DNA of 64,000 bases from a virus. How positions within the stretch are numbered: the stretch's first letter is position 1; each line of letters opens with the position of its first letter. Below are positions 1-64,000 of this stretch, in pieces. A program made the translations under genes and the position numbers. The notes under the pieces were generated by a model. The model did no database searches, was not told the DNA's origin, and worked only from the letters and a program-made list of their open reading frames with translations. The stretch is taken from positions 25,427-89,426 of the IMG/VR virus record IMGVR_UViG_3300012964_000002. One strand, 5' to 3'.

Positions 1-1
1 C

Positions 2-856
2 GGCGCGCGCACCGGGCGCTGCTCCTGCGTCGAGCCGAACCTCCAGAACATCCCGCGGACCTCCACCGACGAGGGGAAGATGGCGCGCAACATCTTCGCC
101 GCGCGCCCGGGCTGGGTGATGGTCCACTGCGACTTCGCGCAGCTCGAGTACCGCATCGCCGCCATGCTCTCCGGAGATCCGGAGATGCGCGCCATCCTGG
201 ACAAGGGGATCGACTTCCACACCGGCACCGCGATGGTGATCGCGCCCTACCTCTGGCACGTCACGTACACGGACCCGGGCCAGGTCGCGAAGGCGCACAG
301 GGACGACGCGAAGACCATCAACTTCGCGCTGCTCTACGGGCAGGGGGACGGGAGCACGGCGCGAAAGCTGCACACGTCGCTCGCGGAGGCGGAGCGGGTG
401 CGACTGGCGGTGCTCGGCAAGTTCCGCCTGCTCGCCCAGTGGATCAACCGCACGACGCGCGAGAGCAAGCTGTCGGGCTTCTCGCGGACGTGGTGGGACG
501 GGGCTCCCGCGCGCTGGCGCCCGATCTACTCCCTCGGAGACCCGGACGAGGGGCGGCGCGCGGACGGGGAGCGGCGCGCCGTGAACAGCCCGATTCAGGG
601 AACGGCGGCCGACTTCCTGAACGCCTCGATCGCGCTGGTCTCGGATTGGATCCGGGACAACGCGGCGCCGGCCGAGCTCTGCCTCGCCATCCACGACGCG
701 CTCCTCCTCCACGTCCGCGAGGACGCCGTCGAGGAGGTGGCGTGGAACGTGCGCCGTCTCATGCTCTCGCACCCGAGCAGCGGGATCCCGCTCGACGTGG
801 ACGTGGAGGTCGGTCGGGCGTGGGGAAGCCTCTCGAAGATCAAGCTGGCGGCGTGA
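2..856 (+). CDS. polA: Family A DNA polymerase I, C-terminal part (5' end outside window)
   Basis: The frame is open from base 2 and carries 284 residues of the polymerase domain. Visible landmarks are the TGR...EPNLQNIP segment (residues 4-18), motif A DFAQLEYR with the metal-binding Asp at residue 44, the O-helix RDDAKTINFALLYG with the conserved Arg, Lys, Phe and Tyr (Phe at the E. coli 762 position), and motif C, here IHDALLLHV. The motif C Asp is present but the following Glu of the usual HDE is Ala. It should be the replicative phage polymerase, copying DNA 5'-3'. Any exonuclease domain lies upstream and cannot be judged. It heads the replication and recombination operon. Confidence 0.93.
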   Translation, partial: GARTGRCSCVEPNLQNIPRTSTDEGKMARNIFAARPGWVMVHCDFAQLEYRIAAMLSGDPEMRAILDKGIDFHTGTAMVIAPYLWHVTYTDPGQVAKAHRDDAKTINFALLYGQGDGSTARKLHTSLAEAERVRLAVLGKFRLLAQWINRTTRESKLSGFSRTWWDGAPARWRPIYSLGDPDEGRRADGERRAVNSPIQGTAADFLNASIALVSDWIRDNAAPAELCLAIHDALLLHVREDAVEEVAWNVRRLMLSHPSSGIPLDVDVEVGRAWGSLSKIKLAA

Positions 857-906
857 CCGCCAAAACGCGGCCGGCGCGGGCAAGCCCGGTAAGGAGGAGG
901 AACACC

Positions 907-1389
907 ATGGTGGAGCAGAGGCAGATGACGCTTCCGGCGGACGACCCGGAGAAGTACCTGAGCGAGTGCACGAAGATCGAGCCGGTCGCCATCGACGAGG
1001 AGTTCATTCGGACGCCGTCGGACGTGGCGTTCTGGAACGCGCGGTTCGCGGACGCGCTCGAGGTCTACCTCAAGGCCAAGGCGCACATGGAGACGGAGTG
1101 GGCTCGCCTGCGCCTCCTCACGCGCGAGGAGCTGCTCGCCAAGGGAGAGAAGGCCACCGAGTCGGCCATCGACAACAACACGGAGGTCCGGCCGGAGTGG
1201 GCGGCGGCGCGCCTGACCTTCATCGAGGCGGAGGTTCAGAAGGCGCGGATCGCTGGCTCGTGCGAGGCGGTTCGCACCAAGAAGGAGATGCTCCAGAGCC
1301 TCGGCGCGAAGCTCCGCATCGAGATGGGGAGCGACCCGATGGTGCGCGCGGAGCAGGCGGCGGCCAGCGGCGCGGCGCGCGGGAGGTAG
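907..1389 (+). CDS. UvsY-like recombination mediator candidate
   Basis: 160 residues. The ATG at 907 follows AAGGAGGAGGAAC; an upstream open stretch in the same frame overlaps the polymerase gene and is rejected. The protein is acidic at the N-terminus and mostly helical, ending in a basic/amphipathic segment (KKEMLQSLGAKLRIEM). Phage proteins with this layout sit next to gp32-like and UvsX/RecA-like genes, as here, and act as loaders of the recombinase on SSB-coated DNA. The assignment rests on context and overall pattern, not on a diagnostic motif, so it may simply be a conserved hypothetical protein. Confidence 0.5.
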   Translation: MVEQRQMTLPADDPEKYLSECTKIEPVAIDEEFIRTPSDVAFWNARFADALEVYLKAKAHMETEWARLRLLTREELLAKGEKATESAIDNNTEVRPEWAAARLTFIEAEVQKARIAGSCEAVRTKKEMLQSLGAKLRIEMGSDPMVRAEQAAASGAARGR

Positions 1390-1494
1390 GGCGTCAGACG
1401 TCCGCGGGAAAATGCGCGGAGGAAAGGCAAGTCAGGAACGGAAGCGAGAGGCCAGAAGCCAGACCACAGACCCTAGACGAGAGCGAGAGACGAG

Positions 1495-2259
1495 ATGGCG
1501 AACATCGTGAAGCACGGGACGTTCACGGCCGAGGCGGCGGAGAAGGAGGAGCAGGAGATCCAGACCTCCGGCGCCTTCCTGAAGTTGGGCGTCGGGAAGA
1601 CGACGATCCGGGTCCTCCCGCCGCCCGCGGGGCAGAACCTCCCCTGGGTGAAGACTCAGGAGCACTTCATCAAGACGCCGGGGGCGCAGCGCGCGGCGAT
1701 CTTCGCCTGCCCGCGGGTGCTGGCGAAGCAGCCCTGCCCGGCGTGCGCGATCGCGGACAAGCTGAACAGCTCGGGCAACCCGGTGGACCGCGACCGCGCC
1801 TGGGAGTACCGCCCCAAGATGCGCGCGTACATGAACGTGATCGCGCGGAAGGAGCCCGAGAAGGGCGTGCAGGTGCTCGCGGTCGGCAAGACCATCCTCG
1901 AGAAGATGATCAAGATCCGGAAGGACGAGGACGCGGGCGGCGACTTCACCGACGTCGTCAACGGCTTCGACCTCATCATCGACCGCACGGGGACCGGGAA
2001 GAACGACACCGAGTACGAGGTGATGGCGTCCCGCAAGATCACGCCGCTCGGGGACGACAGCTGGCTGGACCAGGCCCACGACCTCACGCGGCACACGAAG
2101 GTCCGGACGGCCGCCGAGATCCAGGCCGAGCTCTCGGGCGAGGAGGAGAACGTCGCCGCCTCCGGGGCCCGCGACGTGGGCCGCGGCAGCACCGGCGGCG
2201 GGCAGCAGCGGCGCCGCACGGCGCAGGACGACATCGAGGATCCCGTCGACGCGACGTAG
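1495..2259 (+). CDS. gp32-like single-stranded DNA-binding protein
   Basis: 254 residues. A His-Cys-Cys-Cys set, H57, C72, C81 and C84 (CPAC), matches the zinc site order of T4 gp32. The KLGVGKTTIRVLPPP segment and the core up to about residue 200 resemble phage SSBs of this class, and the C-terminus ends in a Gly/Gln/Arg linker and an acidic tail (DDIEDPVD), as expected for partner recruitment. It should coat ssDNA during replication and recombination. It lies between the UvsY-like and RecA-like genes. A 105-nt purine-rich leader (1390-1494) precedes it, and a 15-bp hairpin follows it, so it may be expressed at its own level. Confidence 0.85.
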   Translation: MANIVKHGTFTAEAAEKEEQEIQTSGAFLKLGVGKTTIRVLPPPAGQNLPWVKTQEHFIKTPGAQRAAIFACPRVLAKQPCPACAIADKLNSSGNPVDRDRAWEYRPKMRAYMNVIARKEPEKGVQVLAVGKTILEKMIKIRKDEDAGGDFTDVVNGFDLIIDRTGTGKNDTEYEVMASRKITPLGDDSWLDQAHDLTRHTKVRTAAEIQAELSGEEENVAASGARDVGRGSTGGGQQRRRTAQDDIEDPVDAT

Positions 2260-2282
2260 TCGCGTCTCGGGCAGGGGTGCGC

Positions 2283-2331
2283 GGCCTCCCGCGCGCGTGG
2301 ACAGTGTGCGCTGCTCCGCGCGCGGGAGGCC
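2283..2331 (+). terminator. 15-bp perfect hairpin between SSB and recombinase genes
   Basis: Arms 2283-2297 and 2317-2331 are perfect reverse complements (GGCCTCCCGCGCGCG / CGCGCGCGGGAGGCC) with a 19-nt loop. The downstream sequence is GC-rich then CGTTCTCTC, not a clean U-tract, so it could be an attenuating terminator or an mRNA-stabilising 3' structure for the SSB transcript. Confidence 0.5.
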
Positions 2332-2364
2332 CGCCCCGTTCTCTCAACCGCAAGGGAGGCATCC

Positions 2365-3408
2365 GTGGCCGGTCGTTCCGCTGGCGCGAAGGCGTTGAAG
2401 GACATCGCCGCCGCGATCAACAAGGCGTTCGGGAAGGGCGCCGCCCAGGTGCTCGGGGACGACGCGGAGGTCCGCGGCGAGGTGACGGACGTCATCCCTC
2501 TCGGCATCGGCGTTCTCGACAACTACGTGATCGGCGTGGGCGGGTTGCCCTGCGGGCGCGTCGTGGAGGTCTACTCGGAGGAGGGCGGGGGCAAGACGTC
2601 GCTGCTGCTCGCCGCGCTCGCCGGCGCGCAGCGGGAGGGCGGGCTCGCCGCGCTGGAGGAGACCGAGAACGCGCTCCAGACCGACCGCCTCGTCGTCTTC
2701 GGCGTGGACAAGGAGCAGCTCCTCGTGGCCCAGCCGGACTCGATGGAGGAGGTGCTTCAGGAGATGCAGCTCATCCTCGAGCACGCGCCGAAGGGCGGCG
2801 GGCCGATCCTGATCGGCTGGGACTCCGTGGCGGCCACGCCGACCGCGGCCGAGGTCGAGGGCGGGATCGCTCCCGACAAGGGGATGGACGTCCGCGCGAA
2901 GATCCTCTCCGCGGCGTTCCGCCAGCTCGTGCCGCTCGCCGCGGAGAAGCGGGCGTGCATCCTCGTCGTGAACCAGACGCGCGAGAAGATCGGCGTCATG
3001 TTCGGAGACAAGACGACGACGCCGGGCGGGAAGGCCATCAAGTTCGCGGCGAGCGTCCGCCTCCAGATCCTAGGCGGCAAGGCGGTGAAGCGCGGCGAGG
3101 GGCACGTCGGCAAGGACGTGACCATCATCGCGTCGAAGAACAAGCTCGCCCCGCCGTGGCGGAAGGCGCGCGTCCGGCTCTCCTACGACTCCGGCTGGGA
3201 CGACGAGTGGTCGACGCTCGAGTTCGCCAAGGACTTGCAGATCATCGAGCAGGACGCGAGGGGGGAGCAGGCGCTCGCGGAGGCGCGCGAGAAGCTCGCC
3301 GCGTGCGGCTGGAGCCCCTCGCGCGTGACGCAGGAGATGCTCGTCGACCCGTCCGCGTCGCGGAAAAAGAAGGACGACGAGGGCAAGAACACGGGACAGG
3401 AGGATTGA
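2365..3408 (+). CDS. RecA/UvsX-like recombinase
   Basis: 347 residues, GTG start preceded by AAGGGAGG. The ATPase core shows a Walker A variant SEEGGGKTS (residues 71-79; RecA has PESSGKTT), a catalytic Glu in EETENAL (about 97), a Walker B-like LIGWDSVA, and a well-preserved L2 region (VNQTREKIGVMFG and a GGKAIKF segment). It forms the nucleoprotein filament for strand exchange in recombination-dependent replication and repair. The N-terminus is longer than in UvsX and the C-terminus ends in a Lys/Asp-rich tail. The stop is one base before the start of the next gene, so the two are probably co-translated. Confidence 0.92.
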   Translation: MAGRSAGAKALKDIAAAINKAFGKGAAQVLGDDAEVRGEVTDVIPLGIGVLDNYVIGVGGLPCGRVVEVYSEEGGGKTSLLLAALAGAQREGGLAALEETENALQTDRLVVFGVDKEQLLVAQPDSMEEVLQEMQLILEHAPKGGGPILIGWDSVAATPTAAEVEGGIAPDKGMDVRAKILSAAFRQLVPLAAEKRACILVVNQTREKIGVMFGDKTTTPGGKAIKFAASVRLQILGGKAVKRGEGHVGKDVTIIASKNKLAPPWRKARVRLSYDSGWDDEWSTLEFAKDLQIIEQDARGEQALAEAREKLAACGWSPSRVTQEMLVDPSASRKKKDDEGKNTGQED

Positions 3409-3409
3409 C

Positions 3410-4282
3410 ATGGCGGCGAACGGACCTGGTTGGAAGATCGAGTGGGTGAAGTTCACGAAGGCCGACGCGCAGCAGGCGTTGGCGAAGTTCAAGGAAGATC
3501 GCGGCGTCGACGCGGCATGGGTTGACGCGCTCTCTCGCACGATGGACGCCGGGCTGTGGGAGGTCTACAGCCCGTCGCAGACGCCGATCGCGTTCGACCG
3601 TGGCGGCAACAGGCTGAACGGCAAGCACCGCCTCCTCGCGTTCATCAAGTCGAAGCTCGACGAGATCATCTTCCCCGTCGTTCGCAACCTCGACCCGGAC
3701 GAGTTCCGCAACTTCGACCAGAACGTGAAGCTGCGGAAGCATACCAACGCCCACCCTGGGCACATCAACCTTTTCCGCGACGAGGCGCGCGTCGGCTGGC
3801 TCGAGGTGATCGTTTCGGCGGACAAGAGCGTCAAGATGACCACTCAGCTGTTCGACCACCTGTGCGGTGGGAAGTGGAAGCGTCAGGTCAGGTGGGCCAC
3901 GGACAAGCTTCAGTCCCAGTCCAGGCAGGGCAAGGCTCCCTACGCCGCGGCCTTCATGTACGTTCATCGGCTGGATCCGGTGTTCGCTGACAAGGTCGTC
4001 GAGATGTGGCGCGACGGTCCGGACGGGAGCAAGCATCCGCACCTTCGTCGGATCCGCGACCGCGCGATGTCCGTGACGAAGAACGGTCACGGGGGGCGCG
4101 GGGAGCGCGAGGTGGACATGCTTCGTCTTCTTGGTGTGCTCGCGTACATGCATCAGGACAGGCCGCTTCCTAACAGGCTGTCGAACATTCTGGTCGGGAT
4201 CCGCTACTTCTCCGAGAAGCTGCGGGACGGGGCTGCCGCCCGCTGGGAAAAGCGGACGATTGTCGGGGCGGATGAGGTGTGA
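3410..4282 (+). CDS. ParB/sulfiredoxin-like phage protein (GKHRL type)
   Basis: 290 residues. A conserved NGKHRLLAFIKS segment (about residues 67-78) followed by PVVRNLDPDEFRNFDQNVKLRK corresponds to the GQHRL...DxGxxR pattern of a widespread phage family with a ParB/sulfiredoxin-like N-terminal fold. The C-terminal 180 residues are helical with no known domain. The function is unknown; the fold can bind DNA or nucleotides. It sits between the recombinase and a true ParB-like protein. Confidence 0.55.
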   Translation: MAANGPGWKIEWVKFTKADAQQALAKFKEDRGVDAAWVDALSRTMDAGLWEVYSPSQTPIAFDRGGNRLNGKHRLLAFIKSKLDEIIFPVVRNLDPDEFRNFDQNVKLRKHTNAHPGHINLFRDEARVGWLEVIVSADKSVKMTTQLFDHLCGGKWKRQVRWATDKLQSQSRQGKAPYAAAFMYVHRLDPVFADKVVEMWRDGPDGSKHPHLRRIRDRAMSVTKNGHGGRGEREVDMLRLLGVLAYMHQDRPLPNRLSNILVGIRYFSEKLRDGAAARWEKRTIVGADEV

Positions 4283-5037
4283 TCGTGGACTCCGGGCTCA
4301 TCAGGATCGGGAACATCGAGGTTCATCCGGCGGCGCGCCTGTTTCCGGAGATGGGGGAGGATGACCTTCGCGAGCTGTACGAGAGCGTCAAGGTCAACGG
4401 TGTGCGGTCTCCCCTCCAATTCTTTGAGGGGAAGCTTCTCGACGGGCGAAACCGTGTCCGCGCGGCGCTCATGGCGGGTCTCGACGTCGCGAATCTGCCG
4501 CGTCGCAACCTCAGTCCTGACACGGATCCGTTTCAGTATGCGTGGGACGCGAACTGCGAGCGGCTCAACTACGCCCCGAAGACGAAGGCGGACATCGCCG
4601 TCAAGATCGCCGAGGCCTCCGGAGAGCTCGCGCGCCTGCGCGCCGGGGCGGCGGCGAGGGCGAACGCCTCCCGGTCGGAGAAGGCGAAGGCGCAGATCGC
4701 GGAGCAGCCGCGGGACGGCGCGGGGAAGGTGAGGCCGGGTGGAGCGCCACGTGACGCTCGACCCGGCCTGCCTCCCCCGCCGCGGAAGATCGCCAAGGAG
4801 ATCGCGGAGAAGGCGGGCGTGAGCACGCGGACGGCGGAGCGCGCGCTGCGGCGGCGGAGGGAGGGCCCGGAGGCCCTCGACGGCGTCGCCGACGGGCCCC
4901 CCGCGCGCACCAAGCGGCGCCCCTCGAAGTGGAGCGTCCCGCGCGACGTCGGCGACATGGCGAAGTTTCTGCGCGAGCGGCTCACGCTGGCTGAGATCAC
5001 GCGGCTCGTCAAGCTCCTGACGGAGAGCAAGTTATGA
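4279..5037 (+). CDS. ParB N-terminal domain protein with HTH
   Basis: 252 residues; the GTG at 4279 overlaps the previous stop (GTGA). Residues about 10-80 form a ParB/Srx-type domain with the LLDGRNRVRAALMAG motif. A Pro/Arg-rich linker follows, then a helix-turn-helix (IAKEIAEKAGVSTRTAERAL, about residues 175-195) and a basic C-terminus. A DNA-binding regulator or partition-like role is likely; no ParA partner is visible in the window. Confidence 0.75.
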   Translation: MIVDSGLIRIGNIEVHPAARLFPEMGEDDLRELYESVKVNGVRSPLQFFEGKLLDGRNRVRAALMAGLDVANLPRRNLSPDTDPFQYAWDANCERLNYAPKTKADIAVKIAEASGELARLRAGAAARANASRSEKAKAQIAEQPRDGAGKVRPGGAPRDARPGLPPPPRKIAKEIAEKAGVSTRTAERALRRRREGPEALDGVADGPPARTKRRPSKWSVPRDVGDMAKFLRERLTLAEITRLVKLLTESKL

Positions 5038-6158
5038 GAGTGGGTCTGATCGCTGACGTACACCTCGGGAACCACCGCCGGTTCGGCGGCCCGCTCGAGG
5101 CCGGCCTGAACCGCAGGTGCCGGCAGGCGGTGGCGGCGCTCCGGAACGCCGCGGAGGAGGCGGGCCGCCAGAAGTGCGACGCGCTCGTGGTCGCCGGCGA
5201 CCTCTTCGACTCGGCGCGTCCGGAGCCGCAGGTGATCGCCGCCGCGATGCGAGCGCTCCGCGCCGGCCCGCCCGCTCTCGTCCTCAAGGGCAACCACGAC
5301 AGCGTCAGCGACGCGCCCGGGGACAACGCGCTCGGCCCGCTGACGCAGGGGATGTTCGACGTCTTTGAGCGGCCGGCGCGCGTTCCGGGAGCGGGCGTGG
5401 ACCTCCTCCTCGTGCCCTTCCGCGCGGGGGACGCGCGGGAGTGGCTGCCGTCCGCGGTCGACGAGGCGCTGGGGAAGATCAAGGTGCCGAGGCGGCGCGT
5501 CGAGCTGGCCCTGTTCGTCCACCTCGGGATCGCTGACGACGACACGCCGGAGTGGCTGCGCGGCTCCCGCGACTCCGTGGACGTCTCGACGCTGGAGAAG
5601 TTGTGCGCGGAACGCGGGATCTCCTTCGTCGGCGCCGGCAACTGGCACAACCCCGAGAGCTGGCAGATGGACGGGGGTGGTCAGATCGTGCAGGTCGGCG
5701 CGCTCTGCCCCACCGGGTTCGACAACGAGGGGCTCGACTGCGGGAGCCTGGCGGTCTGGGACTCCGAGACGGGGGAGGTCGCGCGGCACGAGATCCCCGG
5801 GCCGCGCTTTCTTCGTCTGAACGTTGGCTGGGCGAGCGCAGAGGCCGCGCGCCTGGCGACCAAGGCGGGGCACGGAGTCTACGCGGAGATCGTGCACTCT
5901 CCGGACCTCGCCGCCGAGGCGGCAACGCGCCTGCGGACGCTGATCGACGAGGGTTCGCTGATCGACGGCGAGCTCCGTCCGGACGGCGACGTGGCGGAGG
6001 CGGCCGCGCGGAGCGCCGCGGCCGCCGTGCGCGGGGCGGACACGCTCGACGCCGCGCTCGCCGGCTACGTGGGCGAGATGCAGCTCGAGGACGGCGTCGT
6101 GCGGACCGCCGTCTTGGAGCGCGCCAAGAAGTACCTGGCCGCCGCGGAGGAGCGATGA
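5034..6158 (+). CDS. sbcD: SbcD/gp47-like exonuclease subunit (metallophosphoesterase)
   Basis: 374 residues, ATGA overlap with the ParB-like gene. Metallophosphoesterase motifs are in order: D8-x-H10 (IADVHLG), G55D56xxD59 (AGDLFD), G86N87H88D89, a later HLGI, and GNWHNP in place of the usual GHxH. With the SbcC-like ATPase encoded at 7021 it should form the Mre11-Rad50-type nuclease complex that processes DNA ends for recombination and, in T4, host DNA breakdown. Four small genes separate the two subunits, which is unusual because they are normally adjacent. Confidence 0.9.
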   Translation: MRVGLIADVHLGNHRRFGGPLEAGLNRRCRQAVAALRNAAEEAGRQKCDALVVAGDLFDSARPEPQVIAAAMRALRAGPPALVLKGNHDSVSDAPGDNALGPLTQGMFDVFERPARVPGAGVDLLLVPFRAGDAREWLPSAVDEALGKIKVPRRRVELALFVHLGIADDDTPEWLRGSRDSVDVSTLEKLCAERGISFVGAGNWHNPESWQMDGGGQIVQVGALCPTGFDNEGLDCGSLAVWDSETGEVARHEIPGPRFLRLNVGWASAEAARLATKAGHGVYAEIVHSPDLAAEAATRLRTLIDEGSLIDGELRPDGDVAEAAARSAAAAVRGADTLDAALAGYVGEMQLEDGVVRTAVLERAKKYLAAAEER

Positions 6159-6391
6159 GCGGACGAAGGGGGTTTGGAGTCCTGCTGCTGGGAGACGGGG
6201 TGCCCGGCTTCCTCGCGCCCGACTTGCTCGCGGCAGGTGGGGAGGTCTTCGCAAGCGAGGCGGTCGCGGAGCGGTGGATTCTGGCCTCCGCCGACGCGCT
6301 GCGCAAGCTTCGCCTGAGCGCCCGCGTCGTGGCGGTGGCCCGGTGCGGGGAGTGCGGGCACGTCAGGCGCGTGCCGGAAGGGGGTGGATGA
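6155..6391 (+). CDS. Small protein with C-terminal CxxC
   Basis: 78 residues, ATGA-coupled to sbcD. The N-terminal half is hydrophobic and Gly/Ala-rich; the C-terminus carries ARCGECGHVRRVPEGG, a single CxxC knuckle that could bind zinc as a dimer or with a partner. No family recognised. It sits inside the SbcD-SbcC operon. Confidence 0.6.
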   Translation: MSGRRGFGVLLLGDGVPGFLAPDLLAAGGEVFASEAVAERWILASADALRKLRLSARVVAVARCGECGHVRRVPEGGG

Positions 6392-6576
6392 TGGAGCGCG
6401 GCGGCGACTTCGGCCACAGCAGCGCGTGCAGGTGCGGAGCGCAGGGCAAGTCCGTTCACGAGATGGGGAAGTGCCCGCACCTGTTCCACGCCTGCGCGGA
6501 GGCGTGCGGGAGGCAGTACGCGGCCGCGGCCAAGACCGGCTTCGCGGCGCGTGAGCTCGGCAAGGAGTGTTCGTGA
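6388..6576 (+). CDS. Cys/His-rich small protein
   Basis: 62 residues, starting at one of two consecutive ATG codons (6388 or 6391) that overlap the previous stop. It has seven Cys and three His (SACRCG, KCPHLFHACAEACG, KECS), suggesting a small zinc-binding protein. No family recognised. Confidence 0.6.
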   Translation: MMERGGDFGHSSACRCGAQGKSVHEMGKCPHLFHACAEACGRQYAAAAKTGFAARELGKECS

Positions 6577-6845
6577 TGCGTGTTCCGTTCGCGTTCGTGG
6601 TGACGGTGGACGACGGTGGCGTGTGGAGCGCCGCGCAGATCGAGGGTCCGGCTCTGTCGATGGGGACCGGCAGCAACATCCCGGGGCCGTGGCTGCACGA
6701 GCAGCCGCTCAACCTCAACTGCAACGGCTTGTCGATCCACTACCGCAACCGCCTCAACTCCTTCGAGGACGCGATCGCGTTTCTGCGGGAGCGGGTCGCC
6801 GGCGAGGCCGCGAAGCTGCTCGGCACGAAGGGAGGTCAGGGGTGA
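6576..6845 (+). CDS. Hypothetical protein in the SbcDC operon
   Basis: 89 residues. The ATG at 6576 overlaps the previous stop and has AAGGAG at 6562-6567. Mixed alpha/beta composition: VPFAFVVTVDDGG at the N-terminus and a helical LNSFEDAIAFLRERVAGEA toward the end. It resembles short phage proteins of unknown function; no motif points to a role. Confidence 0.6.
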   Translation: MRVPFAFVVTVDDGGVWSAAQIEGPALSMGTGSNIPGPWLHEQPLNLNCNGLSIHYRNRLNSFEDAIAFLRERVAGEAAKLLGTKGGQG

Positions 6846-7024
6846 GCTACGTGATTCAGCGGGAGGACGGGATGTTCGTGGCGCCGTCTGGCATGGCCAG
6901 GTCGTACACGTCGATGCTTCAGCGCGCGCGCCTGTTCCCGTCCAGGGAGGCGGCCCAGAGCGAGGCGTGCGGGAACGAGCGGGTGCTCTCGCTGGAGGAG
7001 GCGGCCGCGGGGAGGCTTCCGTGA
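6842..7024 (+). CDS. Short hypothetical protein
   Basis: 60 residues, GTGA-coupled on both sides. It starts MSYVIQREDGMFVAP, with an RLFPSREAAQ segment, and ends in a helix. Phages often encode small proteins of this build (a beta hairpin then SREAA helix); function unknown. Confidence 0.55.
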   Translation: MSYVIQREDGMFVAPSGMARSYTSMLQRARLFPSREAAQSEACGNERVLSLEEAAAGRLP

Positions 7025-8694
7025 ACGTCCGCCGCCTCGAGCTCGTGAACGTGCTCGGCCACAAGAGGACCGAGCTGAACCTCCCGGAGCGCGGCGTGGT
7101 TCTCGTGACGGGCCCGAACGGCGCCGGGAAGTCGGCGCTGCCCGAGGCCGCCTCGTACGCGGTCTGGGGAAAGACCCTGCGCGGCACGCCGCCCTGGCGC
7201 AAGGACGGGTCTCCCGGGACCGTGGCGTGCGCGGCGGACTCCGTGGACGTCACGCGGGAGCGCTCCGGCTCCCGCGTCGGCCTGAGCTGGAAGGTTCCGG
7301 GCGACGAGGACCCGGCCGAGTTCGACACGACCACCAAGGCGCAGGAGGCGCTGGAGCACGTCGTCGGCTCGTGGGACGTCTGGCGGCGAACGTGCGTGTT
7401 CTCCTCCGCGGACGCCTCCCACTTCTCCGGGGCGACCGACGGGGAGCGGAAGCGCTTGCTCGAGGAGATCCTGGGGCTGGGTCGCTTCGACGTCGCGCTC
7501 GCCGCGTGCCGCGCGGACCTCAGGGCGGTGGAGACGCGCCGCTCGGCGGCCGACGGTGACGCGCGGGTCTTGCGGGAGCGGGTTCAGCGGATGAAGGACA
7601 GCCTGGGGCAGGCCCGCGCCTCGCTGCGCGCGCTTCCGGCGGCCCCGCCGCTCCCGACTTCCGCGTCCGCGGACCTCCTCCGGCTGAAGCTGGACAAGCT
7701 CAGGCAGAGCCGCGCCACCTGCGACCGCGAGCTCGCCACGGCGCAGGCGGCGCTTCGGTCCGCGGAGGCGCGCCGCGGGGCCGCCGAGAGCACGGTCGCC
7801 GCCCTGGAGCGGCAGGCGGCACGCACGAAGGAGAGCGTCTGCCACACCTGCGGGCAGACTATCAACGCGGGGCAGCGCGCGAAGATCGAGGCGGAGCTGG
7901 GCGCCGCGCGCGGGGAGGCGGCGAAGGCCGGAGGAGTCGCCACCGCCGCCGCGGACGAGGTGGCGGAGTCGGTCAAGGATCTGGAGGCGGAGCGTCAGGA
8001 CATCGACGAGGCCCTCCACCGCGTCCAGAAGGAGCAGAGCGCCGCGGAGGAGGCGGCCCGCTCCGCGCGGGCGCGCGAGACCCTGACCGCGCAGGCGGAC
8101 CAGGCGGAGAAGCACCTCAAGGGCGGGGAAGAGGAGCTGTTCAAGGCCGAGGCCGCGCTTGCCGTCGCCGTCTCCGAGGCGGCCGTCCTCGGCGCCGTCG
8201 AGCAGGTCTTGGGACTGCGCGGCGTGCGGGCGTCCATCCTCGGGCGCGCTCTCTCCGGGCTCGAGGTGGCGGTCAACGCGCGGGTCGCGCGCCTCTTCCG
8301 GGGTGGGGGCGTCGCGGTCGAGCTCAAGGCGTGGTCGGAGAAGAAGACGGGCGGGATCTCCGACGCCATCAGCATGGCCGTCTCGGGAGTGGGGGACGGG
8401 CACGGGTACAAGGCGGCGAGCCAGGGGCAGCGGCGCCGCCTCGACGTGGCGATGCTCCTCGCTCTCGCGGACGTCGCGGCCGCGGCGCACGGCGCGCGCG
8501 CCGGAACCATCTGGATGGACGAGGTCTTCGACGCGCTGGACCCGGAGGGAGAGGACGCCGTCTGCGGGCTGCTGCCGGAGATCGCGGCGGAGCGCTGCGT
8601 GGTGGTGATCACCCACTCCCCCTCCCTCGTTCAGCGGCTCCCTGCTACGATGCGAGTTCAGGTGGCGGACGGCGGCAAGCTGTCCGTCTCGTGA
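7021..8694 (+). CDS. sbcC: SbcC/gp46-like Rad50-type ATPase
   Basis: 557 residues from the GTG at 7021 (GTGA overlap). Motifs: Walker A GPNGAGKS (31-38), a long coiled coil interrupted by a zinc hook CHTC (274-277), a signature-like ASQGQRRRLDVAM (about 466-478), Walker B TIWMDEVFDALD with D500/E501, and an ITHS H-loop. Size and short coils match T4 gp46. It should be the ATP-driven subunit that opens DNA ends for the SbcD-like nuclease at 5034. Confidence 0.92.
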   Translation: MNVRRLELVNVLGHKRTELNLPERGVVLVTGPNGAGKSALPEAASYAVWGKTLRGTPPWRKDGSPGTVACAADSVDVTRERSGSRVGLSWKVPGDEDPAEFDTTTKAQEALEHVVGSWDVWRRTCVFSSADASHFSGATDGERKRLLEEILGLGRFDVALAACRADLRAVETRRSAADGDARVLRERVQRMKDSLGQARASLRALPAAPPLPTSASADLLRLKLDKLRQSRATCDRELATAQAALRSAEARRGAAESTVAALERQAARTKESVCHTCGQTINAGQRAKIEAELGAARGEAAKAGGVATAAADEVAESVKDLEAERQDIDEALHRVQKEQSAAEEAARSARARETLTAQADQAEKHLKGGEEELFKAEAALAVAVSEAAVLGAVEQVLGLRGVRASILGRALSGLEVAVNARVARLFRGGGVAVELKAWSEKKTGGISDAISMAVSGVGDGHGYKAASQGQRRRLDVAMLLALADVAAAAHGARAGTIWMDEVFDALDPEGEDAVCGLLPEIAAERCVVVITHSPSLVQRLPATMRVQVADGGKLSVS

Positions 8695-8705
8695 GGAGGT
8701 CCGAC

Positions 8706-8897
8706 GTGGACCAGCGCCCCGGCTTCTGCAAGCACGTCAAGGTGTGCCCCGGAGATCCCGAGGAGCGCGTCGTCAAGTTGCCGTGCGGGAACCACGCGCG
8801 GGATGGGGCGGACTTCTGCTACGTGCACGACCCGAAGACGAAGAGGCGGCGCGATGAGAGCGCGGCCCGCGTCTCGGTGCTGATGCGGGCGCGCTGA
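8706..8897 (+). CDS. Small zinc-knuckle-like protein
   Basis: 63 residues, GTG start after GAGGAGGTCC (8694-8703). Cys/His spacing (FCKHVKVC, PCGNHARDG, DFCYVHD) followed by a KTKRRR basic tail suggests a zinc-stabilised nucleic-acid-binding protein. No known family. Confidence 0.6.
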   Translation: MDQRPGFCKHVKVCPGDPEERVVKLPCGNHARDGADFCYVHDPKTKRRRDESAARVSVLMRAR

Positions 8898-8908
8898 GGA
8901 GGTGCATC

Positions 8909-9607
8909 GTGGAGCAGCCGAAGGTTCACTGGGTCCCGATCGAGCAGACGCGGCCCCACCCTCGCAACTACCGCAAGCACCCGGAGGACCAGCTCGAGCA
9001 CATCGTCGCGTCGCTCCGTCAGCACGGGTTCTACCGCAACGTCGTGCTCGCCCGCGACGGGACGGTCCTCGCCGGGCACGGCGTGCGCGAGGCGACGGAG
9101 AGGATGAAGGGCACGCACCTTCCCGCCATCGTCCTCGACCTCGACCCGAACGACCCCCGCGCGCTGAAGGTGCTCGCGGGCGATAACGAGATCGGGAAGC
9201 TGGCCGAGACGGACGACCGCGCCCTGACCGAGCTCCTGAAGGAGGTTCTCCGGTCCGACGACGCGTTCGGGAAGCTCTCCGGGACCGGGTTCAACGAGGA
9301 GCAGCTCGCGGCGCTCGTCTTCACGACGCGGCCGGCCAGCGAGGTTCAGAGCATGGACGAGGCGGCCGCCTGGGTCGGGATGCCTGAGTACGAGGAGGGC
9401 GGCAGCACGATCAAGCTGGTCATCTCCTTCAAGTCGGACGAGGACCGCGCGCGCTTCCTCGCGGAGACGGGCATCCGCATCGACAAGAGCGCCATCAAGG
9501 GCAGCACGTGGTCGACGCGCTGGCCGTGGACCGACCGCGAGGACTCCGCGTCCGTGCGCTTCGAGACGAAGGAGGAGCCCCCGCCCGCGCCTCCCGAGGC
9601 GGCGTGA
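8909..9607 (+). CDS. ParB/sulfiredoxin-fold protein heading the modification island
   Basis: 232 residues, GTG start after GAGGAGGTGC. Residues 1-90 match the ParB-like nuclease-domain pattern (VPIEQTRPHPRNYRKHPEDQ..., GHGVREATERM, ALKVLAGDNEIGKLAETD), common in phages next to methyltransferases. The C-terminal half (TIKLVISFKSDEDRARFL...) is a separate alpha/beta region. It is GTGA-coupled to the first glycosyltransferase, so a role with the DNA-modification genes is plausible; Srx/ParB-fold members include phosphoryl-transfer enzymes, but no catalytic function can be claimed. Confidence 0.75.
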   Translation: MEQPKVHWVPIEQTRPHPRNYRKHPEDQLEHIVASLRQHGFYRNVVLARDGTVLAGHGVREATERMKGTHLPAIVLDLDPNDPRALKVLAGDNEIGKLAETDDRALTELLKEVLRSDDAFGKLSGTGFNEEQLAALVFTTRPASEVQSMDEAAAWVGMPEYEEGGSTIKLVISFKSDEDRARFLAETGIRIDKSAIKGSTWSTRWPWTDREDSASVRFETKEEPPPAPPEAA

Positions 9608-10377
9608 CCGGGGCTCTCCCGCGCTACCCCGTGTACGTGCTCTCCAAGGGCAGGAGCGACCGCTGCCTGACGGCGAGGTTCCTGCTCCGCGACGGGGTGC
9701 CGTTCATCATCGCCGTGGAGCCGCACGAGGCCGACCTGTACGCCGCGGAGTTCGGGCGCGAGCGCCTGCTGATTCTCCCCTTCCGCGACGCCGGGACCGC
9801 CACGCCCGCGAGGAACGCCGTCAAGGAGCGCTCCGTCGCGGCTGGCGACGCGAGGCACTGGCAGCTCGACGACAACATCCGAGGAATCCGAGGCTACGTC
9901 GACGGCAAGCGCGTCCGGGTGAGGGGCGGGCCGGCGCTCCGCGAGGTCGAGGAGCTGGTGGACGGCTACGAGAACGTGGGCATCGCGGGCCTTCAGCACA
10001 CCGTCTTCCAGGACCGCTCGCGGCCGTTCCTCGTGAACCGTCAGGTCTACTCGTGCGTGCTGGTGGACAACCGTCTGCCGTTCCGCTGGCGCGGGGTGGC
10101 GCACCACGACACCGACTACTCTCTTCAGGTGCTCGTGGCCGGCCACTGCACGATCCTCGTCTGCGCCTTCGGCATCGAGAAGGCACAGACCATGTCGATG
10201 AAGGGCGGGATGACCGACGCCTACCTGGGCGACGGGAAGCTGCGGAAGGCCCACGAGATCCAGCGGCGGTGGCCCGGGCGCGGCATCAAGATCGTGCGGC
10301 GCAACGGCGTCCCAAGCGCCAGCATGGGGCGCGTCTGGTCGAAGTTCACCACCCCGCTGCGCCCGAGGTCCCCGTGA
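9604..10377 (+). CDS. TET-associated-type DNA glycosyltransferase (TAGT), copy 1
   Basis: 257 residues, GTGA-coupled to the ParB-like gene. It begins ALPRYPVYVLSKGR and carries RHWQLDDNIRG with D89-D90-N91 as a DxD-like nucleotide-sugar site, plus a WRGVAHHDTDYSLQVL acidic segment. This pattern is the phage GT-A glycosyltransferase family described beside TET/JBP oxygenases, which puts sugars on hydroxymethylated bases in DNA. It shares a clear common plan with the next gene (about 40-50 percent identity by eye in the N-terminal half), so the two are tandem duplicates. No TET-like gene is visible in the window. Confidence 0.75.
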   Translation: MTGALPRYPVYVLSKGRSDRCLTARFLLRDGVPFIIAVEPHEADLYAAEFGRERLLILPFRDAGTATPARNAVKERSVAAGDARHWQLDDNIRGIRGYVDGKRVRVRGGPALREVEELVDGYENVGIAGLQHTVFQDRSRPFLVNRQVYSCVLVDNRLPFRWRGVAHHDTDYSLQVLVAGHCTILVCAFGIEKAQTMSMKGGMTDAYLGDGKLRKAHEIQRRWPGRGIKIVRRNGVPSASMGRVWSKFTTPLRPRSP

Positions 10378-11261
10378 CGCTCCCGCGCTACCCGGTGTAC
10401 GTGATCTCGAAGGGGCGGCATGACTGCTGCCTGACCGCCCGCGCGTTCGTGAAGGATGGGGTGCCCTTCCGCCTGGTGGTGGAGCCGCAGGAGCGGGAGC
10501 TGTACGCGCGGGAGTTCGGGGGCGGCCCGCTGCTGGTGACGCCCTTCTCGAACCTCGGCCTGGGCTCGATCCCCGTCCGCAACTTTGTCTGGGAGCACGC
10601 GAAGGCTTCCGGCGCGGAGCGGCACTGGATCTTCGACGACAACATCTCCGGCATCTGGCGCCGCTGGAAGGCGCGGAAGATCCGGTGCGAGGCCGGCGTC
10701 GCGCTCGCCGCCTCCGAAGACTTCGTCGACCGCTACGAGAACGTCGCGATCGCGGGCCTCAACTACTACATGTTCTCGGTGAACAAGACGAAGCAGCCGC
10801 CCTTCTACCTGAACGTCCACGTCTACTCGGCGCTGCTGATCCTGAACGACCTGCCGTTCCGCTGGCGCGGCCGCTACAACGAGGACACCGACCTCTGCCT
10901 CCAGGTGCTCTCCGCCGGCTGGTGCACGGTCCTCTTCAACGCCTTCCTCGCGTGGAAGATGACGACCATGACGATGAAGGGCGGGAACGCGGCCGAGCTC
11001 TACAAGGGCGACGGGCGCCTCAAGATGGCGCGGTCGCTCGAGCGGGCGTGGCCGGGCGTCGTCACGACGCGGCGCCGCTTCCGCCGCCCGCAGCACGTCG
11101 TGAAGGGAGCGTGGCGCGGGTTCGACACGCCGCTCAAGCTCAGGCCGGGCGTGGACCTTTCCGCGCTTCCGAAGGTGGACGAGCGGGGGATGGAGATCGT
11201 CCGCGTGAAGGAGATCCGGAGCGCGGAGCTCAGGCAGATGGTCGAGGAGCGGGAGAGGTGA
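10374..11261 (+). CDS. TET-associated-type DNA glycosyltransferase (TAGT), copy 2
   Basis: 295 residues, GTGA overlap with copy 1. It starts TLPRYPVYVISKGR and has the same blocks: DGVPFRLVVEPQE, IPVRNFVWEHA, RHWIFDDNISG (D88-D89-N90), FRWRGRYNEDTDLCLQVL and MTTMTMKGG. The C-terminal 50 residues (PGVDLSALPKVDERG onward) have no counterpart in copy 1. Two copies may use different sugars or build a disaccharide. Substrate is unknown. Confidence 0.78.
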   Translation: MTLPRYPVYVISKGRHDCCLTARAFVKDGVPFRLVVEPQERELYAREFGGGPLLVTPFSNLGLGSIPVRNFVWEHAKASGAERHWIFDDNISGIWRRWKARKIRCEAGVALAASEDFVDRYENVAIAGLNYYMFSVNKTKQPPFYLNVHVYSALLILNDLPFRWRGRYNEDTDLCLQVLSAGWCTVLFNAFLAWKMTTMTMKGGNAAELYKGDGRLKMARSLERAWPGVVTTRRRFRRPQHVVKGAWRGFDTPLKLRPGVDLSALPKVDERGMEIVRVKEIRSAELRQMVEERER

Positions 11262-11494
11262 GCTGGATTTCGCTGAGCGACGCGGCCGACCGCCTGGGGC
11301 TGCTCCCCGACGAGCTTTCCAAGATGATGCTCGTCACGCACCGGAACGGCACGTCCTTGGTGATGCATCCTCCGCGCAAGTGCTTCAGCGGCAAGATCCG
11401 GGTGACGCACGGGCCGCGCGTGTGGGAACCAGACTTGGAGCCGTGGGCCGCGGAAAGGGCGGCGGGGCTGATCCCGTGGGGAACAATCTCGTGA
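11258..11494 (+). CDS. MSW-family small protein (founder-like copy)
   Basis: 78 residues, GTGA-coupled to the second glycosyltransferase. N-terminus MSWISLSDAADRLGLLPDEL resembles the first helices of excisionase/MerR-type HTH domains; the C-terminus RVWEPDLEPWAAERAAGL carries the second conserved block. The same two blocks recur in a dozen genes at 13.5-17.5 kb, 26.2 kb and 30.2 kb. Likely a DNA-binding or adaptor module; function unknown. Confidence 0.65.
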   Translation: MSWISLSDAADRLGLLPDELSKMMLVTHRNGTSLVMHPPRKCFSGKIRVTHGPRVWEPDLEPWAAERAAGLIPWGTIS

Positions 11495-11994
11495 GCGGGC
11501 TCCGTCCTCTTCGTCCTGTGCTGGTCGGGCAGGCGCCCGGGCCGGGCGGCGCCCCGCTCGGCCCGCTGCGGGGCGGGCGCGTCGGGCGCCGCCTCGCGGA
11601 CGCGGCGGGGCTTCCGGAGGAGCGGCTCGCGGAGGTCTTCGAGCTGTGGAACCTCCTCGGCGCCTGGCCGGGCCGCGCCGGCGAGAAGGGGGACCGCTTC
11701 CCGCTCCCGGCCGCCCGCGCGGCCGCGGCGCGCCTGCTGCCTCTCCTTGACGGGCACCACGTCGTCCTGCTGGGGTGGAACGTCGAGCGTGCGTTCGGGC
11801 TGGGAATCGAGGCGCCGCTCCGCTGGCTGCAGCACGAGTGGGCGGAGGGCGAGATGCTGGTCGCCGTTCTGCCCCACCCGTCGGGCGTGAACCTCTGGTG
11901 GAACCGGGCGGAGAACGTCGCGGCGGCGCGCGTGTTCATGCGCGGGCTCGTCGAGCACGCCGCCGACCTGCGCGAGGGCGCGCCCCGTGCTTGA
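11491..11994 (+). CDS. Uracil-DNA-glycosylase superfamily protein
   Basis: 167 residues, GTGA-coupled. Motif 1 VLVGQAPG (residues 11-17) and motif 2 LPHPSGVNLWWN with H129 match the two active-site motifs of the UDG fold (GQDPY-like and HPS). The middle holds ELWNLLGAWPG and HHVVLLGWNV. The position between glycosyltransferases and a methyltransferase suggests a role in making or policing modified bases. The exact base specificity cannot be told, and the canonical catalytic Asp of family 1 enzymes is absent from motif 1. Confidence 0.75.
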   Translation: MSGLRPLRPVLVGQAPGPGGAPLGPLRGGRVGRRLADAAGLPEERLAEVFELWNLLGAWPGRAGEKGDRFPLPAARAAAARLLPLLDGHHVVLLGWNVERAFGLGIEAPLRWLQHEWAEGEMLVAVLPHPSGVNLWWNRAENVAAARVFMRGLVEHAADLREGAPRA

Positions 11995-12775
11995 CGTCCT
12001 GCTCGACGCGGGGAAGGGGCAGGGAGCCGTCGTTGTCCACGGCGACGGGATGGAGCTGCTCCGCGCGCGCCCCGACCGATCCGCCGGCCTCGTCCTGACC
12101 GACCCTCCCTACGACCCGCGGACGCACGAGGGGGCGCGCACGAACCGGGAGGGGGCGGGCGACAAGTCGCCCATCCTGTTCGCGCCGTTCTCCGAGGAGC
12201 AGGTGCGCGAGCTGGCGCGCGAGGCGTGCCGCGTCACCCGCGCCTGGGTGGTGATGACGCTGGAGTACAGGATGGCCGTCCACTTGGAGGACGACCCGCC
12301 GCCGGGCGTGCGGTTCGTGCGCCTGGGGATCTGGGACAAGCTCCGCACCGGCGCGCCCCAGAAGTCGGGTGACCGCCCCGGGATGGGGTACGAGGCGGTC
12401 GCGATCCTCCACCGCGACGACGTCGGTCGGATGCGCTGGAACGGGCACGGGCGTGACGCGGTCTTCCGCCACGCCGTCGTGCGCGGCGGGCACCCCACGG
12501 AGAAGCCGGTCGGCCTGGGCGTCGAGCTCGTGCGGCTGTTCTCCGACCCGGGCGACGAGGTGATCGATCCCTTCTGCGGCTCCGGCGCGTTCTTGGAGGC
12601 CGCGAAGGTGGAGGGACGTCGCGCGGTCGGCGTCGAGCTCGACCTGGCGTGGGCCAGGAGGGCGGCGCGCCGGCTCTCCCAGGCGGTCATCGCCGCGCCC
12701 GCGGCGCCCCGCGCTGAGCAGCCCGATCTCCTCGTGGTGCCTCGGACGAGGCGCCCCCGTGCCGCCCTTCCTTGA
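11987..12775 (+). CDS. DNA N4/N6-amino-methyltransferase, beta-class order
   Basis: 262 residues; GTG at 11987 overlaps the UDG-like gene. Motif IV DPPY is at 39-42 and motif I FCGSG at 196-200, so the catalytic motif precedes the AdoMet motif; HPTEKP (169-174) is typical of this class. It transfers a methyl group to an exocyclic amine of adenine or cytosine, so it is not the C5 methyltransferase that feeds a TET pathway. It closes the modification island and is followed by a strong promoter. Confidence 0.88.
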   Translation: MLDVLLDAGKGQGAVVVHGDGMELLRARPDRSAGLVLTDPPYDPRTHEGARTNREGAGDKSPILFAPFSEEQVRELAREACRVTRAWVVMTLEYRMAVHLEDDPPPGVRFVRLGIWDKLRTGAPQKSGDRPGMGYEAVAILHRDDVGRMRWNGHGRDAVFRHAVVRGGHPTEKPVGLGVELVRLFSDPGDEVIDPFCGSGAFLEAAKVEGRRAVGVELDLAWARRAARRLSQAVIAAPAAPRAEQPDLLVVPRTRRPRAALP

Positions 12776-12799
12776 CTTGTCAGAGGTCTCGGCTATGTT
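12772..12799 (+). promoter_or_regulatory. Sigma-70-like promoter
   Basis: TTGACT (12772-12777), 16-bp spacer, TATGTT (12794-12799). It is the best consensus promoter I see in the window. The predicted transcription start falls near 12806, at or next to the GTG of the following small gene. Confidence 0.6.
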
Positions 12800-12805
12800 G
12801 GTGAT

Positions 12806-13006
12806 GTGCTCGCCATGGGTGCCACCGTCTCCAGCTCCGCGCTTCCGCGCCTCCGCCTCGTGCCGAACGATCTCGAGGCGCGCCCGCACAACCCGCTGGC
12901 GCCGCTCGCGCACGTCGCGTTCTGCTACCGCTGCGCCCTCTTCTGCGTCCCGCTCGGGACGAAGGAGCGCTGCCCGGAGTGCCAGATGGTGTACCCGCGG
13001 GAATAG
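12806..13006 (+). CDS. Small zinc-ribbon protein, possibly leaderless
   Basis: 66 residues from GTG 12806 (alternative ATG 12815). The C-terminal half has FCYRCALFCVPLGTKERCPEC, a CxxC...CxxC zinc ribbon of the kind found in small phage and actinobacterial proteins. No Shine-Dalgarno is visible, and the promoter -10 ends only 6 bases before the GTG, so translation may be leaderless. Confidence 0.6.
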   Translation: MLAMGATVSSSALPRLRLVPNDLEARPHNPLAPLAHVAFCYRCALFCVPLGTKERCPECQMVYPRE

Positions 13007-13033
13007 CGGCACGTTCCGGGCAAGTCTCAGTCC

Positions 13034-13516
13034 ATGAGCCTGCGTCGGAAGCACGGGCACTCTTACGGTTCTGACGGCAAGCCGTCCCGCACGTACAAGA
13101 GCTGGCAGGCCATGATCGAGCGGTGCACGCGGCCGGCGCACCACGCGTGGTCTAACTACGGGGGGCGCGGAATCGAGGTCTGCGAGCGATGGCGCTCCTT
13201 CGAGGCGTTCCTCGCCGACATGGGCGAACGTCCCGTCGGGAAGACGCTGGACCGCTACCCCAACCGTGACGGAAACTACGAGCCCGGCAACTGCCGGTGG
13301 GCGACGTGGGCTGAGCAGCGTAGCAACTCCAGGCAGAACCACATGCTGACGTTCCGGGGTGAGGAGTGCACGCTTACGGAGTGGTCTCGGCGCGTCGACA
13401 TTGGCAAGTCCACAATACGGCAGCGCTTGCTGAAGGGGTGGAGCGTGGAGGCCGCGCTGACGACGGCACCGTTGCCGCACGAGCACTGCGGTAGCATCAG
13501 AAAGCGGACGTCGTGA
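13034..13516 (+). CDS. HNH-type homing endonuclease-like protein
   Basis: 160 residues from ATG 13034. The pattern SWQAMIERC, NYGGRGIEVCERW, TLDRYPNRDGNYEPGNCRWAT with a Gly-Asn-Tyr-Glu and NCRW core is typical of the phage HNH family with a C-terminal HTH-like segment (FRGEECTLTEWSRR...TIRQRLLKGWSVEAALT). It would nick or cut DNA and promote its own spread. Its sequence looks somewhat less GC-rich than its neighbours, and it separates the first MSW gene and modification island from the rest of the MSW array, consistent with an insertion. Confidence 0.85.
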   Translation: MSLRRKHGHSYGSDGKPSRTYKSWQAMIERCTRPAHHAWSNYGGRGIEVCERWRSFEAFLADMGERPVGKTLDRYPNRDGNYEPGNCRWATWAEQRSNSRQNHMLTFRGEECTLTEWSRRVDIGKSTIRQRLLKGWSVEAALTTAPLPHEHCGSIRKRTS

Positions 13517-13842
13517 GGCAGCGCGGGGCCGTCGTCGGGCGTCTCCCGCGCGGGTGGGTATCGTTGGACGCAGCGGCCGCGCTCCTCTGCATGGAGCCGT
13601 GGCAGTTCTATAAGTGCCTGAGCGACCGCGAGATTTCATTTTACCCGCGGGGGGTTTCGCACTACCGCTGGGGCGCCGCCAACCTGCTCAACCGCCTGCC
13701 CGCGCTCGAGCTCGTAGGCTGGCGCGGCAGCAGGCACCTGTACGACTGGAACACGCGCGAGCACCGCGCGACGCACGTGCGGAGGCGCGCCGTCGTGGAG
13801 TGGATCGCGCTGCGCGCAGCGCGGCTGCTCTCAGCCGGCTGA
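13513..13842 (+). CDS. MSW-family-related small protein
   Basis: 109 residues, GTGA-coupled to the HNH gene. After a basic start it has GWVSLDAAAALLCMEPWQFYKCLSD (aligned with the SWIxLxEAA block) and ends RRAVVEWIALRAARLLSAG (second block). The middle is His/Arg/Trp-rich. This copy keeps the clearest excisionase-like spacing: helix pair, basic strand region, then a W-containing helix. Confidence 0.55.
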   Translation: MRQRGAVVGRLPRGWVSLDAAAALLCMEPWQFYKCLSDREISFYPRGVSHYRWGAANLLNRLPALELVGWRGSRHLYDWNTREHRATHVRRRAVVEWIALRAARLLSAG

Positions 13843-13844
13843 GA

Positions 13845-14096
13845 ATGCGCGGCGCGGAGGGCAAGACCTCGGGCGTGACCGACGACGGATGGATCCCGCT
13901 CGAGGAGGCCGCGGAGCGCGCCGGGTTTGCCGACAAGAACGACCTCCTGCGTTCGCTCCCGTCCGTCCTCTTCGACGACGCCAGCATGGACCAGGGGCCG
14001 ACGGAGATCCTCGCAAGCTACCTGGAAAACTGGATGGCGCGCCGCGTCGTCCTGATGCTAGAAGTCGACGCTCCGGCGGTGAGGTCCCGTGGCTGA
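13845..14096 (+). CDS. MSW-family-related small protein
   Basis: 83 residues from ATG 13845; a GTG at 13875 (MTDDGWIPLEEAA...) would fit the family N-terminus better. It has WIPLEEAAERAGFADKNDLL and ends in LENWMARRVVLML, a shortened second block. Shortest and most diverged of the array; may be degenerate. Confidence 0.5.
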   Translation: MRGAEGKTSGVTDDGWIPLEEAAERAGFADKNDLLRSLPSVLFDDASMDQGPTEILASYLENWMARRVVLMLEVDAPAVRSRG

Positions 14097-14505
14097 CGAG
14101 TGGATCACGCTGGAGGAGGCGGCCGACGTCCTCCGGACCACGGTCGGGGACCTGGCAACGGAGCTGTCTCGCTCTGGATCCCTGCTGTCGAGTGGGCAGC
14201 TTCCGCCGTCTGTCGAGCTCACGCCGGCGTGGCCGAACGTGCGTGTGTGGCACATCTGGACGCCCAAAGGGATCGGTGCGCAGGGCAACCGGTTCGACGA
14301 GGTCAGCCTGCGGTCGCGCTCGCTCGGCGCGTTCAAGGCCACGCACGTCCACTCCGGGGACCTCGAGGTGTGGGCCGCCGACCGCGCCGCGCGCCTCGTG
14401 AGCACGTGCAAGGTGTGCTTCGGAAAGGGGTTCGTTCCGTCGAAGCCGCCGATGCGAGCGGTGGTTCCGTGCCCGATGTGCGGCGGATCGGCCAGGCGAC
14501 CGTGA
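14089..14505 (+). CDS. MSW-family small protein with zinc ribbon
   Basis: 138 residues, GTG start, 8-base overlap. EWITLEEAADVLRTTVGDL begins the protein, HVHSGDLEVWAADRAARLVS is the second block, and a zinc ribbon follows (CKVC...CPMCGG). It combines the family core with a DnaJ-like Cys pair module. Confidence 0.62.
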   Translation: MADEWITLEEAADVLRTTVGDLATELSRSGSLLSSGQLPPSVELTPAWPNVRVWHIWTPKGIGAQGNRFDEVSLRSRSLGAFKATHVHSGDLEVWAADRAARLVSTCKVCFGKGFVPSKPPMRAVVPCPMCGGSARRP

Positions 14506-14855
14506 GCGAGTGGCTCACCGTGAAGGCGGCCGCGCGGGAGGCCGGGTACATCGACTGGGTAGACCTCGTGTTCGACCTGGAGAGCTCGCTCGCGCCGCCG
14601 GGCATGATCTTCGACGTCTCGCTGGTGAAGACGGAGCTGCGCCGCGGGGTGGAGCAGTTCACCGGCACGTACCGGTGGAGCCCTTATGGGCCCAAGACGT
14701 TCATGTTCTCGCACCTGCACGCGGAGGACTTCAGCGCGTGGGTGGCGCGTCGCGCGGAGCGCATGCTGTCGAGCCGGTGCCGCCGATGCGGGGGAACTGG
14801 CCAGGTTGTCAACCAGGGGATCCGGGAGAGGTGCGAGTGCCGCGGCCTTCGATGA
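14502..14855 (+). CDS. MSW-family small protein with Cys cluster
   Basis: 117 residues, GTGA-coupled. EWLTVKAAAREAGYIDWVDL then HLHAEDFSAWVARRAERMLSS and a C-terminal CRRCGGTGQ...CECRG zinc-binding motif like that of the previous gene. A central variable region separates the blocks. Confidence 0.62.
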   Translation: MSEWLTVKAAAREAGYIDWVDLVFDLESSLAPPGMIFDVSLVKTELRRGVEQFTGTYRWSPYGPKTFMFSHLHAEDFSAWVARRAERMLSSRCRRCGGTGQVVNQGIRERCECRGLR

Positions 14856-15274
14856 TCTTCTCGTTCGACGAGGGAATGTGGCTGCGCTGCGTGTCGCCGA
14901 AGACGCCGTGGCACCGCCACGACGAGGGGATGTGGCTGTCGGAAGCGCGCGCGGCCGAGCTGCTCGACCTCGGCGACTGCGGGTGCCGAGGTGAGTGGAG
15001 GTGCGGGCCGTGGCCGAGGCACGCGCGGATGGCGGAGACGAGTCCCTTCAACGGGCGAGAGCTGGCCTTCCCGAAGGGGGTTGGCGGACCTCCGGAGCTG
15101 CGGTTCGCCTGGCAGCGCCGCGACGCTCTCGGACGCTGGAAGCCGCCCGGAGACGACTCCTACTTTTGGCGTCCGGACGTCGAGCGGTTCGTCGCGTGGT
15201 ACGTGGAGCACCTGGCGGAGCAGTCGGCGCGGTTGCTGTCGAACGGCGGATCGGAAGAGGAGCTGGCCGGGTGA
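14852..15274 (+). CDS. MSW-family-related protein, variant N-terminus
   Basis: 140 residues from the ATGA-coupled start at 14852; a GTG at 14837 with GGAGAGG upstream is an alternative. The N-terminus is duplicated in miniature (DEGMWLRC, then HDEGMWLSEARAAELLDLG) and the C-terminus has WRPDVERFVAWYVEHLAEQSARLLS, the conserved second block. Central Cys residues (CGCRGEWRC) may bind metal. Confidence 0.58.
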   Translation: MIFSFDEGMWLRCVSPKTPWHRHDEGMWLSEARAAELLDLGDCGCRGEWRCGPWPRHARMAETSPFNGRELAFPKGVGGPPELRFAWQRRDALGRWKPPGDDSYFWRPDVERFVAWYVEHLAEQSARLLSNGGSEEELAG

Positions 15275-15537
15275 GCGCGAGCCACGAGCACGCCGGGACG
15301 TTGATGCTTCGCGTCGTTCTCGCCACCGCCAGAGGTTCCACGGAGCGTTGGCCGTCCGACACCTTCGTGGAGGAGATGACGGTGTGTGCGGAGTGCGGCG
15401 CGCTGTTCGTGCCGCCGGACCAGATCGAGGAGGTCGCCGCGCGCGCGTCGGAGCGCATCCTGCGCGACCGTCAGCAGCAGGTTCCCCGGACGGAGCACGA
15501 ATCGACCGCGTCCGTCGGCCCTTGGAAGCGGCGATGA
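15271..15537 (+). CDS. Small Cys-pair protein inside the MSW array
   Basis: 88 residues, GTGA-coupled. It lacks the SWIxLxEAA block but has VCAECGALFVPP and a helix DQIEEVAARASERIL that resembles the second block. It may be a truncated family member or an unrelated partner. Confidence 0.5.
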   Translation: MSASHEHAGTLMLRVVLATARGSTERWPSDTFVEEMTVCAECGALFVPPDQIEEVAARASERILRDRQQQVPRTEHESTASVGPWKRR

Positions 15538-15854
15538 CCGGCTGGCTGACCGTCAGGAAGGCGGCGGAGCGCGCGGGGCTTTCCCCAGAGGCGATGGCCG
15601 GCCTGCTGCTGGGGTACGCACCACTGCTTGAGCTCAGGGGGCCGGAGGGGAAGCCGCTGTTCTCCGACGTCGACCGCTTCCTCGTGCGCGAGCGGGACGT
15701 GGATCGCGTGCTCGCCGACGGCGCCGCGCGAATGATGTCGTCGTGCAGGGTGTGCAGCGACACGGGGTCCGTCACGGTGGAGGACATGAACGGGCCGCCC
15801 TACTCGGTGCTGTGCCCGAGCTGCCGTCCTGACAGGGGGTCGGCGTGGCGGTGA
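15534..15854 (+). CDS. MSW-family small protein with zinc ribbon
   Basis: 106 residues, ATGA-coupled. GWLTVRKAAERAGLSPEAMAGLLL is a near-ideal excisionase-type HTH start; RDVDRVLADGAARMMSS is the second block; CRVC...CPSC closes the protein. This copy gives the best support for an HTH reading of the family. Confidence 0.62.
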   Translation: MTGWLTVRKAAERAGLSPEAMAGLLLGYAPLLELRGPEGKPLFSDVDRFLVRERDVDRVLADGAARMMSSCRVCSDTGSVTVEDMNGPPYSVLCPSCRPDRGSAWR

Positions 15855-16345
15855 ACGTCGATCTCGAGCTCTGGGTGCCACTCGACGAGGCGAGCGAGCT
15901 TCTCGCCTTGGACCTGGCGCGGGAGCTGGGGGACTCGCTGAACGGTTGGGTGTGGTTCGCGCGGCACTTCGTTCTCGGGACGACGCCGCCGGACATGCGG
16001 AGGCCGGACGGGATGACGCTTCTGCTGGCCAACGTGCCTGGCGTGTCCGCCTGGCCGGTTCGCGTCAGAAAGGGGAACGTGCGACCCACGCCTTCGTGGG
16101 GCGGCGACGTGCTGGTCTGCATGGTCAGCCACGTGTGGAGAGGCGACGTCGACGTGTTCCTCGCGGAGCGCGCCGCCGCGCTGCTCGGGACGGGGGGCGT
16201 CGCGGTGAGGAGGGGGCGAACGCACTACTTCTGCCCGGTGTGCCAGACGAACGTGATGCCGGTCCTGATTGGAATAACCAGGGTGAACCTGCCGCCCGCG
16301 TGCTTTCGGTGCGGCGCGCGGTTCATCGGGGCGGAGCGCGGGTGA
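15851..16345 (+). CDS. MSW-family protein, long copy with zinc ribbon
   Basis: 164 residues from the GTGA-coupled GTG at 15851 (an in-frame GTG at 15845 is possible). ELWVPLDEASELLALDLARELG starts it, then a central region of about 60 residues, HVWRGDVDVFLAERAAALLG, and CPVC...CFRCG at the end. The insertion between blocks is the longest but one in the family. Confidence 0.6.
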   Translation: MNVDLELWVPLDEASELLALDLARELGDSLNGWVWFARHFVLGTTPPDMRRPDGMTLLLANVPGVSAWPVRVRKGNVRPTPSWGGDVLVCMVSHVWRGDVDVFLAERAAALLGTGGVAVRRGRTHYFCPVCQTNVMPVLIGITRVNLPPACFRCGARFIGAERG

Positions 16346-16689
16346 GCTGGGTGCCGATCGAGGAGGCGGCCGCCGCGCGCGGCCTGTCCGGCGGAGACCT
16401 CGCCGACGTGCTTCAGCATCGGGTGGTGGTCAGGAACAGAAGGAACGCCAGGCTTCGCGGCGAGACGTGGGCGCGCGGGATCGTCGCGGTGAAGGAGGGC
16501 AGGCTTGGCGTGCCGTGGTGGGCCGTCAAGACCGGCGACGACGTGGCCTTCGTGTCGCACGTCTGGGGCCCGGACGTGGACGGCGCCCTCGCCGCCGCGG
16601 CGGCCGAGCACCTCGAGGTGGACGCGCATCGCGCGCGCCTGGCCAAGGAGCTGAAGATGCTCCGCGAGAGCAAGACGAGGCGGCGGTGA
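16342..16689 (+). CDS. MSW-family small protein
   Basis: 115 residues, GTGA-coupled. MSWVPIEEAAAARGLSGGDLADVL, basic middle, HVWGPDVDGALAAAAAEHLE, then a basic tail (KELKMLRESKTRRR). No Cys ribbon. Confidence 0.62.
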   Translation: MSWVPIEEAAAARGLSGGDLADVLQHRVVVRNRRNARLRGETWARGIVAVKEGRLGVPWWAVKTGDDVAFVSHVWGPDVDGALAAAAAEHLEVDAHRARLAKELKMLRESKTRRR

Positions 16690-17066
16690 GCTGGATCTCC
16701 TGGGACGAGGCGGCCGCGCGCGCCGGCGTGCCCGTCCTCGAGTTCGCGCGCTCCGTCGCGCGCACTTCCTGGACGGTCTCGTGGTCGATCTTTTCTCCGC
16801 AGGACCGGGCGTTCAAGCAGGCGACGTCGTACAGCTGCTGGACGCAGGACACGGTGCGCGCCGTCGTCGTGCGGGTGGTGTCGTTCGACGGCGACACCTC
16901 GCTCGAGGCCGTCGCCAGAAGGGAGCGCGACTCCGGGGTGTGGCGCGGGGCGGACGGGTGGGCCGGGTCCCTGCTCGACTCGACGCACCTGTGGGACGAG
17001 GACGTGAACAGGCTGGCGGCCATGCTCGCCGCCGAGCTCGTCGAGGACGGGGCGAGGGCGCGATGA
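16686..17066 (+). CDS. MSW-family small protein
   Basis: 126 residues, GTGA-coupled. MSWISWDEAAARAGVPVLEFARSV, a Ser/Trp-rich middle, and HLWDEDVNRLAAMLAAELVEDG at the end. No zinc motif. The first nine codons are almost the same at DNA level as in the neighbouring copies, which supports tandem duplication. Confidence 0.62.
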   Translation: MSWISWDEAAARAGVPVLEFARSVARTSWTVSWSIFSPQDRAFKQATSYSCWTQDTVRAVVVRVVSFDGDTSLEAVARRERDSGVWRGADGWAGSLLDSTHLWDEDVNRLAAMLAAELVEDGARAR

Positions 17067-17522
17067 GCTGGGTGACCTTGGAAGAGGCGGCGGAGCGCCT
17101 CGGGCTGTCGAAGGAGGACTTCGCGCTGGAGCTGGCCGAGTCCGGCGCCGCCGAGCGCTGGTGGGCCAAGAGCGATCCGAAGAATCCGAATCTGTTCCGC
17201 GGGGCGCTGCGCGTGACGACCCGGCAGGGGCCGACCGTTTCCCTGAGGAAGGGGATGCACAGGGGCACGCGCCTCGGGGCGATCGCCGCCTCGCACGTCT
17301 GGGAGCCGGACCTCGAGCCCTGGGCCGCCTGGTGGGCCGCCGAGCAGCTCCGGGACCGCTCGCTCGACTACGTGGCCGACTTCGCCGACGGCGACCGGCT
17401 CGACAGGGTGGCGCGCGACTGGGGGGTTCCTGCGCCACCCCGGGGAGGACGACGTCGCCTTCCGCGGCCGCCTCGCCGCCGCCTCGGCCCTCTTCGCCGG
17501 AAAGGGGCCCGACGTCCCCTAG
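17063..17522 (+). CDS. MSW-family protein with apparent frameshift and tail-protein-like C-terminus
   Basis: ATGA-coupled start. MSWVTLEEAAERLGLSKEDFAL and HVWEPDLEPWAAWWAAEQL give both family blocks. Sequence stays protein-like to DRLDRVARDWG, ending at a G6 run (17421-17426). In the unshifted frame it then turns Arg/Pro-rich and runs into the terminase gene; with one G fewer it continues FLRHPGEDDVAFRGRLAAAS... to a TAG at 17520-17522, giving about 152 residues. LDRVARDWG...RHPGEDDxxFRxRL is a motif common in phage tail proteins. Either a sequence error, a real mutation or slippage explains it. Confidence 0.6.
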
Positions 17523-17540
17523 CCCGGGCCGGCCGCCCCC

Positions 17541-17559
17541 GGAGGTTCCCGGCACCTCC
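17541..17559 (+). terminator. Small hairpin upstream of terminase genes
   Basis: GGAGGT (17541-17546) pairs with ACCTCC (17554-17559) over a 7-nt loop in the very GC-rich 169-bp gap 17523-17691. No U-tract. The gap may separate early and packaging transcripts; no convincing promoter is seen in it. Confidence 0.3.
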
Positions 17560-17691
17560 CCGGCGCCCCGGGGAGCCTCGCGCCGCCCCGCCCCCCTCCT
17601 CCCGCCCCTCCCCGGGGAGGAAAGGCGCCCGCGCGGCCCGCCGGAACCTCCCCCTTGACCGCCGCCGCCCCTCGGAGGGAGAGTTTCCCGC

Positions 17692-18480
17692 ATGGGCTCA
17701 GGCCGCGTCCCCTACACCCGCGAGCTGTACGACATCCTCGTCGCCGCCTTCCGGGAGGCCCCCGGCAACTACGCGCACGCCCTCCGCAGGTCCGGCATGT
17801 CCGACAGGAAGGCCATGCGCCGCGTCTGGGAGAAGGGCTGGAAGAATCTCCCGTGGGCGCGCCCGATTCGGCTCGTGCTGGAGGAGGAGCAGAGGGACGC
17901 CCTGCTCGAGGTGGCGCGCCTGAAGGAGCGGGAGCGCGAGGAGCAGGAGAGGCGGCGCGAGGAGGTCAGGGCGGAGGCCATCAAGTCGCGCGTGGAGGAG
18001 GGGCAGGCGGCCGACCTCGCGCGGCGGAACAGCATCGCGGCCATGGCGTCGATGCGCCCGCTGCTCGTCGGCATCCACAAGCTCGCGCCTCGGCTCGAGG
18101 CGGTGCTCTCGGACCCGCAGCTAAAGGTGGACCCGGAGAAGGCGGCGAAGCTCATCCTCGACATCTCGCGGGCGTCGAAGTTCGCGGGGGAGACGGCCCA
18201 CCGCGCCATCGTGATGAGCCGCCTCATCCTCGGGAAGCCTACCGACATCCTCGGCATCGGCGGCGCGGCCGACGACGTGGACGACATGTCCATGGAGCAG
18301 TGCCTGGAGGAGCTCAAGGTCATCGAGCAGGAGGCGCGCGAGGCGCTCACGACCGCGGCCGCCCCGCGCGAGCTCACCGTCATCCAGGGCGGGAAGCAGG
18401 CGGCGGACGGCACCCCGCCGCCCGACGACGACGGCAAGGGCCGCGGCGGTTCCGGGTCTCCGCCTCCGCCCGCACCGTGA
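17692..18480 (+). CDS. Terminase small subunit (probable)
   Basis: 262 residues, ATG after CGGAGGGAGAG. The N-terminus (residues 5-50) reads as a helix-turn-helix that could bind the packaging site (YTRELYDILVAAFREAP, then ALRRSGMSDRKAMRRVWEKG). A long charged coiled coil follows (about 60-105), then helices, and a Pro/Gly-rich acidic tail. This build and the position two genes before the large subunit fit a small terminase that recognises phage DNA and regulates the motor. Confidence 0.72.
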   Translation: MGSGRVPYTRELYDILVAAFREAPGNYAHALRRSGMSDRKAMRRVWEKGWKNLPWARPIRLVLEEEQRDALLEVARLKEREREEQERRREEVRAEAIKSRVEEGQAADLARRNSIAAMASMRPLLVGIHKLAPRLEAVLSDPQLKVDPEKAAKLILDISRASKFAGETAHRAIVMSRLILGKPTDILGIGGAADDVDDMSMEQCLEELKVIEQEAREALTTAAAPRELTVIQGGKQAADGTPPPDDDGKGRGGSGSPPPPAP

Positions 18481-18491
18481 AGGGAGAGGTC

Positions 18492-18758
18492 ATGACGCGG
18501 CTCAAGGCGTGGTTCAAGCGGCTTCGCGCGGCGCTCGCTCGATGGCAGGAGCGCCGCGAGCGCGCTCGCGCGGTGGAGCGGTGGGACGGGGAGCGGTGCT
18601 GGATGTGCCGCGCCAGGAAGGACGCGCACGTCGGGCGCATGGGTGAGACCTGCCCCGACGGCAGCGGGGGGTTCGTCGGGCAGCACATCAGGCGGCGGCC
18701 GGGCGCGGAGATCGAGCGGGCACTCGCTGCCCATCCCGTGCGGGGCGCGTGCCTGTGA
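18492..18758 (+). CDS. Small basic protein with CxxC between terminase genes
   Basis: 88 residues, ATG after AGGGAGAGG. The first 40 residues are strongly basic (FKRLRAALARWQERRERAR); CWMCRARKDAHVG and later ETCPD could bind zinc. No family recognised. Confidence 0.58.
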   Translation: MTRLKAWFKRLRAALARWQERRERARAVERWDGERCWMCRARKDAHVGRMGETCPDGSGGFVGQHIRRRPGAEIERALAAHPVRGACL

Positions 18759-19117
18759 GCCCCTGCGTGAGGGCGATCACCGTCAGGTTCGAGGTCGTGC
18801 AACAGAACGGTCTCGAGATCGAGTTCGACGAGACCTTCGCGACGGACTCGGTGGAGAGGGCGCTCGAGCTAGCGGAAGAGTACCGCCACGTTCCGCCGCT
18901 TCCGCTGGCCATGGCCGCCCGGGTCGTGGCTGACGACCTGTACGAGAACGGGAGGACGTACCCCAGGAAGAACTGGTGCGTCACGCACCAGCGACCGATG
19001 CCAGCTCACGACGTGACGTCGGCGTGCCGCACCCAGAAGCTGACCGAGGCGATGTTCGCCTCCGCCTCGGCGTCCATGCTGGAGGAGGACGCGCGTCGCC
19101 GCGCGCGCCGCTCGTGA
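18755..19117 (+). CDS. Hypothetical protein upstream of terL
   Basis: 120 residues, GTGA overlap. An N-terminal beta-type region (AITVRFEVVQQNGLEIEFDE), a central helix, and a C-terminus with Cys/His (NWCVTHQRP, SACRTQK) and basic residues. Function unknown. Confidence 0.6.
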   Translation: MSPCVRAITVRFEVVQQNGLEIEFDETFATDSVERALELAEEYRHVPPLPLAMAARVVADDLYENGRTYPRKNWCVTHQRPMPAHDVTSACRTQKLTEAMFASASASMLEEDARRRARRS

Positions 19118-20613
19118 ACCCCTCTGGCTTCGCCGCCACGGCCGTTCGCCGGAAGCTGCGCCACGCGCGGCAGCTGCGCGCCCGCGTCGCGCGGGACGAC
19201 GTCAACGCCTTCATGCAGTTCGTGATGCGGGACGAGAAGACGAACGTCCCGATCCGCCAGGCACCCGTTCACAAGGCGTGGCAGTGGGAGGTGTCGCACC
19301 ACAACCGGGTGCTGATCTGGTCCCACCCCGAGAGCGGGAAGACGCAGCAGCTGTCGATCGGCCGCGTGCTCTGGGAGCTGGGGAGGAACACCGCGCTGCG
19401 CGTCGCCGTCATCTCCAGGACGGACAACCTCGCCACGAAGATCGTGACGACCGTCGGGAACCTCGTCCTCAAGAGCGAGGAGCTCAGGGCCGTCTTCCCC
19501 CACCTCCGCAAGAGCACGACCGCGCGCGACTCGTGGACCACGCACGCCATCACCGTCGAGCGCAACAACCCCGGCATGAAGGAGCCCAGCGTCCAGGCGT
19601 TCGGCGCGAGCTCGCGGTCCCTCATCGGCAACCGCCTCGACCTCCTCGTCATCGACGACATCCTCGACGACCAGAACACCAACTCCGCAAAGCAGATGGA
19701 GGACATGTGGGTCTGGTACAACTCCCTGGTCGAGGGGCGTCTCGACACGAACGGGCGCGTCATCGTCGTGGGGAACGCCTGGCACCCGCAGGACTTCCTC
19801 CACCGCCTCGCGCGCCAGCCGGGGTGGAAGGCGCTCCGCTACCCGGTGGTGGACGACGAGACGGGAGAGCCGCGCTGGCCGGAGCGCTGGCCCACGAAGC
19901 GCATCCTCGAGACGAAGACCAAGCTCGACTCCGCGCGCGCCGGCGAGTTCGCCCGCACGATGCTCTGCCTCGCGCGCGACGACGCGCAGAGCCGCTTCCA
20001 CCAAAAGAGCATCGACGCCTGCAAGGCGCTCGGCGCCGGCATGCGTCTCTGGGGTGGCCTGCGAGAGGTTCCGGCGGGTCACCGCGTCTACACCGGGGTC
20101 GACCTGGCCGTGAAGCGCGACGCCAGCGCGGACTTCACCTGCCTGTTCACCATCATCGTGCACCCGGACGGCTCGCGACAGGTGCTCAACATCCAGACCG
20201 GGCGCTGGCGCAAGAGCGAGATCGTCAACCGCATCATCCACGTCCACGCCCGCTTCAACGGCATCGTCATGGTCGAGGACAACGCCGCCCAAGACTACAT
20301 CTTGCAGGACGTCGTCGACCGCTCCTCCGTGCCGGTCAAGCCGTTCACGACGGGGCGCAACAAGATGAACATCGAGTACGGCGTCGAGTCCCTCTCCGCC
20401 GAGATGGACAACGGAAAGTGGATAATCCCGTCCGAGGGGGGCAAGTCTCATCCCGAGGTGGAAGCGTGGATCCTCGAGATGCTCTACTACGACCCGCGGA
20501 AGCACACGGGGGACCGCCTGATGGCCTCGTGGATCGCGCGGGAGGCGGCGCGGACCGGGGGCGGAGAGGGCGTGCGCGCGTGGGCCGGGTCTCTGGACAC
20601 GATGGCTCGCTGA
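19114..20613 (+). CDS. terL: Terminase large subunit
   Basis: 499 residues from GTG 19114. ATPase: Walker A SHPESGKT (70-77), Walker B LLVIDDILDD with D181/D182, and a VVGNAWHPQDF coupling segment. Nuclease: GVDLAV with D330, VEDNAAQ with E388/D389, and GDRLMASW with D467, the usual three acidic positions of the RNase H-like domain. It drives DNA into the prohead and cuts it. Length is typical. Confidence 0.93.
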   Translation: MNPSGFAATAVRRKLRHARQLRARVARDDVNAFMQFVMRDEKTNVPIRQAPVHKAWQWEVSHHNRVLIWSHPESGKTQQLSIGRVLWELGRNTALRVAVISRTDNLATKIVTTVGNLVLKSEELRAVFPHLRKSTTARDSWTTHAITVERNNPGMKEPSVQAFGASSRSLIGNRLDLLVIDDILDDQNTNSAKQMEDMWVWYNSLVEGRLDTNGRVIVVGNAWHPQDFLHRLARQPGWKALRYPVVDDETGEPRWPERWPTKRILETKTKLDSARAGEFARTMLCLARDDAQSRFHQKSIDACKALGAGMRLWGGLREVPAGHRVYTGVDLAVKRDASADFTCLFTIIVHPDGSRQVLNIQTGRWRKSEIVNRIIHVHARFNGIVMVEDNAAQDYILQDVVDRSSVPVKPFTTGRNKMNIEYGVESLSAEMDNGKWIIPSEGGKSHPEVEAWILEMLYYDPRKHTGDRLMASWIAREAARTGGGEGVRAWAGSLDTMAR

Positions 20614-20852
20614 CGTCGGAGGAGCTCGACGCGCGGCTGGCCGTCTTCGAGCTGCGCGAGGAAGCCGTCCTCCATCACGCCTCTCGAGCAGGGTGGAGGT
20701 GCGAGTGGTGCGGCGTCGGGTTCGACCACCTGATCCGCGTCGGCAGCTCGCGCTTCGTGGACGAGGCGCGGACGGCGCGGGAGGTCGCAAAGGAGAATCA
20801 CGGCAGCGTTCCCTGCTGGGAGCTCGTCGGAAGGGACGGCCCCCGTGGCTGA
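20580..20852 (+). CDS. CxWC...CWE family protein, copy 1
   Basis: 90 residues if it starts at GTG 20580 (GGAGAGGG upstream); a CTG at 20610 would give the CTGA overlap typical of the genome but is a rare start. GWRCEWCGVGFDHL and, near the end, SVPCWELVGRD align with the next two genes. A three-Cys zinc-like site is possible. Function unknown. Confidence 0.55.
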   Translation: MGRVSGHDGSLTSEELDARLAVFELREEAVLHHASRAGWRCEWCGVGFDHLIRVGSSRFVDEARTAREVAKENHGSVPCWELVGRDGPRG

Positions 20853-20870
20853 CGCGCCCGAGGAGGCGGC

Positions 20871-21137
20871 TTGAGGATCGTCACGCGGAAGGAGGAGCGG
20901 GACCGCGCGTTTCGCGCCGCCGCGCTTCTCTCGCGCGTCGTCGTGGTGCACCAGCAGCCGGACCCGCCCACGCTCGAGGGGTGGTTCCGCTGTGGCTGGT
21001 GCGAGCGCATCGTGCCGATGAAGGAGATGCGGTCGCACGGCGGAACCGCGGTGTGGTCCGATCAGCCGAAGGAGAGGGTCGACGACCTCGGGCCCGGCGT
21101 CGTCGGCTGCTGGGAGATGTACCCGTCGGAGGCGTGA
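20871..21137 (+). CDS. CxWC...GCWE family protein, copy 2
   Basis: 88 residues, TTG start with GAGGAGGCGGC directly upstream. A helical N-terminus (RDRAFRAAALLSRVVVVHQQ) precedes FRCGWCERIVPMKEMRSHGG, then VWSDQPKE and GCWEMYPSEA. It shares the MxEMRSHGG block with copy 3. Confidence 0.62.
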   Translation: MRIVTRKEERDRAFRAAALLSRVVVVHQQPDPPTLEGWFRCGWCERIVPMKEMRSHGGTAVWSDQPKERVDDLGPGVVGCWEMYPSEA

Positions 21138-21421
21138 TGGGGTGTCACGTCGAGGTCGAGGAGCTGCGTCTGGCGCGGGAGGCCGCGGCGCTTCTGGTCG
21201 ACAGGGATGTCGTTCACCAGCGGCCGCCCGGCGCGGCCGAGCTGCTGGCCGACTCACCCGACTCCTACTTCCAGTGTGACTGGTGCGGCCGCCTGGTCTT
21301 CATGCGCGAGATGCGGAGTCACGGCGGCAAAGGCGTGTGGTCGGAGATCACGCGCGAACGCCGGGAGACGGTGCTCGTCAATATGCGCGAGATCGGCTGC
21401 TGGGAGCTCGCGCCGCCGTGA
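21137..21421 (+). CDS. CxWC...GCWE family protein, copy 3
   Basis: 94 residues; ATG overlaps the previous stop by one base. LRLAREAAALLVDRDVVHQ, then FQCDWCGRLVFMREMRSHGG, VWSEITRERRE, and a terminal IGCWELAPP. The strict conservation of CxWC, MRSHGG, VWS and GCWE between copies 2 and 3 suggests a compact metal-binding fold. Confidence 0.62.
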   Translation: MGCHVEVEELRLAREAAALLVDRDVVHQRPPGAAELLADSPDSYFQCDWCGRLVFMREMRSHGGKGVWSEITRERRETVLVNMREIGCWELAPP

Positions 21422-21741
21422 GGATCACTCGCGACCATCCCGACTTCGAGCACATCTCCGTGCTCCTGCGCGGAGAGGAGCTGGGCTTCGAGGATGTCGC
21501 GGCCCTGCTCGAGGCGGACACCGGCGGCGGGTACGTGGTCGTCGAGGTGGAGCTCAAGCCACGCAACCCGCTCCTCGGTCCCATGCCGCGGATGCGCGGC
21601 GGCGACAGGCGCGTGCTGCGCGGCGAGGTTCGTCTCATCGACCGGCGCACGGGCGGTCCGTACGACCCGCTGCTCCAGGCCGCGGAGGAGGCGGCGAAGG
21701 AGGAGGCCCTGTCGTTCAACGGGAACAGGGGCTGGAAGTGA
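21418..21741 (+). CDS. Hypothetical protein
   Basis: 107 residues, GTGA-coupled. It has RITRDHPDFEHISVLLRGEELG, beta strands (GGYVVVEVELKPR), an MRGGDRRVLRGEVRLIDRRTG segment and an acidic helical end. No family recognised. Confidence 0.6.
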   Translation: MRITRDHPDFEHISVLLRGEELGFEDVAALLEADTGGGYVVVEVELKPRNPLLGPMPRMRGGDRRVLRGEVRLIDRRTGGPYDPLLQAAEEAAKEEALSFNGNRGWK

Positions 21742-22034
21742 TCGCGCTCGCCGTCATCGTGGTCTGCGTCGCCGCCGCCGCCGCGACGCGCTGGGCGTAC
21801 CGCCTGGGCAAGCGGATCGGGGAGTGGGACAGCGACGCCGCGGCGTCCGGCCACATCCTGTCGGAGCGCGCCGCGATGCTGGCCGAGCTCGAGACGGTCG
21901 TCGGGATCGCCGAGTGGCTGTCCGGCTCCGAAGACTTCGGTCCGGGGGGCAAGGCGGAGGAGGGTTGGGAGACGGCGCGACAGAAGCTGGACGAGACGCG
22001 CGCGCTGATCGTGTTCTGGAGGCATCATGGCTGA
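21738..22034 (+). CDS. Small membrane-anchored protein
   Basis: 98 residues, GTGA-coupled. One N-terminal transmembrane helix (IALAVIVVCVAAAAATRWAY), cytoplasmic-side basic residues and a soluble helical domain of about 70 residues. Could be a membrane anchor or accessory lysis or exclusion protein; no evidence to choose. Confidence 0.6.
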   Translation: MIALAVIVVCVAAAAATRWAYRLGKRIGEWDSDAAASGHILSERAAMLAELETVVGIAEWLSGSEDFGPGGKAEEGWETARQKLDETRALIVFWRHHG

Positions 22035-22221
22035 CGAGGTGTGCATGGCCTGGGTAACCCCGATCCAAGAGCGCCGAGCCCGCGCCTGCGGGCGGCCGGC
22101 GACGCACATCGTGGGGTTCCAGCGGGTGCCGCGCTGCTCGAGGCACGCCATGATCGCTCGGAAGCGCGGCGAGCTCGTCGCGAAGATCCGGGACGGAAGG
22201 AAGGAGTCCGTCGGTGTCTGA
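22027..22221 (+). CDS. Small Cys/His protein
   Basis: 64 residues, ATG overlapping the previous gene by 8 bases. EVCMAWVTP, RARACGRPATHIVG and VPRCSRHAMIA give a Cys/His pattern seen in short phage proteins that may bind zinc; basic end. Function unknown. Confidence 0.58.
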   Translation: MADEVCMAWVTPIQERRARACGRPATHIVGFQRVPRCSRHAMIARKRGELVAKIRDGRKESVGV

Positions 22222-22573
22222 CTGGCGCGTCGTCTTCGACGGGGTTCACCCCGTTCTGTTCGTCGTCGTCGCGAGCTGGCTGCTGGGCGTGGCGTGCCGG
22301 CACGGCGAGAAGAGGGGCGCCTTCGAGGAGCGGCAGCGGATCTGCTCGGAGGGCGCGGAGGCGGCGGCCGTCGCGTACATGCTCGACGAGCGGCACGCCA
22401 TCCTGAGGGTCGCGGAGGAGATGTCGTCGCTCGCGCAGTCCCAGCTTGTGATGCTACCGTCTGTCCTGTCTAGCACCATCGCCATCGCCGACCTGCCCAG
22501 CATCATCGCCGACCAGCAGGAGCGCGTCTTCGACGCGCAGCTCAAGATTCGCGCGTGGAGGTCCCGTGGCTGA
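22214..22573 (+). CDS. Membrane-anchored hypothetical protein
   Basis: 119 residues, GTG start with 8-base overlap. One N-terminal transmembrane helix (VLFVVVASWLLGVAC) then a helical, partly hydrophobic domain. Similar build to the gene at 21738 but no obvious sequence match. Confidence 0.58.
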   Translation: MSDWRVVFDGVHPVLFVVVASWLLGVACRHGEKRGAFEERQRICSEGAEAAAVAYMLDERHAILRVAEEMSSLAQSQLVMLPSVLSSTIAIADLPSIIADQQERVFDAQLKIRAWRSRG

Positions 22574-22805
22574 CCTCGCCGCCGCGCTCGGCAGGAAGCG
22601 GGCGCCCCCGCGCTCGCGCGCTCCGCGCCCGCCGCGCGTCTTCGACGCCGACGGGAACGAGGTCTTCATCACGATGCTCTGCCCGCGCTGCCGGAAGCTG
22701 CGGCCGCTGTGTCAGTTCGGGCTTCGGCGGATGGCCGGCGGGCAGATCCGCAACTGCCCGTGGTGCAAGACGTGCCGGAGCGGGCCGGCCAGGAGGCAAG
22801 CGTGA
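22566..22805 (+). CDS. Small zinc-ribbon protein
   Basis: 79 residues, GTG start. Pro/Arg-rich start, then LCPRCRKLRPLCQFG and NCPWCKTC, a plausible two-knuckle zinc ribbon. The CPxC...CxxC pattern resembles HNH-like or recruitment ribbons, without catalytic His. Confidence 0.6.
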   Translation: MADLAAALGRKRAPPRSRAPRPPRVFDADGNEVFITMLCPRCRKLRPLCQFGLRRMAGGQIRNCPWCKTCRSGPARRQA

Positions 22806-23044
22806 CCGTCGACTTCTCGCAGGCCGTCCACGCGCGGGACGGAGCCTGGGCGCTCTGCCGCGCCTACAGGCCGTGCATGGGGACCGAGACCCTGACGCTC
22901 CAGAAGCCAAAGCGCGGCCCGCGCACCGTCACCTGCCCGGCCTGCCTGAAGAAGCTGCGGCGGCGCGCGCTCCGCGGCGTGCTCGACGTCTCGTGGCAGG
23001 AGCGGCTCCGGGAGTTCCACTCCGTCACGACGAGGGAACCATGA
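22802..23044 (+). CDS. Small Cys protein
   Basis: 80 residues, GTGA-coupled. Begins TVDFSQAVHARDGAWALCRAY, with RPCMG and TVTCPACLKKLRRR (CxxC). Basic, possibly zinc-binding; function unknown. Confidence 0.58.
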   Translation: MTVDFSQAVHARDGAWALCRAYRPCMGTETLTLQKPKRGPRTVTCPACLKKLRRRALRGVLDVSWQERLREFHSVTTREP

Positions 23045-23322
23045 TGACGCCCGCGCGTGTCTTCGCTCTCTGCGTCGCTGGGATGGTGCTCTGCGTCCTG
23101 CTGGCCGTCGCGCTCGTCCCGCAGCCCGCTCCGGAGCGTCCGCCGCTCCCGGACGTGCTCGAGGACGCCGCCTTTCTCTCCCTGCGCGTGGACCGCCTCG
23201 CGGACGAGCTCGTCCGCTCCCGCCGGATCCTGAACGCGCAGCGGGAGTTCATGCTCGCCAGGACCAAGCGGGAGAGACGGGAGGCCGCGCGGGCGGCCAT
23301 GGTGGCGTGGAGCGAGCCGTGA
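23041..23322 (+). CDS. Membrane-anchored helical protein
   Basis: 93 residues, ATGA-coupled. N-terminal transmembrane helix (VFALCVAGMVLCVLLAVALV), a Pro-rich hinge, and a charged helix to the end (RVDRLADELVRSRR onward). The layout is like an inner-membrane spanin, but the gene is far from the endolysin and no partner lipoprotein is adjacent, so this is not assigned. Confidence 0.58.
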   Translation: MMTPARVFALCVAGMVLCVLLAVALVPQPAPERPPLPDVLEDAAFLSLRVDRLADELVRSRRILNAQREFMLARTKRERREAARAAMVAWSEP

Positions 23323-23378
23323 GCGCGGAGCGACGACGCGCCAGCGCCAAGATCGCCGCGGCGCGGGCAAGGGAGTAA
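23319..23378 (+). CDS. Possible 19-residue basic micro-ORF
   Basis: GTG at 23319 overlaps the previous stop (GTGA) and the frame ends at TAA 23376-23378. Product MSAERRRASAKIAAARARE. The coupling looks like that of real neighbours but length gives no statistical support. Confidence 0.25.
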   Translation: MSAERRRASAKIAAARARE

Positions 23379-23380
23379 TC

Positions 23381-24478
23381 ATGCGCAGAGAATTCGAGAT
23401 GACCGAGGACGAGGAAAAGGAGATCCTCTGGGCCGCCTGGAAGCCGGTCCCGTACATGGTGGTCGGGGGGCTCGAGCCCGAGTCGCCGCAGGAGCGCGCG
23501 AACCGTGCCTGGCAGGCTCTGGGGCGGAAGCGTGGCTTCGACGGCACGACGGCCGAGCCCGTGCCTGGGAAGGGGCAACGCTTCTTCTCGGCTGAAGTGG
23601 TCCCTAGTTGTCCGGAAGGCTGCCGAGGCGTCGAGATTGCGCCGGACGACTGGAGCGGCTGCGCTTGCCCGGGCACCGCGACCTGCGACTGTCCTCAGCA
23701 TCCGCGCGCGGAGGCGGCCCCGGACTCCCGTCTCACCTGTGGTGTGCCGAGGCGGGCCTGCGTGGACCTGTTCTCCCCGGCGGAGCGCGCCATCTACGAC
23801 GCGATGGGATCGGTCGAGGCCGCGGGCGCCGACCTCGCCCTGACCGACGCCGTGGTGCTCCTCCAGGCGGCGCGCGAGCGCGTGGCCGACTTCGTGGACG
23901 GCGTGCCGGGGAAGCGGACGCTGCCCCGCGAGTACCTCGAGCCCGCCCCCTCCGCCATCGAACCCCCAGCGCAGCAACGAGGAGGTGATGCGTCTGAACA
24001 CCGGACCGATCCCGCAACGGAGCCCGCTGGGCTACGACTGGAACCCGCCGGTCGTGCCTCAGTGACGATGGGGGCGGCGGAGTCGCCGGCCGTCGCCCCC
24101 TCCCCTGCGGAGGCGCCCGCGCGAGCCTGCAACGAAGACGGACACGGCGAGTACGGCAAGACGTGCTTCCACCACGCCGCCAAGCCTGACGGCGCCGCGC
24201 CCCCTGCGGACGCGGGACCGAGCGACGAGGCGCTGATCAAGGCCCTGATCGCGACGGCGGCTCGGAACGGTCCCCAGGGGCCGCTCGTGGCCGCGGATCA
24301 ACATGCCCTCCTCACCCGCCTGCGCGAGTACCGGGAGGCGCTCGACGCGCAGGCGAAGCGCGTGCTGCCGGACGGGACGCGGTGCTGGTGCCAAGAACCG
24401 CGCCTGCCGGTCGGTGGCGAACCCGCACACTGGCATCACTGCGAGAGCGCCCGCGCCCTCTCCCGGAGGAATCGATGA
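23381..24478 (+). CDS. Mosaic phage protein with conserved MREFEMTE-type N-terminal domain
   Basis: 365 residues, ATG after AAGGGAGTAATC. Residues 1-70 (REFEMTEDEEKEIL, KPVPYMVVGGLEP, SPQERANRAWQALG, GFDGTTAEPVPGKGQRFF) match a very common 75-residue phage protein family of unknown function. Here it is fused to a long tail with several Cys groups (CPEGC, CACPG, CDCPQH), a helical stretch, a low-complexity Ala/Pro/Glu region, and at the end CWCQEP...HWHHC. The tail looks assembled from separate pieces. No enzymatic motif. Confidence 0.65.
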   Translation: MRREFEMTEDEEKEILWAAWKPVPYMVVGGLEPESPQERANRAWQALGRKRGFDGTTAEPVPGKGQRFFSAEVVPSCPEGCRGVEIAPDDWSGCACPGTATCDCPQHPRAEAAPDSRLTCGVPRRACVDLFSPAERAIYDAMGSVEAAGADLALTDAVVLLQAARERVADFVDGVPGKRTLPREYLEPAPSAIEPPAQQRGGDASEHRTDPATEPAGLRLEPAGRASVTMGAAESPAVAPSPAEAPARACNEDGHGEYGKTCFHHAAKPDGAAPPADAGPSDEALIKALIATAARNGPQGPLVAADQHALLTRLREYREALDAQAKRVLPDGTRCWCQEPRLPVGGEPAHWHHCESARALSRRNR

Positions 24479-25617
24479 ACGACTACCTCGTGACGTGCGA
24501 GCACAACGCCTTCCCGCACTTGGTGGGCTCGTGTTCCCCCGCGTGCTTGAATCCGCACGGCCCTGTAGCGCCCGCCCCCGCCGCGTCGCAGGTGTCCGCG
24601 TTCGCCGCTCTCGTGGACGCCGTTCGGGAGGAGGGCCGCGAGTTGGGAATGGCGCAAGCTAAGGGGCACGCGCTTCTCTTCAAGGACTCGCGTCCCGCTC
24701 TCCTCGCCGCCCACCGGGCCGTCGAGGCGGAGCGGGACCGGGCGCGCCGGCACGAGCTCGCGTTCAGCCGGATGTACGACAGCATGCAGAAGGAGCGGGA
24801 CGAGGCCCGGGCCGCCATCGCCGCGGCGACGAGGCGGGCGGAGGCCGCCGAGCGGTTCGTGAAGGACGCCGAGCTGGCCTACGTCGGAAGCGAGGTCATG
24901 ACGGACGTGCTCGTCTTCTTCGAGGCCGCGGGCTGCGGCCGACCGGGCACGCCGAACACGCTGTGGTCGATGACGCAGGAGATCATCGCGCGCGAGGCCG
25001 CGTCCCGTGCCGAGGCGGAGGAATTGCGGCGCCGGCTGGGTCCGGTTCCCGAGCGACGCGCGGTCCTGCGGTACGTCTCGTGGGGGGACGCGCAGGACAT
25101 CCACGCGCTGGCGCAGCCGCTCGTGGACCACGTCGAGGCGGGGAAGCTGGCGAAGCGCGTCTGCGACTTCCTGACTCCGGGCGCCGTCCTCGACCTCGTT
25201 GCGCCCGCCGCCCCGGATGACGATGCTCCGGTCTGCGATCCGGAGCCGCGCTGCGGGGAGTGCGGCTCGCCGATGGAGCTGCGGCTCTCCCGCTACGGGC
25301 GGTTCTGGGGCTGCGTCCGCTTCCCGACGTGCCGTGGGACGCACGGCGCGCACCAGAGCACCGGCGCCCCACTTGGCGTTCCGGCGGACAAGGCCACCCG
25401 GGAGGCGCGGGTCATGGCGCACGCCTCGCTCGACGCGCTGTGGAAGAAGGGCCTGATGAGCCGCCGCGCGGCCTACCGCTGGCTGCAGGAGGCGATGGGT
25501 CTCTCCGTGGAGGAGGCGCACATCGGAAAGTTCACCACCGAGCAGTGCAACCGCCTGATCGAGTTGGCGCGCGGGCGTCAGCCGCGGGTCGCGCCGCTCA
25601 AGCCGAAGAAGTCGTGA
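24475..25617 (+). CDS. Coiled-coil protein with topoisomerase-type and DUF3268-like zinc fingers
   Basis: 380 residues, ATGA-coupled, RBS CGGAGGA. N-terminal Cys/His segment, coiled coil at about 80-135, then a zinc finger CGECGSPMELRLSRYGRFWG with a second pair in VRFPTC (about 260-285) as in topoisomerase I C-terminal fingers, and a C-terminal helical domain (AHASLDALWKKGLMSRRAAY, HIGKFTTEQCNRLI) like phage DUF3268 proteins. Probably nucleic-acid binding. The exact role is unknown. Confidence 0.6.
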   Translation: MNDYLVTCEHNAFPHLVGSCSPACLNPHGPVAPAPAASQVSAFAALVDAVREEGRELGMAQAKGHALLFKDSRPALLAAHRAVEAERDRARRHELAFSRMYDSMQKERDEARAAIAAATRRAEAAERFVKDAELAYVGSEVMTDVLVFFEAAGCGRPGTPNTLWSMTQEIIAREAASRAEAEELRRRLGPVPERRAVLRYVSWGDAQDIHALAQPLVDHVEAGKLAKRVCDFLTPGAVLDLVAPAAPDDDAPVCDPEPRCGECGSPMELRLSRYGRFWGCVRFPTCRGTHGAHQSTGAPLGVPADKATREARVMAHASLDALWKKGLMSRRAAYRWLQEAMGLSVEEAHIGKFTTEQCNRLIELARGRQPRVAPLKPKKS

Positions 25618-26180
25618 GCGCGCTTGGCGAGCTCGCTTGGCAGTTCCGCGTCGCGTTCTCTCGGCGGTGGAACTGGGACGAGCTTCCGGAGGGCCTGCCG
25701 CCCGGCTGGCCGGACGGGGACCCGGCGCGTCGAGAGCGGCACGAGGCGCTGTCGGCCGCCGTCATGCTGGCGGGCTTCAGCCCGGGGCCCGTGCTCGAGG
25801 CGATGCGGATGATCGAGCGAGGGCGGTTCGTGCTCGTGGGGACCGCCGCGCTCCGCCTCCGCGGGCACGACGTCGCCGCGAGCGACCTCGACTTCCTCTG
25901 CGAGCACGCGCCGGGAGGGCTCGAGGACGGGACGGGCAGCGGCGGCTCCACGGTGCGGGAGGTCGTGCTTCCGCAGCTTCGCGGATTCGTCTCGCACTCG
26001 CGCGTCAAGGTCGACTTCATCTACGCGGACAGGCCGCGGCGTCCGTTCCTGACGCGGTTCCCGGACGTCATCCTTGGCGTGCCAGTGGCGAGCGAGGAGG
26101 ACGTGATCGGCCTCAAGGCGTGGGCGAACAGGGACAAGGATCGTTGGTTCCTCGCCAGGTGGAGGGCCGGGTGTGCCTGA
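25614..26180 (+). CDS. AbiEii-like nucleotidyltransferase-fold protein
   Basis: 188 residues, GTGA-coupled. RFVLVGTAALRLRGHDVAASDLDFL gives the motif GxAx...SDLDF with D91 and D93; later KVDFIYADRPRR and FPDVILGVPVASEEDVIGLKAW and RDKDRWFL match the AbiEii/MNT toxin-type nucleotidyltransferase plan, including the GLK...KD helix. The usual GG is GT here. Family members transfer nucleotides to tRNA or proteins as toxins; a phage copy could act in superinfection exclusion or counter-defence. No AbiEi-like partner is adjacent. Confidence 0.6.
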   Translation: MSALGELAWQFRVAFSRRWNWDELPEGLPPGWPDGDPARRERHEALSAAVMLAGFSPGPVLEAMRMIERGRFVLVGTAALRLRGHDVAASDLDFLCEHAPGGLEDGTGSGGSTVREVVLPQLRGFVSHSRVKVDFIYADRPRRPFLTRFPDVILGVPVASEEDVIGLKAWANRDKDRWFLARWRAGCA

Positions 26181-26523
26181 CGAGTGGATCTCCAGCGTGG
26201 AGTTCGAGCGGGACCTCCGCTCCGAGCTCCTGCCTCCTCTTCAGGTGGCTCACGGGACTCCGACGCCGGCGAGAGGCCCGAACGTCAAGGGGGAGCCCGT
26301 GATCCGCTTCCGCCTGCGGCCCGGCGCGAAGAAGATGTCGAGCAAGCTGGACTTCGAGTACAACGTCGCGGACTTCGAGCGCTGGAAGGCGTGGCGCGCG
26401 GCGCGGATGCTCCGCGAGGACATCGTGTCGATCACCCTGACGTGCGAGCACGGCGTCGCCTCGTCGCGCCCCTGCGACGAGTGCGTCTACACGTGGCTGC
26501 GCAAGCTGCGACCGACCCCTTGA
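26173..26523 (+). CDS. MSW-family-related protein with Cys motif
   Basis: 116 residues, GTG start. DEWISSVEFERDLRSELL and VADFERWKAWRAARMLRE align with the two blocks of the array at 11-17 kb; CEHGVASSRPCDEC follows as a zinc-like tail. This is a dispersed copy 9 kb from the array. Confidence 0.55.
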   Translation: MPDEWISSVEFERDLRSELLPPLQVAHGTPTPARGPNVKGEPVIRFRLRPGAKKMSSKLDFEYNVADFERWKAWRAARMLREDIVSITLTCEHGVASSRPCDECVYTWLRKLRPTP

Positions 26524-26539
26524 CTCCGCGCTCGCGGAG
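26524..26539 (+). terminator. Short GC hairpin
   Basis: CTCCGC (26524-26529) and GCGGAG (26534-26539) with GCTC loop, in the 50-nt gap before the next gene. No U-tract. It could limit readthrough or just be a spacer. Confidence 0.3.
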
Positions 26540-26573
26540 CGCGACGAGTAGGTCTTCCCACCAGGAGGAGCAC

Positions 26574-26873
26574 ATGGCCAAGCCGCCCGTCGTCAACGTC
26601 CCGCCTCCCCCGCCCGTTCCGGGTGACCCCCTCCCCGCGACCGAGGCGCGGGTTCCGGAGCGTCCGCAGCTCTCCCCGGGCGGCGTCGTGGCCGCTCAGG
26701 TGTCCGGGCACGCCGCGGAGGTCACGCGGCTCTCCGCCGAGGTCGGCCGCCGCCACACGGACGTCGTCGCTCTCCGCCGCGCGCTCGAGGCGTGGATGAC
26801 CACGCACGGCGCCGCCTGCGCCTGCGACCGCTGCGTCGCGACTCGTGGGGTCCTCGCGGAGACCCGCCTGTGA
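26574..26873 (+). CDS. Pro-rich protein with C-terminal Cys motif
   Basis: 99 residues, ATG after CAGGAGGAGC. Pro/Val-rich first 45 residues, then a helix and HGAACACDRCVATRG at the end. No family recognised. Confidence 0.6.
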   Translation: MAKPPVVNVPPPPPVPGDPLPATEARVPERPQLSPGGVVAAQVSGHAAEVTRLSAEVGRRHTDVVALRRALEAWMTTHGAACACDRCVATRGVLAETRL

Positions 26874-27223
26874 CGGTGATCGGTCCGGACGGGAAGGTGG
26901 TAGCCGGCGCCTACCCGGAGATGGCGTCGATGTACAACGGCACGGCGACGTGCTGCCTCAAGGAATGCACGAACCCGACGCGCTGGATGCCCGTCGTGGA
27001 GATCCGCCCGCGCGCTCCGCTCGAGGGCGTGATGCCGATGGGGCTTCTGGGGCTCGGCCTCTGCGACGAGCACAAGGCCACGTTCGGGCTCCCCGACGTG
27101 GAGGACGGCTCCGACCGCGGGATCTTGGCGCACGCGCGGAGAATCCTCGCGGCGCAGGGCAAGGCGGAGCCGGACCCGGAGAGGACGACGGTGGTGTTCT
27201 GCCAGGTCGCCAAGGAGGCGTGA
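26870..27223 (+). CDS. Hypothetical protein with Cys/His sites
   Basis: 117 residues, GTGA-coupled. A strand-rich start (TVIGPDGKVVAGAYPE), CCLKECTNPTRWMP, LGLCDEHKATFG, and a C-terminal helix. CxxxC...CxxH could bind a metal ion. Function unknown. Confidence 0.6.
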   Translation: MTVIGPDGKVVAGAYPEMASMYNGTATCCLKECTNPTRWMPVVEIRPRAPLEGVMPMGLLGLGLCDEHKATFGLPDVEDGSDRGILAHARRILAAQGKAEPDPERTTVVFCQVAKEA

Positions 27224-27224
27224 C

Positions 27225-27731
27225 GTGACGAACGGACAGGCGTCGGTGCACCTGCAGAAGCACCCCGTGGCCGTGGACGGCTGCCTGGAGTGCCTGGAGC
27301 TGGCGATCGTCCACGACGAGGCGCGGAAGGCGGCGGGGCGAGTGGCCGCGCCCGGTTGCGCGCACGCCCGCCCCATGTTCGGGTGCATCCCCTGCTTCGA
27401 GCGACTGCTGCGCGAGCTCGCGTCCGACACGGCGCAGCGCGCGGTCGGGGACCCGCCCCCGGACCCGTTCCGTTCCCACATCGCCGGCGTGCTCGAGGCG
27501 CAGCGGCGTCCCCGCGATCCCGAGCCCGTCATCCTGTCGCAGGAGATCGAGATGGCGCAGGCGGCCAAGGAGGCGGCGCGCTCCTGCGCGGAGGCGGCCG
27601 CCGCCGCCGCGGCGAAGCTCACCACGGACCCGACGCAGGAGGGGGCGGGGCGGCTCGCCGACATCGTCACGCGGGCGTCGGAGGCGGCCCAGCGCCTCGA
27701 CCACGTCGGCGACAAGATGCTCTCGCGGTGA
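27225..27731 (+). CDS. Hypothetical protein, Cys-rich N-terminus and Ala-rich helix
   Basis: 168 residues, GTG after CAAGGAGGCG. GCLECLELAIVHDEA, APGCAHARPMFGCIPCFE (two Cys pairs, zinc-finger-like), then an Ala-rich long helix with EAARSCAEAAAAAAAK. Could be a small nucleic-acid-binding or scaffold protein; unknown. Confidence 0.6.
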   Translation: MTNGQASVHLQKHPVAVDGCLECLELAIVHDEARKAAGRVAAPGCAHARPMFGCIPCFERLLRELASDTAQRAVGDPPPDPFRSHIAGVLEAQRRPRDPEPVILSQEIEMAQAAKEAARSCAEAAAAAAAKLTTDPTQEGAGRLADIVTRASEAAQRLDHVGDKMLSR

Positions 27732-27904
27732 GCCGCTCCAACCGAAAGCGCCGCCTCCGGAGGCGGGAGAGGACCCGCGCCGAGCGCGAGGAGCGCGCGT
27801 CGGCTGAGGCGGCCGCCGCTCTCCTGAAGGGCCCGAGGTTCCCGGACGGGATCATCGACCCGGCGAACGTGTGGCAGGCGCAGGTCAAGATCAGAACCCC
27901 GTGA
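27728..27904 (+). CDS. Small basic protein
   Basis: 58 residues, GTGA-coupled. N-terminus very Arg-rich (SRSNRKRRLRRRERTRAERE), C-terminus with GPRFPDGIIDPANVW. Likely binds nucleic acid through the basic part; otherwise unknown. Confidence 0.52.
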   Translation: MSRSNRKRRLRRRERTRAEREERASAEAAAALLKGPRFPDGIIDPANVWQAQVKIRTP

Positions 27905-28095
27905 GCATCCGCTCCCGCAAGCGCAGGCGCTGGCTCCGCACCGAGCGCGGGCGTGCGGAGGCCGCGGTATTTATTCTGCGCCCGCCGGGGACTATTTCCA
28001 CGAGCATGCAAGGCGTCGACTGTTCAGAGTGCGAAGACGGCACGCCGCACCAACATGCTTCACCGTGGACAGGTGAGGTCTGGAAGTCGGTGTGA
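27901..28095 (+). CDS. Small basic/Cys protein
   Basis: 64 residues, GTGA-coupled. SIRSRKRRRWLRTERGRAEA then VDCSECEDGTPHQH. The DNA at 27964-27998 is locally AT-rich, unlike its surroundings. Function unknown. Confidence 0.48.
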   Translation: MSIRSRKRRRWLRTERGRAEAAVFILRPPGTISTSMQGVDCSECEDGTPHQHASPWTGEVWKSV

Positions 28096-28156
28096 AGGTG
28101 AAGTCGTAGGCGTTCACGCGGGCGAGCTGCGGCGGAACGCGGGGCGGCCGACCGGA

Positions 28157-28238
28157 GCCCGCCGGGATCGGTAGCGGGCGGAGACCAGCCGAAGCGGCGG
28201 GAGGTCTCCGGCGGCGCCGGGAGGGTGGGGCCCGGCGC
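28157..28238 (+). other. Three consecutive hairpins upstream of the portal gene
   Basis: Back-to-back stems: 28157-28162/28174-28179 (GCCCGC), 28180-28186/28203-28209 (GGAGACC), and 28214-28221/28231-28238 (GCGCCGGG). They fill much of the 204-nt gene-free gap 28096-28299. Could be a terminator group, an mRNA leader structure or a small structured RNA. Confidence 0.45.
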
Positions 28239-28299
28239 GGGACGCGCTGGCGGCGCGCCCCCGGTTCGTGGCAGAGTGCGGGGCGGAGGACCACCCCGC

Positions 28300-29976
28300 A
28301 TGAGCAGCGCGACGAAGGTCGAACCCTACGCCGCGAGGAAGCTCGCCGGCGCGGCCGGGCGCCAGGTGATGGACGGCATCGCCCGCCTCGGCCTCTCCCC
28401 CCGGCAGCAGGCCCTGAACGACCTCTGGGCCTGGTACCGCTGCCAGCACTACGACGCGCGCGCGACCGACTGGGACGGCTCGAAGAGGAGCGAGGGGCTC
28501 GACCGCGAGGTCATCGCGACGGCGGGGTTCATCCCGCCCGGCTTCTACGACGCCTCGAGCGCGATGCTGCCGCTGAAGTTCCGGCGGCCGAGCGCGCCCT
28601 ACGCGCTCGCCAAGGTCATCGTCGACCGCTTCACCGGGCTGCTGTTCTCCGAGCGGCACCACCCGGAGGTTCGCGTCGAGGGGGACCCGAAGACCGAAGA
28701 CTACATGCGCGCGCTCGCGGAGGAGGGGCGGCTCTGGCCGTCGATGGTCCAGGCGCGCACCTACGGGGGCGCGATGGGCTCCGTCGCGCTCGGCTTCCAG
28801 CTCGTGGACGGCCGCCCGCGCTTCGAGGTTCACGACGCCCGTTGGTGCATCCCCGACTTCGCCGACCGCTCGACGCTCCGTCTCCGCTCCATCGAGAAGC
28901 GCTACCAGTACCCGGTCGAGCGGCGCGACGAGTACACCGGGAAGTGGGAGGAGGTGCCTCACTGGTACCGCCGCGTCATCGACGAGGAGAACGACACGCT
29001 GTACGAGCCTGCCGAGGTTCCGGAGGACGGGTCCGAGCCGGAGTGGGTGGTGCAGGAAGAGGTCAAGCACGGGCTCGGCTTCTGCCCGGTGGTCTGGCTC
29101 CAGAACCTTCCGGTGCAGGACTCCGTAGACGGCGACCCCGACTGCCACGGGATCTACGACCTCATCGAGAGCATCGACGCGCTCGTCGCGCAGGCGAACG
29201 TCGGCGTCATCGCGAACTGCGACCCGACCACCGTCATCACGACGGACGCCCAGATGCCGGAGGTCCAGAAGGGCTCGCGCCACGCCATCAAGCTTCCCGC
29301 CAACTCGAACGCGAAGTACCTCGAGCTCACCGGCTCCGGACCGGAGTCGGCGTTCAAGGCGGCGGACAAGCTCAGGGCCTACGCGCTCGAGGTCGCGCAG
29401 TGCGTCCTCGACAACCCCGACGACGCCGTCCAGAAGACGGCCACGGAGATCGAGCGCGTCTACTCCTCGATGCTCTCGAAGGCCGACGTGCTCCGCGAGC
29501 AGTACGGGCAGAAGGGCGTGCTGCCCGTGCTCGACATCGCGGTTCGCGCGGTCAAGCGGATCTCCAAGCCTCGCCCGGTGGCGGCGCCCGCGGACGGCGA
29601 GAAGCCGTCCGTCGTCGTGCAGACGGTCGCGCTCCCGCCGAAGCTGGAGCCCCAGCCGGACGGCACGGTCAAGACCGTGAAGCGCGAGCTCGGGCCGGGC
29701 GGGAACCCGCAGCTCCAGTGGGGCCCCTACTTCCCGCCGTCGCTCACCGACGTCCAGAACGCCGTCACGGCGGCCGGCAAGGCGAAGGACTCCGGGCTCA
29801 TCGACAGGGAGCACGCGAGCGGGTACGTCGCCTCGATGTTCCACATCGAGGACGTGCCCCAGATGCTCGAGAAGATCCGGACGGAGAAGGAGGAGGAGGA
29901 GCGCCGCGTGATGGAGCAGATGCTGCCTCCCGGCGGCGGAGACTTCGGCGGCGGGCCCGAGGGAGGCAACGTGTGA
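28300..29976 (+). CDS. Portal protein
   Basis: 558 residues, ATG after GGCGGAGGACC. After a helical start (RQQALNDLWAWYRCQHYDAR) it has PYALAKVIVDRFTGLLFSER, a strand-rich wing (YQYPVERRDEYTGKWEEV), the long stem helix region (GIYDLIESIDALVAQANVGV) and a C-terminal SGYVASMFHIED...LEKIRTEKEEEERR crown-like helix. Pattern, size and position after the terminase fit the dodecameric portal that forms the DNA channel and nucleates the prohead. Confidence 0.85.
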   Translation: MSSATKVEPYAARKLAGAAGRQVMDGIARLGLSPRQQALNDLWAWYRCQHYDARATDWDGSKRSEGLDREVIATAGFIPPGFYDASSAMLPLKFRRPSAPYALAKVIVDRFTGLLFSERHHPEVRVEGDPKTEDYMRALAEEGRLWPSMVQARTYGGAMGSVALGFQLVDGRPRFEVHDARWCIPDFADRSTLRLRSIEKRYQYPVERRDEYTGKWEEVPHWYRRVIDEENDTLYEPAEVPEDGSEPEWVVQEEVKHGLGFCPVVWLQNLPVQDSVDGDPDCHGIYDLIESIDALVAQANVGVIANCDPTTVITTDAQMPEVQKGSRHAIKLPANSNAKYLELTGSGPESAFKAADKLRAYALEVAQCVLDNPDDAVQKTATEIERVYSSMLSKADVLREQYGQKGVLPVLDIAVRAVKRISKPRPVAAPADGEKPSVVVQTVALPPKLEPQPDGTVKTVKRELGPGGNPQLQWGPYFPPSLTDVQNAVTAAGKAKDSGLIDREHASGYVASMFHIEDVPQMLEKIRTEKEEEERRVMEQMLPPGGGDFGGGPEGGNV

Positions 29977-30233
29977 CGCGCACCGCGTTTCCCAACAGGG
30001 ACGCGATCCCCACGGTCATCCATCGGCCGCCCTACGGCCAGGGCTGGGGCAGGGAGGCGGAGGTCTACCTCGCGCACCCGACCGTCACGCCGGACGACGT
30101 CGCCCGCCTGCTCCACACCGGCAAGCTCCTCGTCTGGCGGGAGGAGCCCGCCGGCGTGATCTGGGTTCGCGCCTCCGTGTCCTGGGAAGAGGTCGAGGCA
30201 GAGCTCGCGCGCTCTCCGGGGCGCGCGCCGTGA
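29973..30233 (+). CDS. Hypothetical protein after portal
   Basis: 86 residues, GTG start overlapping the portal stop. Middle TPDDVARLLHTGKLLVWREEP and end SVSWEEVEAELA look like a small winged-helix or helix-strand unit. Unknown function; coupled to the next MSW-like gene. Confidence 0.58.
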   Translation: MTRTAFPNRDAIPTVIHRPPYGQGWGREAEVYLAHPTVTPDDVARLLHTGKLLVWREEPAGVIWVRASVSWEEVEAELARSPGRAP

Positions 30234-30454
30234 CGGATCCGACCGCCGGGTGGCTCACGGCGGCGGAGGCCGCGGCCGCGTTCCCCGGGCTGACCCCGGA
30301 GCGGCTCGCCGCCTTCGCCGCGCTCGGGGCGCTCCGGCAGAAGCTGCTGCACCTCGAGCCCGGGCGCCCGACCGTGCCGCTCTACGACCGGGACGAGCTC
30401 GAGGTGCTGGCGGCGGCGGACGCCGCCTCGCTCCTCGCGGGCCCGCGCGCCTGA
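30230..30454 (+). CDS. MSW-family-related small protein, dispersed copy
   Basis: 74 residues, GTGA-coupled. GWLTAAEAAAAFPGLTPERLAAF and VPLYDRDELEVLAAADAASLL match the two family blocks with the compact spacing of an excisionase-like HTH. Compared with the array copies it has only a short insert. Confidence 0.58.
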   Translation: MTDPTAGWLTAAEAAAAFPGLTPERLAAFAALGALRQKLLHLEPGRPTVPLYDRDELEVLAAADAASLLAGPRA

Positions 30455-30460
30455 CCCGGC

Positions 30461-30489
30461 TTGCCGGTCCCCGCGCGGGCTGGTACTGA
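30461..30489 (+). promoter_or_regulatory. Promoter candidate (TTGCCG-N17-TACTGA)
   Basis: TTGCCG at 30461-30466 and TACTGA at 30484-30489, 17-bp spacer, 33 bases before the start of a signal-peptide gene. The same layout occurs at 36654 and 37606. Confidence 0.45.
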
Positions 30490-30521
30490 TCTTGTTCCGA
30501 ACCCAACGGAGGAACACGCAC

Positions 30522-30884
30522 ATGATCAAGAGGATCCTGCTCGCGGCCGCGTCCTTGCTTCTTCTCGTCGGGATCGTTCTCGCCGCGGACCCGTCGCAGT
30601 TCGCGTACCCGATCCAGGGGCCGCCCGTCGCGGGCGTCTCCGTCTCGGTCGTGAGCGCGAGCACGCCCACGCTCTCGGGCGGAACGTGCTACCGCGTCGC
30701 CTGCACCACCACGGTCTTCTGGCGCGTCGGGACCCTGCCGCTCACCGCGCTCATCACCGACAACCCGATGTTCGGGCCCGCCGTCGAGCTGATCTGCCTG
30801 CGCAACGGGTACAACGGCGTCGCCTTCATCACCGCCGCCGGCACCGGCACCTGCACGCTCAACTCCTACGCCCCGTCGCCGTAG
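30522..30884 (+). CDS. Secreted small protein with signal peptide
   Basis: 120 residues, ATG after CGGAGGAAC. Residues 1-23 are a Sec signal (KR, then a Leu/Ala-rich core ending VLAADPS with cleavage after ALA-like site). The mature part is a small beta-rich protein with paired Cys (GGTCYRVACTT, LICLRNG, GTCTLN), likely disulfide-bonded. Possibly a virion decoration or an exported moron product. Confidence 0.65.
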   Translation: MIKRILLAAASLLLLVGIVLAADPSQFAYPIQGPPVAGVSVSVVSASTPTLSGGTCYRVACTTTVFWRVGTLPLTALITDNPMFGPAVELICLRNGYNGVAFITAAGTGTCTLNSYAPSP

Positions 30885-30911
30885 GCTCGCCGTCCGGGAG
30901 GAGGTTCCATC

Positions 30912-32891
30912 ATGCGCGCGAAGCTTCTGCTTCTCGTCACCCTGCTCGTCCCGGCTCTCGTCTCGGCGCGCGCGTACCACGCGCTCCAGCCGCAGCCTGC
31001 CAGCCAGCTCCGCGGTTCCGCGTCGCTCGGCGGTGACACGCCCGTCGTCGTCAGTCTGCCGTTCTCCACGACGGGACGGATCCCCGACGACGCGAACGTT
31101 GTTTCACACGTCATCTTCGATGGAGCCAAGCTCGTCCCCATCATCGGTCCCGACTGGACGCAGAACGGCACCGTGCCGCAGAACGTCGCGTCGCCGTTCT
31201 ACCCGAGCGGCTTCTCCGGAGCGCAGCAAAAGGGATCTGGTCCATATTCGACGCTCAACTACTACTCGATTCCGGCGACGAACCCGTTGCAGTTCACGGG
31301 CGACTACTCCTGCCACGCGGTGGTGATCCCGGCCACATTCGCCGCCGCGCCCACCATCGCCGCGAACTCGAACGCGACGCCCAACCTCGGGTGGATCGCG
31401 CAGTTCAGCGGGACGGGCGCGGCCAGGATCTGGAGCAACGGAGTTTTCACCGACACCGCCAACTCCGCGGTCGCGAATGCTCCGGCGGTCGTGTCGTGGG
31501 GCCGTTCCGGCACTTCGCACTTCATCAAGCTGAACCTCGGGACGACGGCGACGGCAGTCACGCCGATCACGGCGGCCGTCGCGAACCCCGCGACCATCGG
31601 TGTCTTCGGCGGGATCGGTGCGCCCTTCACCGGAACGATTGTGGAGGTGGCGTGCTCTACCACGCCGTTCGTGGAAGTGACCGCGGGGACGGTTCAGCAG
31701 CGCGTCTTCGGCATGCTCGCGACGAGCGGCGCGTCGATCTCCGTCGCGCGCGCCATGACGGGCACGTACACGACGCCGGACGGGAACCTCTGGACCGCTC
31801 CTGCGGGCATCCTGCGCGTCGGTTGTGAGGACACCGCGGTGACGAAGTGCGGTGGGCTCGGAGAGCCCACGAGAACGAACCTTGCGCTTCAGTCCGAGGC
31901 GCTAGACAACGTCGCGTGGACGACGTCCGGAACTTGCACCGTCACGGCGAATCAAGGAACGATTCCGGGCTGGACTCCGGGCACGCTGGACAAGGTGCAG
32001 TGCACCGGGGCCGCGACGGACATTCGCTTTCAGACGGTGACGGTCGCGTCTTCCACCGGTCCGTTCACGTTCTCGTCGTGGGTGGCGGCCGACGCCGGGT
32101 CCAAGGTCGAGTCGATCAGGATGGGGGGGCTCACGGGAGGTGCCACTGGCTGTTCCTGCGCTCGCTCCGACGGTGGGGTCTGCACGACGGCCACGGCCAC
32201 GACGGACGGATGGGCCTACGGAACGTTCGGCACGACGCCTGCGCGTTTGATGCTCACCTGCTCCTCGACGGCGGCGACGGTTTCTGTCACGCCGTCCGTT
32301 CACGACGGGCAGTTCACTGTTACGTTCAACGTCGGAGGAATCTTCGGAGGCGCGCAGTTCGAGGTTGGTTCCTACGCCACGAGCTACGTCCCGACGACGA
32401 CCGTCGCCGTCGCGCGCAACGCCGATGGTGTGACGGTCGCGAACCCCGCTACGGTACAAAGCGCCTTGTGCGGGGACGGCACGTTCACGCCAGAGAACGG
32501 TGGATCGTGGATTGTACTTCCTAGCGGAGATCACTGGCCTTGGATGATCGGAACGTATGGCGTGACTGGTGGTTCTGGTCTTTCGGCCTCTAGTTCGGGA
32601 AGCATTTTCGCAGCGGGGACAAACGCACCAAACAGTGTGTTTTTCTCTTCTGTGGTTACACCGTTCGCGGCGGGGACGCCGCACAGGATCGCGGCTGGTT
32701 TCGCGGTCGGTGCAGCACCGACCTTGGCATTCGACGGTGTGAGTCAGACGGTGCTTCCTGGAGGTTCAGTGCCAGAGGTCTCGCCGCCGTCTGGCACCAT
32801 CACGCTCGGCGCGAGTGGCGCAGGCGCCAACGTGGGGAACTTCCCCGGGTACATCCGGAACCTCAAGATCCTGCGGAGCGTTTGCCGGTGA
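30912..32891 (+). CDS. Secreted beta-rich protein, LamG/carbohydrate-binding-like
   Basis: 659 residues, ATG after GGGAGGAGGTTCC. N-terminal signal peptide (RAKLLLLVTLLVPALVSARA). The mature protein is Gly/Thr/Ser-rich and beta-structured. A segment GGAQFEVGSYATSYVPTTT followed by VARNADGVTV is typical of phage proteins with concanavalin-like domains, and the end (DGVSQTVLPGG..., YIRNLKILRS) resembles another LamG domain. Likely an adhesin or glycan-binding protein. A Sec signal is unusual for a virion protein. Base composition falls locally around 32.4-32.8 kb, suggesting recent acquisition. Confidence 0.65.
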   Translation: MRAKLLLLVTLLVPALVSARAYHALQPQPASQLRGSASLGGDTPVVVSLPFSTTGRIPDDANVVSHVIFDGAKLVPIIGPDWTQNGTVPQNVASPFYPSGFSGAQQKGSGPYSTLNYYSIPATNPLQFTGDYSCHAVVIPATFAAAPTIAANSNATPNLGWIAQFSGTGAARIWSNGVFTDTANSAVANAPAVVSWGRSGTSHFIKLNLGTTATAVTPITAAVANPATIGVFGGIGAPFTGTIVEVACSTTPFVEVTAGTVQQRVFGMLATSGASISVARAMTGTYTTPDGNLWTAPAGILRVGCEDTAVTKCGGLGEPTRTNLALQSEALDNVAWTTSGTCTVTANQGTIPGWTPGTLDKVQCTGAATDIRFQTVTVASSTGPFTFSSWVAADAGSKVESIRMGGLTGGATGCSCARSDGGVCTTATATTDGWAYGTFGTTPARLMLTCSSTAATVSVTPSVHDGQFTVTFNVGGIFGGAQFEVGSYATSYVPTTTVAVARNADGVTVANPATVQSALCGDGTFTPENGGSWIVLPSGDHWPWMIGTYGVTGGSGLSASSSGSIFAAGTNAPNSVFFSSVVTPFAAGTPHRIAAGFAVGAAPTLAFDGVSQTVLPGGSVPEVSPPSGTITLGASGAGANVGNFPGYIRNLKILRSVCR

Positions 32892-33280
32892 GGTTCCTGA
32901 TCGTCATCCTGGCGCTCGCCGCCTGCGCGCCCTGCCCTTCCCAGGGGGCGGGCCCGGTCACCCACGTCGGCGCGCCTCCGCCCGGCGCCGACGTGGTGGT
33001 CGCGGTCGCGCGCGAGCGATGCGCCTTCTCCGGCACGGTGACGTGGCAGGCCGGCCTCTTCGTCTGCGACTACTCGGGCATTCCCTACTGCTCCGGATGG
33101 CAGCGCGCGTACCCAGCTTGCGCGCCGCTCGACGCCTGGGTGGCCTACGCCGAGCCCGTCACGAGAAGCGCGCTCGCGTGGGAGGTCGGGAATTACTGCC
33201 TCGACAACGAGGATGGCCCACGGGTGGCGGAGTGGTCCGAGGCGGTCAACGCGGAAGCGTCGAGGAGGATGGCCCCGTGA
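32888..33280 (+). CDS. Putative lipoprotein
   Basis: 130 residues, GTGA-coupled. MRFLIVILALAAC has a lipobox-like LAAC, so Cys13 would be acylated. The mature part has several Cys (CAFSG, VCDYSGIPYC, PAC, YCLDN) and Trp residues. Third exported product in a row. It might alter the host envelope after infection or lysogeny. Confidence 0.6.
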   Translation: MRFLIVILALAACAPCPSQGAGPVTHVGAPPPGADVVVAVARERCAFSGTVTWQAGLFVCDYSGIPYCSGWQRAYPACAPLDAWVAYAEPVTRSALAWEVGNYCLDNEDGPRVAEWSEAVNAEASRRMAP

Positions 33281-33735
33281 TCTTCGCGGTGGACTTCGAC
33301 GGCACGATCGTCTCGATGGACCGCCGCTACGACGACGTGACGTCCCCGCTCCGCTTCCTCCCCGGGGCGAGGGCGGGCCTCCTCGCGCTCCGGCGCGCCG
33401 GGCACCACCTGCTGCTCTGGTCCGCCCGGGCCTCGCCGGCCCTCCTCGACTCCCCGGAGCTCGACCCGCTCGTGCGCGCCGGCGTGACTTCGCGCGGCGC
33501 CTGGGAGAAGATGCTGGCTGTGAACCGCGCCCGCCACCGTCAGATGCTCGAGTTCGTGGAGCGGGAGCTGCCTGGCGTCTTCGCCGCGGTCGACGACGGG
33601 CGCGGCGGGAAGCCGGTGAACGTGGACGTGTTCCTGGACGACAGGGCGGTTCGTCTCGGGCGCGGGGCCGGCGCCTTCTCCTGGCGCGAGGTCGCGCGAA
33701 GCTGGGGAGAGCCGGCGCAGAGGAGGAGCGCATGA
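33277..33735 (+). CDS. HAD-superfamily phosphatase-like protein
   Basis: 152 residues, GTG after GAGGAGG. HAD motif I AVDFDGT (D6, D8), motif II region HHLLLWSARAS, and motif IV VDVFLDDRAV. Small capless HAD enzymes like this are common in phages and remove phosphate from nucleotides or polynucleotide ends; substrate unknown. Confidence 0.8.
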   Translation: MIFAVDFDGTIVSMDRRYDDVTSPLRFLPGARAGLLALRRAGHHLLLWSARASPALLDSPELDPLVRAGVTSRGAWEKMLAVNRARHRQMLEFVERELPGVFAAVDDGRGGKPVNVDVFLDDRAVRLGRGAGAFSWREVARSWGEPAQRRSA

Positions 33736-33941
33736 CGACGATGAACGTGCACAAGGTCCCGGCGAAGCAGTGGCGTCGCTGGGGAGATCGCGCGCGGCGG
33801 GTCTTCAACGCCGTGTACTCCAGCATGTCGGACCAGCAGCTGTTCGCCCACCCGAAGGCGGAGAAGATCAGGCCCGCGTTCTGGAAGACGACGCGCTGGA
33901 ACGCGGCGTGGATCGCCGCGGACGCGGCGGAAGGCGCGTGA
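33732..33941 (+). CDS. Small hypothetical protein
   Basis: 69 residues, ATG overlapping the HAD stop, RBS GAGGAG. Helical and Trp-rich (QWRRWGDRARRVFNAVYSS, FWKTTRWNAAWIAADAAE). A very common type of short phage protein near head genes; function unknown. Confidence 0.6.
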   Translation: MTTMNVHKVPAKQWRRWGDRARRVFNAVYSSMSDQQLFAHPKAEKIRPAFWKTTRWNAAWIAADAAEGA

Positions 33942-34105
33942 CGGGCGCCCGCCGCTCTCGCGCGCGCCCGCCCCGGAGGCGCTGGCTCGCCTGGCGCGAG
34001 GCGGCCGCGCCGCGCCCGGGGAGCCCCGCCGAGATGGAGAAGTTCAAGCGGTACAGGCGGATGTCCGGAACCGGAATCTCGTTCGGCTTCTGGTGGGAGC
34101 CGTGA
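33938..34105 (+). CDS. Small basic hypothetical protein
   Basis: 55 residues, GTGA-coupled. Strongly Arg-rich start and a GTGISFGFWWEP end. No known family. Confidence 0.45.
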   Translation: MTGARRSRARPPRRRWLAWREAAAPRPGSPAEMEKFKRYRRMSGTGISFGFWWEP

Positions 34106-34503
34106 GGGTGACGATGAGCGACGGCAAGATCATCCACGTCAAGAAGTTCGCGGGCGGGCGGGAGACGCCGCAGGAGATGCACGCGCGCGTCGCGTGGGCG
34201 GGGCGGCGCTGCGCCGCCTGCAAGGGGCCGCCGGCCATCCGCATCAAGGTCTTCGCGCCCGTCGCCGAGCTCGTGCAGCGAAGCCCCCAGCTGATGGGCG
34301 TGCTCGCCGCGCGGGCCGGCGGGAACCTTCCGGTCGTCCCGACGACGGCCGGGAACATGCTCAAGACCTCCGATCTCTGCTTCTGCGCGCTCTGCGCGCC
34401 GACGGCGGAGCGCGTTGCCGCGAAGGGTCCGAGCTGGGCCATCGTCGAGATCGACCGCGGGCCCGACCCCACGAACCGGGTCGCGACCGGGTACAGGGGC
34501 TGA
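34102..34503 (+). CDS. Hypothetical protein with two Cys pairs
   Basis: 133 residues from GTGA-coupled GTG 34102; ATG 34114 is an alternative. RRCAACKGPPAIRIKVFAPV and LCFCALCAPTAERV form two CxxC-type pairs, suggesting zinc binding. It sits directly before the HNH nuclease. Confidence 0.6.
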   Translation: MRVTMSDGKIIHVKKFAGGRETPQEMHARVAWAGRRCAACKGPPAIRIKVFAPVAELVQRSPQLMGVLAARAGGNLPVVPTTAGNMLKTSDLCFCALCAPTAERVAAKGPSWAIVEIDRGPDPTNRVATGYRG

Positions 34504-34505
34504 GC

Positions 34506-34961
34506 GTGGGCGAGGCCGCCGTCAGGTACGAGAAGGCCCGGCGGCGCGCCGGGGACGGAGAGAAGCGTCCGAAGCGTTCTCCCGCGGACCGCAAGGCGCT
34601 CGACACCATGCGGCGGGAGGCGGACGAGCACGGCGTGGAGCTCGAGAACGACGGCGAGGGCGGGCTCCCTTCCTCGCTCGTGCTCGAGGTGATGCGGCGT
34701 GACAAGTACCGCTGCAAGCGGCACGGCGGGCGCGACAAGCCGATCACCGTCCACCACAAGGGCGGAATCGTCGAGTCGGAGTGGCTCTCGAAGAAGGGGC
34801 ACAAGAACGAGGCGAACAACCTCGTCACCCTCTGCGCGGACTGCCACGACGACGTGCACGACGAGGCGCGCGAGGACGGGGTGGACTCCTCGCAGAAGAC
34901 GGCGAAGGGCGACCGGGGCGATCCGAAGCACGACCCGGGCGCGCGGAAGGGAAAGGACTGA
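34506..34961 (+). CDS. HNH endonuclease
   Basis: 151 residues from GTG 34506. Helical basic N-terminus, then the HNH core: RDKYRCKRHGGRDKPITVHH with a Cys pair half-site, NNLVTLCADCHDDVHDEA, giving Cys ligands and the His-Asn-His set. HNH nucleases encoded near head genes often assist the terminase in cutting at packaging. Ends in a basic/acidic disordered tail. Confidence 0.82.
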   Translation: MGEAAVRYEKARRRAGDGEKRPKRSPADRKALDTMRREADEHGVELENDGEGGLPSSLVLEVMRRDKYRCKRHGGRDKPITVHHKGGIVESEWLSKKGHKNEANNLVTLCADCHDDVHDEAREDGVDSSQKTAKGDRGDPKHDPGARKGKD

Positions 34962-34965
34962 GGTC

Positions 34966-35487
34966 ATGGCCGACGCGAGGAAGCTGAAGGCGATGCTCGA
35001 CACGATGAACCCGGTGCCCGGCGGAAGCGCCGACTACGGCGGCGCGGTGCTCGACCTCATGCACGAGGCCCGGGAGGAGGAGCACGGGGGCGAGGGGGCC
35101 GTGCCCGACGAGACGTCCGAGGAGGCGATCATCGTCCGGAAGATCGGCGTCGGGTACATGGAGATCGACGCCGACGCGGGCGGGTTCTCCTGCGGGACCT
35201 GCCGCTATGTCGCGCCCGGTCCGAGCGAGGACGAGGGCAGCTGCATGCACATCCAGGTGCGCGCGCCCGTCTCCGCGACCCACGGCTGCTGCAACCTCTT
35301 CTGGCCGGACGAGGGCGAGGTCGTCTTCCCGGTCGGCGCGCTCGACCCCGACGGAGAGCCCCGGGAGCCTCGCGGCGAGCCCGGGGAGGGCGGGGAAGGG
35401 CGGGAGGGTCCGGAGGGGGGCGGGGACGCGGACGACGGCGGAGGGGGCGGCCCCGACGAGGACGATGGCGGCGGCAACCCGTACTAG
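34966..35487 (+). CDS. Cys-rich protein with low-complexity acidic tail
   Basis: 173 residues, ATG in GAGGTCATGG. The core IGVGYMEIDADAGGFSCGTC, GSCMHIQ and HGCCNLFWP matches a small phage family with four to five conserved Cys, sometimes likened to iron-sulfur HiPIP-type proteins. The C-terminal 50 residues are Gly/Glu/Asp-rich and disordered. Confidence 0.65.
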   Translation: MADARKLKAMLDTMNPVPGGSADYGGAVLDLMHEAREEEHGGEGAVPDETSEEAIIVRKIGVGYMEIDADAGGFSCGTCRYVAPGPSEDEGSCMHIQVRAPVSATHGCCNLFWPDEGEVVFPVGALDPDGEPREPRGEPGEGGEGREGPEGGGDADDGGGGGPDEDDGGGNPY

Positions 35488-35490
35488 GAC

Positions 35491-36447
35491 GTGCCCGCGG
35501 CGCGCAAGAGCCTGGTTCCGTTCTACGAGGCGCTGGCCGAGCACCGGCGGCGCCTCGCGCGCGTGGCGGACCGCCGCGCCCTCCCCCGCCTGAAGCGCCT
35601 CTACGACGAGGCCCACGACGCCCTGGCGCGCGCGCTCCGCACGCGGCTCCGCGCCGGCCTGGGGGACACGTTCACGACCCACCAGCAGCGCATCGTCCTG
35701 GCGCAGCTCCGCCTCGGGCAGCGGGGTCTCGCCGCCGGGATGGCCGGCGAGCTCGCGGACGTGACCTCGGAGGCGAGCGTCGACTCGGTCCGCGCGCTCG
35801 CGCGCGGCATCGCCAGGCTCGAGAAGCACTTCACGGGCGCCGAGGTGACGGTTCCCATCGACTCGGCCTGGAAGCTGCGCGAGCTGGTCACGAAGCGGCG
35901 CGCCTCGCTCGACACGATGCACCGGAGGAGCATGGCGCGCTGGGGCGCGCGCCTCTTCACCAAGGTCCACGAGCAGACCTCGCTCGCCCTGGCGATGGAG
36001 AAGACGACGGCGCAGGCCATCGAGATGATCCCCGAGGCGGCCGCGGCGGAGTGGTGGCAGGGCGAGCGCATCGTTCGGACCGAGACCTCCTGGGCCATCA
36101 ACTCCACGAACGCGGACGGCATCAAGGAGGCGGCGGACGTCCTGCCGGACATCAAGAAGCGCTGGTCGGAGCACGTGGACGACGACACCCTCCAGCCCCT
36201 GGACGACCGCGTGGCGCCCGACTCGCTCGCCATGCACGGGCAGGTCGTGGACGCAGACGGCGAGTTCCGGTTCCCCGACGCGGACCCGGGCGAGGTCGGC
36301 GAGAAGGAGGCGGCGCGGCTCTCCGCGGCCGGACCGTGGTTCGCGCCGCCCAACCGCCCGAACGACCGCGCGACCATCCAGCCGTGGCGGCGGGAGTGGG
36401 GAATCTCCGCCTGGATCTGGGACGGCGGCCGGAAGGTGTGGCTGTGA
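35491..36447 (+). CDS. MuF-like minor head protein
   Basis: 318 residues, GTG start. Helical N-terminal two thirds, then the MuF-type region: GERIVRTETSWAINS, RWSEHVDDDTLQPLDDRV, DSLAMHGQVVDADGEFRFP, RATIQPWRREW. Such proteins enter the prohead with the portal and help DNA ejection. Position after portal and before scaffold and capsid is standard. Confidence 0.78.
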   Translation: MPAARKSLVPFYEALAEHRRRLARVADRRALPRLKRLYDEAHDALARALRTRLRAGLGDTFTTHQQRIVLAQLRLGQRGLAAGMAGELADVTSEASVDSVRALARGIARLEKHFTGAEVTVPIDSAWKLRELVTKRRASLDTMHRRSMARWGARLFTKVHEQTSLALAMEKTTAQAIEMIPEAAAAEWWQGERIVRTETSWAINSTNADGIKEAADVLPDIKKRWSEHVDDDTLQPLDDRVAPDSLAMHGQVVDADGEFRFPDADPGEVGEKEAARLSAAGPWFAPPNRPNDRATIQPWRREWGISAWIWDGGRKVWL

Positions 36448-36731
36448 GGCGCCGCGGCCCGCTGACGGAGATCCCGGAGCTCGACGCGCGGGCGGCGCCG
36501 GAGCGCCTCGAGGCGGCGTTTCGCGTCGGGGACCTCGCCGCCGTCAGGACGCACCGGAACGTCCACTGCCCGCTCTACGACCGATGTCTCGACCACGTCG
36601 TCGCCGCCGACTGGACGAACTTCTCCTGCCGGAGCTGCGCGCTGTTCACCTTCTTGCCGGCAGGCGACGCGCGCGGTAGCCTCGACGCACCTCAGGAGGT
36701 CACATGTCTCGCATCCCCCCGAAGAAGCTGA
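36444..36731 (+). CDS. Small zinc-site-like protein
   Basis: 95 residues, GTGA-coupled. HCPLYDRCLDHV and NFSCRSCALF could form a zinc site. The last 25 codons overlap the promoter at 36654-36682 and the start of the next gene. Confidence 0.55.
   Translation: MRRRGPLTEIPELDARAAPERLEAAFRVGDLAAVRTHRNVHCPLYDRCLDHVVAADWTNFSCRSCALFTFLPAGDARGSLDAPQEVTCLASPRRS
36654..36682 (+). promoter_or_regulatory. Promoter candidate (TTGCCG-N17-TAGCCT)
   Basis: TTGCCG 36654-36659, 17-bp spacer, TAGCCT 36677-36682, 22 bases before the ATG at 36704, inside the end of the upstream gene. Confidence 0.45.
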
Positions 36732-37192
36732 AGGCGTTCGCCGAGCAGGGCAAGAAGGGCAAGAAGGGCAAGCGCCCGGACGAGGAGGACGAGCGCGAGG
36801 AGGACGAGGACGACGAGGAGCGTGAGGAGCGCGACGAGAAGGGCGAGGACGAGGGCGGCGGGGAGGACGGCGCGGAGGAGGACGAGACCGACGACGAGGA
36901 CGAGGAGGAGGACGAGGACGACGCGGCCGTCGCGAAGTTCGTCCACGAGGAGGGGAAGCGGGTCAACGACGGGAAGCACGACGGTCAGCTCAAGAAGCTG
37001 ATGGCCGGGTTCGACCCCGAGGAGAACCCGCCCGCCTGGGTCGGCGACGAGGCGAAGTGGGATCGCGCGAAGGAGGCGGTCGACCCCGAGGGCGACGGCG
37101 AGGAGAAGTACGACGACCCCTGGGCCGTCGTCGCGCACGTCTACAAGCGGATGGGCGGGAAGATCAAGGGCGGCGGGAAGGGGAAGGGGTAG
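36704..37192 (+). CDS. Highly acidic protein with conserved phage C-terminus
   Basis: 162 residues, ATG after CAGGAGGTCAC. Lys-rich start, an uninterrupted Asp/Glu-rich stretch (about 25-75), then a folded C-terminus: NPPAWVGDEAKWDRAKEAVD and DDPWAVVAHVYKRMGGKI, a segment found in other phage proteins near head genes. Acidic proteins here may act as DNA mimics or packaging assistants; unknown. Confidence 0.65.
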   Translation: MSRIPPKKLKAFAEQGKKGKKGKRPDEEDEREEDEDDEEREERDEKGEDEGGGEDGAEEDETDDEDEEEDEDDAAVAKFVHEEGKRVNDGKHDGQLKKLMAGFDPEENPPAWVGDEAKWDRAKEAVDPEGDGEEKYDDPWAVVAHVYKRMGGKIKGGGKGKG

Positions 37193-37195
37193 GTC

Positions 37196-37585
37196 ATGGC
37201 CGGCCGACGCTACGATCCTCCCGGAAGCTCCTTCCGCCCGTTCGGCGGGACCCCGCGGGTGAAGATGCCGGAGTCGGGTCCGCGCATCTACGAGGCGAGG
37301 CAGCAGAGCGCTCGCGCGCAGTCGCGCACGTCGCACGTCTCCGGCGGCATGTTCAAGCCGCCGGGGGAGAGCCATCACCATCCCGACTCGCAGGTCGCGA
37401 GCATGCACGAGGCGAGCACGCACATGGCCGCGTCAGCGAGCCGCGCCGCGCGGGAGGGGTTCCCGAAGCTGGCCAGCGCGATGGCCGCGAAGTCGCGCGA
37501 GTACGGACGCGCGGCCCAGCAGCAGTCCGGTCCCCGTGGTGGCAGGTACGTGCTTCTGCCCGGCGGAGGCAAGAAGTACCTCTGA
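37196..37585 (+). CDS. Hypothetical structural-region protein
   Basis: 129 residues, ATG in AGGTCATGG. Disordered basic N-terminus, His-rich SHHHPDSQ, then an Ala-rich helix and a Gly-rich end (RGGRYVLLPGGGKKYL). Could be packaged with DNA; unknown. Confidence 0.55.
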   Translation: MAGRRYDPPGSSFRPFGGTPRVKMPESGPRIYEARQQSARAQSRTSHVSGGMFKPPGESHHHPDSQVASMHEASTHMAASASRAAREGFPKLASAMAAKSREYGRAAQQQSGPRGGRYVLLPGGGKKYL

Positions 37586-37605
37586 CCCCCTCCTCCAGCC
37601 GAATC

Positions 37606-37634
37606 TTGCGCGCGCGCGCGTCTCCGCGTAGTCT
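37606..37634 (+). promoter_or_regulatory. Promoter candidate (TTGCGC-N17-TAGTCT)
   Basis: TTGCGC 37606-37611, 17-bp spacer, TAGTCT 37629-37634, 21 bases before ATG 37656 in a gene-free gap. Confidence 0.45.
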
Positions 37635-37655
37635 TCCCTGGCAGAGAGGCGCGCG

Positions 37656-37895
37656 ATGGCCACCAAGCAGCTCTGGAACACCAGCATCCCCCACGACGAG
37701 CCGGTCCTCATCCGGCCCGGCGTGACGCACCGCGAGGCGGACTTCCACGGCAGCATGAAGCAGATCGCGCTCGAGCCGGAGCACCCGGAGCGCGCGGCCA
37801 AGGGTGACGTCGGGTTCGCCAGCATGAAGCCCTCCGACTACTCGTTCGAGTCCGAGGCGCCGTTCCCCTTCGCCAACCTCAAGAAGCAGCGGTAG
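37656..37895 (+). CDS. Small hypothetical protein
   Basis: 79 residues, ATG after GAGAGGCGCG and a promoter candidate. Composition is that of a short extended peptide (DFHGSMKQIALEPEH, FESEAPFPFANLKKQR). First of a run of small head-region genes. Confidence 0.58.
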   Translation: MATKQLWNTSIPHDEPVLIRPGVTHREADFHGSMKQIALEPEHPERAAKGDVGFASMKPSDYSFESEAPFPFANLKKQR

Positions 37896-37904
37896 GAGGA
37901 GCTC

Positions 37905-38129
37905 ATGCACAAGGCCACCCCCGGCGTCCACCGCTCCCTCCGCCAGATCGCGGAGAAGCACGTTCAGCCGTCGAACGTCCAGCCGCTCGAGGGGTACGAC
38001 GTCGCGGCCGGCGTCCCGACCCCCGTCGCCGGTGGCACGTACAGCACCGCGGTCGCCGACCAGGCGCACGCGCGCAACGGCGCCCCCGCCCCCGCCACGA
38101 AGTCGCCGTTCAAGCTCGGAGGGAAGTGA
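37905..38129 (+). CDS. Small hypothetical protein
   Basis: 74 residues, ATG after TAGGAGGAGCTC, a strong RBS. Pro/Ala-rich, ends APATKSPFKLGGK. The PFxLGxK ending is echoed in the gene at 38335 (PFTLGSM). Confidence 0.58.
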   Translation: MHKATPGVHRSLRQIAEKHVQPSNVQPLEGYDVAAGVPTPVAGGTYSTAVADQAHARNGAPAPATKSPFKLGGK

Positions 38130-38132
38130 GCC

Positions 38133-38306
38133 ATGCCGGACCAGCCCAACTGGAAGGAGCTCGGCCAGAAGGCCGGGCAGGGCCCGCAGAAGGACGTCAC
38201 GCAGGTGTACGACGACAGGTACGGCCGGTACCAGGACCGCGCCGAGCACGAGAAGGGCACGAAGCCGCCCCCGGAGACGATCCCCCACCCCTTCGCCGCG
38301 AAGTAG
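38133..38306 (+). CDS. Small hypothetical protein (57 residues)
   Basis: ATG 38133, stop TAG 38304-38306; RBS GGAGGGAAG upstream. Product starts MPDQPNWKELGQKAGQ and ends PPPETIPHPFAAK, charged and Pro-rich with a YDDRYGRYQDRAEHE stretch. It fills the gap between neighbours in the operon and its codons show the high third-position GC seen in them. Confidence 0.55.
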   Translation: MPDQPNWKELGQKAGQGPQKDVTQVYDDRYGRYQDRAEHEKGTKPPPETIPHPFAAK

Positions 38307-38334
38307 GCGAGCGAAGAGATCGAGGAGAAGCAAG

Positions 38335-38547
38335 ATGAGCACGAAGAACAGCGAGCTCGCCTCCGGCGTCGGCGAGGGCAGCACCCCGGACGTCGTGACC
38401 AAGTACGACCGCGAGAACGGCTCGTACAAGGACGAGGTCGTGGCGATCCCGGAGGAGCAGCGGCTCCCGACGGTGAACATGCCGAAGGCGCCGGACCCCT
38501 CGCCCTTCACCCTCGGCTCGATGACCCCGGGCGGCCGCTCCGAGTAG
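38335..38547 (+). CDS. Small hypothetical protein
   Basis: 70 residues, ATG after CGAGGAGAAGCAAG. Contains SGVGEGSTPDVVTKYDREN and ends PDPSPFTLGSMTPGGRSE. Extended, probably disordered; unknown. Confidence 0.55.
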   Translation: MSTKNSELASGVGEGSTPDVVTKYDRENGSYKDEVVAIPEEQRLPTVNMPKAPDPSPFTLGSMTPGGRSE

Positions 38548-38550
38548 CGC

Positions 38551-38931
38551 GTGAGCGACGCGTTCACGCTTCAGGGGTCGTATGCCGTCACCCCGCTCAC
38601 GCCGCCGGCGAGCGGGGACTTCGACGTCATCGCCTCGATCGACGAGCGCGTCGTGCTCCGGCACAAGCACGCCGACTCCATCGACCTCTCCGCCGACCCG
38701 GCGCAGCCGGTCAACTTCGGCGGCGTGGTGGGCGCGCACGTCGTCGTGCTCAAGTCGCTCGGCGGGAAGGTCGACGCCATCGTCACCACCGCGGACGGGG
38801 CGGCGCAGATCATCCCGTTCGAGACGTTCCTCGTGCTCATCAACCAGACCGTGCCGGTCACCGCCCTCAGCCTCCAGCGGGTCGTCGCGACCCTCACCAC
38901 CGTGAAGGTGTTCCTCGGCGAGCGGGCGTAG
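38551..38931 (+). CDS. Beta-rich structural protein candidate
   Basis: 126 residues, GTG start 3 bases after the previous stop. Repeated hydrophobic strands (FDVIASIDERVVLRHKH, GAHVVVLKSLGGKVDAIVTT, AQIIPFETFLVLINQ). Might be a head decoration or tail-spike-associated domain; no family certain. Confidence 0.55.
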   Translation: MSDAFTLQGSYAVTPLTPPASGDFDVIASIDERVVLRHKHADSIDLSADPAQPVNFGGVVGAHVVVLKSLGGKVDAIVTTADGAAQIIPFETFLVLINQTVPVTALSLQRVVATLTTVKVFLGERA

Positions 38932-38967
38932 GCCCCGTCGCCCACCCACCGCAGAAGGAGAGAAAAG

Positions 38968-39447
38968 ATGCCCGTCACCGCCACGAAGAACGACACGCTC
39001 CAGCAGGCGCTCGACCGCGCCTCGCCGGACCAGCTCGCCGACGCCCTCCGCAGGATCGCCCTGGCCAAGGTGCTCGACCCGGTGAAGGTGACGTTCGTCG
39101 GCCTCGCGTCCGCGGCCGCGCAGAACATCACCACGGCCGCCGCGCGCGCCGCCGCGACCATCAACCAGGGCCTCAAGAGCCTGGGCGCGACCGACCTGCT
39201 CCCGGCCATCCTGGAGGTCGGCACGCTCCGCGTCACGGCGGGCACGCTCGCCGCTGGCCCCGCCATCGTGACGGACTCCGGCGGCACCCCGACCGCCATC
39301 GGCGCGGGCACCGCGCACGTCGCGACGCTCTCGGACGACGGGACGACGCTCACCTTCCAGGCCGCGGTCACCGCCTTCGTGCTCGAGTACGTCCCGAGGT
39401 CGAGCACCGACTTCGCGACGCTGTTCGCGCCGAACCCGAAGGCGTAG
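38968..39447 (+). CDS. Head-region protein, possible decoration protein
   Basis: 159 residues, ATG after AGAAGGAGAGAAAAG, a strong RBS. Helical first 45 residues, then Ala/Thr/Val-rich beta sequence (GTLRVTAGTLAAGPAIVTDSG, TAHVATLSDDGTTLTFQAAV). High expression signal and location before scaffold and capsid are consistent with a virion component. Confidence 0.6.
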   Translation: MPVTATKNDTLQQALDRASPDQLADALRRIALAKVLDPVKVTFVGLASAAAQNITTAAARAAATINQGLKSLGATDLLPAILEVGTLRVTAGTLAAGPAIVTDSGGTPTAIGAGTAHVATLSDDGTTLTFQAAVTAFVLEYVPRSSTDFATLFAPNPKA

Positions 39448-39460
39448 GCAGTTCCACGTA

Positions 39461-39487
39461 GCCGGGGGCGGAGACCTCGCCCCCGGC
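39461..39487 (+). terminator. 10-bp perfect hairpin before the scaffold gene
   Basis: GCCGGGGGCG (39461-39470) and CGCCCCCGGC (39478-39487) with a 7-nt loop, 14 bases after the preceding stop. Followed by GAATCGAAAG, not a U-tract. The 112-bp gap also has a 5-bp GTGCA/TGCAC stem. Confidence 0.45.
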
Positions 39488-39559
39488 GAATCGAAAGTGC
39501 ATCCTCGTCGTGCACGCGCACGGCGGCGGTGAACAGCCGGGAAACCGGACGAGGCGCAC

Positions 39560-40447
39560 ATGACTCCCGAGGAGCAGAAGACGCAGGCGGAGGCCGAGGC
39601 CAAGAAGGCGGCCGAGGCGAAGGCGGCGGCGGAGAAGGCGGAGGCCGCGAAGGCGGCCGCGGCCGGCGCGACCCCGAACAGCGACGGGACGGTGACCCTG
39701 GCGGACGGCAAGGTCCAGGTGCTCTCCCCCGGCGCCTACAAGCGCATCAAGGAGGACGCGGCGAAGCGCGGCGCGGCCCGCGAGCGCGCGGCGCTCGAGG
39801 AGCAGGCCAAGGCGGCGGGCTTCGCCTCCCTCGATGACGCTCTCCGGCAGCTCCGCGACGGGCACCGGCGGGAGCCCCGCCGCGAGGAGCGGCCGGCCGG
39901 CGCGGCGGCGAGCGCTCGTCCCAACGGCGAGCAGCCCCCGACGCCGCCGGAGCGCCCGACGCACGGCGCCGGGCGGAAGGCGTGGGAGCGCTACGAGCGC
40001 GCGCGGAAGCAGTTCGATCACGATGTCCAGGCGTACCGGGAGCGCACGAACCGCGCGACCGCCCGCGCCCGCGACCTCGAGAAGCGGCTGGAGGCGCAGG
40101 AGGCGGAGCAGGCCCTGCGCGAGAAGGCGATCATGTCGGGCGTCACCGACGTCGACTACGCCATCGCGCTCCTCAAGCGCGACCTCTCCGGGAAGACGGA
40201 GGAGGAGCTCGGCAAGTTCGACGAGGCCAAGTGGTTCGAGGCGCTGCGCGCCTCCAAGCCGTACCTGTTCGGCGTGAAGGAGGTTCCCGCGAACACGGGC
40301 ACCGCCGGCACGACGCCGGCCCCCGCCACGCCGGGGCAGATCGCCGCCGCGGCCGCGCGAGACGGGCAGTTCGACGGGCGGAAGGTGTCGAAGCAGGAGT
40401 TCAACGACAGGCTGCAGAAGATGGGCATCAGCTCGCCGACGGTGTAG
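39560..40447 (+). CDS. Capsid scaffolding protein (probable)
   Basis: 295 residues, ATG 39560. Ala/Lys/Glu-rich helical N-terminus, a disordered Pro-rich middle, coiled coil (KQFDHDVQAYRERTNRATAR onward), and a folded end: GVTDVDYAIALLKRDLSGKT, EAKWFEALRASKPYLFG. Scaffold proteins upstream of capsid genes have this layout. It should guide prohead assembly and leave before packaging. Confidence 0.75.
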   Translation: MTPEEQKTQAEAEAKKAAEAKAAAEKAEAAKAAAAGATPNSDGTVTLADGKVQVLSPGAYKRIKEDAAKRGAARERAALEEQAKAAGFASLDDALRQLRDGHRREPRREERPAGAAASARPNGEQPPTPPERPTHGAGRKAWERYERARKQFDHDVQAYRERTNRATARARDLEKRLEAQEAEQALREKAIMSGVTDVDYAIALLKRDLSGKTEEELGKFDEAKWFEALRASKPYLFGVKEVPANTGTAGTTPAPATPGQIAAAAARDGQFDGRKVSKQEFNDRLQKMGISSPTV

Positions 40448-40503
40448 CCGGCGCGCGGCGTCGCTCGCCTCCTTGCGGCCGAGGCAAGAAGCATCGAGGT
40501 TTG

Positions 40504-40533
40504 TTGACAGGTCAGAGCCGCAGGACGTAACCT
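40504..40533 (+). promoter_or_regulatory. Promoter candidate for the major capsid gene
   Basis: TTGACA (40504-40509), 18-bp spacer, TAACCT (40528-40533), 42 bases before the capsid ATG. The -35 is a perfect consensus. Confidence 0.45.
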
Positions 40534-40575
40534 CGCGCCAGCTCGATCAGGCGCCACCCAAGAAGGAGACGAGCG

Positions 40576-41967
40576 ATGCCGGACTTCTCTACCATCCTCC
40601 AGGCCCCGGAGATCCGGGCCATCGTCCAGGAGAACCTCCTCGAGCGCGCGTTCCACGACGCGCTGTTCCCCCGGCTCCTCTTCCGCGGAGAGGCGACGCC
40701 GCAGGTCTGGCCGGCCAGCGTCGGCGACACGATGGTCTTCTCGGGCGTGGGGCTCATCAAGCCGAAGATGGCCGCCCTCCCGCCCGGCGTCGACCCCCTG
40801 CCCTCGTCCTACCAGAGCGAGCAGTGGACCGCGCAGCTCCAGCAGTACGCGGACACGATCGACACGCACATGCCGACGAGCATCGTGGCGATCGCCAACC
40901 TGTTCCTCCGGAACGCGCACCAGCTCGGCCTCTCCGCCGGGCAGGCGCTGAACCGCGTCGTGCGCGACCGCCTCTACAACATCGGCGCGAGCGGCAACAC
41001 CGTCACGACCGCGGCGGCCGTCGCGCCGACCAACCTGGTTCCGGTGGCCCGTCTCGGCGGGTTCACCCGCGCGCGCAACCCGCTGCTCGCCGGCGGCTCG
41101 CCGGTGCGCTTCGACGCCGTCTCCGCCGCGAACCCGCTCGCCGCGACCGTCGGAGGCGTGGCCGTCTCCATCGTCGGCTTCGCGGCCGCGACGCCCGGCG
41201 ACGAGGTCGGTCCCGGCACGCTCACGCTCGCCGCGAACATCGCCGCGTTCGCGCTCCGCGCCGCGGTCGTGGCGACCGACGCCAGCGTGATCCAGCGGGT
41301 CGGGGGCGGCACCACCATCGACGCGCTCGTGGCGGCGAACATCCTCACGCTCGCCGACATGCGCTCCGCCGTGGCCCGCTTCCGCCAGCAGAACGTCCCC
41401 GAGCAGCCGGACGGACAGTTCCACTGCCACCTCAGCCCCCGGGCCGAGGGCGAGCTGTTCGCCGACAACGAGTTCCAGCGGCTGCTCACTGCCCTGCCCG
41501 ACTACTACATGTACAAGCAGTTCGCGATCGGGCAGCTCCTCGGCATCGCGTTCTTCCGGAACAGCGAGGCGCCCATCGCCCAGACCGTGTCGGGCGGCGC
41601 GACGGCGAGCTACGACCCGGCGGACCCGCTCGGCCTCGAGCTGTTCGTCGGCGGCACGACCGCCGGGCTCGCCGTGGAGCACTCGCTCCTCGTGGGCCAG
41701 GGCGCGATCTACGAGTACCACCAGGACCTCTCGCAGCTCATCACCGAGGCCGGCGTGACCGGCCGCGTGGGCGAGCCCCGGATCACGAACAACGGCATCG
41801 AGGTCTTCACGGACCGGATCCAGCTCATCATCCGCTCGCCGCTGAACCGGCTCCAGGATCTCGTCGCGACGTCCTGGCGGTTCATCGGCGACTGGCCGGC
41901 CCGCACGGACGCCACCGTCGGCGACGCCGCCCGCTACAAGCGCGTGGTCGTCATCGAGCACGCGTAG
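40576..41967 (+). CDS. Major capsid protein (N4 gp56-like/HK97 fold)
   Basis: 463 residues, ATG after AAGAAGGAGACGAGCG. N-terminal arm LERAFHDALFPRLLFRGEA, then DTMVFSGVGLIKPK, an Ala/Val-rich insert at about 175-235, and QFHCHLSPRAEGELFADNEF, the segment typical of the N4-gp56 capsid family. The C-terminal VGEPRITNNGIEVFTDRIQ and LQDLVATSWRFIGDW belong to the axial domain. Forms the icosahedral shell. Own promoter upstream and structured region downstream. Confidence 0.85.
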   Translation: MPDFSTILQAPEIRAIVQENLLERAFHDALFPRLLFRGEATPQVWPASVGDTMVFSGVGLIKPKMAALPPGVDPLPSSYQSEQWTAQLQQYADTIDTHMPTSIVAIANLFLRNAHQLGLSAGQALNRVVRDRLYNIGASGNTVTTAAAVAPTNLVPVARLGGFTRARNPLLAGGSPVRFDAVSAANPLAATVGGVAVSIVGFAAATPGDEVGPGTLTLAANIAAFALRAAVVATDASVIQRVGGGTTIDALVAANILTLADMRSAVARFRQQNVPEQPDGQFHCHLSPRAEGELFADNEFQRLLTALPDYYMYKQFAIGQLLGIAFFRNSEAPIAQTVSGGATASYDPADPLGLELFVGGTTAGLAVEHSLLVGQGAIYEYHQDLSQLITEAGVTGRVGEPRITNNGIEVFTDRIQLIIRSPLNRLQDLVATSWRFIGDWPARTDATVGDAARYKRVVVIEHA

Positions 41968-41974
41968 GAGCGCG

Positions 41975-42445
41975 CACCCGGTGGGGGACCTCCTCCACAC
42001 CTCGGGGCGGTCGGTCGGCGAGGCCGGCCGCCCCATCACTTTGCCCGCCTCGCGCGGGCATCGCGCCGACCTCGCGTCGGCACCAGGGATGTGCGCTCGA
42101 CAGAGCGTCACCAGCCAGGCTGACACCGAGGCTGGACATCCCGCCGGCTCTTGCGACTCTCCCGAGTCGCGTGTCAGGGAGCCGCGTCATGCACGGGCCT
42201 CGTGCCCGTCGAACGGCACCAGCGCAAACCCCGGCTTCGCGCCGCGGAACCGCGCCTGCCGAAACAATGGTGGCCCCGCCTTTCGGCGCTTCGGCGCCAA
42301 CCCCGGCGGAGACATCTCGGACGCTCCGAGCCTTCGTGCTCACCCCCCGCGTCCTCGTAGGGCTCGTCGCACCGTCATCGCGCTCACCCCACGGCGGGGG
42401 CTTCCGCCGGTCAACCGCGCGAAGATCGCGACGAGCCCTGCCACC
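41975..42445 (+). ncRNA. Candidate structured RNA downstream of the capsid gene
   Basis: The 522-nt gap 41968-42489 has no convincing gene but many non-overlapping stems: 41981-41986/41993-41998; 42004-42010/42028-42034; 42042-42048/42054-42060; 42065-42070/42076-42081; a junction closed by 42086-42092/42136-42142 around 42093-42108 and 42111-42116/42130-42135; 42145-42150/42179-42184 around 42153-42159/42164-42170; 42193-42198/42204-42209; 42276-42280/42305-42309 around a UUCG tetraloop stem 42285-42298; 42316-42321/42325-42330; and a perfect 12-bp helix 42359-42370/42428-42439 around two more stems. Three hairpins share a CTCGC/T loop. An open frame from 41981 lacks an RBS and has an unlikely composition. 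Confidence 0.45.
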
Positions 42446-42489
42446 GCTTTCTGAACCTCGAGAACCGAAGCCCAGGACGGAGACGGAAG

Positions 42490-42894
42490 ATGGCGGCCCC
42501 GGCGAGCAGCGGAAAGAAGCGCGGGTGGGACCCTGTGGCGGCCGCCGGCATCCCCGGCGAGCCTCTGGACGTGACCCCCTCGAAGCCGGAGGCGGATCCG
42601 GTGAACCCTTCCATCCACGACCCCACGCCCCCTCCTCCGCCCCCGAACCCGGAGAGCAGCGCGACCGTGGAGAGGCTGCAGCGCGCCATCGAGGCGGCGA
42701 AGCGCGAGCCCGCGCTCGTCCCCCCTCCGCCGACGCCCCCGCCCCCGGTCGGCCCGGCGTTCCGCGTCCGGGAGACCCGCGTCGTCAACCTGCGCGGAAG
42801 CCTCACGACGCTCGCGCGCGGCAGCATCGTGCGCGCGGTCTCGCACGACCTCGCCTCGATCCGGGAGCAGGGCGTGCCGCTCGACCCGGTGTAG
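42490..42894 (+). CDS. Pro-rich protein with small C-terminal barrel-like domain
   Basis: 134 residues, ATG after GACGGAGACGGAAG. The first 90 residues are Pro-rich and disordered (two poly-Pro runs). The end FRVRETRVVNLRGSLTTLAR plus GSIVRAVSHD looks like the small beta domain that phages place after capsid genes. May be a head-tail joining or minor capsid protein. Confidence 0.58.
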   Translation: MAAPASSGKKRGWDPVAAAGIPGEPLDVTPSKPEADPVNPSIHDPTPPPPPPNPESSATVERLQRAIEAAKREPALVPPPPTPPPPVGPAFRVRETRVVNLRGSLTTLARGSIVRAVSHDLASIREQGVPLDPV

Positions 42895-42930
42895 GATCGG
42901 CCGGGAGCTCGACGTGGACGGAGGACGCTG

Positions 42931-43338
42931 GTGGCGCTCAACGATTCTGAGAAGGAGCGGGTGAGGTATCACCTCGGCTACATCGAGGTGCAGCCCGCGG
43001 CGTCCATCCAGCTCGGCATCCCCCGCCCGATCCAGACCGTCTTCCTCGTCGAGCAGGCGATGAACAACGTCATCGGCGCCGCCGAGGACCGCGTCCGCCG
43101 CATCCTCGGCGTGATGGACGGCATCGAGGACCAGCTCGTCGACGCGCAGCCGCGTCTCGCCGCCGAGAAGCTGGACGAGCTCACCATCCGGAAGGACGAG
43201 ACGGACGCGCTCGACAGGGAGTACGTGCGATGGGGCTCGCGCCTCGCCGACATCCTGGGCGTGCCGATCTACCCGTACAGCGCGCGCTACCGCAACGTGA
43301 TGGGCAGCGGAGCGGGCTCCATCCCGGTGAGGGGGTAG
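42931..43338 (+). CDS. Head-tail connector protein
   Basis: 135 residues, GTG start after GGACGGAGGACGC. VRYHLGYIEVQPAASIQLGI, VFLVEQAMNNVI, an ARG/GLU helix, then REYVRWGSRLADILGVPIYP. This is a recognisable myophage/siphophage head-completion pattern (adaptor under the portal). Confidence 0.7.
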   Translation: MALNDSEKERVRYHLGYIEVQPAASIQLGIPRPIQTVFLVEQAMNNVIGAAEDRVRRILGVMDGIEDQLVDAQPRLAAEKLDELTIRKDETDALDREYVRWGSRLADILGVPIYPYSARYRNVMGSGAGSIPVRG

Positions 43339-43341
43339 CTC

Positions 43342-43884
43342 GTGCCCTTCCCGGTCCGCCCTCGCCGCTTCACCGACCTCTCCGGGCTCGACCTCTCGAG
43401 GACGCTGGCGCGCCGCCTCGTGCCCGTGGCCGACATGCTGCGCGATCTCCGCACGAAGTTCGGCATGCGGCCGTACGAGGTTCACGTCATCCGCTCCGCG
43501 TGGACGGGCGGAGAGCGCGGCGTGGGGGTCGAGCAGGTGACCTCGGACGTGGTCATCCTCCCGACGCCGCGCATCGTCGACCTGACCTCGCTCACGGAGA
43601 TCGTGCAGCCCGTCGGCCTGGACGAGGTCGGGCAGGTCACGCTCGACGAGGTCTCCGGAAGGTTCACCGAGGATCAGCTCCTCGGGAGGCACGACGACGG
43701 GTCGCCGCTCCGTCCCGACGAGACGGTGTTCTACGAGGTGCTGTTCCCGCTCCCGGACGGGCGCGCCGGCAACGTCGAGCGACGCCGATTCTACCCGACG
43801 AGCGCGCCGCACTACGCCGCCGGGAAGTTCGAGTGGGTGGTCCGCCTGGAGCGCCAGCGGCCCGACGCCGGGAGGGGCTTCTGA
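43342..43884 (+). CDS. Head closure/neck protein
   Basis: 180 residues, GTG 3 bases after the previous stop. RPYEVHVIRSAWTGGERGVG, ILPTPRIVDLTSLTE, VGLDEVGQVTLDEVSGRFTE, DETVFYEVLFPLP and KFEWVVRLERQ follow the order of phage head-closure proteins. It seals the portal channel after packaging. Confidence 0.68.
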   Translation: MPFPVRPRRFTDLSGLDLSRTLARRLVPVADMLRDLRTKFGMRPYEVHVIRSAWTGGERGVGVEQVTSDVVILPTPRIVDLTSLTEIVQPVGLDEVGQVTLDEVSGRFTEDQLLGRHDDGSPLRPDETVFYEVLFPLPDGRAGNVERRRFYPTSAPHYAAGKFEWVVRLERQRPDAGRGF

Positions 43885-44402
43885 TGGAGCGCACGATCGT
43901 CATCGACGCGCGCGACTACGAGGCGTGGCTGCTCAAGCTGGCGCAGGAGAAGATCCCGGAGGCCATGGAGCGCGGCGCCGTCTCCGGTGCCGCTCGCTGC
44001 ATTCCGCTGCTCCACACGGCCACGGACACCGCCCCGCCGGCCAACCCCTCCGGGAAGGGCAGCGGCGGCGCCTTCAGCTCGGGGAAGTACAAGTCGATGT
44101 GGCGCTCCCGCCCGATCCGCGGCGGAGCTCAGGTCTTCAACGACGCGTCCTACGCCGCCGTGATCGAGGAGGGGCGCCGCCCGGGCGCGAAGGGGCCGCC
44201 GTTCACCCCCGACGTCATCGCGGGCTGGGCGCAGCGTCGCCTGGGGCTGTCGGCCAAGGAGGCCAAGAACGCCGCGTTCGCCATCCGACGCGCCATCAAG
44301 GTGCGCGGCCTTCGCGCCCGCAAGGTGCTCACGACCTCCATCCCGAAGATGACCGACGTCGTGCTCGAGGAGATCGTGCGCGAGCTGGAGCGTGCCTGGT
44401 GA
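43884..44402 (+). CDS. Tail-completion protein (HK97 gp10-like)
   Basis: 172 residues; ATG overlaps the previous stop (TGATG). Central YAAVIEEGRRPGAKGPPFTP, then IAGWAQRRLGLSAKEAKNAA, IRRAIKVRGLRARKVL, the classical EEGRxPG...RGxxxR pattern of neck proteins that join head and tail. Confidence 0.72.
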   Translation: MERTIVIDARDYEAWLLKLAQEKIPEAMERGAVSGAARCIPLLHTATDTAPPANPSGKGSGGAFSSGKYKSMWRSRPIRGGAQVFNDASYAAVIEEGRRPGAKGPPFTPDVIAGWAQRRLGLSAKEAKNAAFAIRRAIKVRGLRARKVLTTSIPKMTDVVLEEIVRELERAW

Positions 44403-45130
44403 CGATGACGGATCCCCGCCTTCCGGACCCGCCTCCGCCGCTCCCGCCGCCCGGAGGAACGCGCCTCGTGACGGACTCCGGGACGGCCCCGACGCTCTCC
44501 CTGCGCCAGGACTCGGACGCGCGGACCGCCGTCTGCCGCGGACTCGCGGAGTACATCGAGCAGCTCGAGTGGACGATGCCGGGCGGGCGGCTCCTCCGCT
44601 TCGCCAAGGTCTTCGACACCTGGGCGGGCGCGGAGGATCAGGCCAAGTACCCCTCCGCCATCGTCGAGGCGGCGCCCGACGGCGAGTACGACGGGGCGCG
44701 CTTCACGCCGGCGGCGGACGACGCGGACGTCGAGGGGTCCTCCCTCGTGCAGACCTGCGAGCTCAAGACGGAGCTCAGGGTCGGGGTCTGGGCGACCGAC
44801 CGCAAGGAGCGCAGCGGCCTCGTCGCCATGCTGGAGGCGCGCCTCATCGCGCCCACGACGTGGATGTACGGGACGATGCTCGAGCTGCCCCACTACTTCG
44901 GCGTGCGCGCCTCGTACGAGCCGACCGGCGTCTCCTTCGACGACACCTCCGAGAGCGCGCTGCGCCGCTACCGCGTCGCGACGATGCGCGTGCGCGCCGC
45001 CATGCCGATGGTCGTGGTCGCCAAGATTCCGCGTCTCGCGGTCGGGCAGCCGAAGCTCGACCTTCGGGAGATCGGCGAGAGAACGGAGTTCGCGCCGACG
45101 GACATGGCGTTCTCGGCGGGGAGGATGTAG
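44399..45130 (+). CDS. Tail terminator-like protein
   Basis: 243 residues, GTGA-type overlap. Pro-rich start, then LRQDSDARTAVCRGLAEYIE, FDTWAGAEDQAKYPSAIVEA, TCELKTELRVGVWATDRKER, a strand-helix arrangement like tail terminators or neck proteins that stop tail polymerisation. Longer than usual because of the N-terminal and C-terminal extensions. Confidence 0.6.
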   Translation: MTMTDPRLPDPPPPLPPPGGTRLVTDSGTAPTLSLRQDSDARTAVCRGLAEYIEQLEWTMPGGRLLRFAKVFDTWAGAEDQAKYPSAIVEAAPDGEYDGARFTPAADDADVEGSSLVQTCELKTELRVGVWATDRKERSGLVAMLEARLIAPTTWMYGTMLELPHYFGVRASYEPTGVSFDDTSESALRRYRVATMRVRAAMPMVVVAKIPRLAVGQPKLDLREIGERTEFAPTDMAFSAGRM

Positions 45131-45132
45131 CC

Positions 45133-45372
45133 GTGCCGGTGCGAACGCTCAACGAGGTTCCCGGCGCCGCCGCGGGGCAGACCATCGAGGGGGTCTCCCT
45201 GATCGACGCGATGGGGTTCGGCGTGGGTGCCCCCTCGACGTGCCAGCTCCCGGCGCCGCCCGTGGTCGACGCGGCCGGTCGCCCCGTCCCCACCGCGCCG
45301 TCCGGCAGCTTCGTGCTGGACAACCTGCTCGTGCCCGTCACGGACAACGGCATGACGGTGGTGACCGTCTAG
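45133..45372 (+). CDS. Small hypothetical protein
   Basis: 79 residues, GTG 3 bases after the preceding stop. Gly/Ala/Pro-rich (VPGAAAGQTIEGVSLIDAMG), ends FVLDNLLVPVTDNGMTVVTV. Unknown; between neck and sheath genes. Confidence 0.52.
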   Translation: MPVRTLNEVPGAAAGQTIEGVSLIDAMGFGVGAPSTCQLPAPPVVDAAGRPVPTAPSGSFVLDNLLVPVTDNGMTVVTV

Positions 45373-45386
45373 GAAGGGTGGCACGC

Positions 45387-45938
45387 ATGCCTCTCCACAA
45401 GGACCTGACTCTGGCGAACATGCACGTGCTCCACGCGTTCGAGTTCGCCGACGCGCCGACCATGCGCGCCGCCGCCATGACGCTCGCCGACGTCGGAAAG
45501 ATCGCCCGCGTGGCGGCCGACGCGTCGTTCTGGCAGCTGATCGACCACTTCGCGCCGACGACCTGGTTCCCCGTCTCGCCGCCGTTCGAGTTCGTCTCCG
45601 GCAACCTCGCGGTCACCGGGCTCACCGCCGCCGTGAACACTCCGTTCCTCGCGCACATCTTCGGTGGCAACCTCGTGGCGCTGAAGGTTCGCGCCGCGGC
45701 CGGCGTGAGCAACGCGCTGACCATGACGCTCACCGGGCTGCCCGCGTCGCTGATCCCCAACCTGGCGATGGTGTCCGTCATCGCCGCGCAGGACAACGGC
45801 GTCCAGATCATCGGCAGCGCGGCGCTTCTCTCCTCCGGCACGATTCAGCTGTACGCTGGCGGGACCAACGCTCCCTGGACCGCGGCGGGCGCAAAGGGGT
45901 TCTCCTCGTTCGAACTGGTGTATCCGCTCGTGTCGTAG
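45387..45938 (+). CDS. Tail-region beta protein with ADVGK module
   Basis: 183 residues, ATG after AGGAAGGG. Residues about 13-60 (LHAFEFADAPTMRAAAMTLAD, VGKIARVAADASFWQLIDH) match the first part of the protein encoded at 60647. The rest is beta-rich (AHIFGGNLVALKVRAAAGVS, ASLIPNLAMVSVIAAQDNG). Perhaps a virion surface or fibre-like component. Confidence 0.55.
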   Translation: MPLHKDLTLANMHVLHAFEFADAPTMRAAAMTLADVGKIARVAADASFWQLIDHFAPTTWFPVSPPFEFVSGNLAVTGLTAAVNTPFLAHIFGGNLVALKVRAAAGVSNALTMTLTGLPASLIPNLAMVSVIAAQDNGVQIIGSAALLSSGTIQLYAGGTNAPWTAAGAKGFSSFELVYPLVS

Positions 45939-45961
45939 CGCGACGGATCCGTCCGCTTGTG

Positions 45962-45967
45962 GTAGAA
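45962..45967 (+). promoter_or_regulatory. Possible extended -10 upstream of the sheath gene
   Basis: TGGTAGAAA in the short gap 45939-45993 looks like a TGn extended -10 (TAGAAA at 45962-45967) with no good -35. Weak candidate. Confidence 0.2.
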
Positions 45968-45993
45968 AACTCAGGACTGTCAAGGAGGCGCAG

Positions 45994-47982
45994 ATGGCCG
46001 GCTTCATCAGGCGGTTCGCGTCCGACCCCGGGTCGGACGTCATCACCCAGATCGAGGGCGCCGTCATCGTGGACTCGGCGCCCCCCGGCTCCATCTCCGG
46101 CATCCAGACCGGGGTGGTCGCCATCGTCGGCGAGTTCGCCGACATGAGCTCTGGCGTCAGCGTGGACGCCTCCGGGACCGTGACCACCAAGCCCGTGCCG
46201 GTGGAAATCTTCTCGGCGCAGGATCTCGTGACGAAGCTCGGCGGCTTCGACGAGACCCTGGGCGAGTTCGGCGTCTCGGGAGGCAACGGCTTCGCCGCGC
46301 TGCGCAACAAGCGGTTCAGCCGGCTCCTCGCCGTGGCCGCCAACCTCGCCTCGAGCAAGGGCGTCCGGATCTTCCGCCAGCTCCCCACGTGCAAGGGCGC
46401 CACGGACCCGACGCCGATCACGCCCGTGCAGGCCGCGGTGGTCGCGGCGGGGCGCGAGTTCAAGGCGGCGGCCAACCGCGCGCGCCTCTGCGCCGCCGCG
46501 AAGTTCACCGGCGACATCGACTACATCCGGGCGACGGACGGCAGCGTCACCGCCGCGGGCCTCCCGGCCGCGACGCAGCCCTTCACCTCCGCCTCCGGCG
46601 ACTTCGTGAACCGCGGCGTGAAGGTGGGCGACCTCGTGGTCATCGGCGTCATCGGCGGCGCGGCCGGGCTCGGCGCGAACGCGGCGACCTACCGCGTCAA
46701 CGCGGTGACCAGCGCGACGATCCTCGTTCTCGAGAAGCTCGACGGAACGACCTTCGACTGGACGACCACCGCGGCGCTCCCGTACCGCGTTCACCCGGGC
46801 GCGGCGGGCGACTCCGCGCCGGCGACCGGCTTCAACATCGCGGCGGCCGGCGGCGCCGCCGTCCCCGCGCGCCCGCTCGACGCCACCATCGTCGGCTCGA
46901 CGGTCCTCACGCCCTCCGTCGTCCCGGCCGCCCCGACCGCGACCTCCTGGGATCCGCTCTCCGGACTTCAGGGGCGGACCTCTCCCGGAACCCCCGCCGG
47001 CGACCTCGTCTACACGGCGGCGGTGCAGGCGCCGAACGCGGTCAGCGCGGCGGCCATCGACGCGCTGTACTCGACCGCGATCGACTCGCTCCTCTCCGAC
47101 GACCCGCCCGGGCGCGACGCCAACATCATCTGGGCCGCGCGCACGAGCTCGACCATCCGGGCGAAGCTCAAGAGCCACGTGCTCGACGCGAGCTCGCGCG
47201 GCCTCGGCCGCGAGGCGGTCATCTCCCCGGAGATCAGCCAGGTGACCGAGGGGACCATCCTCGGGGACGCCGACCCGGGCGTCGGCGCGAACCGCGACGA
47301 GCGCGTCATCTACAACTGGCCGGGCGCCGTCCACTTCGTGCCGGAGGCGGTGGGCTTCCTGCTCAAGACCGCGCTCGGCACGAGCCTCGCGGACGGACTC
47401 CTCGACGACCGCCTGGACGGCTGGATGGCCTCCGTCCTCTCGAACCTTCCGCCGGAGCAGAACCCCGGCCAGAGCGGCTCGCCGGTCTCCGACGTGATGG
47501 CCCCGATCCGGGGGTTCCAGCGCGGCGTCTCGGGGCTCGGCCTGCCCGACTACATCCAGTTCCGGCAGCGCGGCATCGCGGCGCTCCGCCTCGACAGGAC
47601 GGACGGTCCGATCTTCCAGTCCGGAATCACCGCGAGCCTGACCGCCGGGCGCAAGAACATCGCGCGTCGACGGATGGCCGACTTCATCGAGGACTCGGTC
47701 GCGCAGCGCTACAACCAGTTCGCCAAGAAGCTGCTCACGAACCAGCTCAAGGACTCCATCGTCGGGGAGACGGTGGCGTTCCTCCTCGACCTCCTCTCGC
47801 CGAACAACCCGCCCGCGCAGCGCATCAGCGCCTTCTCCGTCGACTCGAAGGCGGGGAACACGCCCGCCACGGAGGCGCAGGGCATCTTCGTCGTCATCGG
47901 GAAGGTTCGCACGCTCGCCTCGGCCGACTTCATCGTCTTCCAGGCCGAGATCGGCGAGTCGGTCAACGTCACCACGTCGTAG
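45994..47982 (+). CDS. Tail sheath protein
   Basis: 662 residues, ATG after TCAAGGAGGCGC. The N-terminal GSISGIQTGVVAIVGEFADM, VTKLGGFDETLGEFG and central RIFRQLPTCKGATD fit sheath domains; the C-terminal QRGVSGLGLPDYIQFRQRGI, NIARRRMADFIEDSVAQRYN and a final strand (SADFIVFQAEIGESVNVTTS) are the typical contractile core that locks subunits. An inserted beta-domain (about residues 190-265) makes it longer than the usual 450-500. It contracts to drive the tube through the envelope. Confidence 0.9.
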   Translation: MAGFIRRFASDPGSDVITQIEGAVIVDSAPPGSISGIQTGVVAIVGEFADMSSGVSVDASGTVTTKPVPVEIFSAQDLVTKLGGFDETLGEFGVSGGNGFAALRNKRFSRLLAVAANLASSKGVRIFRQLPTCKGATDPTPITPVQAAVVAAGREFKAAANRARLCAAAKFTGDIDYIRATDGSVTAAGLPAATQPFTSASGDFVNRGVKVGDLVVIGVIGGAAGLGANAATYRVNAVTSATILVLEKLDGTTFDWTTTAALPYRVHPGAAGDSAPATGFNIAAAGGAAVPARPLDATIVGSTVLTPSVVPAAPTATSWDPLSGLQGRTSPGTPAGDLVYTAAVQAPNAVSAAAIDALYSTAIDSLLSDDPPGRDANIIWAARTSSTIRAKLKSHVLDASSRGLGREAVISPEISQVTEGTILGDADPGVGANRDERVIYNWPGAVHFVPEAVGFLLKTALGTSLADGLLDDRLDGWMASVLSNLPPEQNPGQSGSPVSDVMAPIRGFQRGVSGLGLPDYIQFRQRGIAALRLDRTDGPIFQSGITASLTAGRKNIARRRMADFIEDSVAQRYNQFAKKLLTNQLKDSIVGETVAFLLDLLSPNNPPAQRISAFSVDSKAGNTPATEAQGIFVVIGKVRTLASADFIVFQAEIGESVNVTTS

Positions 47983-48002
47983 GCTTCAACGGGAGGTTCG
48001 CC

Positions 48003-48617
48003 GTGGCGAGGACCATGATCCAGAACGTGAGCGGCGGCCCCGCGCCGCTGTTCCCCTACGCCGGGTCGCTCGCTCCGGGCAAGGGCGTCGTCGTGGCGGA
48101 CGACGTCCCGACCGTCGTCGCGAACCTCGGGGCGTCCGCCGTTGGGCCCGTGTTCCGAGTCACGGCTGTGCCGGACGCCGGGCCCGTCTCCGCGGTGATC
48201 GCCCAGATGACGAGCGCGCAGATCGGCTCTCAGGCTGTCGGGCCTAACCAGCTTGCGGTCAAGGACGCGCACGGCGCGTCCGTCGGGATGATCATCGACT
48301 TCCACGCCACCGCCGGTGTTGGCGGCGTGGCCGACGACGTGATCATCTACGACGCCAACGCGCCGTTCGCCTTCGAGCTCGAGGATCTCGTCTTCTCCGT
48401 CGAGACGCCTCAGGCGGGAAGCTCCGTCGTGATGCGCGACGCGAAGGGCGGGCTGGGCAACGCGCTCTCCTCCGTCCTCCCCACCGTGGCGGCCGGCAAG
48501 CAGTGGGACTCCGGGTCGGCGCTCGTCCCCGTCGCGGCGGGCGGAACGCTCGTGCTGCGGCGGTCGAACAACCTCGTCGTCGGCGAGATCATCCTTCACG
48601 TCGTGCGGGTTCCCTGA
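48003..48617 (+). CDS. Tail-region beta-rich protein
   Basis: 204 residues, GTG after ACGGGAGGTTCGCC. Strand-rich throughout (PLFPYAGSLAPGKGVVVADD, LVPVAAGGTLVLRRSNNLVV). Located between sheath and tube genes, so probably a virion part. No specific family. Confidence 0.58.
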   Translation: MARTMIQNVSGGPAPLFPYAGSLAPGKGVVVADDVPTVVANLGASAVGPVFRVTAVPDAGPVSAVIAQMTSAQIGSQAVGPNQLAVKDAHGASVGMIIDFHATAGVGGVADDVIIYDANAPFAFELEDLVFSVETPQAGSSVVMRDAKGGLGNALSSVLPTVAAGKQWDSGSALVPVAAGGTLVLRRSNNLVVGEIILHVVRVP

Positions 48618-48621
48618 TCCG

Positions 48622-49080
48622 ATGGAGGCCATGGTGGCGGCGCTGACGAGGCTGACGGCCGGGGCGTGGGACTTCGTGGCGCCGCTGCGCCTTCCCGGCG
48701 CCGCGCTCCTCGTGCTGTCCGCGCCGCTGGCCCCGTCCTACTCCCTGATGTACTCGGTGATCGTCATCTCGGCGGTGATCATGCTGGGGCAGCGGATCGT
48801 GTCCAGGACGGACATCAGGCAGCACGAGGCGAGGGAGTCCGCGGACCGAAAGAACCTCGTCAACGACGTGCTCGCCACCGGGCGCAGCTTCGACGCGATG
48901 GCGGGCAACCTCATGCGCGAGGTCAAGGCCGTCAAGAGCGATGTGGAGGTGCTGCGCGGGGACGTGTCCAGGGACCGCGAAGAGAGGGAGAAGCTGTACG
49001 CGGAGATCCGCGCCCTTCAGGACCACCCGATCCTCAGGGCCGGGAGGCCGGGAGGCCCAGGCGGGCGCCGCGGACCTTGA
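48622..49080 (+). CDS. Membrane protein with coiled coil in tail operon
   Basis: 152 residues, ATG 48622 (a second ATG at 48631). Two hydrophobic segments (APLRLPGAALLVLSAPLAP, SLMYSVIVISAVIMLG) and then a charged coiled coil (EVKAVKSDVEVLRGDVSRDR onward). A membrane protein between sheath and tube is unusual; it may be holin-like or act at DNA entry. Confidence 0.58.
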   Translation: MEAMVAALTRLTAGAWDFVAPLRLPGAALLVLSAPLAPSYSLMYSVIVISAVIMLGQRIVSRTDIRQHEARESADRKNLVNDVLATGRSFDAMAGNLMREVKAVKSDVEVLRGDVSRDREEREKLYAEIRALQDHPILRAGRPGGPGGRRGP

Positions 49081-49156
49081 CGCGCCGCGCGCGGCGCGCT
49101 ACGGATCTTGTCGTCACCTCCGCCGCACCGGTCGAGCCTCCCGCGGCCCGACGGGA

Positions 49157-49197
49157 TAGGGCGGGCAGCAACTCCCCCCCGGATGCTGCCCGCCCTA
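49157..49197 (+). terminator. 14-bp hairpin before the tail tube gene
   Basis: TAGGGCGGGCAGCA (49157-49170) pairs perfectly with TGCTGCCCGCCCTA (49184-49197) across a 13-nt loop. It sits in the 148-nt gap between 49080 and 49229. Strong enough to terminate or to protect the 5' end of the tube mRNA. No U-tract (CTTGCG follows). Confidence 0.5.
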
Positions 49198-49228
49198 CTT
49201 GCGTTCGGGGCTCGAAAGGAGAACGACC

Positions 49229-49666
49229 GTGGCGAACCAGAGGATCAAGGGCCAGGAGGTCGAGGTCATGGTGGTGGTGGACGGGCGCGCCCTGTCCACC
49301 GTCACCGACGTCCGCAGCTTCGAGGTCGGGCCCCAGCTCGAGATCAAGCGCGAGGGCTACCTCGGAGAGACGACCGACCGCCGCGACGAAATCTTCAACG
49401 GCGTGACCGGACGGATGGAGCTGCACTTCGAGAACCAGGACATCTTCGGCCTCTTCACCGCGGTCGTCGACCGCGCGCGCCGCCGGACGCCCGGCGTGAA
49501 GATCAACATCAAGGCGACGCTCAACTTCCCGGGCGGCGACCGCCCGCGCGTCCTCATCAACGACGCCTTCTTCGGCCCGTTCCCGATCAACTTCGCGGGC
49601 CGTGGCGACTACGGCGCCGTGACCGTCGACTTCGAGTCGAGCGACATCAGCTTCATCACCGCGTAG
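49229..49666 (+). CDS. Tail tube protein
   Basis: 145 residues, GTG after AAAGGAGAACGACC. VEVMVVVDGRALSTVTDVRS, FEVGPQLEIKREGYLGETTD, RMELHFENQDIFGLFTAV and a final VTVDFESSDIS are typical of myophage tube proteins. Polymerises into the inner tube within the sheath. Confidence 0.85.
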   Translation: MANQRIKGQEVEVMVVVDGRALSTVTDVRSFEVGPQLEIKREGYLGETTDRRDEIFNGVTGRMELHFENQDIFGLFTAVVDRARRRTPGVKINIKATLNFPGGDRPRVLINDAFFGPFPINFAGRGDYGAVTVDFESSDISFITA

Positions 49667-49679
49667 CGGGAGGCGTCAC

Positions 49680-50051
49680 ATGGGAGTCCTCGAGGAGAAG
49701 CTGGCCGCGGCCAGGAAGCCGCGCGCCATTCACACGTTCACGTTCCCGACCAAGATCGCCGCCGACGTCCGCACGATCTCCTTCAAGGAGCTGACCGCGG
49801 AGGACGAGCTCGTCTCGTCGAAGCGCGCCGGACAGGACGCCTTCCGGATCATCTACGAGCGCGTGCGCGAGTCGCTCGTGGAGGCGGACGGGAAGCCGAT
49901 CAGCCTCTCGGACGGCACCGCCGACGCGGTCTGGGCCGGCCTGCCGCCCCCGGCGCGCGAGCTCGCGATCGCGGCCTTCCAGTCCATCCACAGCGCGCCG
50001 GAGGACACCGCCAAGGATTTTCTCGCGAGCCAGTCCGTCCGGGTCGACTGA
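49680..50051 (+). CDS. Tail assembly chaperone (G-type)
   Basis: 123 residues, ATG after GGGAGGCGTCAC. IHTFTFPTKIAADVRTISFK, then helical ELTAEDELVSSKRAGQDAFR, RESLVEADGKPIS, ending PEDTAKDFLASQSVRVD. This is the Mu gp41-like first ORF of the chaperone pair that coats the tape measure. The T-type ORF follows in the -1 frame. Confidence 0.75.
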   Translation: MGVLEEKLAAARKPRAIHTFTFPTKIAADVRTISFKELTAEDELVSSKRAGQDAFRIIYERVRESLVEADGKPISLSDGTADAVWAGLPPPARELAIAAFQSIHSAPEDTAKDFLASQSVRVD

Positions 50052-50257
50052 GCCTGGGCGCTCTGGCCTCGATCGTCGCCGGGATGCCCCGGCCCGAGGA
50101 GCAAATCTGGGAGCTGGCTGCGTTCCTCGGGAGGTACGCGAACCAGCCGGTCAGCGAGGTGCTCGGGCTTCCGGTGACGGACCTCCGGAGGTTCACGCAG
50201 GCGACGAGAAGGATCCTGAACGAGGAGGCGGAGGCGGCCAAGAATCCGCGGGAGTGA
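50045..50257 (+). CDS. Tail assembly chaperone extension (T-type, -1 frame)
   Basis: The -1 frame relative to the G ORF stays protein-like right after its stop: LSLGALASIVAGMPRPEEQ, IWELAAFLGRYANQPVSEVL, LPVTDLRRFTQATRRIL, ending at TGA 50255-50257. An internal ATG (50084) would give 57 residues but has no RBS, so expression by -1 ribosomal frameshifting into a GT fusion, as in most tailed phages, is likely. A T4 run at 50018-50021 (GAT TTT CTC) is a possible slip site; no canonical heptamer is obvious. Confidence 0.65.
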   Translation, partial: RLSLGALASIVAGMPRPEEQIWELAAFLGRYANQPVSEVLGLPVTDLRRFTQATRRILNEEAEAAKNPRE

Positions 50258-50260
50258 CCG

Positions 50261-51931
50261 ATGGCGGTGGAGCACAAGGTCCAGGCCAACTACACCGTCA
50301 ACCCCGGGCCGGCGCTCGGGGCGCTCGGCCGCATCGCCTCCGCGGCCGGGAAGATCAACACCACCTTCAACGCCGCCTCCCGCATCCTCGGGGGCGTCGC
50401 GGCGGTCGGCGGCTCCGTCGCCGCCGCGTTCTCCTTCCAGGAGATCATCCACTCCACGAGGGAGCACCTCGAGATGGTGAAGCGCATCAGCGCGCTCACC
50501 AAGACCGGGGCGTCCGAAGCCGACGCGATGGTCGAGACGTTCGCTCGGGTCGGCATCGCGGGGGAGGACGCCGAGCGGATCATGATGGGCATGAGCCGCC
50601 GCGCGTCCATGATGGACATCGGGATGCAGGGCGTGAACCGGACCCTCGGCGGAACGCGCGGGCTCTTTCAGTCGCTCGGCATCGACGTGCGCAAGGGCAT
50701 CGAGCCGGCGCTTCTCCGGATGTCCGCCCTCTACAAGAAGGGCAAGCTCGACGTCAGCCAGATCGGAATCGCGTTCGGCGTCCCCCGCATGCAGGCGCTC
50801 CGGATGGTCGAGCTCTTGGAAAAGGGCCCCGACCGAATCAGGAAGATGATCGAGGAGGGAAAGCGCTTCGCCATCGGCGAGGGCACGATGGAGCAGATGG
50901 AGCGCATGGAGATGGCGTCCAACGGCGCGCGGGCGGCCCTCAAGCGCATGCAGGTGATGGTCGGGTCCGAGCTGCTTCCGGTCCTCGCCGACCTGATGGA
51001 GGACGCCTCGAACCGGATCCGGTCGTGGCTGCCCGACGTTCGGAAGTTCGGCGAGTTCCTGCGAGACAACCTGCACCAGGCTCTCAACATCGTCATCCGG
51101 ATCGGGAAGGTGCTGCTCGCCAACTACGCGCTGATGAAGGCCACGGGAACCGGCGTCGGGGGGTGGGCGGCGCGCGGCCTCAGCTTCGTGACGGGCGGCG
51201 GAGGGCCGGGCGGGATGGCCGCGGGAGCGGTCAGGGCGGGCGCCGGCCTTCTCGGAGGAGGCGGGATCGGACCGATGACGCAGGGCGTGGCCATGCTCGT
51301 GCGCGTCCTCTCGATGGTCGGGCGGCTCACGATCATCGGAACGGTGGCGCTCATCGCGTGGAAGGCGTTCGAGGCCATCAAGAACAACACGCTGGGGATC
51401 CGCGACTCGCTCCTCTCCTTCTGGCGCCGCCTCCAGGCGCACTTCGCCGTCATCTTCAAGCTGTTCTCCGGGGTCGCCAAGCTGTTCTCCGGCGACGGCG
51501 TCATCGGCAAGTTTTTCACCGTGCTGCTCGTGACGGCGATCCAGACCGTGGTCGATCTCGTCGACGGGATCATGACGACCGTCGAGGTCATCATCATCGC
51601 GGTCAAGAAGCTCGTCGCGCAGCCGACGCGCTTCTTCGACATGGTCGACCTGTTCACGGAGTCGTACAAGGAGCAGCAGAAGATGCACAAGGACGCGCTC
51701 GCGACGCAGGAGGCGGAGCGCCGCGCCCGCGAGTCCCTGGACCGCGGCGCTCCCGGGGAGCGCGCGGGAACCAACTTCAACTTCCCCAACGCGCGCTTCG
51801 ACATCACGCAGAAGTTCGAGGAGGGATTCGACCCGGACCGCATCGCCGTCGCCTTCGCCAACGACCTCGCCGCGCTCGGCGAGCGGCGCGTGCAGGGGCA
51901 GCTCTCCCTCGCCGGCGCGTTCTCGAGGTGA
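50261..51931 (+). CDS. Tape measure protein
   Basis: 556 residues, ATG 3 bases after the T ORF stop. Largely helical with hydrophobic segments (AASRILGGVAAVGGSVAAAF, RLTIIGTVALIAWKAFEAI, VLLVTAIQTVVDLVDGIM) and a Gly-rich patch (SFVTGGGGPGGMAAGAVRAG). Position after the chaperones and this composition identify the tail length ruler. By the usual rule of about 1.5 angstrom per residue the tail would be about 80 nm. Confidence 0.85.
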   Translation: MAVEHKVQANYTVNPGPALGALGRIASAAGKINTTFNAASRILGGVAAVGGSVAAAFSFQEIIHSTREHLEMVKRISALTKTGASEADAMVETFARVGIAGEDAERIMMGMSRRASMMDIGMQGVNRTLGGTRGLFQSLGIDVRKGIEPALLRMSALYKKGKLDVSQIGIAFGVPRMQALRMVELLEKGPDRIRKMIEEGKRFAIGEGTMEQMERMEMASNGARAALKRMQVMVGSELLPVLADLMEDASNRIRSWLPDVRKFGEFLRDNLHQALNIVIRIGKVLLANYALMKATGTGVGGWAARGLSFVTGGGGPGGMAAGAVRAGAGLLGGGGIGPMTQGVAMLVRVLSMVGRLTIIGTVALIAWKAFEAIKNNTLGIRDSLLSFWRRLQAHFAVIFKLFSGVAKLFSGDGVIGKFFTVLLVTAIQTVVDLVDGIMTTVEVIIIAVKKLVAQPTRFFDMVDLFTESYKEQQKMHKDALATQEAERRARESLDRGAPGERAGTNFNFPNARFDITQKFEEGFDPDRIAVAFANDLAALGERRVQGQLSLAGAFSR

Positions 51932-51934
51932 CCG

Positions 51935-53131
51935 GTGATCAACACCTTCACCTCCAGCGACTCCCCCGCCTCCGCCTTCGTGGTAGAGGAGCTGTCCGGC
52001 GAGCGCCGCGTGATCTCCCTTCTCGGCCGCGCGCTCCCGTACCGCCCCATCGAGCTGTCGGGCACGATGCGGGCGACCACCACGTTCTACGCCGGCAACC
52101 CGATCGGGACGCTTCAGGTGCTCGGGGCGCAGGAGGAGCCGACCACGATCTCCGGCTTCTGGAAGGACCGCTTCATCCAGTCCGTCACGGCGGAGGGAGC
52201 GCCCGTGAACCCGGACGGTCGCGCGCTTCTCGGCGCGGCCGGCGCCGGAGACGTCGGGTCCGGCGCCGTCGCGGACGTGCGCGCCCTGGTCGCCCTCTTC
52301 GACGACGTTCGCCGCAAGGGGCAGCTCCTCGAGGTGCGATGGGATCAGCAGGTCCGGCGCGGCTTCCTCCAGAAGTTCGGGCAGAAGTGGCACAACCCGC
52401 ACGACTGCGAGTGGGAGGCGTCGTTCTCGTGGATCTCCCAGGGCGAGGACGACGCGCCGCCCGTCCTCGTCGACGCCGACCTCGTGGACGTGGCCGGTCG
52501 GATGGCGGCGGACGCGCGCGAGCTCCAGGCGTCCGCGCTCCAGCAGGTGGACGGCGCGCTCGGCGGGTTCCGCGGCCTCCTCAACGTCGCGAACGACTTC
52601 GTGGACGCCGTGGCGGCCCCGGTGGCGGAGGTCGTCGCGACGGCCCAGTCGGCGAACGACGTGGCGGCGTCCGGCGTGCGCGCGCTCACGGACGAGGCCC
52701 CGCAGAAGATGATCGCCCTGCTCCAGGGCGCGATCGACCAGCCGAACATCCTCGTCCAGACCTGCCAGCGGGCGTCCCGGAACCTGCTCCAGGACACGGA
52801 CCCGGCCGCGATCACGCCGTCACGCGCCATCGCGATGGACGTCTACCTGCGCGGAGTCGTCTCCTCCTCCCGGCGCGCGCGCCGCACCGCGCTCGACCAG
52901 CGGCAGCGCCTGCGCTCCGCCTCGAGCACGGAGGGAGCCGTCGCGTCCGTGCGCGTTCGCGCCGGGGAAGACCTCCGCACCATCTCGACGCGCTTCTACG
53001 GCACGCCGGACGAGTGGCGCCGGATCCTCCAGTTCAACCCCGGGCTCACCGGCTCCGAGGTTCCCGCCAACACCGTCGTCCTCGTTCCGCCCGCCTCCCG
53101 CACCGGCGGGGCCGCGCTGGGGAGGGGCTGA
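51935..53131 (+). CDS. LysM-containing baseplate hub adaptor/circularisation-like protein
   Basis: 398 residues, GTG start. N-terminal half (FVVEELSGERRVISLLGRAL, FYAGNPIGTLQVLGAQEEPT, QKFGQKWHNPHDCEWEASFS) resembles the Mu-type tail protein upstream of the hub; C-terminal VRVRAGEDLRTISTRFYG and VPANTVVLVPP is a LysM domain (about 335-385). LysM adaptors link tube end to hub and may touch peptidoglycan. Confidence 0.72.
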   Translation: MINTFTSSDSPASAFVVEELSGERRVISLLGRALPYRPIELSGTMRATTTFYAGNPIGTLQVLGAQEEPTTISGFWKDRFIQSVTAEGAPVNPDGRALLGAAGAGDVGSGAVADVRALVALFDDVRRKGQLLEVRWDQQVRRGFLQKFGQKWHNPHDCEWEASFSWISQGEDDAPPVLVDADLVDVAGRMAADARELQASALQQVDGALGGFRGLLNVANDFVDAVAAPVAEVVATAQSANDVAASGVRALTDEAPQKMIALLQGAIDQPNILVQTCQRASRNLLQDTDPAAITPSRAIAMDVYLRGVVSSSRRARRTALDQRQRLRSASSTEGAVASVRVRAGEDLRTISTRFYGTPDEWRRILQFNPGLTGSEVPANTVVLVPPASRTGGAALGRG

Positions 53132-54942
53132 TGGCCTTCGACCCGGCCGGTTCCGCGTTCTACCCGAGCGTCGTGGTGAACCTCCGCGTGAGGTTCGACG
53201 AGTCGCTGCATGTCGGGGACGTCGGCCTGCCCGGCGCCGTCACCGTGGGGGACCCGCTCGTCACGTACCGCCGCGACTTCTCTCCGAACGACCTCGCGGG
53301 GGACCGCCCGCTCGCGCTCGCGGCGCCGGAGGACTCCCTGTCGTGGATCCGGAACCTCCTGCCCAAGGAGGCCACCGTCGAGCTCTCCGGCTACCGCCAG
53401 GCCGGGAAGTGGTCGCTCGGCTTCGAGTACAGGGACTTCCCACTCGACCCGCGCACCATCCGCGCGGTCGGCGCGGAGATCCACATCGGCGCCGTTCCCG
53501 CCGGAGACTTCGGGGATGGGATGGTCCGCACGAAGCCTGGCGGCGGGCGCCGCTCCGTGCTCGAGACGCGCGTCAACGGCGTGATGCGCGAGGACACGCT
53601 CATCATGGTCGGCACGGCCGACCTCATCCACAGCGAGTGGGGCAAGGACGGCGCCACGGTCAGGATGGAGGGGCGGGACCTTCGCGGCATCTTCCTCGAC
53701 TCCCCGGCGCGCCCGGACCTGCTCGCGCAGCTCGACCTGACCAAGGGCATCGACGACGTGGTGCGCCAGATCCTTCAGCTTCACGCCTTCGGCGGCGGGA
53801 TCGTGGTCGTGACGAACCCGGACGACTGGGAAAACGGCGTCGTGCCGGCTCCCGGGGACGGCGAGAACCTGACGCGGGTGAACATGGGGCTGGCCGGCGC
53901 CGCTCCTGGGATGGTCCCGCAGGGCGACCCGCACCGTCTCTCCGTCTGGGACATCGTCCTCAACTACTGCCAGATCCTCGGCGCCGTGCCCTACTTCGTT
54001 GGGCAGCGGCTCGTGATCCGCCCGGCGCGCTCCCTCTACGACCGCCGGAAGCTCGTCGGCGTGGACCCCTCCGAGCCGACCCCGTTCGCGGGCGGCCGCC
54101 CGCGCGAGGTGCGGACCTCCGGCGGAACGGAGCAGCTCAAGATCCGGCGCCTCGTGTACGGGCGCGACGTCGAGAGCCTCCAGTTCGAGCGGAAGCTGGG
54201 CGGCATCAAGGTGCCGATCATCGAGCTCTCCAGCTTCAACACGTCCGGCAAGCAGCGCGGCCGCGGCAAGCTGCTCGTGGTCCGCTACCCCGACCTGGCG
54301 ATGCAGGTCCCCGCGTCGAACGAGGTCGCCGGCGTCGATCCCTCCGGCGCGCAGCTGACGAGCATTTCCCCCTCGGGCGGCCAGGCGGACCGCCAGGTGA
54401 TCCGCATCAACTACCCCGGCATCTCGTCCGAGAAGGCGCTCCGGCGCATCGCCCAGGATCTCCATCAGGAGATCGGGCGCCAGGAGCTCGGTGGGAAGGT
54501 GCAGACGAAGCGGCTCTCGTCGTTCGGCGGGACGAACGCCGACCCGGACCTTCTGCACCTGCGAACCGGGGACCCGTTCGAGATCGTGATCGACCACCGC
54601 GCCATCACCGTGCAGCCGCCGCTCGCCAACGCCGTCACGGACGCGGCCGCCCGCACGCCGTTCGATCAGCTCGTGCGCGAGATGACGGCGCGGAACGGCG
54701 ACGAGAACCTCTCCCGCGTGCTCGTCGCCACCGCTCGCGGCCAGGTTCAGGAGCTTCAGTCGTTCTTCCGGGTGTCGAACGTCCGGTACAACTTCCAGGC
54801 GGAGACGGGCATCGACATCGCGTTCGACTTCCAGAATTACATCGAGGTGCGGTACGACGTCATGAAGCAGCAGGAGAACCGCGCCCCGGCCCACAAGCTG
54901 CGCGCGGGCGGCGCGTCGTCGCACACCGGCAGGCGGAGGTAG
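53131..54942 (+). CDS. Baseplate hub protein (gpD/gp27-like)
   Basis: 603 residues; ATG 53131 overlaps the previous stop and has GGAGGGGCTG upstream. YPSVVVNLRVRFDESLHVGD, LRGIFLDSPARPDLLAQLDL, LSVWDIVLNYCQILGAVPYF, VQELQSFFRVSNVRYNFQAE are typical of phage tail proteins with four beta domains around the spike. An open stretch upstream in the same frame is a shadow over the tape measure gene. Confidence 0.7.
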   Translation: MAFDPAGSAFYPSVVVNLRVRFDESLHVGDVGLPGAVTVGDPLVTYRRDFSPNDLAGDRPLALAAPEDSLSWIRNLLPKEATVELSGYRQAGKWSLGFEYRDFPLDPRTIRAVGAEIHIGAVPAGDFGDGMVRTKPGGGRRSVLETRVNGVMREDTLIMVGTADLIHSEWGKDGATVRMEGRDLRGIFLDSPARPDLLAQLDLTKGIDDVVRQILQLHAFGGGIVVVTNPDDWENGVVPAPGDGENLTRVNMGLAGAAPGMVPQGDPHRLSVWDIVLNYCQILGAVPYFVGQRLVIRPARSLYDRRKLVGVDPSEPTPFAGGRPREVRTSGGTEQLKIRRLVYGRDVESLQFERKLGGIKVPIIELSSFNTSGKQRGRGKLLVVRYPDLAMQVPASNEVAGVDPSGAQLTSISPSGGQADRQVIRINYPGISSEKALRRIAQDLHQEIGRQELGGKVQTKRLSSFGGTNADPDLLHLRTGDPFEIVIDHRAITVQPPLANAVTDAAARTPFDQLVREMTARNGDENLSRVLVATARGQVQELQSFFRVSNVRYNFQAETGIDIAFDFQNYIEVRYDVMKQQENRAPAHKLRAGGASSHTGRRR

Positions 54943-54947
54943 CGCAG

Positions 54948-55574
54948 ATGCTCTCGAGGACCAGGGTCAGCGGGCAGATGGACGCGGCGCGTCTCTCCGC
55001 GCTCGTCTCGCGCCCGGGCATCGACCCCCGGATCTGGGCCTCCCTCGCCGTCGTGACCGCGGTGCAGGTGGCGGAAGACGGCGTGTTCGCCTCCCTCGTG
55101 CTCGTGCCGTCGGAGCTCGAAGTGACCGCGCGCGTGGCCGCGCTCTACGCCGGGCCCGGCTTCGGCCTGTACGCACCGGTCGAGGTGGACGACGAGGTGC
55201 TGGCGGTGGCCCCGTCCGGCGACCCGTCCGAGGGCTACGTGGTCCTGCCGCGCCTGTGGTCCGCCTCCGACCCGCCGCCGGCCGCCGCCCGGCAGAACCA
55301 GGGGGACCTCGTCCTCGTCGTGCGGGACGGGCGGAACCTCCGGGTTGACGTCTCCGGCGGTGGCAAGGTGATGGTGAACGGCGACGCGGACGCGCTCGCG
55401 CTCGCCTCGAAGGTGAAGGCCAACGTCGACGCGCTCCAGCAGAAGTTCGACCTGCACACCCACCCGGTTCCGGGAGTCGCCGCCGGCGGCGCCACCGTCG
55501 CCAGCCTCGTCACCGCGACGCCCGTCGGGCCGCTCCCCGGCACCGGCAGCGCCGTCGTCAAGGCGGGCGAATGA
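54948..55574 (+). CDS. Baseplate spike/gpV-like protein
   Basis: 208 residues, ATG after GGAGGTAGCGC. A beta-barrel-like part (YVVLPRLWSASDPPP, GDLVLVVRDGRNLRVDVSGG) followed by NVDALQQKFDLHTHPVPG, the HTH-P motif often seen at the end of gpV-type proteins. The needle-like repeat tip is short or absent, so another protein may form the tip. Confidence 0.7.
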   Translation: MLSRTRVSGQMDAARLSALVSRPGIDPRIWASLAVVTAVQVAEDGVFASLVLVPSELEVTARVAALYAGPGFGLYAPVEVDDEVLAVAPSGDPSEGYVVLPRLWSASDPPPAAARQNQGDLVLVVRDGRNLRVDVSGGGKVMVNGDADALALASKVKANVDALQQKFDLHTHPVPGVAAGGATVASLVTATPVGPLPGTGSAVVKAGE

Positions 55575-56317
55575 ACTTCGTCTCCGCGATCGCCAAGGAC
55601 TCGAGGCGCGTGCGCGTCACGCTCTCCGCGGCGCCGCTCGCCACCTCGCCGGCGCTGGTCGGCGACGCGCTGAACCCCGCGACGTGGGCCGTGACGGAGG
55701 TCGGCGGGGGTGGGATCGTGCTCGAGGTGCTCAGGGCCGCGCTCGTGTCCGCGTCGGTCGTGGACGTCTTGGTGGACGCGCCGCTCGTCGCCTTCCCGGG
55801 AACGATGCGCGTCTCCGCCCCCACGCTTCTCGACGCGCTCGGGGTTCCCGTGACACCCCCGACCTTCGCGGACCTCTCCGGGCTCGGGGAGGCGTCCTCG
55901 CCGGCGCAGCCGCGGGGGCCGTCCGCGCCGGTGGACGTCAAGAACGAGCAGGTGCCGAGCGACGTCACGTTTGGGGGAACGCTCGTCGTCACCCCCGAGG
56001 GCGACTACGCGTCGGAGCAGGGAACGGCGCTCCTCAAGAAGCTGATGCTGCGGCGGCTGTTCACGGCGCCCGGCGACTTCTTCCACATCCCCACCTACGG
56101 GCTCGGGCTCCGGCCGAAGACCATCGTTGCGCCGTCCTCGCTCCCCACGCTCAAGAAGCGGGCCGAGCAGCAGATCGCGCTGGAGCCGGACGTCGCCGCG
56201 GTGTCCGTCTCGCTCTCGCTCGACGCGGGCGGGACGCTCACCGTTCGGGCGCGGGCGCGGCAGCGTTCCACCGGGCTCGTCGCCGAGGTAGAACAGCGTG
56301 TGGTGGTGCAGCTGTAG
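55571..56317 (+). CDS. gp25-like baseplate wedge protein with N-terminal extension
   Basis: 248 residues, ATGA-coupled. Residues about 150-248 match the gpW/gp25 wedge fold: LKKLMLRRLFTAPGDFFHIP, TYGLGLRPKT, EQQIALEPDVAAVSVSLS. The first 120 residues are an extra beta-rich domain with a Pro-rich linker. Wedge component at the baseplate rim. Confidence 0.75.
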   Translation: MNFVSAIAKDSRRVRVTLSAAPLATSPALVGDALNPATWAVTEVGGGGIVLEVLRAALVSASVVDVLVDAPLVAFPGTMRVSAPTLLDALGVPVTPPTFADLSGLGEASSPAQPRGPSAPVDVKNEQVPSDVTFGGTLVVTPEGDYASEQGTALLKKLMLRRLFTAPGDFFHIPTYGLGLRPKTIVAPSSLPTLKKRAEQQIALEPDVAAVSVSLSLDAGGTLTVRARARQRSTGLVAEVEQRVVVQL

Positions 56318-56326
56318 GAGGGCCGC

Positions 56327-57481
56327 GTGGACTTCTTGACCTTCAAGGACCTGTTCCGTGCCGCCCGCGACGAGGCCCTGTCGCGCAACCCGCGGCTCAC
56401 CCAGGACGCCATCGACCGCGACGGCTCCGACGCGAACGTGCTCGTCGCCTCCGCCTCGGCCGCCGCGGACGAGGTGCTCGGCCAGCTCGTTCTCGCCACC
56501 GCGTCCCTGTTCCTCGACTCGGCGAAGGAGACCGACCTCGAGCGGCTGGTCTTCGACCGCTACGGGCTGACCCGCAAGGCCGCCGCCCCCGCGCTCGGCG
56601 TCGTGCAGTTCCGCACCGCGACCGCGAACCCGGCGGCGTTCTCCATCCTCCAGGGAACGCTCCTCTCCACCGCGGACGGCAACCAGTTCCTGACCACGGA
56701 CCCGGCCGTCGTCTTCCCGCTCGGCTCCGTCGGGCCGATCTCCGTGAACGTTCGCTCGGTGCTCGCCGGGTCTTCCCAGCAGGCGGCCGCCGGAACGATC
56801 ACCAGCATCGTGGGGCAGATCGCCGGTTCCCCCGCCAACCTCACGGTGTCCAACTCCGCGGCCACGGCGGGCGCGGACGACGCGGAGAGCGACGAGTCGC
56901 TTCGGGACCGCGCGCGCCGCTTCTGGACCACGGTCAGGCGCGGGACGCGCGCCGCGCTGGTTGAGGGTGCCCTCGCCGTGCAGGGGGTGCGCTCCGCCGC
57001 CGTCTTCGAGGCGGTCGACGGCGTGGGTCTCCCGGGCGGTTCCGTCGAGCTCGTCGTCACCGACGCGTACACGGACGTGCTGGCCCAGCTCGCGGCGGTG
57101 CCGCCCGCCTACGCGGCGCAGGCGGCAGCGCTCGCCTCGGCCGTCATGCTCGGGCTCGACGACGTGCGCGCGCTCGGCGTCCGCGTGGTGGTGACCGTCG
57201 CGCAGGTCATCCTCCAGAACATCCAGATCCTCCTGGCGTTCACGGCCGGGGCGGACACCGCGGCCGTGACGGCGCAGGCGAAGGCGGCGGTGATCACGTA
57301 CACGAACGGACTCGCGCCCGGCCAGACGTGGTCGCGCGCTACCGCCGTGGCGCGCCTCCGCACCGTCGCGGGGCTCGTCGTCTCCGGCTCCGACGTCGTG
57401 CTCCCGGCCGGAGACGTTGTTCCCAACCCGCTGCAGGTCATCCGAACGAGCCCCACGCTCGTCACTCCGTTCACGCCATGA
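56327..57481 (+). CDS. Baseplate J-like wedge protein
   Basis: 384 residues, GTG after GTAGGAGGGCCGC. Sequence order FLDSAKETDLERLVFDRYGL, GVVQFRTATANPAAFSILQG, GTLLSTADGNQFLTT, ESDESLRDRARRFWTTVRRG, VEGALAVQGVRSAAVFEAV is the Mu gp47/P2 J pattern. It forms the wedge arm with the gp25-like protein. Confidence 0.88.
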   Translation: MDFLTFKDLFRAARDEALSRNPRLTQDAIDRDGSDANVLVASASAAADEVLGQLVLATASLFLDSAKETDLERLVFDRYGLTRKAAAPALGVVQFRTATANPAAFSILQGTLLSTADGNQFLTTDPAVVFPLGSVGPISVNVRSVLAGSSQQAAAGTITSIVGQIAGSPANLTVSNSAATAGADDAESDESLRDRARRFWTTVRRGTRAALVEGALAVQGVRSAAVFEAVDGVGLPGGSVELVVTDAYTDVLAQLAAVPPAYAAQAAALASAVMLGLDDVRALGVRVVVTVAQVILQNIQILLAFTAGADTAAVTAQAKAAVITYTNGLAPGQTWSRATAVARLRTVAGLVVSGSDVVLPAGDVVPNPLQVIRTSPTLVTPFTP

Positions 57482-58644
57482 TCGGCTGGAGCGAAACGAA
57501 CCAGGCGGCGGTCGACGCGGAGCGCAAGCTCCAGCAGTGGTTCCTCGACCTGTTCGACCGCGTCCTCCCGCCGAGCTACCTCACGTCGCTCAAGAATCCC
57601 GGGCCCGGGTACGAGCTGTTCCAGGCGTTCGCCAAGCTCGCGGAGCGGCTCTCGACGGCGGTCGCGCACACGAAGGTTGCCGGGCTCATCATGACCGCGG
57701 CCGGCCCGCAGCGCGCGCGCTGCACGGTGGCCTTCTCCCGAAGCCCGCCCGCGACGAACGCCGTGACGCTGAAGCTCGGGTCCGTCGTGCGCGCCTCGAA
57801 CGGGCAGCGCGACTACGTTCTCATGACCGACGTGGCGTTCGGCGCCGGCGACGTTGGTCCGCACAGCGTCGTCGTCGAGGCGGTCGCTCCCGACTACAAG
57901 TGGAACCTTCCCGGGCCCGTCACGACGCCCGGCGGGCACGTGATCCCCGGCGAGGTCGACACGGCGCAGGCGCTCATCCAGGAACCTCCGTTCTCCGACA
58001 CCACGTTCGTCGTCGCGCAGGTGGACGACGCCACCGGCGGGCAGGACGCGATGCTGGACCAGCACGGCCTGGACCGCGACATCGCGCGGAGGACCGGCGA
58101 GACCGACGCCTTCTACCGACTCCGCATCACCACCCTGCCCGACACGGTGAGCCCCGGGGCGATCAGCAGGTTCCTGCACTCCATTTTCGACCCGCTGGGC
58201 GTCTCGTTCGCGATCGTCGAGATGTGGAGTCCGGCGTTCCAGACCTGCTGGAACTGCCCCAGCGTGGCGCCCGCCGGCTCCGGGCTGGACACCAACCTCT
58301 TCGTCTACAACGACCCGCGCCCCGCCTGGCCCCCGTTCCGCAACCGTTGGATGAGCGGGATCGTGGGCTTCATCGTGGTGGTGCCCGCCATCTCCGTTCT
58401 CGAGCTCGGCCTGGCGTGGAACGACACGGCCATGACTCCGGCGGGCTTCCGGACCGGGCCGCTCGGCCTGGGGCAGCGGGCGTACACGGCGTGGAATGTC
58501 CCCAGCACCTTCTCGGCCGGGGTGCAGGGCGCGTGGAACGGGTTCGACGTCGGGGCTCCCTCGGTGTACAAGTCGATCTGGGACGGGCTGCTGGTGATCA
58601 GGGCCGCCGGGGTGGCCGTGAGCATCGAGCTGGAAGGGCAGTAG
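57478..58644 (+). CDS. Baseplate/tail protein (gpI-like position)
   Basis: 388 residues, ATGA-coupled to the J-like gene. Helical start (WFLDLFDRVLPPSYLTSLKN), beta middle (VAFSRSPPATNAVTLKLGSV), DIARRTGETDAFYRLRITTL and PDTVSPGAISRFLHSIFDPL, then several Trp-rich strands. It occupies the slot of the P2 I protein, joining baseplate to fibres, but it is longer. Confidence 0.68.
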   Translation: MIGWSETNQAAVDAERKLQQWFLDLFDRVLPPSYLTSLKNPGPGYELFQAFAKLAERLSTAVAHTKVAGLIMTAAGPQRARCTVAFSRSPPATNAVTLKLGSVVRASNGQRDYVLMTDVAFGAGDVGPHSVVVEAVAPDYKWNLPGPVTTPGGHVIPGEVDTAQALIQEPPFSDTTFVVAQVDDATGGQDAMLDQHGLDRDIARRTGETDAFYRLRITTLPDTVSPGAISRFLHSIFDPLGVSFAIVEMWSPAFQTCWNCPSVAPAGSGLDTNLFVYNDPRPAWPPFRNRWMSGIVGFIVVVPAISVLELGLAWNDTAMTPAGFRTGPLGLGQRAYTAWNVPSTFSAGVQGAWNGFDVGAPSVYKSIWDGLLVIRAAGVAVSIELEGQ

Positions 58645-58659
58645 CACTCGGAGGAACGC

Positions 58660-60117
58660 ATGGCCAACCAGGACTTCGACCGCGAGATCATCAACCCGCT
58701 CGAGCGCCCGCTCGCGGACGACATCAATCAGGCGCAGAGCCAGATCGACCGCGGCGTGCGCGACATCCTCCGGGCGCTGTTCTCCACGGCGGCCGGCGCG
58801 ATCCAGAGCGGGTTCATCAGCACCGGGCTCAAGACCACGCAGAGCGCCGTGCCCGGCATGTCCGTGGAGATCCAGCCCGGGCTCGGATTTCAGGACAACG
58901 CCGGCGACGTGCCGACTTCCATCGGCGGCGTTGTCGGCCTGGACGACCTCTCCCCGTACAAGCCTCTCCCGCTCTCCGCCGTCCAGTCCATCGCCGTGGA
59001 CGCCGCGCCGATCGCCGGCCAGAACCGCATCGACATCGTCGAGGTGAAGGCGGACCGCCGCGCCGAGAACCCCAGCACGCGCGACATCCTCAACGTCATC
59101 ACCGGGATCTTCGCGCCCGGCCTCGTGAACAAGACCCTCGCCTTCAACCTCCTCGGCAGGAACGGGCGCGTTGTCTCCCCCGCCAACTCCACCACGGGCA
59201 TCGGCTACAAGGTCGGCGTCGCGGCCCCGGCCGGCACCGAGGTCGCCCCCGCCACGTCCCCCGGGTACATCAAGGTCTGCGAGATCCACGTCGTCGGCGC
59301 CGTCGCGAGCATCCTCAACGCCGACATCACGGACTTCCGCACCCTCGTCGGCAACTGGGCGTTCCTGACGCTGGCGAACACCTGGTCCATGCTCCAGACC
59401 TTCTTGGCCGGGATCTCCGTCGTGGGCGCGGCCGCCGCGGTGGGCGTCACGGCGACAGGCGGGGCCGGCTCGGCCGCCGGCGTGCTGGGAACCGGCACGG
59501 GGGCCGGCATCGGAGTCTCCGGACAGGGCGGGCCGACGAGCGGCATCGGGGCCAAGGGCGTCGGCGGCGCTCCCAACGGGATCGGGGTTCAGGGCGTTGG
59601 CACCGGGAGCGGCAACGGCGTGGACGGATCCGCCACGTCCGCGCTCGCGGACGGCGTCTCCGGCCGAGGAAACGGGGCCGGCGCCGCGGCCGGGAGCAAC
59701 GCGGGTGTGCACGGGCGCGGAGGAACGACCAGCGGAGCCGGAGTGATCGGTTCTGGCGGGACGCCCGACGGGAACGGCGTGCTCGCCTCCGGCAGCGGCA
59801 ACGGATCGGGCGTGAGCGCGACCGGAGGGGGAACCAGCGGCACGGGCGTGAGCGGAGTTGGAGGCGCTCCGAACGGTGACGGAGTTATCGGCACCGGCGT
59901 CGGCACGGGGGCCGGCGTCAGGGGAACTTCCGCGGCCGGGTCCGGCCCCGGCGCGGTGTTCACCGGCAACGCGACGCGTGGGCCGCTGAGCATCACCACC
60001 ATGGCGGCCGACCCCACGACGCCCGTCAACGGCGACGTCTGGATCAACAGCACCAGCGCGGAGCTCAAGTACAAGACGGGCGGGCTCGTCTACCGCGTCG
60101 CCGGCGTGAACCCGTAG
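58660..60117 (+). CDS. Tail fibre with Gly-rich repeats
   Basis: 485 residues, ATG after ACTCGGAGGAACGC. N-terminal adsorption-base-binding part (about 1-230, AVPGMSVEIQPGLGFQDNAG, TSPGYIKVCEIHVVGAVASI), then about 190 residues of degenerate Gly-rich repeats (GVxGxGGxxxGxGVxG), and a small C-terminal end (AADPTTPVNGDVWINSTSAE). The repeat may fold as a shaft of stacked Gly helices or beta turns. Binds the host surface or supports a separate adhesin. Confidence 0.75.
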   Translation: MANQDFDREIINPLERPLADDINQAQSQIDRGVRDILRALFSTAAGAIQSGFISTGLKTTQSAVPGMSVEIQPGLGFQDNAGDVPTSIGGVVGLDDLSPYKPLPLSAVQSIAVDAAPIAGQNRIDIVEVKADRRAENPSTRDILNVITGIFAPGLVNKTLAFNLLGRNGRVVSPANSTTGIGYKVGVAAPAGTEVAPATSPGYIKVCEIHVVGAVASILNADITDFRTLVGNWAFLTLANTWSMLQTFLAGISVVGAAAAVGVTATGGAGSAAGVLGTGTGAGIGVSGQGGPTSGIGAKGVGGAPNGIGVQGVGTGSGNGVDGSATSALADGVSGRGNGAGAAAGSNAGVHGRGGTTSGAGVIGSGGTPDGNGVLASGSGNGSGVSATGGGTSGTGVSGVGGAPNGDGVIGTGVGTGAGVRGTSAAGSGPGAVFTGNATRGPLSITTMAADPTTPVNGDVWINSTSAELKYKTGGLVYRVAGVNP

Positions 60118-60130
60118 GTGGGAGGACAAG

Positions 60131-60634
60131 GTGATCTTGTTCCTCAGCGGCGTGCTGGTGACGCAGGCGGACCCGGCGCCGGGCGTCGCGCGAAATCCGC
60201 GCAAGGCGCTGTCCTTCCCGCTCGGGGCCGACGTGACGGTCCGGCTCCAGGTGGTGGACTCGAGCGGCGCCCCCGTGCCGCTCGACGGAGCTGGAACCTC
60301 CGCCGTTCTCACCATCAAGCGCGCGCCGAGCGCGGTCGACAAGCTGCTGTCGGTGCCGGGCGAGCTGCCCGGCCCGCTCGACCCCGACGTGGTCGGCGTC
60401 ATGATGTTCCAGATCACGGCGCTGGCGCAGCGGTCCGCCTTCGTGGAGGGCCCCGGGCAGGTCTGTTACGACGTGTGGCTCACCCGGTCTGGGAGACGCG
60501 ACGCCGTGGTTCCCGTCTCCCCGATGTACGTCGAGCCCGGGGTGGCCGACATCGTGATTCCGACGAACGGCGTCATCACGAACGCCGGCAGCAGGGTCAT
60601 CACCCGGGCCGGAGACCGCGTGATCCATCTGTAA
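60131..60634 (+). CDS. Baseplate-upper/fibre-associated beta protein
   Basis: 167 residues, GTG after GTAGGTGGGAGGACAAG. GADVTVRLQVVDSSGAPVPL, GAGTSAVLTIKRAPS, GVMMFQITALAQRSAFVEG, YDVWLTRSGRRDAVVPV is an Ig-like or BppU-like beta sandwich often found next to fibres. Confidence 0.6.
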   Translation: MILFLSGVLVTQADPAPGVARNPRKALSFPLGADVTVRLQVVDSSGAPVPLDGAGTSAVLTIKRAPSAVDKLLSVPGELPGPLDPDVVGVMMFQITALAQRSAFVEGPGQVCYDVWLTRSGRRDAVVPVSPMYVEPGVADIVIPTNGVITNAGSRVITRAGDRVIHL

Positions 60635-60646
60635 GGAGACCACTTC

Positions 60647-61330
60647 ATGGCCGACGCACTTCACAGCTTGCTCGCCGGCGCCGACGTTCATCCGGCGCAC
60701 GCGTTCACGTTCGCGGACAGGACGGCGCGCCTCGCCGCCGTTCCGTCGGCCGCCGACGTCGGGAAGGTGGCGCTTCAGCAGAGCGACCAGACGCTGTGGG
60801 CGCTGGTCGGTGCGGCTCCCGCCGTGTGGCGTCTGCTCACGCCGTTCGGCCCCGGGGTGGAGGCGGTCACGTACCTGATCCGCCCTCGGGGCAACGTGGG
60901 CGATCCTCCGTCGATGACCGCGTTCATCGTGCACGGGCCGCACGTCACGAACTTCACGAGGCCGGACTCCGGGACCTATCTCATCACGCTCGACCGCGCC
61001 TACGAGGCGGACGAGGTGGCGGTCGTCGTCCTCGGGATGGGCGCCCTCGACGATCTGATCACCTACCCTTACGGCATCTGGGCGTCCGCCGGGAACCCGC
61101 CCGTCGGCGGGCAGTCCAACGGGCTCGTGAACGTCCCCACCGCGTGGCAGACCGGCCCGCTCGGGGAGAAGAACATGCGCGTGGTGACGGCCGCCGCCCT
61201 GGATCTGGGGAACAACGCCACGGTGCCTCCGAATCAGGTCACCTTCCTCGGGAAGCACAGCGACCCGCTGACCATCATGCTCGTGTTCCTCGACCGCACG
61301 AAGTCTCAGTTCAGGAGCACGCCGATCTAG
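60647..61330 (+). CDS. Tail-region protein with ADVGK module
   Basis: 227 residues, ATG after TAAGGAGACCACTTC. Residues 10-70 (PAHAFTFADRTARLAAVPSA, ADVGKVALQQSDQTLWALVG) match the 45387 protein; the rest is beta-rich (TYLITLDRAYEADEVAVVVL, NGLVNVPTAWQTG). Likely a fibre or virion surface protein. Confidence 0.58.
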   Translation: MADALHSLLAGADVHPAHAFTFADRTARLAAVPSAADVGKVALQQSDQTLWALVGAAPAVWRLLTPFGPGVEAVTYLIRPRGNVGDPPSMTAFIVHGPHVTNFTRPDSGTYLITLDRAYEADEVAVVVLGMGALDDLITYPYGIWASAGNPPVGGQSNGLVNVPTAWQTGPLGEKNMRVVTAAALDLGNNATVPPNQVTFLGKHSDPLTIMLVFLDRTKSQFRSTPI

Positions 61331-61338
61331 GAGGCACC

Positions 61339-61848
61339 GTGCCCGCCATGAATGCGAGCGATCGCCTCTCCCCGCATCTGACGTTCGGCGAGGCCGTCAC
61401 CACCGAGCACGTCGAGTTCCTCGAGCTGCAGCAGAACCCGCCCGCGGACATCCTCGCCAACCTCGCGCGGTTCGCGGCCGGGCTGTTCGAGAGCAGCCGC
61501 GCGATCATCGGGAGGCCGTGGCACGTCAACTCCATGTACCGCTGCCCGGAGCTCAACGCGGCGCTCCCGGGCCGCTCCAAGACGTCCCAGCACATGCGCG
61601 GGCTCGCCGGGGACCTCCTGCCGATCAGGCTTCCGCTCATGGACGCCTTCGAGAAGCTGCGCAAGGCCGTGCTGGACGGCTCCCTGCCGGCGGACCAGCT
61701 CATATGGGAGTACGGCCGATGGATCCACCTGGGGGACTCGATTGAGGGCTCCGCCGGCCCGCGCCGGCAGGTGATGATGATCTTCGAGCCCGGCGAGTAC
61801 CTGCCGTTCGACCGCGCGGATCCTCGGCTGCCGCCCAGCTCGGGGTAG
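61339..61848 (+). CDS. Peptidase M15-type endolysin (D-Ala-D-Ala type)
   Basis: 169 residues, GTG after TAGGAGGCACC (ATG 61348 also possible). Zinc motifs: SMYRCPELN, KTSQHMRGLAGDLLP with H85 and D92, and YGRWIHLGD with H130, E124 nearby acting as the base. This is the VanY/M15_3 fold of phage endolysins that cut peptidoglycan stem peptides. No signal peptide, so release needs a holin; small membrane genes follow. Confidence 0.85.
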   Translation: MPAMNASDRLSPHLTFGEAVTTEHVEFLELQQNPPADILANLARFAAGLFESSRAIIGRPWHVNSMYRCPELNAALPGRSKTSQHMRGLAGDLLPIRLPLMDAFEKLRKAVLDGSLPADQLIWEYGRWIHLGDSIEGSAGPRRQVMMIFEPGEYLPFDRADPRLPPSSG

Positions 61849-61873
61849 ACACACGACCCTCCTTTCAGGGAAG

Positions 61874-62104
61874 ATGCCCGACGTGGACGAGAAGACGACT
61901 CTGACCGAGCGCCGCTCCGGAAGCTCCGACCTGCGGACCGCGACGGGCGTCTGGAGCCTCGTGACGAAGAGGTACGGCAAGCGCAAGTCCGACAAGCCGT
62001 ACCCGTGGCGGTGGCTCGTCACGTACAAGCTCGTCGAGCTGGCCTTCTACGTGGCAGGGGTCGTGCTCGGGCTGCTCGTCAAGAAGTGGATCTGGGGCCC
62101 GTAG
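61874..62104 (+). CDS. Small membrane protein, possible holin
   Basis: 76 residues, ATG after CTTTCAGGGAAG. Charged N-terminus, one C-terminal transmembrane helix (LVELAFYVAGVVLGLLVKKW). Next to the endolysin, so a holin/pinholin or anchor role is plausible. A short CCCT/AGGG stem lies just upstream (61857-61870). Confidence 0.55.
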   Translation: MPDVDEKTTLTERRSGSSDLRTATGVWSLVTKRYGKRKSDKPYPWRWLVTYKLVELAFYVAGVVLGLLVKKWIWGP

Positions 62105-62120
62105 GCCCCGAGGAGGAACG

Positions 62121-62852
62121 ATGGACTTCGCAAAGCAGCTCAGCGCGGTCGCGTACATGGTGTTCGGCGCCTCCTGGCGCTCGAGCCTCATCGGCTACAT
62201 GGGCACGGCGCTCATCGAGGTGGCCCTCGCCTTCGACGCGGTGCCGTCCGGCCCGAACGGCAAGTACAAGGCGATCTGGCACATCGCGGCGGTGCTCATC
62301 GGAGCGTTCGGCCGCGCCGTGAAGGACGGTGCCGTCACCGGCGGAACGATTCCCGCGACGGAGGAGGCGAAGGCCAGGCTCGACAAGGGGTTCGCCACCG
62401 TGCGGATCCTCCTCACGACGCTGGTGATCGCGATCGTCGTCGCGCTCCTCGCGCCCGGGCGAGCCCACGCGCAGACGTTCGGCGGCTGCCTCGCCAACAA
62501 GACCACCTGCTTCGGACCGACCGTGTCGGTGAACGTCCTCGCGATCTCGCTCAAGGACGGCACGGTGCAGACGTCATTCGCGCCCGGGCTCGGCTACGGG
62601 GTGACGTTCAGCACCGACCGGTGGTACCAGCACGGTCTCTCGGGCAACTTCGCGCTGCGCGGAACGGCCGAGGGGCAGAAGCCGCTCCTGTCCCTCAACG
62701 GCTCGTTCGCCAACTACCTGCACGCCGGGTTCGCCTACCAGATCGGCGGCGGAGGTTCGTTCAACGAGAACGCCTTCGTGCTGTTCTCGCTCGGCACGAA
62801 CGTCGACGCGACGCCGCCGCCGCAGGTGGTGGCGGCCAAGCCGTCGGTGTGA
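62121..62852 (+). CDS. Holin-like N-terminus fused to exported outer-membrane-like domain
   Basis: 243 residues, ATG after CCGAGGAGGAACG. N-terminal 60 residues have two hydrophobic segments (LIGYMGTALIEVALAFDAV, IWHIAAVLIGAFG). From residue 94 there is a signal-peptide-like stretch (MRILLTTLVIAIVVALLAPG with Ala-His-Ala-Gln) after a possible internal GTG at 62400, then a Gly-rich beta domain like a small porin (TVSVNVLAISLKDG, GLGYGVTFSTDRWYQHG, ALRGTAEGQKPLLSLNGSF). Either one fused protein or two overlapping products. Confidence 0.6.
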   Translation: MDFAKQLSAVAYMVFGASWRSSLIGYMGTALIEVALAFDAVPSGPNGKYKAIWHIAAVLIGAFGRAVKDGAVTGGTIPATEEAKARLDKGFATVRILLTTLVIAIVVALLAPGRAHAQTFGGCLANKTTCFGPTVSVNVLAISLKDGTVQTSFAPGLGYGVTFSTDRWYQHGLSGNFALRGTAEGQKPLLSLNGSFANYLHAGFAYQIGGGGSFNENAFVLFSLGTNVDATPPPQVVAAKPSV

Positions 62853-62860
62853 GGTGAGAC

Positions 62861-63154
62861 GTGGGCCTCGCGGAGCTCAAGATTCCGCCGGTCGTCTCCG
62901 CGCTCCTCCGCGCGGTGTGGGCGGCCGTGCCCCAGGCGGATAAGGACGAGATCGCCGCCTTCGCGATCCGCGAGGCGAAGGCGGCGGCGTGGTGGGGATT
63001 CAAGTGGGCGCTGTCCTACGCGCGGCGCCGGATCACGGAGGGCGCTCCGCCCGAGATGTTCGGCGACCTCGACGCCTTCCAGCGGGCACCCCCCTTCCCG
63101 ATGCCGGAGGGGGGCATGCCCGTGCCCGGTCCGTCCTCCGACCCGCAGCTCTGA
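62861..63154 (+). CDS. Small helical protein in lysis region
   Basis: 97 residues, GTG start after GAGGTGAGAC. Amphipathic and Trp-rich helices (PVVSALLRAVWAAVPQADKD, AAWWGFKWALSYARRRI), then a Pro/Gly-rich tail. May associate with the membrane; unknown. Confidence 0.55.
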   Translation: MGLAELKIPPVVSALLRAVWAAVPQADKDEIAAFAIREAKAAAWWGFKWALSYARRRITEGAPPEMFGDLDAFQRAPPFPMPEGGMPVPGPSSDPQL

Positions 63155-63160
63155 GCCCCC

Positions 63161-63370
63161 GTGCCGCCGCTCGGCGCATTCGTGAAGCACGGGATCGCGG
63201 GGCTCCTCCTCGCGGGGCTCCTGTGGGTCGTGCACGAGGTGGTCGCGACCATCGGCGGAAAGGTGGACGCGCTCTCGGCCAAGGTCGAGGCGTTGGCGCG
63301 GGAGACCGACGTCGTCGCGGACGCCGTGTACGACTCCTGCGACGCGAAGCGGCCGCCGCGGGTTCCCTAG
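63161..63370 (+). CDS. Small membrane protein with coiled coil
   Basis: 69 residues, GTG start. One transmembrane segment (IAGLLLAGLLWVVHEVVATI) and then a heptad-like helix (GGKVDALSAKVEALARETDV). XhlA-like or spanin-like layout in the lysis region. Its stop is 2 bases from the stop of the convergent gene. Confidence 0.55.
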   Translation: MPPLGAFVKHGIAGLLLAGLLWVVHEVVATIGGKVDALSAKVEALARETDVVADAVYDSCDAKRPPRVP

Positions 63371-63372
63371 TC

Positions 63373-63657
63373 CTAGTTGTCGTCGAGCACGCCGAGCGGC
63401 GGCTCGAGCCCGCGGCGCGCGCGCCTGCGGCGCTCCTTCGCCCAGCGCTCCTCGTCGTTGATCTCGGACCGCGCCACCGCCGCGCGGTACGTCTCCGTGT
63501 CGAACCCGTTGGCGTAGGTGACCACGGGAGGCAGCTTTCCCCCCGGGGCCATCCTCCAGTTCCGCCAACCCCACACTCCGCACGCGCAGCGGTAGCGGGT
63601 GATCATCCGTCCGCTGAACTCCGGCTGCGGAGCCCAGACGTGCGCGTGGTCGCTCAA
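63373..63657 (-). CDS. Hypothetical protein, minus strand
   Basis: 94 residues on the minus strand. ITRYRCACGVWGWRNWRMAP has a CxC site; the end is basic (KERRRRARRGLEPP). It is coupled to the upstream minus-strand gene by a 4-base overlap and converges on the lysis genes. Confidence 0.58.
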   Translation of the reverse strand: MSDHAHVWAPQPEFSGRMITRYRCACGVWGWRNWRMAPGGKLPPVVTYANGFDTETYRAAVARSEINDEERWAKERRRRARRGLEPPLGVLDDN

Positions 63658-63908
63658 GGGGTGGGCTCCAGCTCAAAGTTGCACCGCTGATCCGTCGACT
63701 CCATGTGGTGAACCATCCCGGGCGAGATCCACTTCTCGTGCGCGTTCAGAAGCTGAGTCCACGACCGGATCTCCGTCCCGCACCACCCGCACCGCTGGGG
63801 AAGCTTCGGGGTGGTGTTCGTTCCGCCGTCCGCCGTCCTGAGAAGGTGCGTGACGTAGCCTCCGCGAATCTCGACCACCGCGCGCGCGGCCGCCACGCCG
63901 TCCCTCAC
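63654..63908 (-). CDS. Hypothetical Cys protein, minus strand
   Basis: 84 residues. RCGWCGTEIRSWTQLLNAHE, then a His-rich MVHHMESTDQRC and a final NFELEPTP. A CxxC...C site could bind zinc. GTG start at 63908 on the minus strand. Confidence 0.58.
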   Translation of the reverse strand: MRDGVAAARAVVEIRGGYVTHLLRTADGGTNTTPKLPQRCGWCGTEIRSWTQLLNAHEKWISPGMVHHMESTDQRCNFELEPTP

Positions 63909-63909
63909 G

Positions 63910-64000
63910 CTACACCTCCACGACGCCGGAGACGGGGCGCAGCACCTCGAACGACACGACCAACGGCTCGTCGACGCGGCCGTTCCTGAATTCGACCCAC
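63910..64000 (-). CDS. Partial hypothetical protein running off the window edge
   Basis: Minus-strand frame that reads WVEFRNGRVDEPLVVSFEVL, RPVSGVVEV then TAG at 63912-63910. The start lies beyond base 64000. The stop is one base from the start of the next minus-strand gene, so the three form an operon. Confidence 0.5.
   Translation of the reverse strand, partial: WVEFRNGRVDEPLVVSFEVLRPVSGVVEV

Follow-up and report, generated by a model that had tools for sequence, protein, structure and literature searches.

A largely tandem array of small, predicted winged-helix proteins with a variable insert in the DNA-modification hotspot of a tailed phage

The analyzed stretch of 64,000 nucleotides (the window) corresponds to positions 25,427-89,426 of an 89,426-base virus record (G000), and negative window coordinates denote the first 25.4 kb of the record, upstream of the window. 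The gene list, which comes from a codon-model caller applied to a linear and perhaps incomplete record, identifies a tailed phage with sheath-like and baseplate-like genes, TerL at 19114 and a portal gene at 28300. The matches of its TerL in cultured phages have approximately 22-25% identity, and those of its portal protein have 27%. Thirteen small open reading frames in the window had been proposed to form one expanded family, and all of them are present with starts as claimed. The members, designated hereafter by their start positions, and the neighboring DNA-modification genes are arranged as follows.

9631..11261, + strand: two TET-associated glycosyltransferase (TAGT) genes, directly upstream of the first member (Pfam PF20691, E 2.9e-30 and 8.4e-46)
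11258..11494, + strand: core member, 78 aa, with a 4-nt overlap with the upstream TAGT gene
11518..12775, + strand: UDG-superfamily-like ORF and N6/N4 DNA methyltransferase gene, downstream of the first member and ahead of the main array (Pfam UDG E 0.0028, 18.2 bits against a cut-off of 24.3; PF01555 E 1.7e-14)
13513..13842, + strand: member, 109 aa, in which the W is residue 15 (E 2e-7 with the full HMM, 3e-4 to 9e-7 with one core copy left out; 27.3 bits, shuffle maximum 8.7)
13845..14096, + strand: member, 83 aa, with the shortest insert and a degenerate C-block (E 2e-4 to 3e-3; 20.5 bits, shuffle maximum 7.9)
14089..14505, + strand: core member, 138 aa, with a C-terminal CxxC...CxxC zinc-ribbon-like tail (HMM, shuffles)
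14502..14855, + strand: core member, 117 aa, with a Cys-rich tail (HMM, shuffles)
14852..15274, + strand: weak member, 140 aa, with a recognizable C-block
15534..15854, + strand: core member, 106 aa; residues 1-69 modeled as a winged helix, followed by a CxxC...CxxC tail
15851..16345, + strand: core member, 164 aa, with a 59-residue insert, a shortened HTH turn and a Cys tail
16342..16689, + strand: core member, 115 aa (HMM, shuffles)
16686..17066, + strand: member, 126 aa, with the longest insert, 71 residues (E 2e-5 to 2e-8; 31.6 bits, shuffle maximum 10.7)
17063..17434, + strand: core member, about 124 aa of family sequence, after which the ORF is out of frame following a G6 run
26173..26523, + strand: dispersed member, 116 aa, without HTH helix 1 (E 4e-5 to 0.02; 18.2 bits, shuffle maximum 6.6)
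30230..30454, + strand: candidate that resembles HTH_17 by eye and is not supported by HMM or shuffles

Seven core copies (11258, 14089, 14502, 15534, 15851, 16342 and 17063) are linked to each other by pairwise phmmer. Leave-one-out HMMs recovered each of them among 985 ORFs from all six frames of the 89 kb record, with E-values of 1.5e-3 to 7.5e-13, and the full core HMM added 16686, 13513, 26173 and 13845 at E 2e-7 to 3e-4. Every member outscores 2000 shuffles of its own sequence, which indicates that the shared words are not chance. For 14852, the score is 10.5 bits, while its best shuffle reaches 4.8, with an HMM E-value of 0.04-0.3 that improves to 3.4e-4 with a wider profile. The candidate at 30230 is not supported as a member, with an HMM E-value of approximately 4 and a score that was reached by 5 of the 2000 shuffles. 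On these statistics, the about 13 copies of the original prediction reduce to 11 firm members and one weak one.

In 12 of the 13 genes, the start lies upstream of the preceding stop, with an overlap of 4 or 8 nt. In a DNA repeat scan, the stretches coding for the N- and C-blocks emerged as 7-copy and 5-copy degenerate repeats, respectively. The array genes have atypical codon use, with a GC3 of 0.89 versus 0.93 (p 2e-4) and lower codon scores than other short genes (p 9e-4), as expected of accessory genes. At 17400-17530, the frame of 17063 shifts past the C-block at the G6 run (GACTGGGGGGTTCC), and the +1 frame reads on as FLRHPGEDDVAFRGRLAAASALFAGKGPDVP-stop, a continuation resembling a motif of phage tail proteins. 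This frame change is either a sequencing error or a real frameshift. Just before the main array, at 13034-13516, lies a 160-aa protein that by eye is like AP2/HNH-type homing endonucleases, and it has no significant Pfam match.

Most copies consist of two blocks separated by an insert. The N-block, W-[ILV]-x-x-x-E-A-A...D-[LF]-A (typically W-x-x-x-E-A-A...D-L-A), spans the first strand and the HTH, and the C-block, [ST]-H-[VL]-x-x-x-D-[LV]-x-x-x-x-A-x-x-A-A (typically S/T-H-V-W-x-x-D-L-x-x-W-A-A-x-x-A-A), spans the last strand and a long C-terminal helix. The blocks agree with their original description, except that three copies deviate: helix 1 is missing from 26173 and the turn from 15851, and 13845 has neither the Asp nor most of the insert. 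Identity exceeds that of shuffled sequences in the N-block (32% vs 22%) and in the C-block (34% vs 18%), whereas the inserts, which range from 11 to 71 residues, do not rise above the shuffled level (25.8% vs 23.9%). The copies share a common descent, and their variability is confined to the insert, in line with the variable inserts of the original prediction. The optional zinc ribbons have counterparts too: 14089, 14502 and 15534 each continue past the C-block into a zinc-ribbon-like tail, and 15851 and 26173 contain Cys pairs. The tails of 14089 and 15534 are alike at the DNA level too (73% over 60 nt). Elsewhere in the window (20871-21421), there are adjacent paralogous small proteins that are Cys-rich and zinc-binding-like (phmmer E 4.6e-18).

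The AlphaFold2 model of residues 1-69 of 15534 has a strand-helix-helix-wing-strand-helix arrangement, with a pLDDT of 91 and a pTM of 0.78. In the model of 17063, both blocks have pLDDT values above 80, mostly above 90, whereas insert residues 44-71 fall below 50; the C-terminal helix is long (81-108), and there is no effector domain. The AlphaFold2 alignments held paralogues only, and the identification of the insert with the wing rests on these models. In a Foldseek search with the 15534 model, the best PDB matches were Pukovnik Xis (probability 0.95, TMt 0.68-0.70, E 0.2), BldC (0.90) and RdfS (0.85). Their E-values of only 0.2-0.3 can be expected because the domain is so small. Matches among the viral structures of BFVD are mostly HTH, MerR or excise proteins. 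The family profile was aligned by hhalign to the HTH_17 proteins of the same phage lineage with a probability of 64 and an E-value of 6.5e-5, with helices 1 and 2 in register, while the controls (MCP, TerL, portal and reversed) gave 0.4 or less. A winged-helix fold of the Xis type is thus well supported for the family by modeling, and the proposed excisionase/MerR-type HTH is right at the level of the fold; the predictions did not place copies in unrelated folds. By sequence, however, no copy exceeds the Pfam (PF12728) or NCBIfam (TIGR01764) cut-off. The best copy, 17063, reaches 13.0 bits against 27 for PF12728 and 13.1 against 28.8 for TIGR01764, whereas the canonical HTH_17 copy of the same phage scores 38.3 bits on PF12728. 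A PDB sequence search with the family profile gave no match.

We gathered 83 related contigs by MCP, portal and TerL searches. Many of them are short fragments that do not necessarily cover the corresponding region, so that absence of the family from them is weak evidence. Profile searches of these contigs detected a single relative, one 78-residue copy in the 94 kb record G043. Its E-value of 0.0017 for that record is marginal after 83 records, and its score is 22.9 bits against a shuffle maximum of 9.7; a later E-value of 2e-19 arose by construction because the G043 sequence was in the profile. Its membership is supported by position. In G000, G003, G040 and G043, SbcC-like/ParB-like genes are followed by a variable region and then by TerS/TerL, and both the G000 array and the G043 copy fall at one position in this order, past the SbcC-like/ParB-like genes and ahead of TerS. 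No related phage with the full array emerged among the 83 contigs. Peptide patterns from 17063, an alignment of 11258 and 17063, 14089 and the G043 copy returned only G043 from IMG/VR. No relatives were found in cultured phages and plasmids by tblastn, or as prophages in GTDB genomes approached via the major capsid protein.

The variable region is a hotspot that carries different DNA-modification modules in different relatives. In G043, Tet_JBP, ADDT, GNAT-like, DAO and P-loop kinase genes precede the family copy in this region, and Dam follows it; G040 has PTPS/QueD-like and Thy1 genes, and G003 has an MTase. TET-dependent modification in G000 was considered and rejected, as there is no Tet_JBP match in the record despite its two TAGTs. 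The same record encodes a C5-cytosine methylase (PF00145) at window -4835..-3321. The hotspots of G003 and G043 also carry expansions of other, unrelated small proteins. In G003 (reversed coordinates 21969-23183), another expanded family with four copies (MGITISQSTIDEAKALVDE...) is syntenic with the array. In G043 (30793-33129), near the family copy, seven small proteins are encoded in a row; leave-one-out HMMs relate at least four of them, and they end in an A-A-x-R-L-G-like helix. A relationship between this helix (AAxRLG) and the C-terminal helix of the family was rejected (hhalign probability 1.2), and C-block matches in other proteins do not leave the range of shuffled sequences. The G043 TerL has a putative intein-like insertion of approximately 380 residues (CFAPGTRVLTSEGYKPI... 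to VVHNAQ) at record positions 18,894-21,602, which are 34399-37107 in the coordinates used for the small-protein array. Directly upstream of the dispersed member 26173 in G000, with an 8 nt overlap, is an AbiEii-like nucleotidyltransferase ORF (25614-26180; PF08843 E 0.005, 17.2 bits against a cut-off of 22.5), and together the two genes recall a type IV toxin-antitoxin pair.

We interpret the array as a lineage-specific, largely tandem expansion of a degenerate Xis/BldC/MerR (HTH_17)-like winged helix with a diversified wing, carried in the accessory hotspot of an uncultured phage and probably with host- or defence-facing targets, and we assign this reading a probability of approximately 0.5. 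Common descent, the confinement of variability to the insert, the overlapping gene order and the hotspot synteny are shown by the sequences, and the fold is predicted by the models. The conserved blocks would form a constant winged-helix scaffold. Its wing would differ from copy to copy, each having its own insert of 11-71 residues that is usually basic, and a zinc-ribbon-like tail is added in several of them. Some copies may contact DNA with this basic wing. If the wing or the tail is the recognition surface on this constant core, the copies would be small binders that each have a target of their own and are expressed together from a string of overlapping genes. The neighboring DNA-modification genes and the analogous expansions in relatives suggest that these targets face the host or its defences and that the proteins may serve in counter-defence or host takeover rather than in phage integration. 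A more specific version, in which the wing loop of each copy, with the optional zinc ribbon, is directed from a constant frame against its own host or defence target, appears unlikely to us; its logic would be comparable with that of other scaffold-plus-variable-loop systems. PADLOC and PHROG models gave weak, low-scoring matches only, and no copy corresponds to a known defence or anti-defence model (one sub-threshold match). The fold is a DNA-binding one, and an ordinary regulator set would fit as well. Among the regulator set, anti-defence repertoire and decoys that had been offered as possible roles, sequence alone does not discriminate, and the hotspot context leans to an accessory or counter-defence role.

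The main rival, which we consider a real possibility, is that the proteins are true sequence-specific DNA-binding regulators or nucleoid-like proteins of the Xis/Cox/BldC type, each acting at its own site in phage or host transcription and reading DNA with the HTH and the long basic wing. It would account for the Xis/BldC/RdfS fold and for the inserts, which are basic in most copies (net +2 to +8). RdfS, a wHTH protein, oligomerises on DNA with no apparent consensus motif (PMC11963761), and the HTH and zinc-ribbon expansions of jumbo phages have been read as possible transcription factors (PMC7824862). However, the basic residues that normally occur in the recognition helix of this fold, represented in RdfS by Arg32, Lys36 and Arg38 (PMC11963761), are absent from the family. 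The HTH unit is acidic, with a mean net charge of -2.2 versus +0.7 in canonical HTH_17 proteins from this phage lineage (p 0.004, n=12 and 6, with hand-set boundaries and only six canonical comparators). According to the alignment, the HTH seems damaged in 26173, where helix 1 is missing, and in 15851, where the turn is missing. Furthermore, it would be unusual for one presumed transcript to encode a dozen coupled regulators.

A lesser rival treats the copies as accessories of DNA hypermodification, namely small adaptors with a wHTH fold by which the adjacent glycosyltransferases and methylases would be directed or modulated. The first G000 copy indeed lies between the TAGTs and the UDG-like/MTase genes, and the G043 copy lies between the P-loop kinase and Dam inside the Tet_JBP/ADDT/DAO cluster. 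This arrangement is seen in two phages only, however, and modification genes abound throughout the hotspot, which makes proximity to them expected. Since G039 has Tet_JBP and no family match, and it is hard to explain why two or three enzymes should need a dozen adaptors, we consider this explanation improbable. A role as excisionases (recombination directionality factors) is extremely improbable despite Pukovnik Xis being the top structural match, because no tyrosine or serine recombinase (PF00589, PF00239) was detected in the linear, perhaps incomplete 89 kb record; the approximately 12 copies and the sub-threshold scores on TIGR01764 and HTH_17 also argue against it. The preferred reading, an expansion with a diversified wing, presents a clear case of a familiar DNA-binding fold multiplied and diversified at the wing inside a single phage genome. 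If the targets of the copies differ, the array would supply ready small candidates for host-takeover or counter-defence factors, and the same hotspot in related phages would be a place to search for more.

Among known systems, the HTH_17/excisionase proteins (PF12728, TIGR01764; Pukovnik Xis and RdfS) share with the family the strand-helix-turn-helix-wing-strand-helix topology and the N-terminal W/Y-L-T-x-x-E-A-A-x-x-x-G motif. The family differs from them in its long variable wing insert, extended A-A-rich C-terminal helix, acidic HTH, many coupled copies, scores below the curated cut-offs and absence of a detected integrase. The BldC/MerR winged-helix domains also have this fold, whereas the family has a hypervariable wing and neither a basic recognition helix nor a MerR effector domain. 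The single-copy HTH_17 gene of G000 (window -13557..-13315) and its relatives belong to the same lineage and have a related fold, and the family HMM gives this gene 11.1 bits, more than any of 2000 shuffles. Unlike the family, it has a canonical short wing and a basic HTH, exceeds the Pfam cut-off and adjoins a ParB-like gene. The array had been regarded as matching no described system. This holds insofar as no description of an Xis/MerR-like expansion with a diversified wing was found in open-licence papers, but similar expansions are known: Bacillus phage G has approximately 35 zinc ribbons, and Myb-type HTH expansions occur in its subgroup (PMC7824862). Those expansions likewise place one small domain in many copies in one phage, whereas the present family has another fold, tandem overlapping genes and diversity concentrated in the wing, and it sits in a DNA-modification hotspot of an 89 kb phage.

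Follow-up and report, generated by a model that had tools for sequence, protein, structure and literature searches.

A conserved structured RNA behind the major capsid gene of uncultured tailed phages

What occupies a gap of about half a kilobase directly behind the major capsid gene of a phage, if it holds no convincing gene? To our knowledge, few classes of large structured RNA come from phages, and the locus described here raises the question of whether another one is encoded among head genes. The sequence is a 64,000-nucleotide stretch (the window, meaning the whole stretch of DNA analyzed) of an IMG/VR virus record whose contig has 89,426 bases. The gap, at 41968-42489, follows the major capsid gene (40576-41967) and is bounded on its other side by the next open frame (42490-42894); a scaffold gene (PF06810) is present upstream and a tail sheath gene (phrog_23) downstream. 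The capsid protein of the window has no Pfam match, and the window copy of the next gene matches neither PHROG nor Pfam; in 20 relatives this next gene is similar in a short C-terminal part and variable in its N-terminal part, as judged by eye. A first-pass annotation, made from the letters alone, had described the gap as hairpin-dense and had suggested a large phage non-coding RNA, a packaging-linked element or a late 3' UTR with a terminator.

Folding and coding signature of the gap

On the + strand the gap folds at -274.4 kcal/mol, compared with -239.1 +/- 6.5 for 100 dinucleotide shuffles of 41968-42489 (z -5.43, 0/100 as good), so that the energy comparison proposed by the first-pass annotation comes out far better than shuffled sequence. 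Along the 64 kb, 86 of the 113 possible 412-nt windows were run on the + strand with 20 shuffles each (mean z -0.26, sd 1.44), and 42036-42447 (412 nt) ranks first, with the lowest z, -4.80; the fold is therefore more than mere high GC. The lowest fold z values elsewhere in the window belong to 29264-29675 (-3.93) and 32560-32971 (-3.50), both of which overlap long open frames. Chance folding of GC-rich DNA could draw on the GC content of about 73% at the gap and on the - strand, which also gives a low z (-2.78, again 0/100 shuffles as good). Against it stand the z of -5.43 for the gap, the lowest z of 86 windows and the covariation across relatives described below, and we reject this explanation as having next to no probability.

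Every stem to which the first-pass annotation had given coordinates appears in the computed fold: the 12-bp helix 42359-42370/42428-42439, the junction closed by 42086-42092/42136-42142, the UUCG stem 42285-42298 and the hairpin 42004-42034. Its three loop hairpins could also be located, with CTCGC at 42042-42060 and 42065-42081 and CTCGT at 42193-42209. A closing helix (42269-42274/42440-42445) and a pseudoknot (42387-42409) are additional to the stems it had listed.

An open frame of 157 aa does exist at 41981-42454, and tblastn finds it in the relative L059 (35.7%, E 3e-11), a result that conserved DNA would give anyway. Its mismatches to L059 are spread evenly over the codon positions (43/146, 48/144, 45/145), and indels that are not in threes make up 4/9 of those relative to L059 and 8/12 of those relative to L003. 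The frame has no protein family match, and its best match to L003 and L051 is at E > 1. Since codon-position bias and frame-keeping indels are both missing, we reject a translated gene here as extremely improbable, and the earlier description of the gap as holding no convincing gene agrees with the absence of a coding signature in the frame from 41981.

The features of the locus are given below. Compensatory cells were counted in two relatives after the helices of the window fold had been scored on an alignment of the window with L059 and L003; R1 is the model of the core hairpin.

40576-41967, + strand: major capsid protein gene, 463 aa, directly upstream of the gap (phrog_1357, E 1e-13; 46 IMG/VR relatives)
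42004-42034, + strand: first hairpin, of 13 bp, resembling a terminator in some relatives but here with no U-run (fold, relatives by eye, terminator scan)
42036-42452, + strand: conserved structured RNA, approximate limits with predicted ends (rank 1/86 by fold z; alignment with L059 and L003)
42042-42060, + strand: hairpin with CTCGC loop (3 compensatory cells in 2 relatives)
42065-42081, + strand: hairpin with CTCGC loop (2 compensatory cells; just 3/6 pairs kept in L059 and 3/6 in L003)
42086-42142, + strand: three-way junction with closing stem 42086-42092/42136-42142 and arms 42093-42108 and 42111-42135 (compensatory cells 4, 4 and 5)
42145-42184, + strand: element B, that is stem, inner hairpin, GTGTCAG (TACGCCAG or similar elsewhere) and stem (compensatory cells 4 and 8)
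42193-42209, + strand: hairpin with CTCGT loop (4 compensatory cells; 3/6 and 4/6 pairs kept)
42214-42262, + strand: core hairpin GCAAACC..bulged Y..GGAACCGC plus outer stem (model R1 44.8 bits, E 1.1e-8, the window row being one of the model's 28 seeds; covariation)
42269-42274, + strand: 5' strand of the helix closing the 3' domain, GGTGGC (pairs with 42440-42445, unchanged in the window, L059 and L003)
42276-42309, + strand: stem 42276-42280/42305-42309 with UUCG hairpin 42285-42298 (compensatory cells 2 and 1)
42359-42439, + strand: 12-bp helix 42359-42370/42428-42439 plus inner stems around the pseudoknot (inner stems with 3 and 5 compensatory cells)
42387-42409, + strand: predicted H-type pseudoknot, stem 1 42387-42390/42397-42400, stem 2 42392-42396/42405-42409 (38-row alignment)
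42440-42452, + strand: 3' end, GCCACC plus a short U-rich stretch, just TTT in the window (T-run statistics in relatives)
42490-42894, + strand: next open frame, 134 aa, with the same gene type downstream in relatives (tblastn to L059, L003 and L051)

At least one compensatory change is seen in 17 of the 25 window-fold helices. In this three-row alignment, in which the core hairpin is misaligned, some helices are poorly kept, for example 42214-42218/42257-42261 (0 and 1 of 5 pairs) and 42319-42324/42349-42354 (4 and 0 of 6), and the 12-bp helix keeps 12/12 pairs in L059 and 6/12 in L003. The layout of element B recurs in 11 other rows, as seen by eye.

Covariation and position in relatives

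The capsid protein of the window finds 46 relatives in IMG/VR, and a capsid profile finds 139, of which 80 were kept; these overlap much with the first 46, and one Armatimonadetes MAG contig was added. The next gene follows the capsid gene after 80-150 nt in some relatives and after about 220-670 nt with no convincing gene in many, and RNA-bearing gaps exceed about 670 nt where another open frame is inserted. Among 22 such gaps, one of them that of the window, fold z is below -2 in 21, the exception being L019 (z -1.53); in this set L035 was trimmed to its last 429 nt, L039 was folded with its tRNA and short gaps were left out. The layout often seen in relatives consists of a core hairpin, a 3' H-type pseudoknot and a GCCACC end, often with a U-run, between the capsid and the next gene.

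Among the inserted frames, the one at 6439-7110 of L035 matches HNH endonuclease profiles, and frames in the same gap of L075, L100 and L121 resemble it by eye, which suggests homing near the 3' end of the capsid gene. Two further gaps, those of L039 and L040, contain a tRNA-Tyr (GTA; L039:6531-6617 and L040:2881-2967), and neither has a core match to model R1.

Many relatives' gaps share the hairpin GCAAACCC-stem-(bulged Y)-GGAACCGC. In an alignment of 28 segments hand-picked for showing this motif, 92.6% of 336 cells are paired, compared with 33.1-39.9% when partners are slid, and the covariation score of 0.568 (shuffles 0.131 +/- 0.021) is equalled by 0/500 shuffles. To lessen selection, the exact inner motif was searched across IMG/VR, which gave 29 stretches, with the outer stem kept out of the pattern. 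This flanking stem is paired in 61/68 cells over 17 distinct flanks, compared with 42.6% with swapped partners. For eight distinct flanks from contigs independent of the capsid searches, the figures are 31/32 and 47%, two of these eight (L142 and L146) being copies of the seeds L088 and L117.

Model R1 was run over 100 chosen sources (793 kb), from which near-copies and repeats had been removed by eye, and yielded 44 matches at E <= 0.011. For 43 of the 44 a capsid gene lies upstream at a distance of 107-843 nt; the remaining match, in L142, is too close to the contig end to judge. Leaving out the window itself, these capsids share 44-75% identity with its capsid, the lowest value, about 44%, being that of L128. 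Sixteen of the 44 matches are outside the seed set, some being near-copies of seeds. In whole records, 32/40 matched at E <= 0.05, 31 of them once. The records of L039 and L037 have their sole matches (E 5.5e-4 and E 0.007, respectively) outside the capsid gap, where chance probably explains them, and in the record of the window a second, weak match turns up at 28397-28449 of the window (E 0.034). Among 21 long gaps with no clear core, 13 show a pseudoknot-like place by eye.

The 3' pseudoknot reads approximately CCC-(Y)A-CGGC-GGG-UA-GCCG-GUU. Its alignment comprises 38 of 53 anchors, which were picked by eye and partly for complementarity, with 15 odd ones dropped and the misaligned row L010 retained. 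Within it, stems 1 and 2 are 84.2% and 88.2% paired, and for each of the seven pairs at least one row has both partners changed. In the same MAFFT alignment the stem enclosing the pseudoknot is paired in 42% of cells, a value that we attribute to a shifting register there. RNAalifold, unguided, predicted three pairs in all on this alignment, every one in stem 2. A free pseudoknot search over 42 loci, with 20 shuffles each, gave no consistent advantage over shuffled sequence at the level of individual loci: scores averaged 32.1 for real and 23.3 for shuffled sequence (sd 8.8), and at many loci the real score did not exceed those of the shuffles. The case for the predicted pseudoknot is its fixed place together with the stem pairing in the 38 rows.

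The putative closing helix GGUGGC/GCCACC is moderately supported: pairing of at least 5 bp occurs in 24 of 31 loci with the 3' motif (a further 7 of the 38 had no regex 3' motif), compared with 41% with a shuffled 5' window and 64% with another locus's window. The RNA of relatives ends in a GCCAC- or GCCGC-like sequence, with the start of the next gene after it. Runs of at least four T within 90 nt after the pseudoknot occur in 27/51 loci, compared with 397/4809 control windows (8.3%), the runs of some loci being located elsewhere than at the RNA 3' end. A terminal U-run followed by the next gene's start hints at a unit that has a 3' end of its own. As to the strand, G-U cells stand to A-C cells at 7 to 7 in the core and at 17 to 5 in the pseudoknot, so that it is the pseudoknot by itself that favors the + strand.

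The structure is conserved, its position behind the capsid gene is constant and a coding signature is missing. The covariation in relatives that the first-pass annotation had named as a check is found in the core, in its flanks and in the pseudoknot stems, and its suggestion of a large phage non-coding RNA is borne out by fold energy, covariation and the lack of coding signature together. We are close to certain that the gap element of the window belongs to a genuine RNA family.

An old origin followed by occasional or repeated loss is possible for the element. On a quick capsid tree of 73 rows, in which 23 of 70 inner branches are weak, four changes suffice to account for the long-gap state, a number compatible with such a history of several losses; gap class was set by length, giving 53 long and 18 short among 71 classified rows (L121 and L122 unclassified), and the 18 short gaps are too short to hold the RNA. 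A DNA search of cultured phages by blastn, which would overlook diverged copies, gave no match. By capsid, cultured kin are Kromp (31% identical) and phiKX1 (26%), and behind their capsid genes lie 58 nt and 0 nt, which is insufficient space for the RNA. A scan of assembled-genome contigs confirmed one capsid relative (L126) among 34 pattern matches, so these phages seem to be rarely caught in assembled genomes.

Comparison with known phage RNAs

Could the element be a divergent representative of a large phage RNA family already described, such as GOLLD or ROOL, or of another Rfam family? Its similar size, its more constant 3' half and looser 5' half and the tRNA in the gaps of two relatives all point that way. 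However, Rfam 15 at gathering score gives no match in the window, and in 16 relatives just the tRNA of L039. Below gathering score (up to E 5-10) the window gives merely unconvincing fragments of CRISPR-DR28, chrB-a and SorX, and 15 loci give one FourU, far from the RNA. With no RNA match in Rfam 15 for window and relatives, a known Rfam family was rejected. GOLLD (RF02032) was likewise rejected, its covariance model matching 0/5 records at E <= 10; among 14 control genomes this model rang in five, in none over the cut-off. The ROOL (RF03087) model matched 0/4 records at E <= 10, a weak test as its controls were silent too; the scans against all of Rfam gave no ROOL hit either. Taken together, membership of a known family seems very improbable to us.

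According to one account (PMC12286853), GOLLD has a constant 3' region and a looser 5' region, with a tRNA sometimes in its linker or nearby, tRNAs occur near both GOLLD and ROOL, and ROOL is a large phage RNA with several pseudoknots. The window RNA resembles GOLLD as a large structured phage RNA with such a division into regions and a tRNA sometimes near, and resembles ROOL as a large phage RNA with a predicted pseudoknot. It differs in size, many GOLLD members exceeding 800 nt according to the same source (PMC12286853) and the window RNA having about 400 nt. It differs also in place, lying behind a capsid gene, whereas GOLLD and ROOL are often reported near tRNA islands.

Two other phage RNAs invite comparison. 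The Mu-gpT-DE motif of Weinberg et al. 2017 is reportedly a structured RNA downstream of the Mu-like major capsid gene (gpT), a position like that of the window RNA; the capsid protein here has no match to a Pfam family. The name of the motif is absent among the literature matches listed. The packaging RNA (pRNA) of phi29 is a phage RNA tied to head function, which is the likeness, but it has about 170 nt and lies near the genome end, whereas the window RNA lies behind the capsid gene and is without an Rfam match. Among the literature matches listed, from a coverage that mostly excludes subscription journals, no description of such an RNA was found.

Free late RNA or control region of the late mRNA

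Our preferred reading, at a probability slightly below 60%, is that the late head operon gives rise to a previously undescribed class of large non-coding RNA, which is free-standing and acts as an RNA or RNA-protein particle. The gap would encode an RNA of about 400 nt here, with other measured gaps of about 220 to 670 nt, that would be transcribed late, together with the head genes. The RNA would start at or just past the hairpin behind the capsid gene and end with GCCACC and a U-rich tail, just ahead of the next gene's ribosome-binding site. Its 5' half, with the three-way junction, element B and hairpins, would be variable, and its 3' half, with the core hairpin and a closed domain of long helix and H-type pseudoknot, more constant. 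Near-invariant unpaired letters, those of the core (CAA..C / GAACCG) together with others surrounding the pseudoknot, form a putative partner-binding site. Most likely the RNA would accumulate free-standing, in proportion to capsid mRNA, and it or its particle may act in the late phase, as is imaginable by analogy for GOLLD and ROOL. The functions of these two are not understood (PMC12286853).

The main argument against a free RNA is the constant position behind the capsid gene. The clear examples lie between the same two genes, so this position is equally expected of a cis-acting control region within the late mRNA, one that protects or ends the capsid mRNA or sets the output of the next gene, be it a terminator, a processing site or a protein-controlled leader. 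The 43 of 44 matches at this place speak for such a region, as does the U-run preceding the next gene's start. Terminator-like hairpins in several relatives count on the same side: in L015, L054 and L083, among others, a U-run comes after the first hairpin past the capsid gene, as seen by eye, and this hairpin may end the capsid mRNA. In the window, the terminator that the first-pass annotation had placed at 42004-42034 fared less well: the 13-bp hairpin is real but has no U-run, a terminator scan found 0 sites in 41800-42600, and a late 3' UTR ending there is unsupported in this window.

Relatives that lack the RNA also keep a hairpin and a ribosome-binding site at this place, by eye, which again fits cis control. 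Two of them, L018 and L042, have in the first 80 nt behind the capsid gene TGCTACAAT or TGCTACACT, resembling an extended -10 promoter, followed by the hairpin and the ribosome-binding site (all by eye). Around the window RNA, a promoter-like site was not found.

Against cis control, the element is far bigger than a terminator or stabilizer requires, conserved loops and pseudoknot surpass the needs of a simple 3' UTR, and some relatives manage without it. Moreover, late-operon gene order is conserved anyway, so a fixed position is weak evidence for action in cis. Owing to its size, its conserved loops, its resemblance to GOLLD and ROOL and an end that looks like a terminator, we favor the free late RNA over a cis-acting control region, and we regard the latter, all its variants taken jointly, as a serious but rather less probable reading. 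For the packaging-linked element suggested at first pass, the position is the one point in favor.

A further-reaching proposal is that the free late RNA is an undescribed class of large pseudoknotted phage RNA, tied by position to the capsid gene, that builds particles for head assembly or late infection and would stand beside GOLLD and ROOL as a counterpart of separate ancestry in the head operon; we put this forward tentatively, as somewhat doubtful. Some phage head operons appear to carry an RNA class that recurs in dozens of uncultured tailed phages. Its occurrence behind capsids down to about 44% identity means that a link of head production to a large RNA can be tested, with relatives that have no space for the RNA as built-in comparisons, and further members of the class can be found by means of the core motif and model R1.
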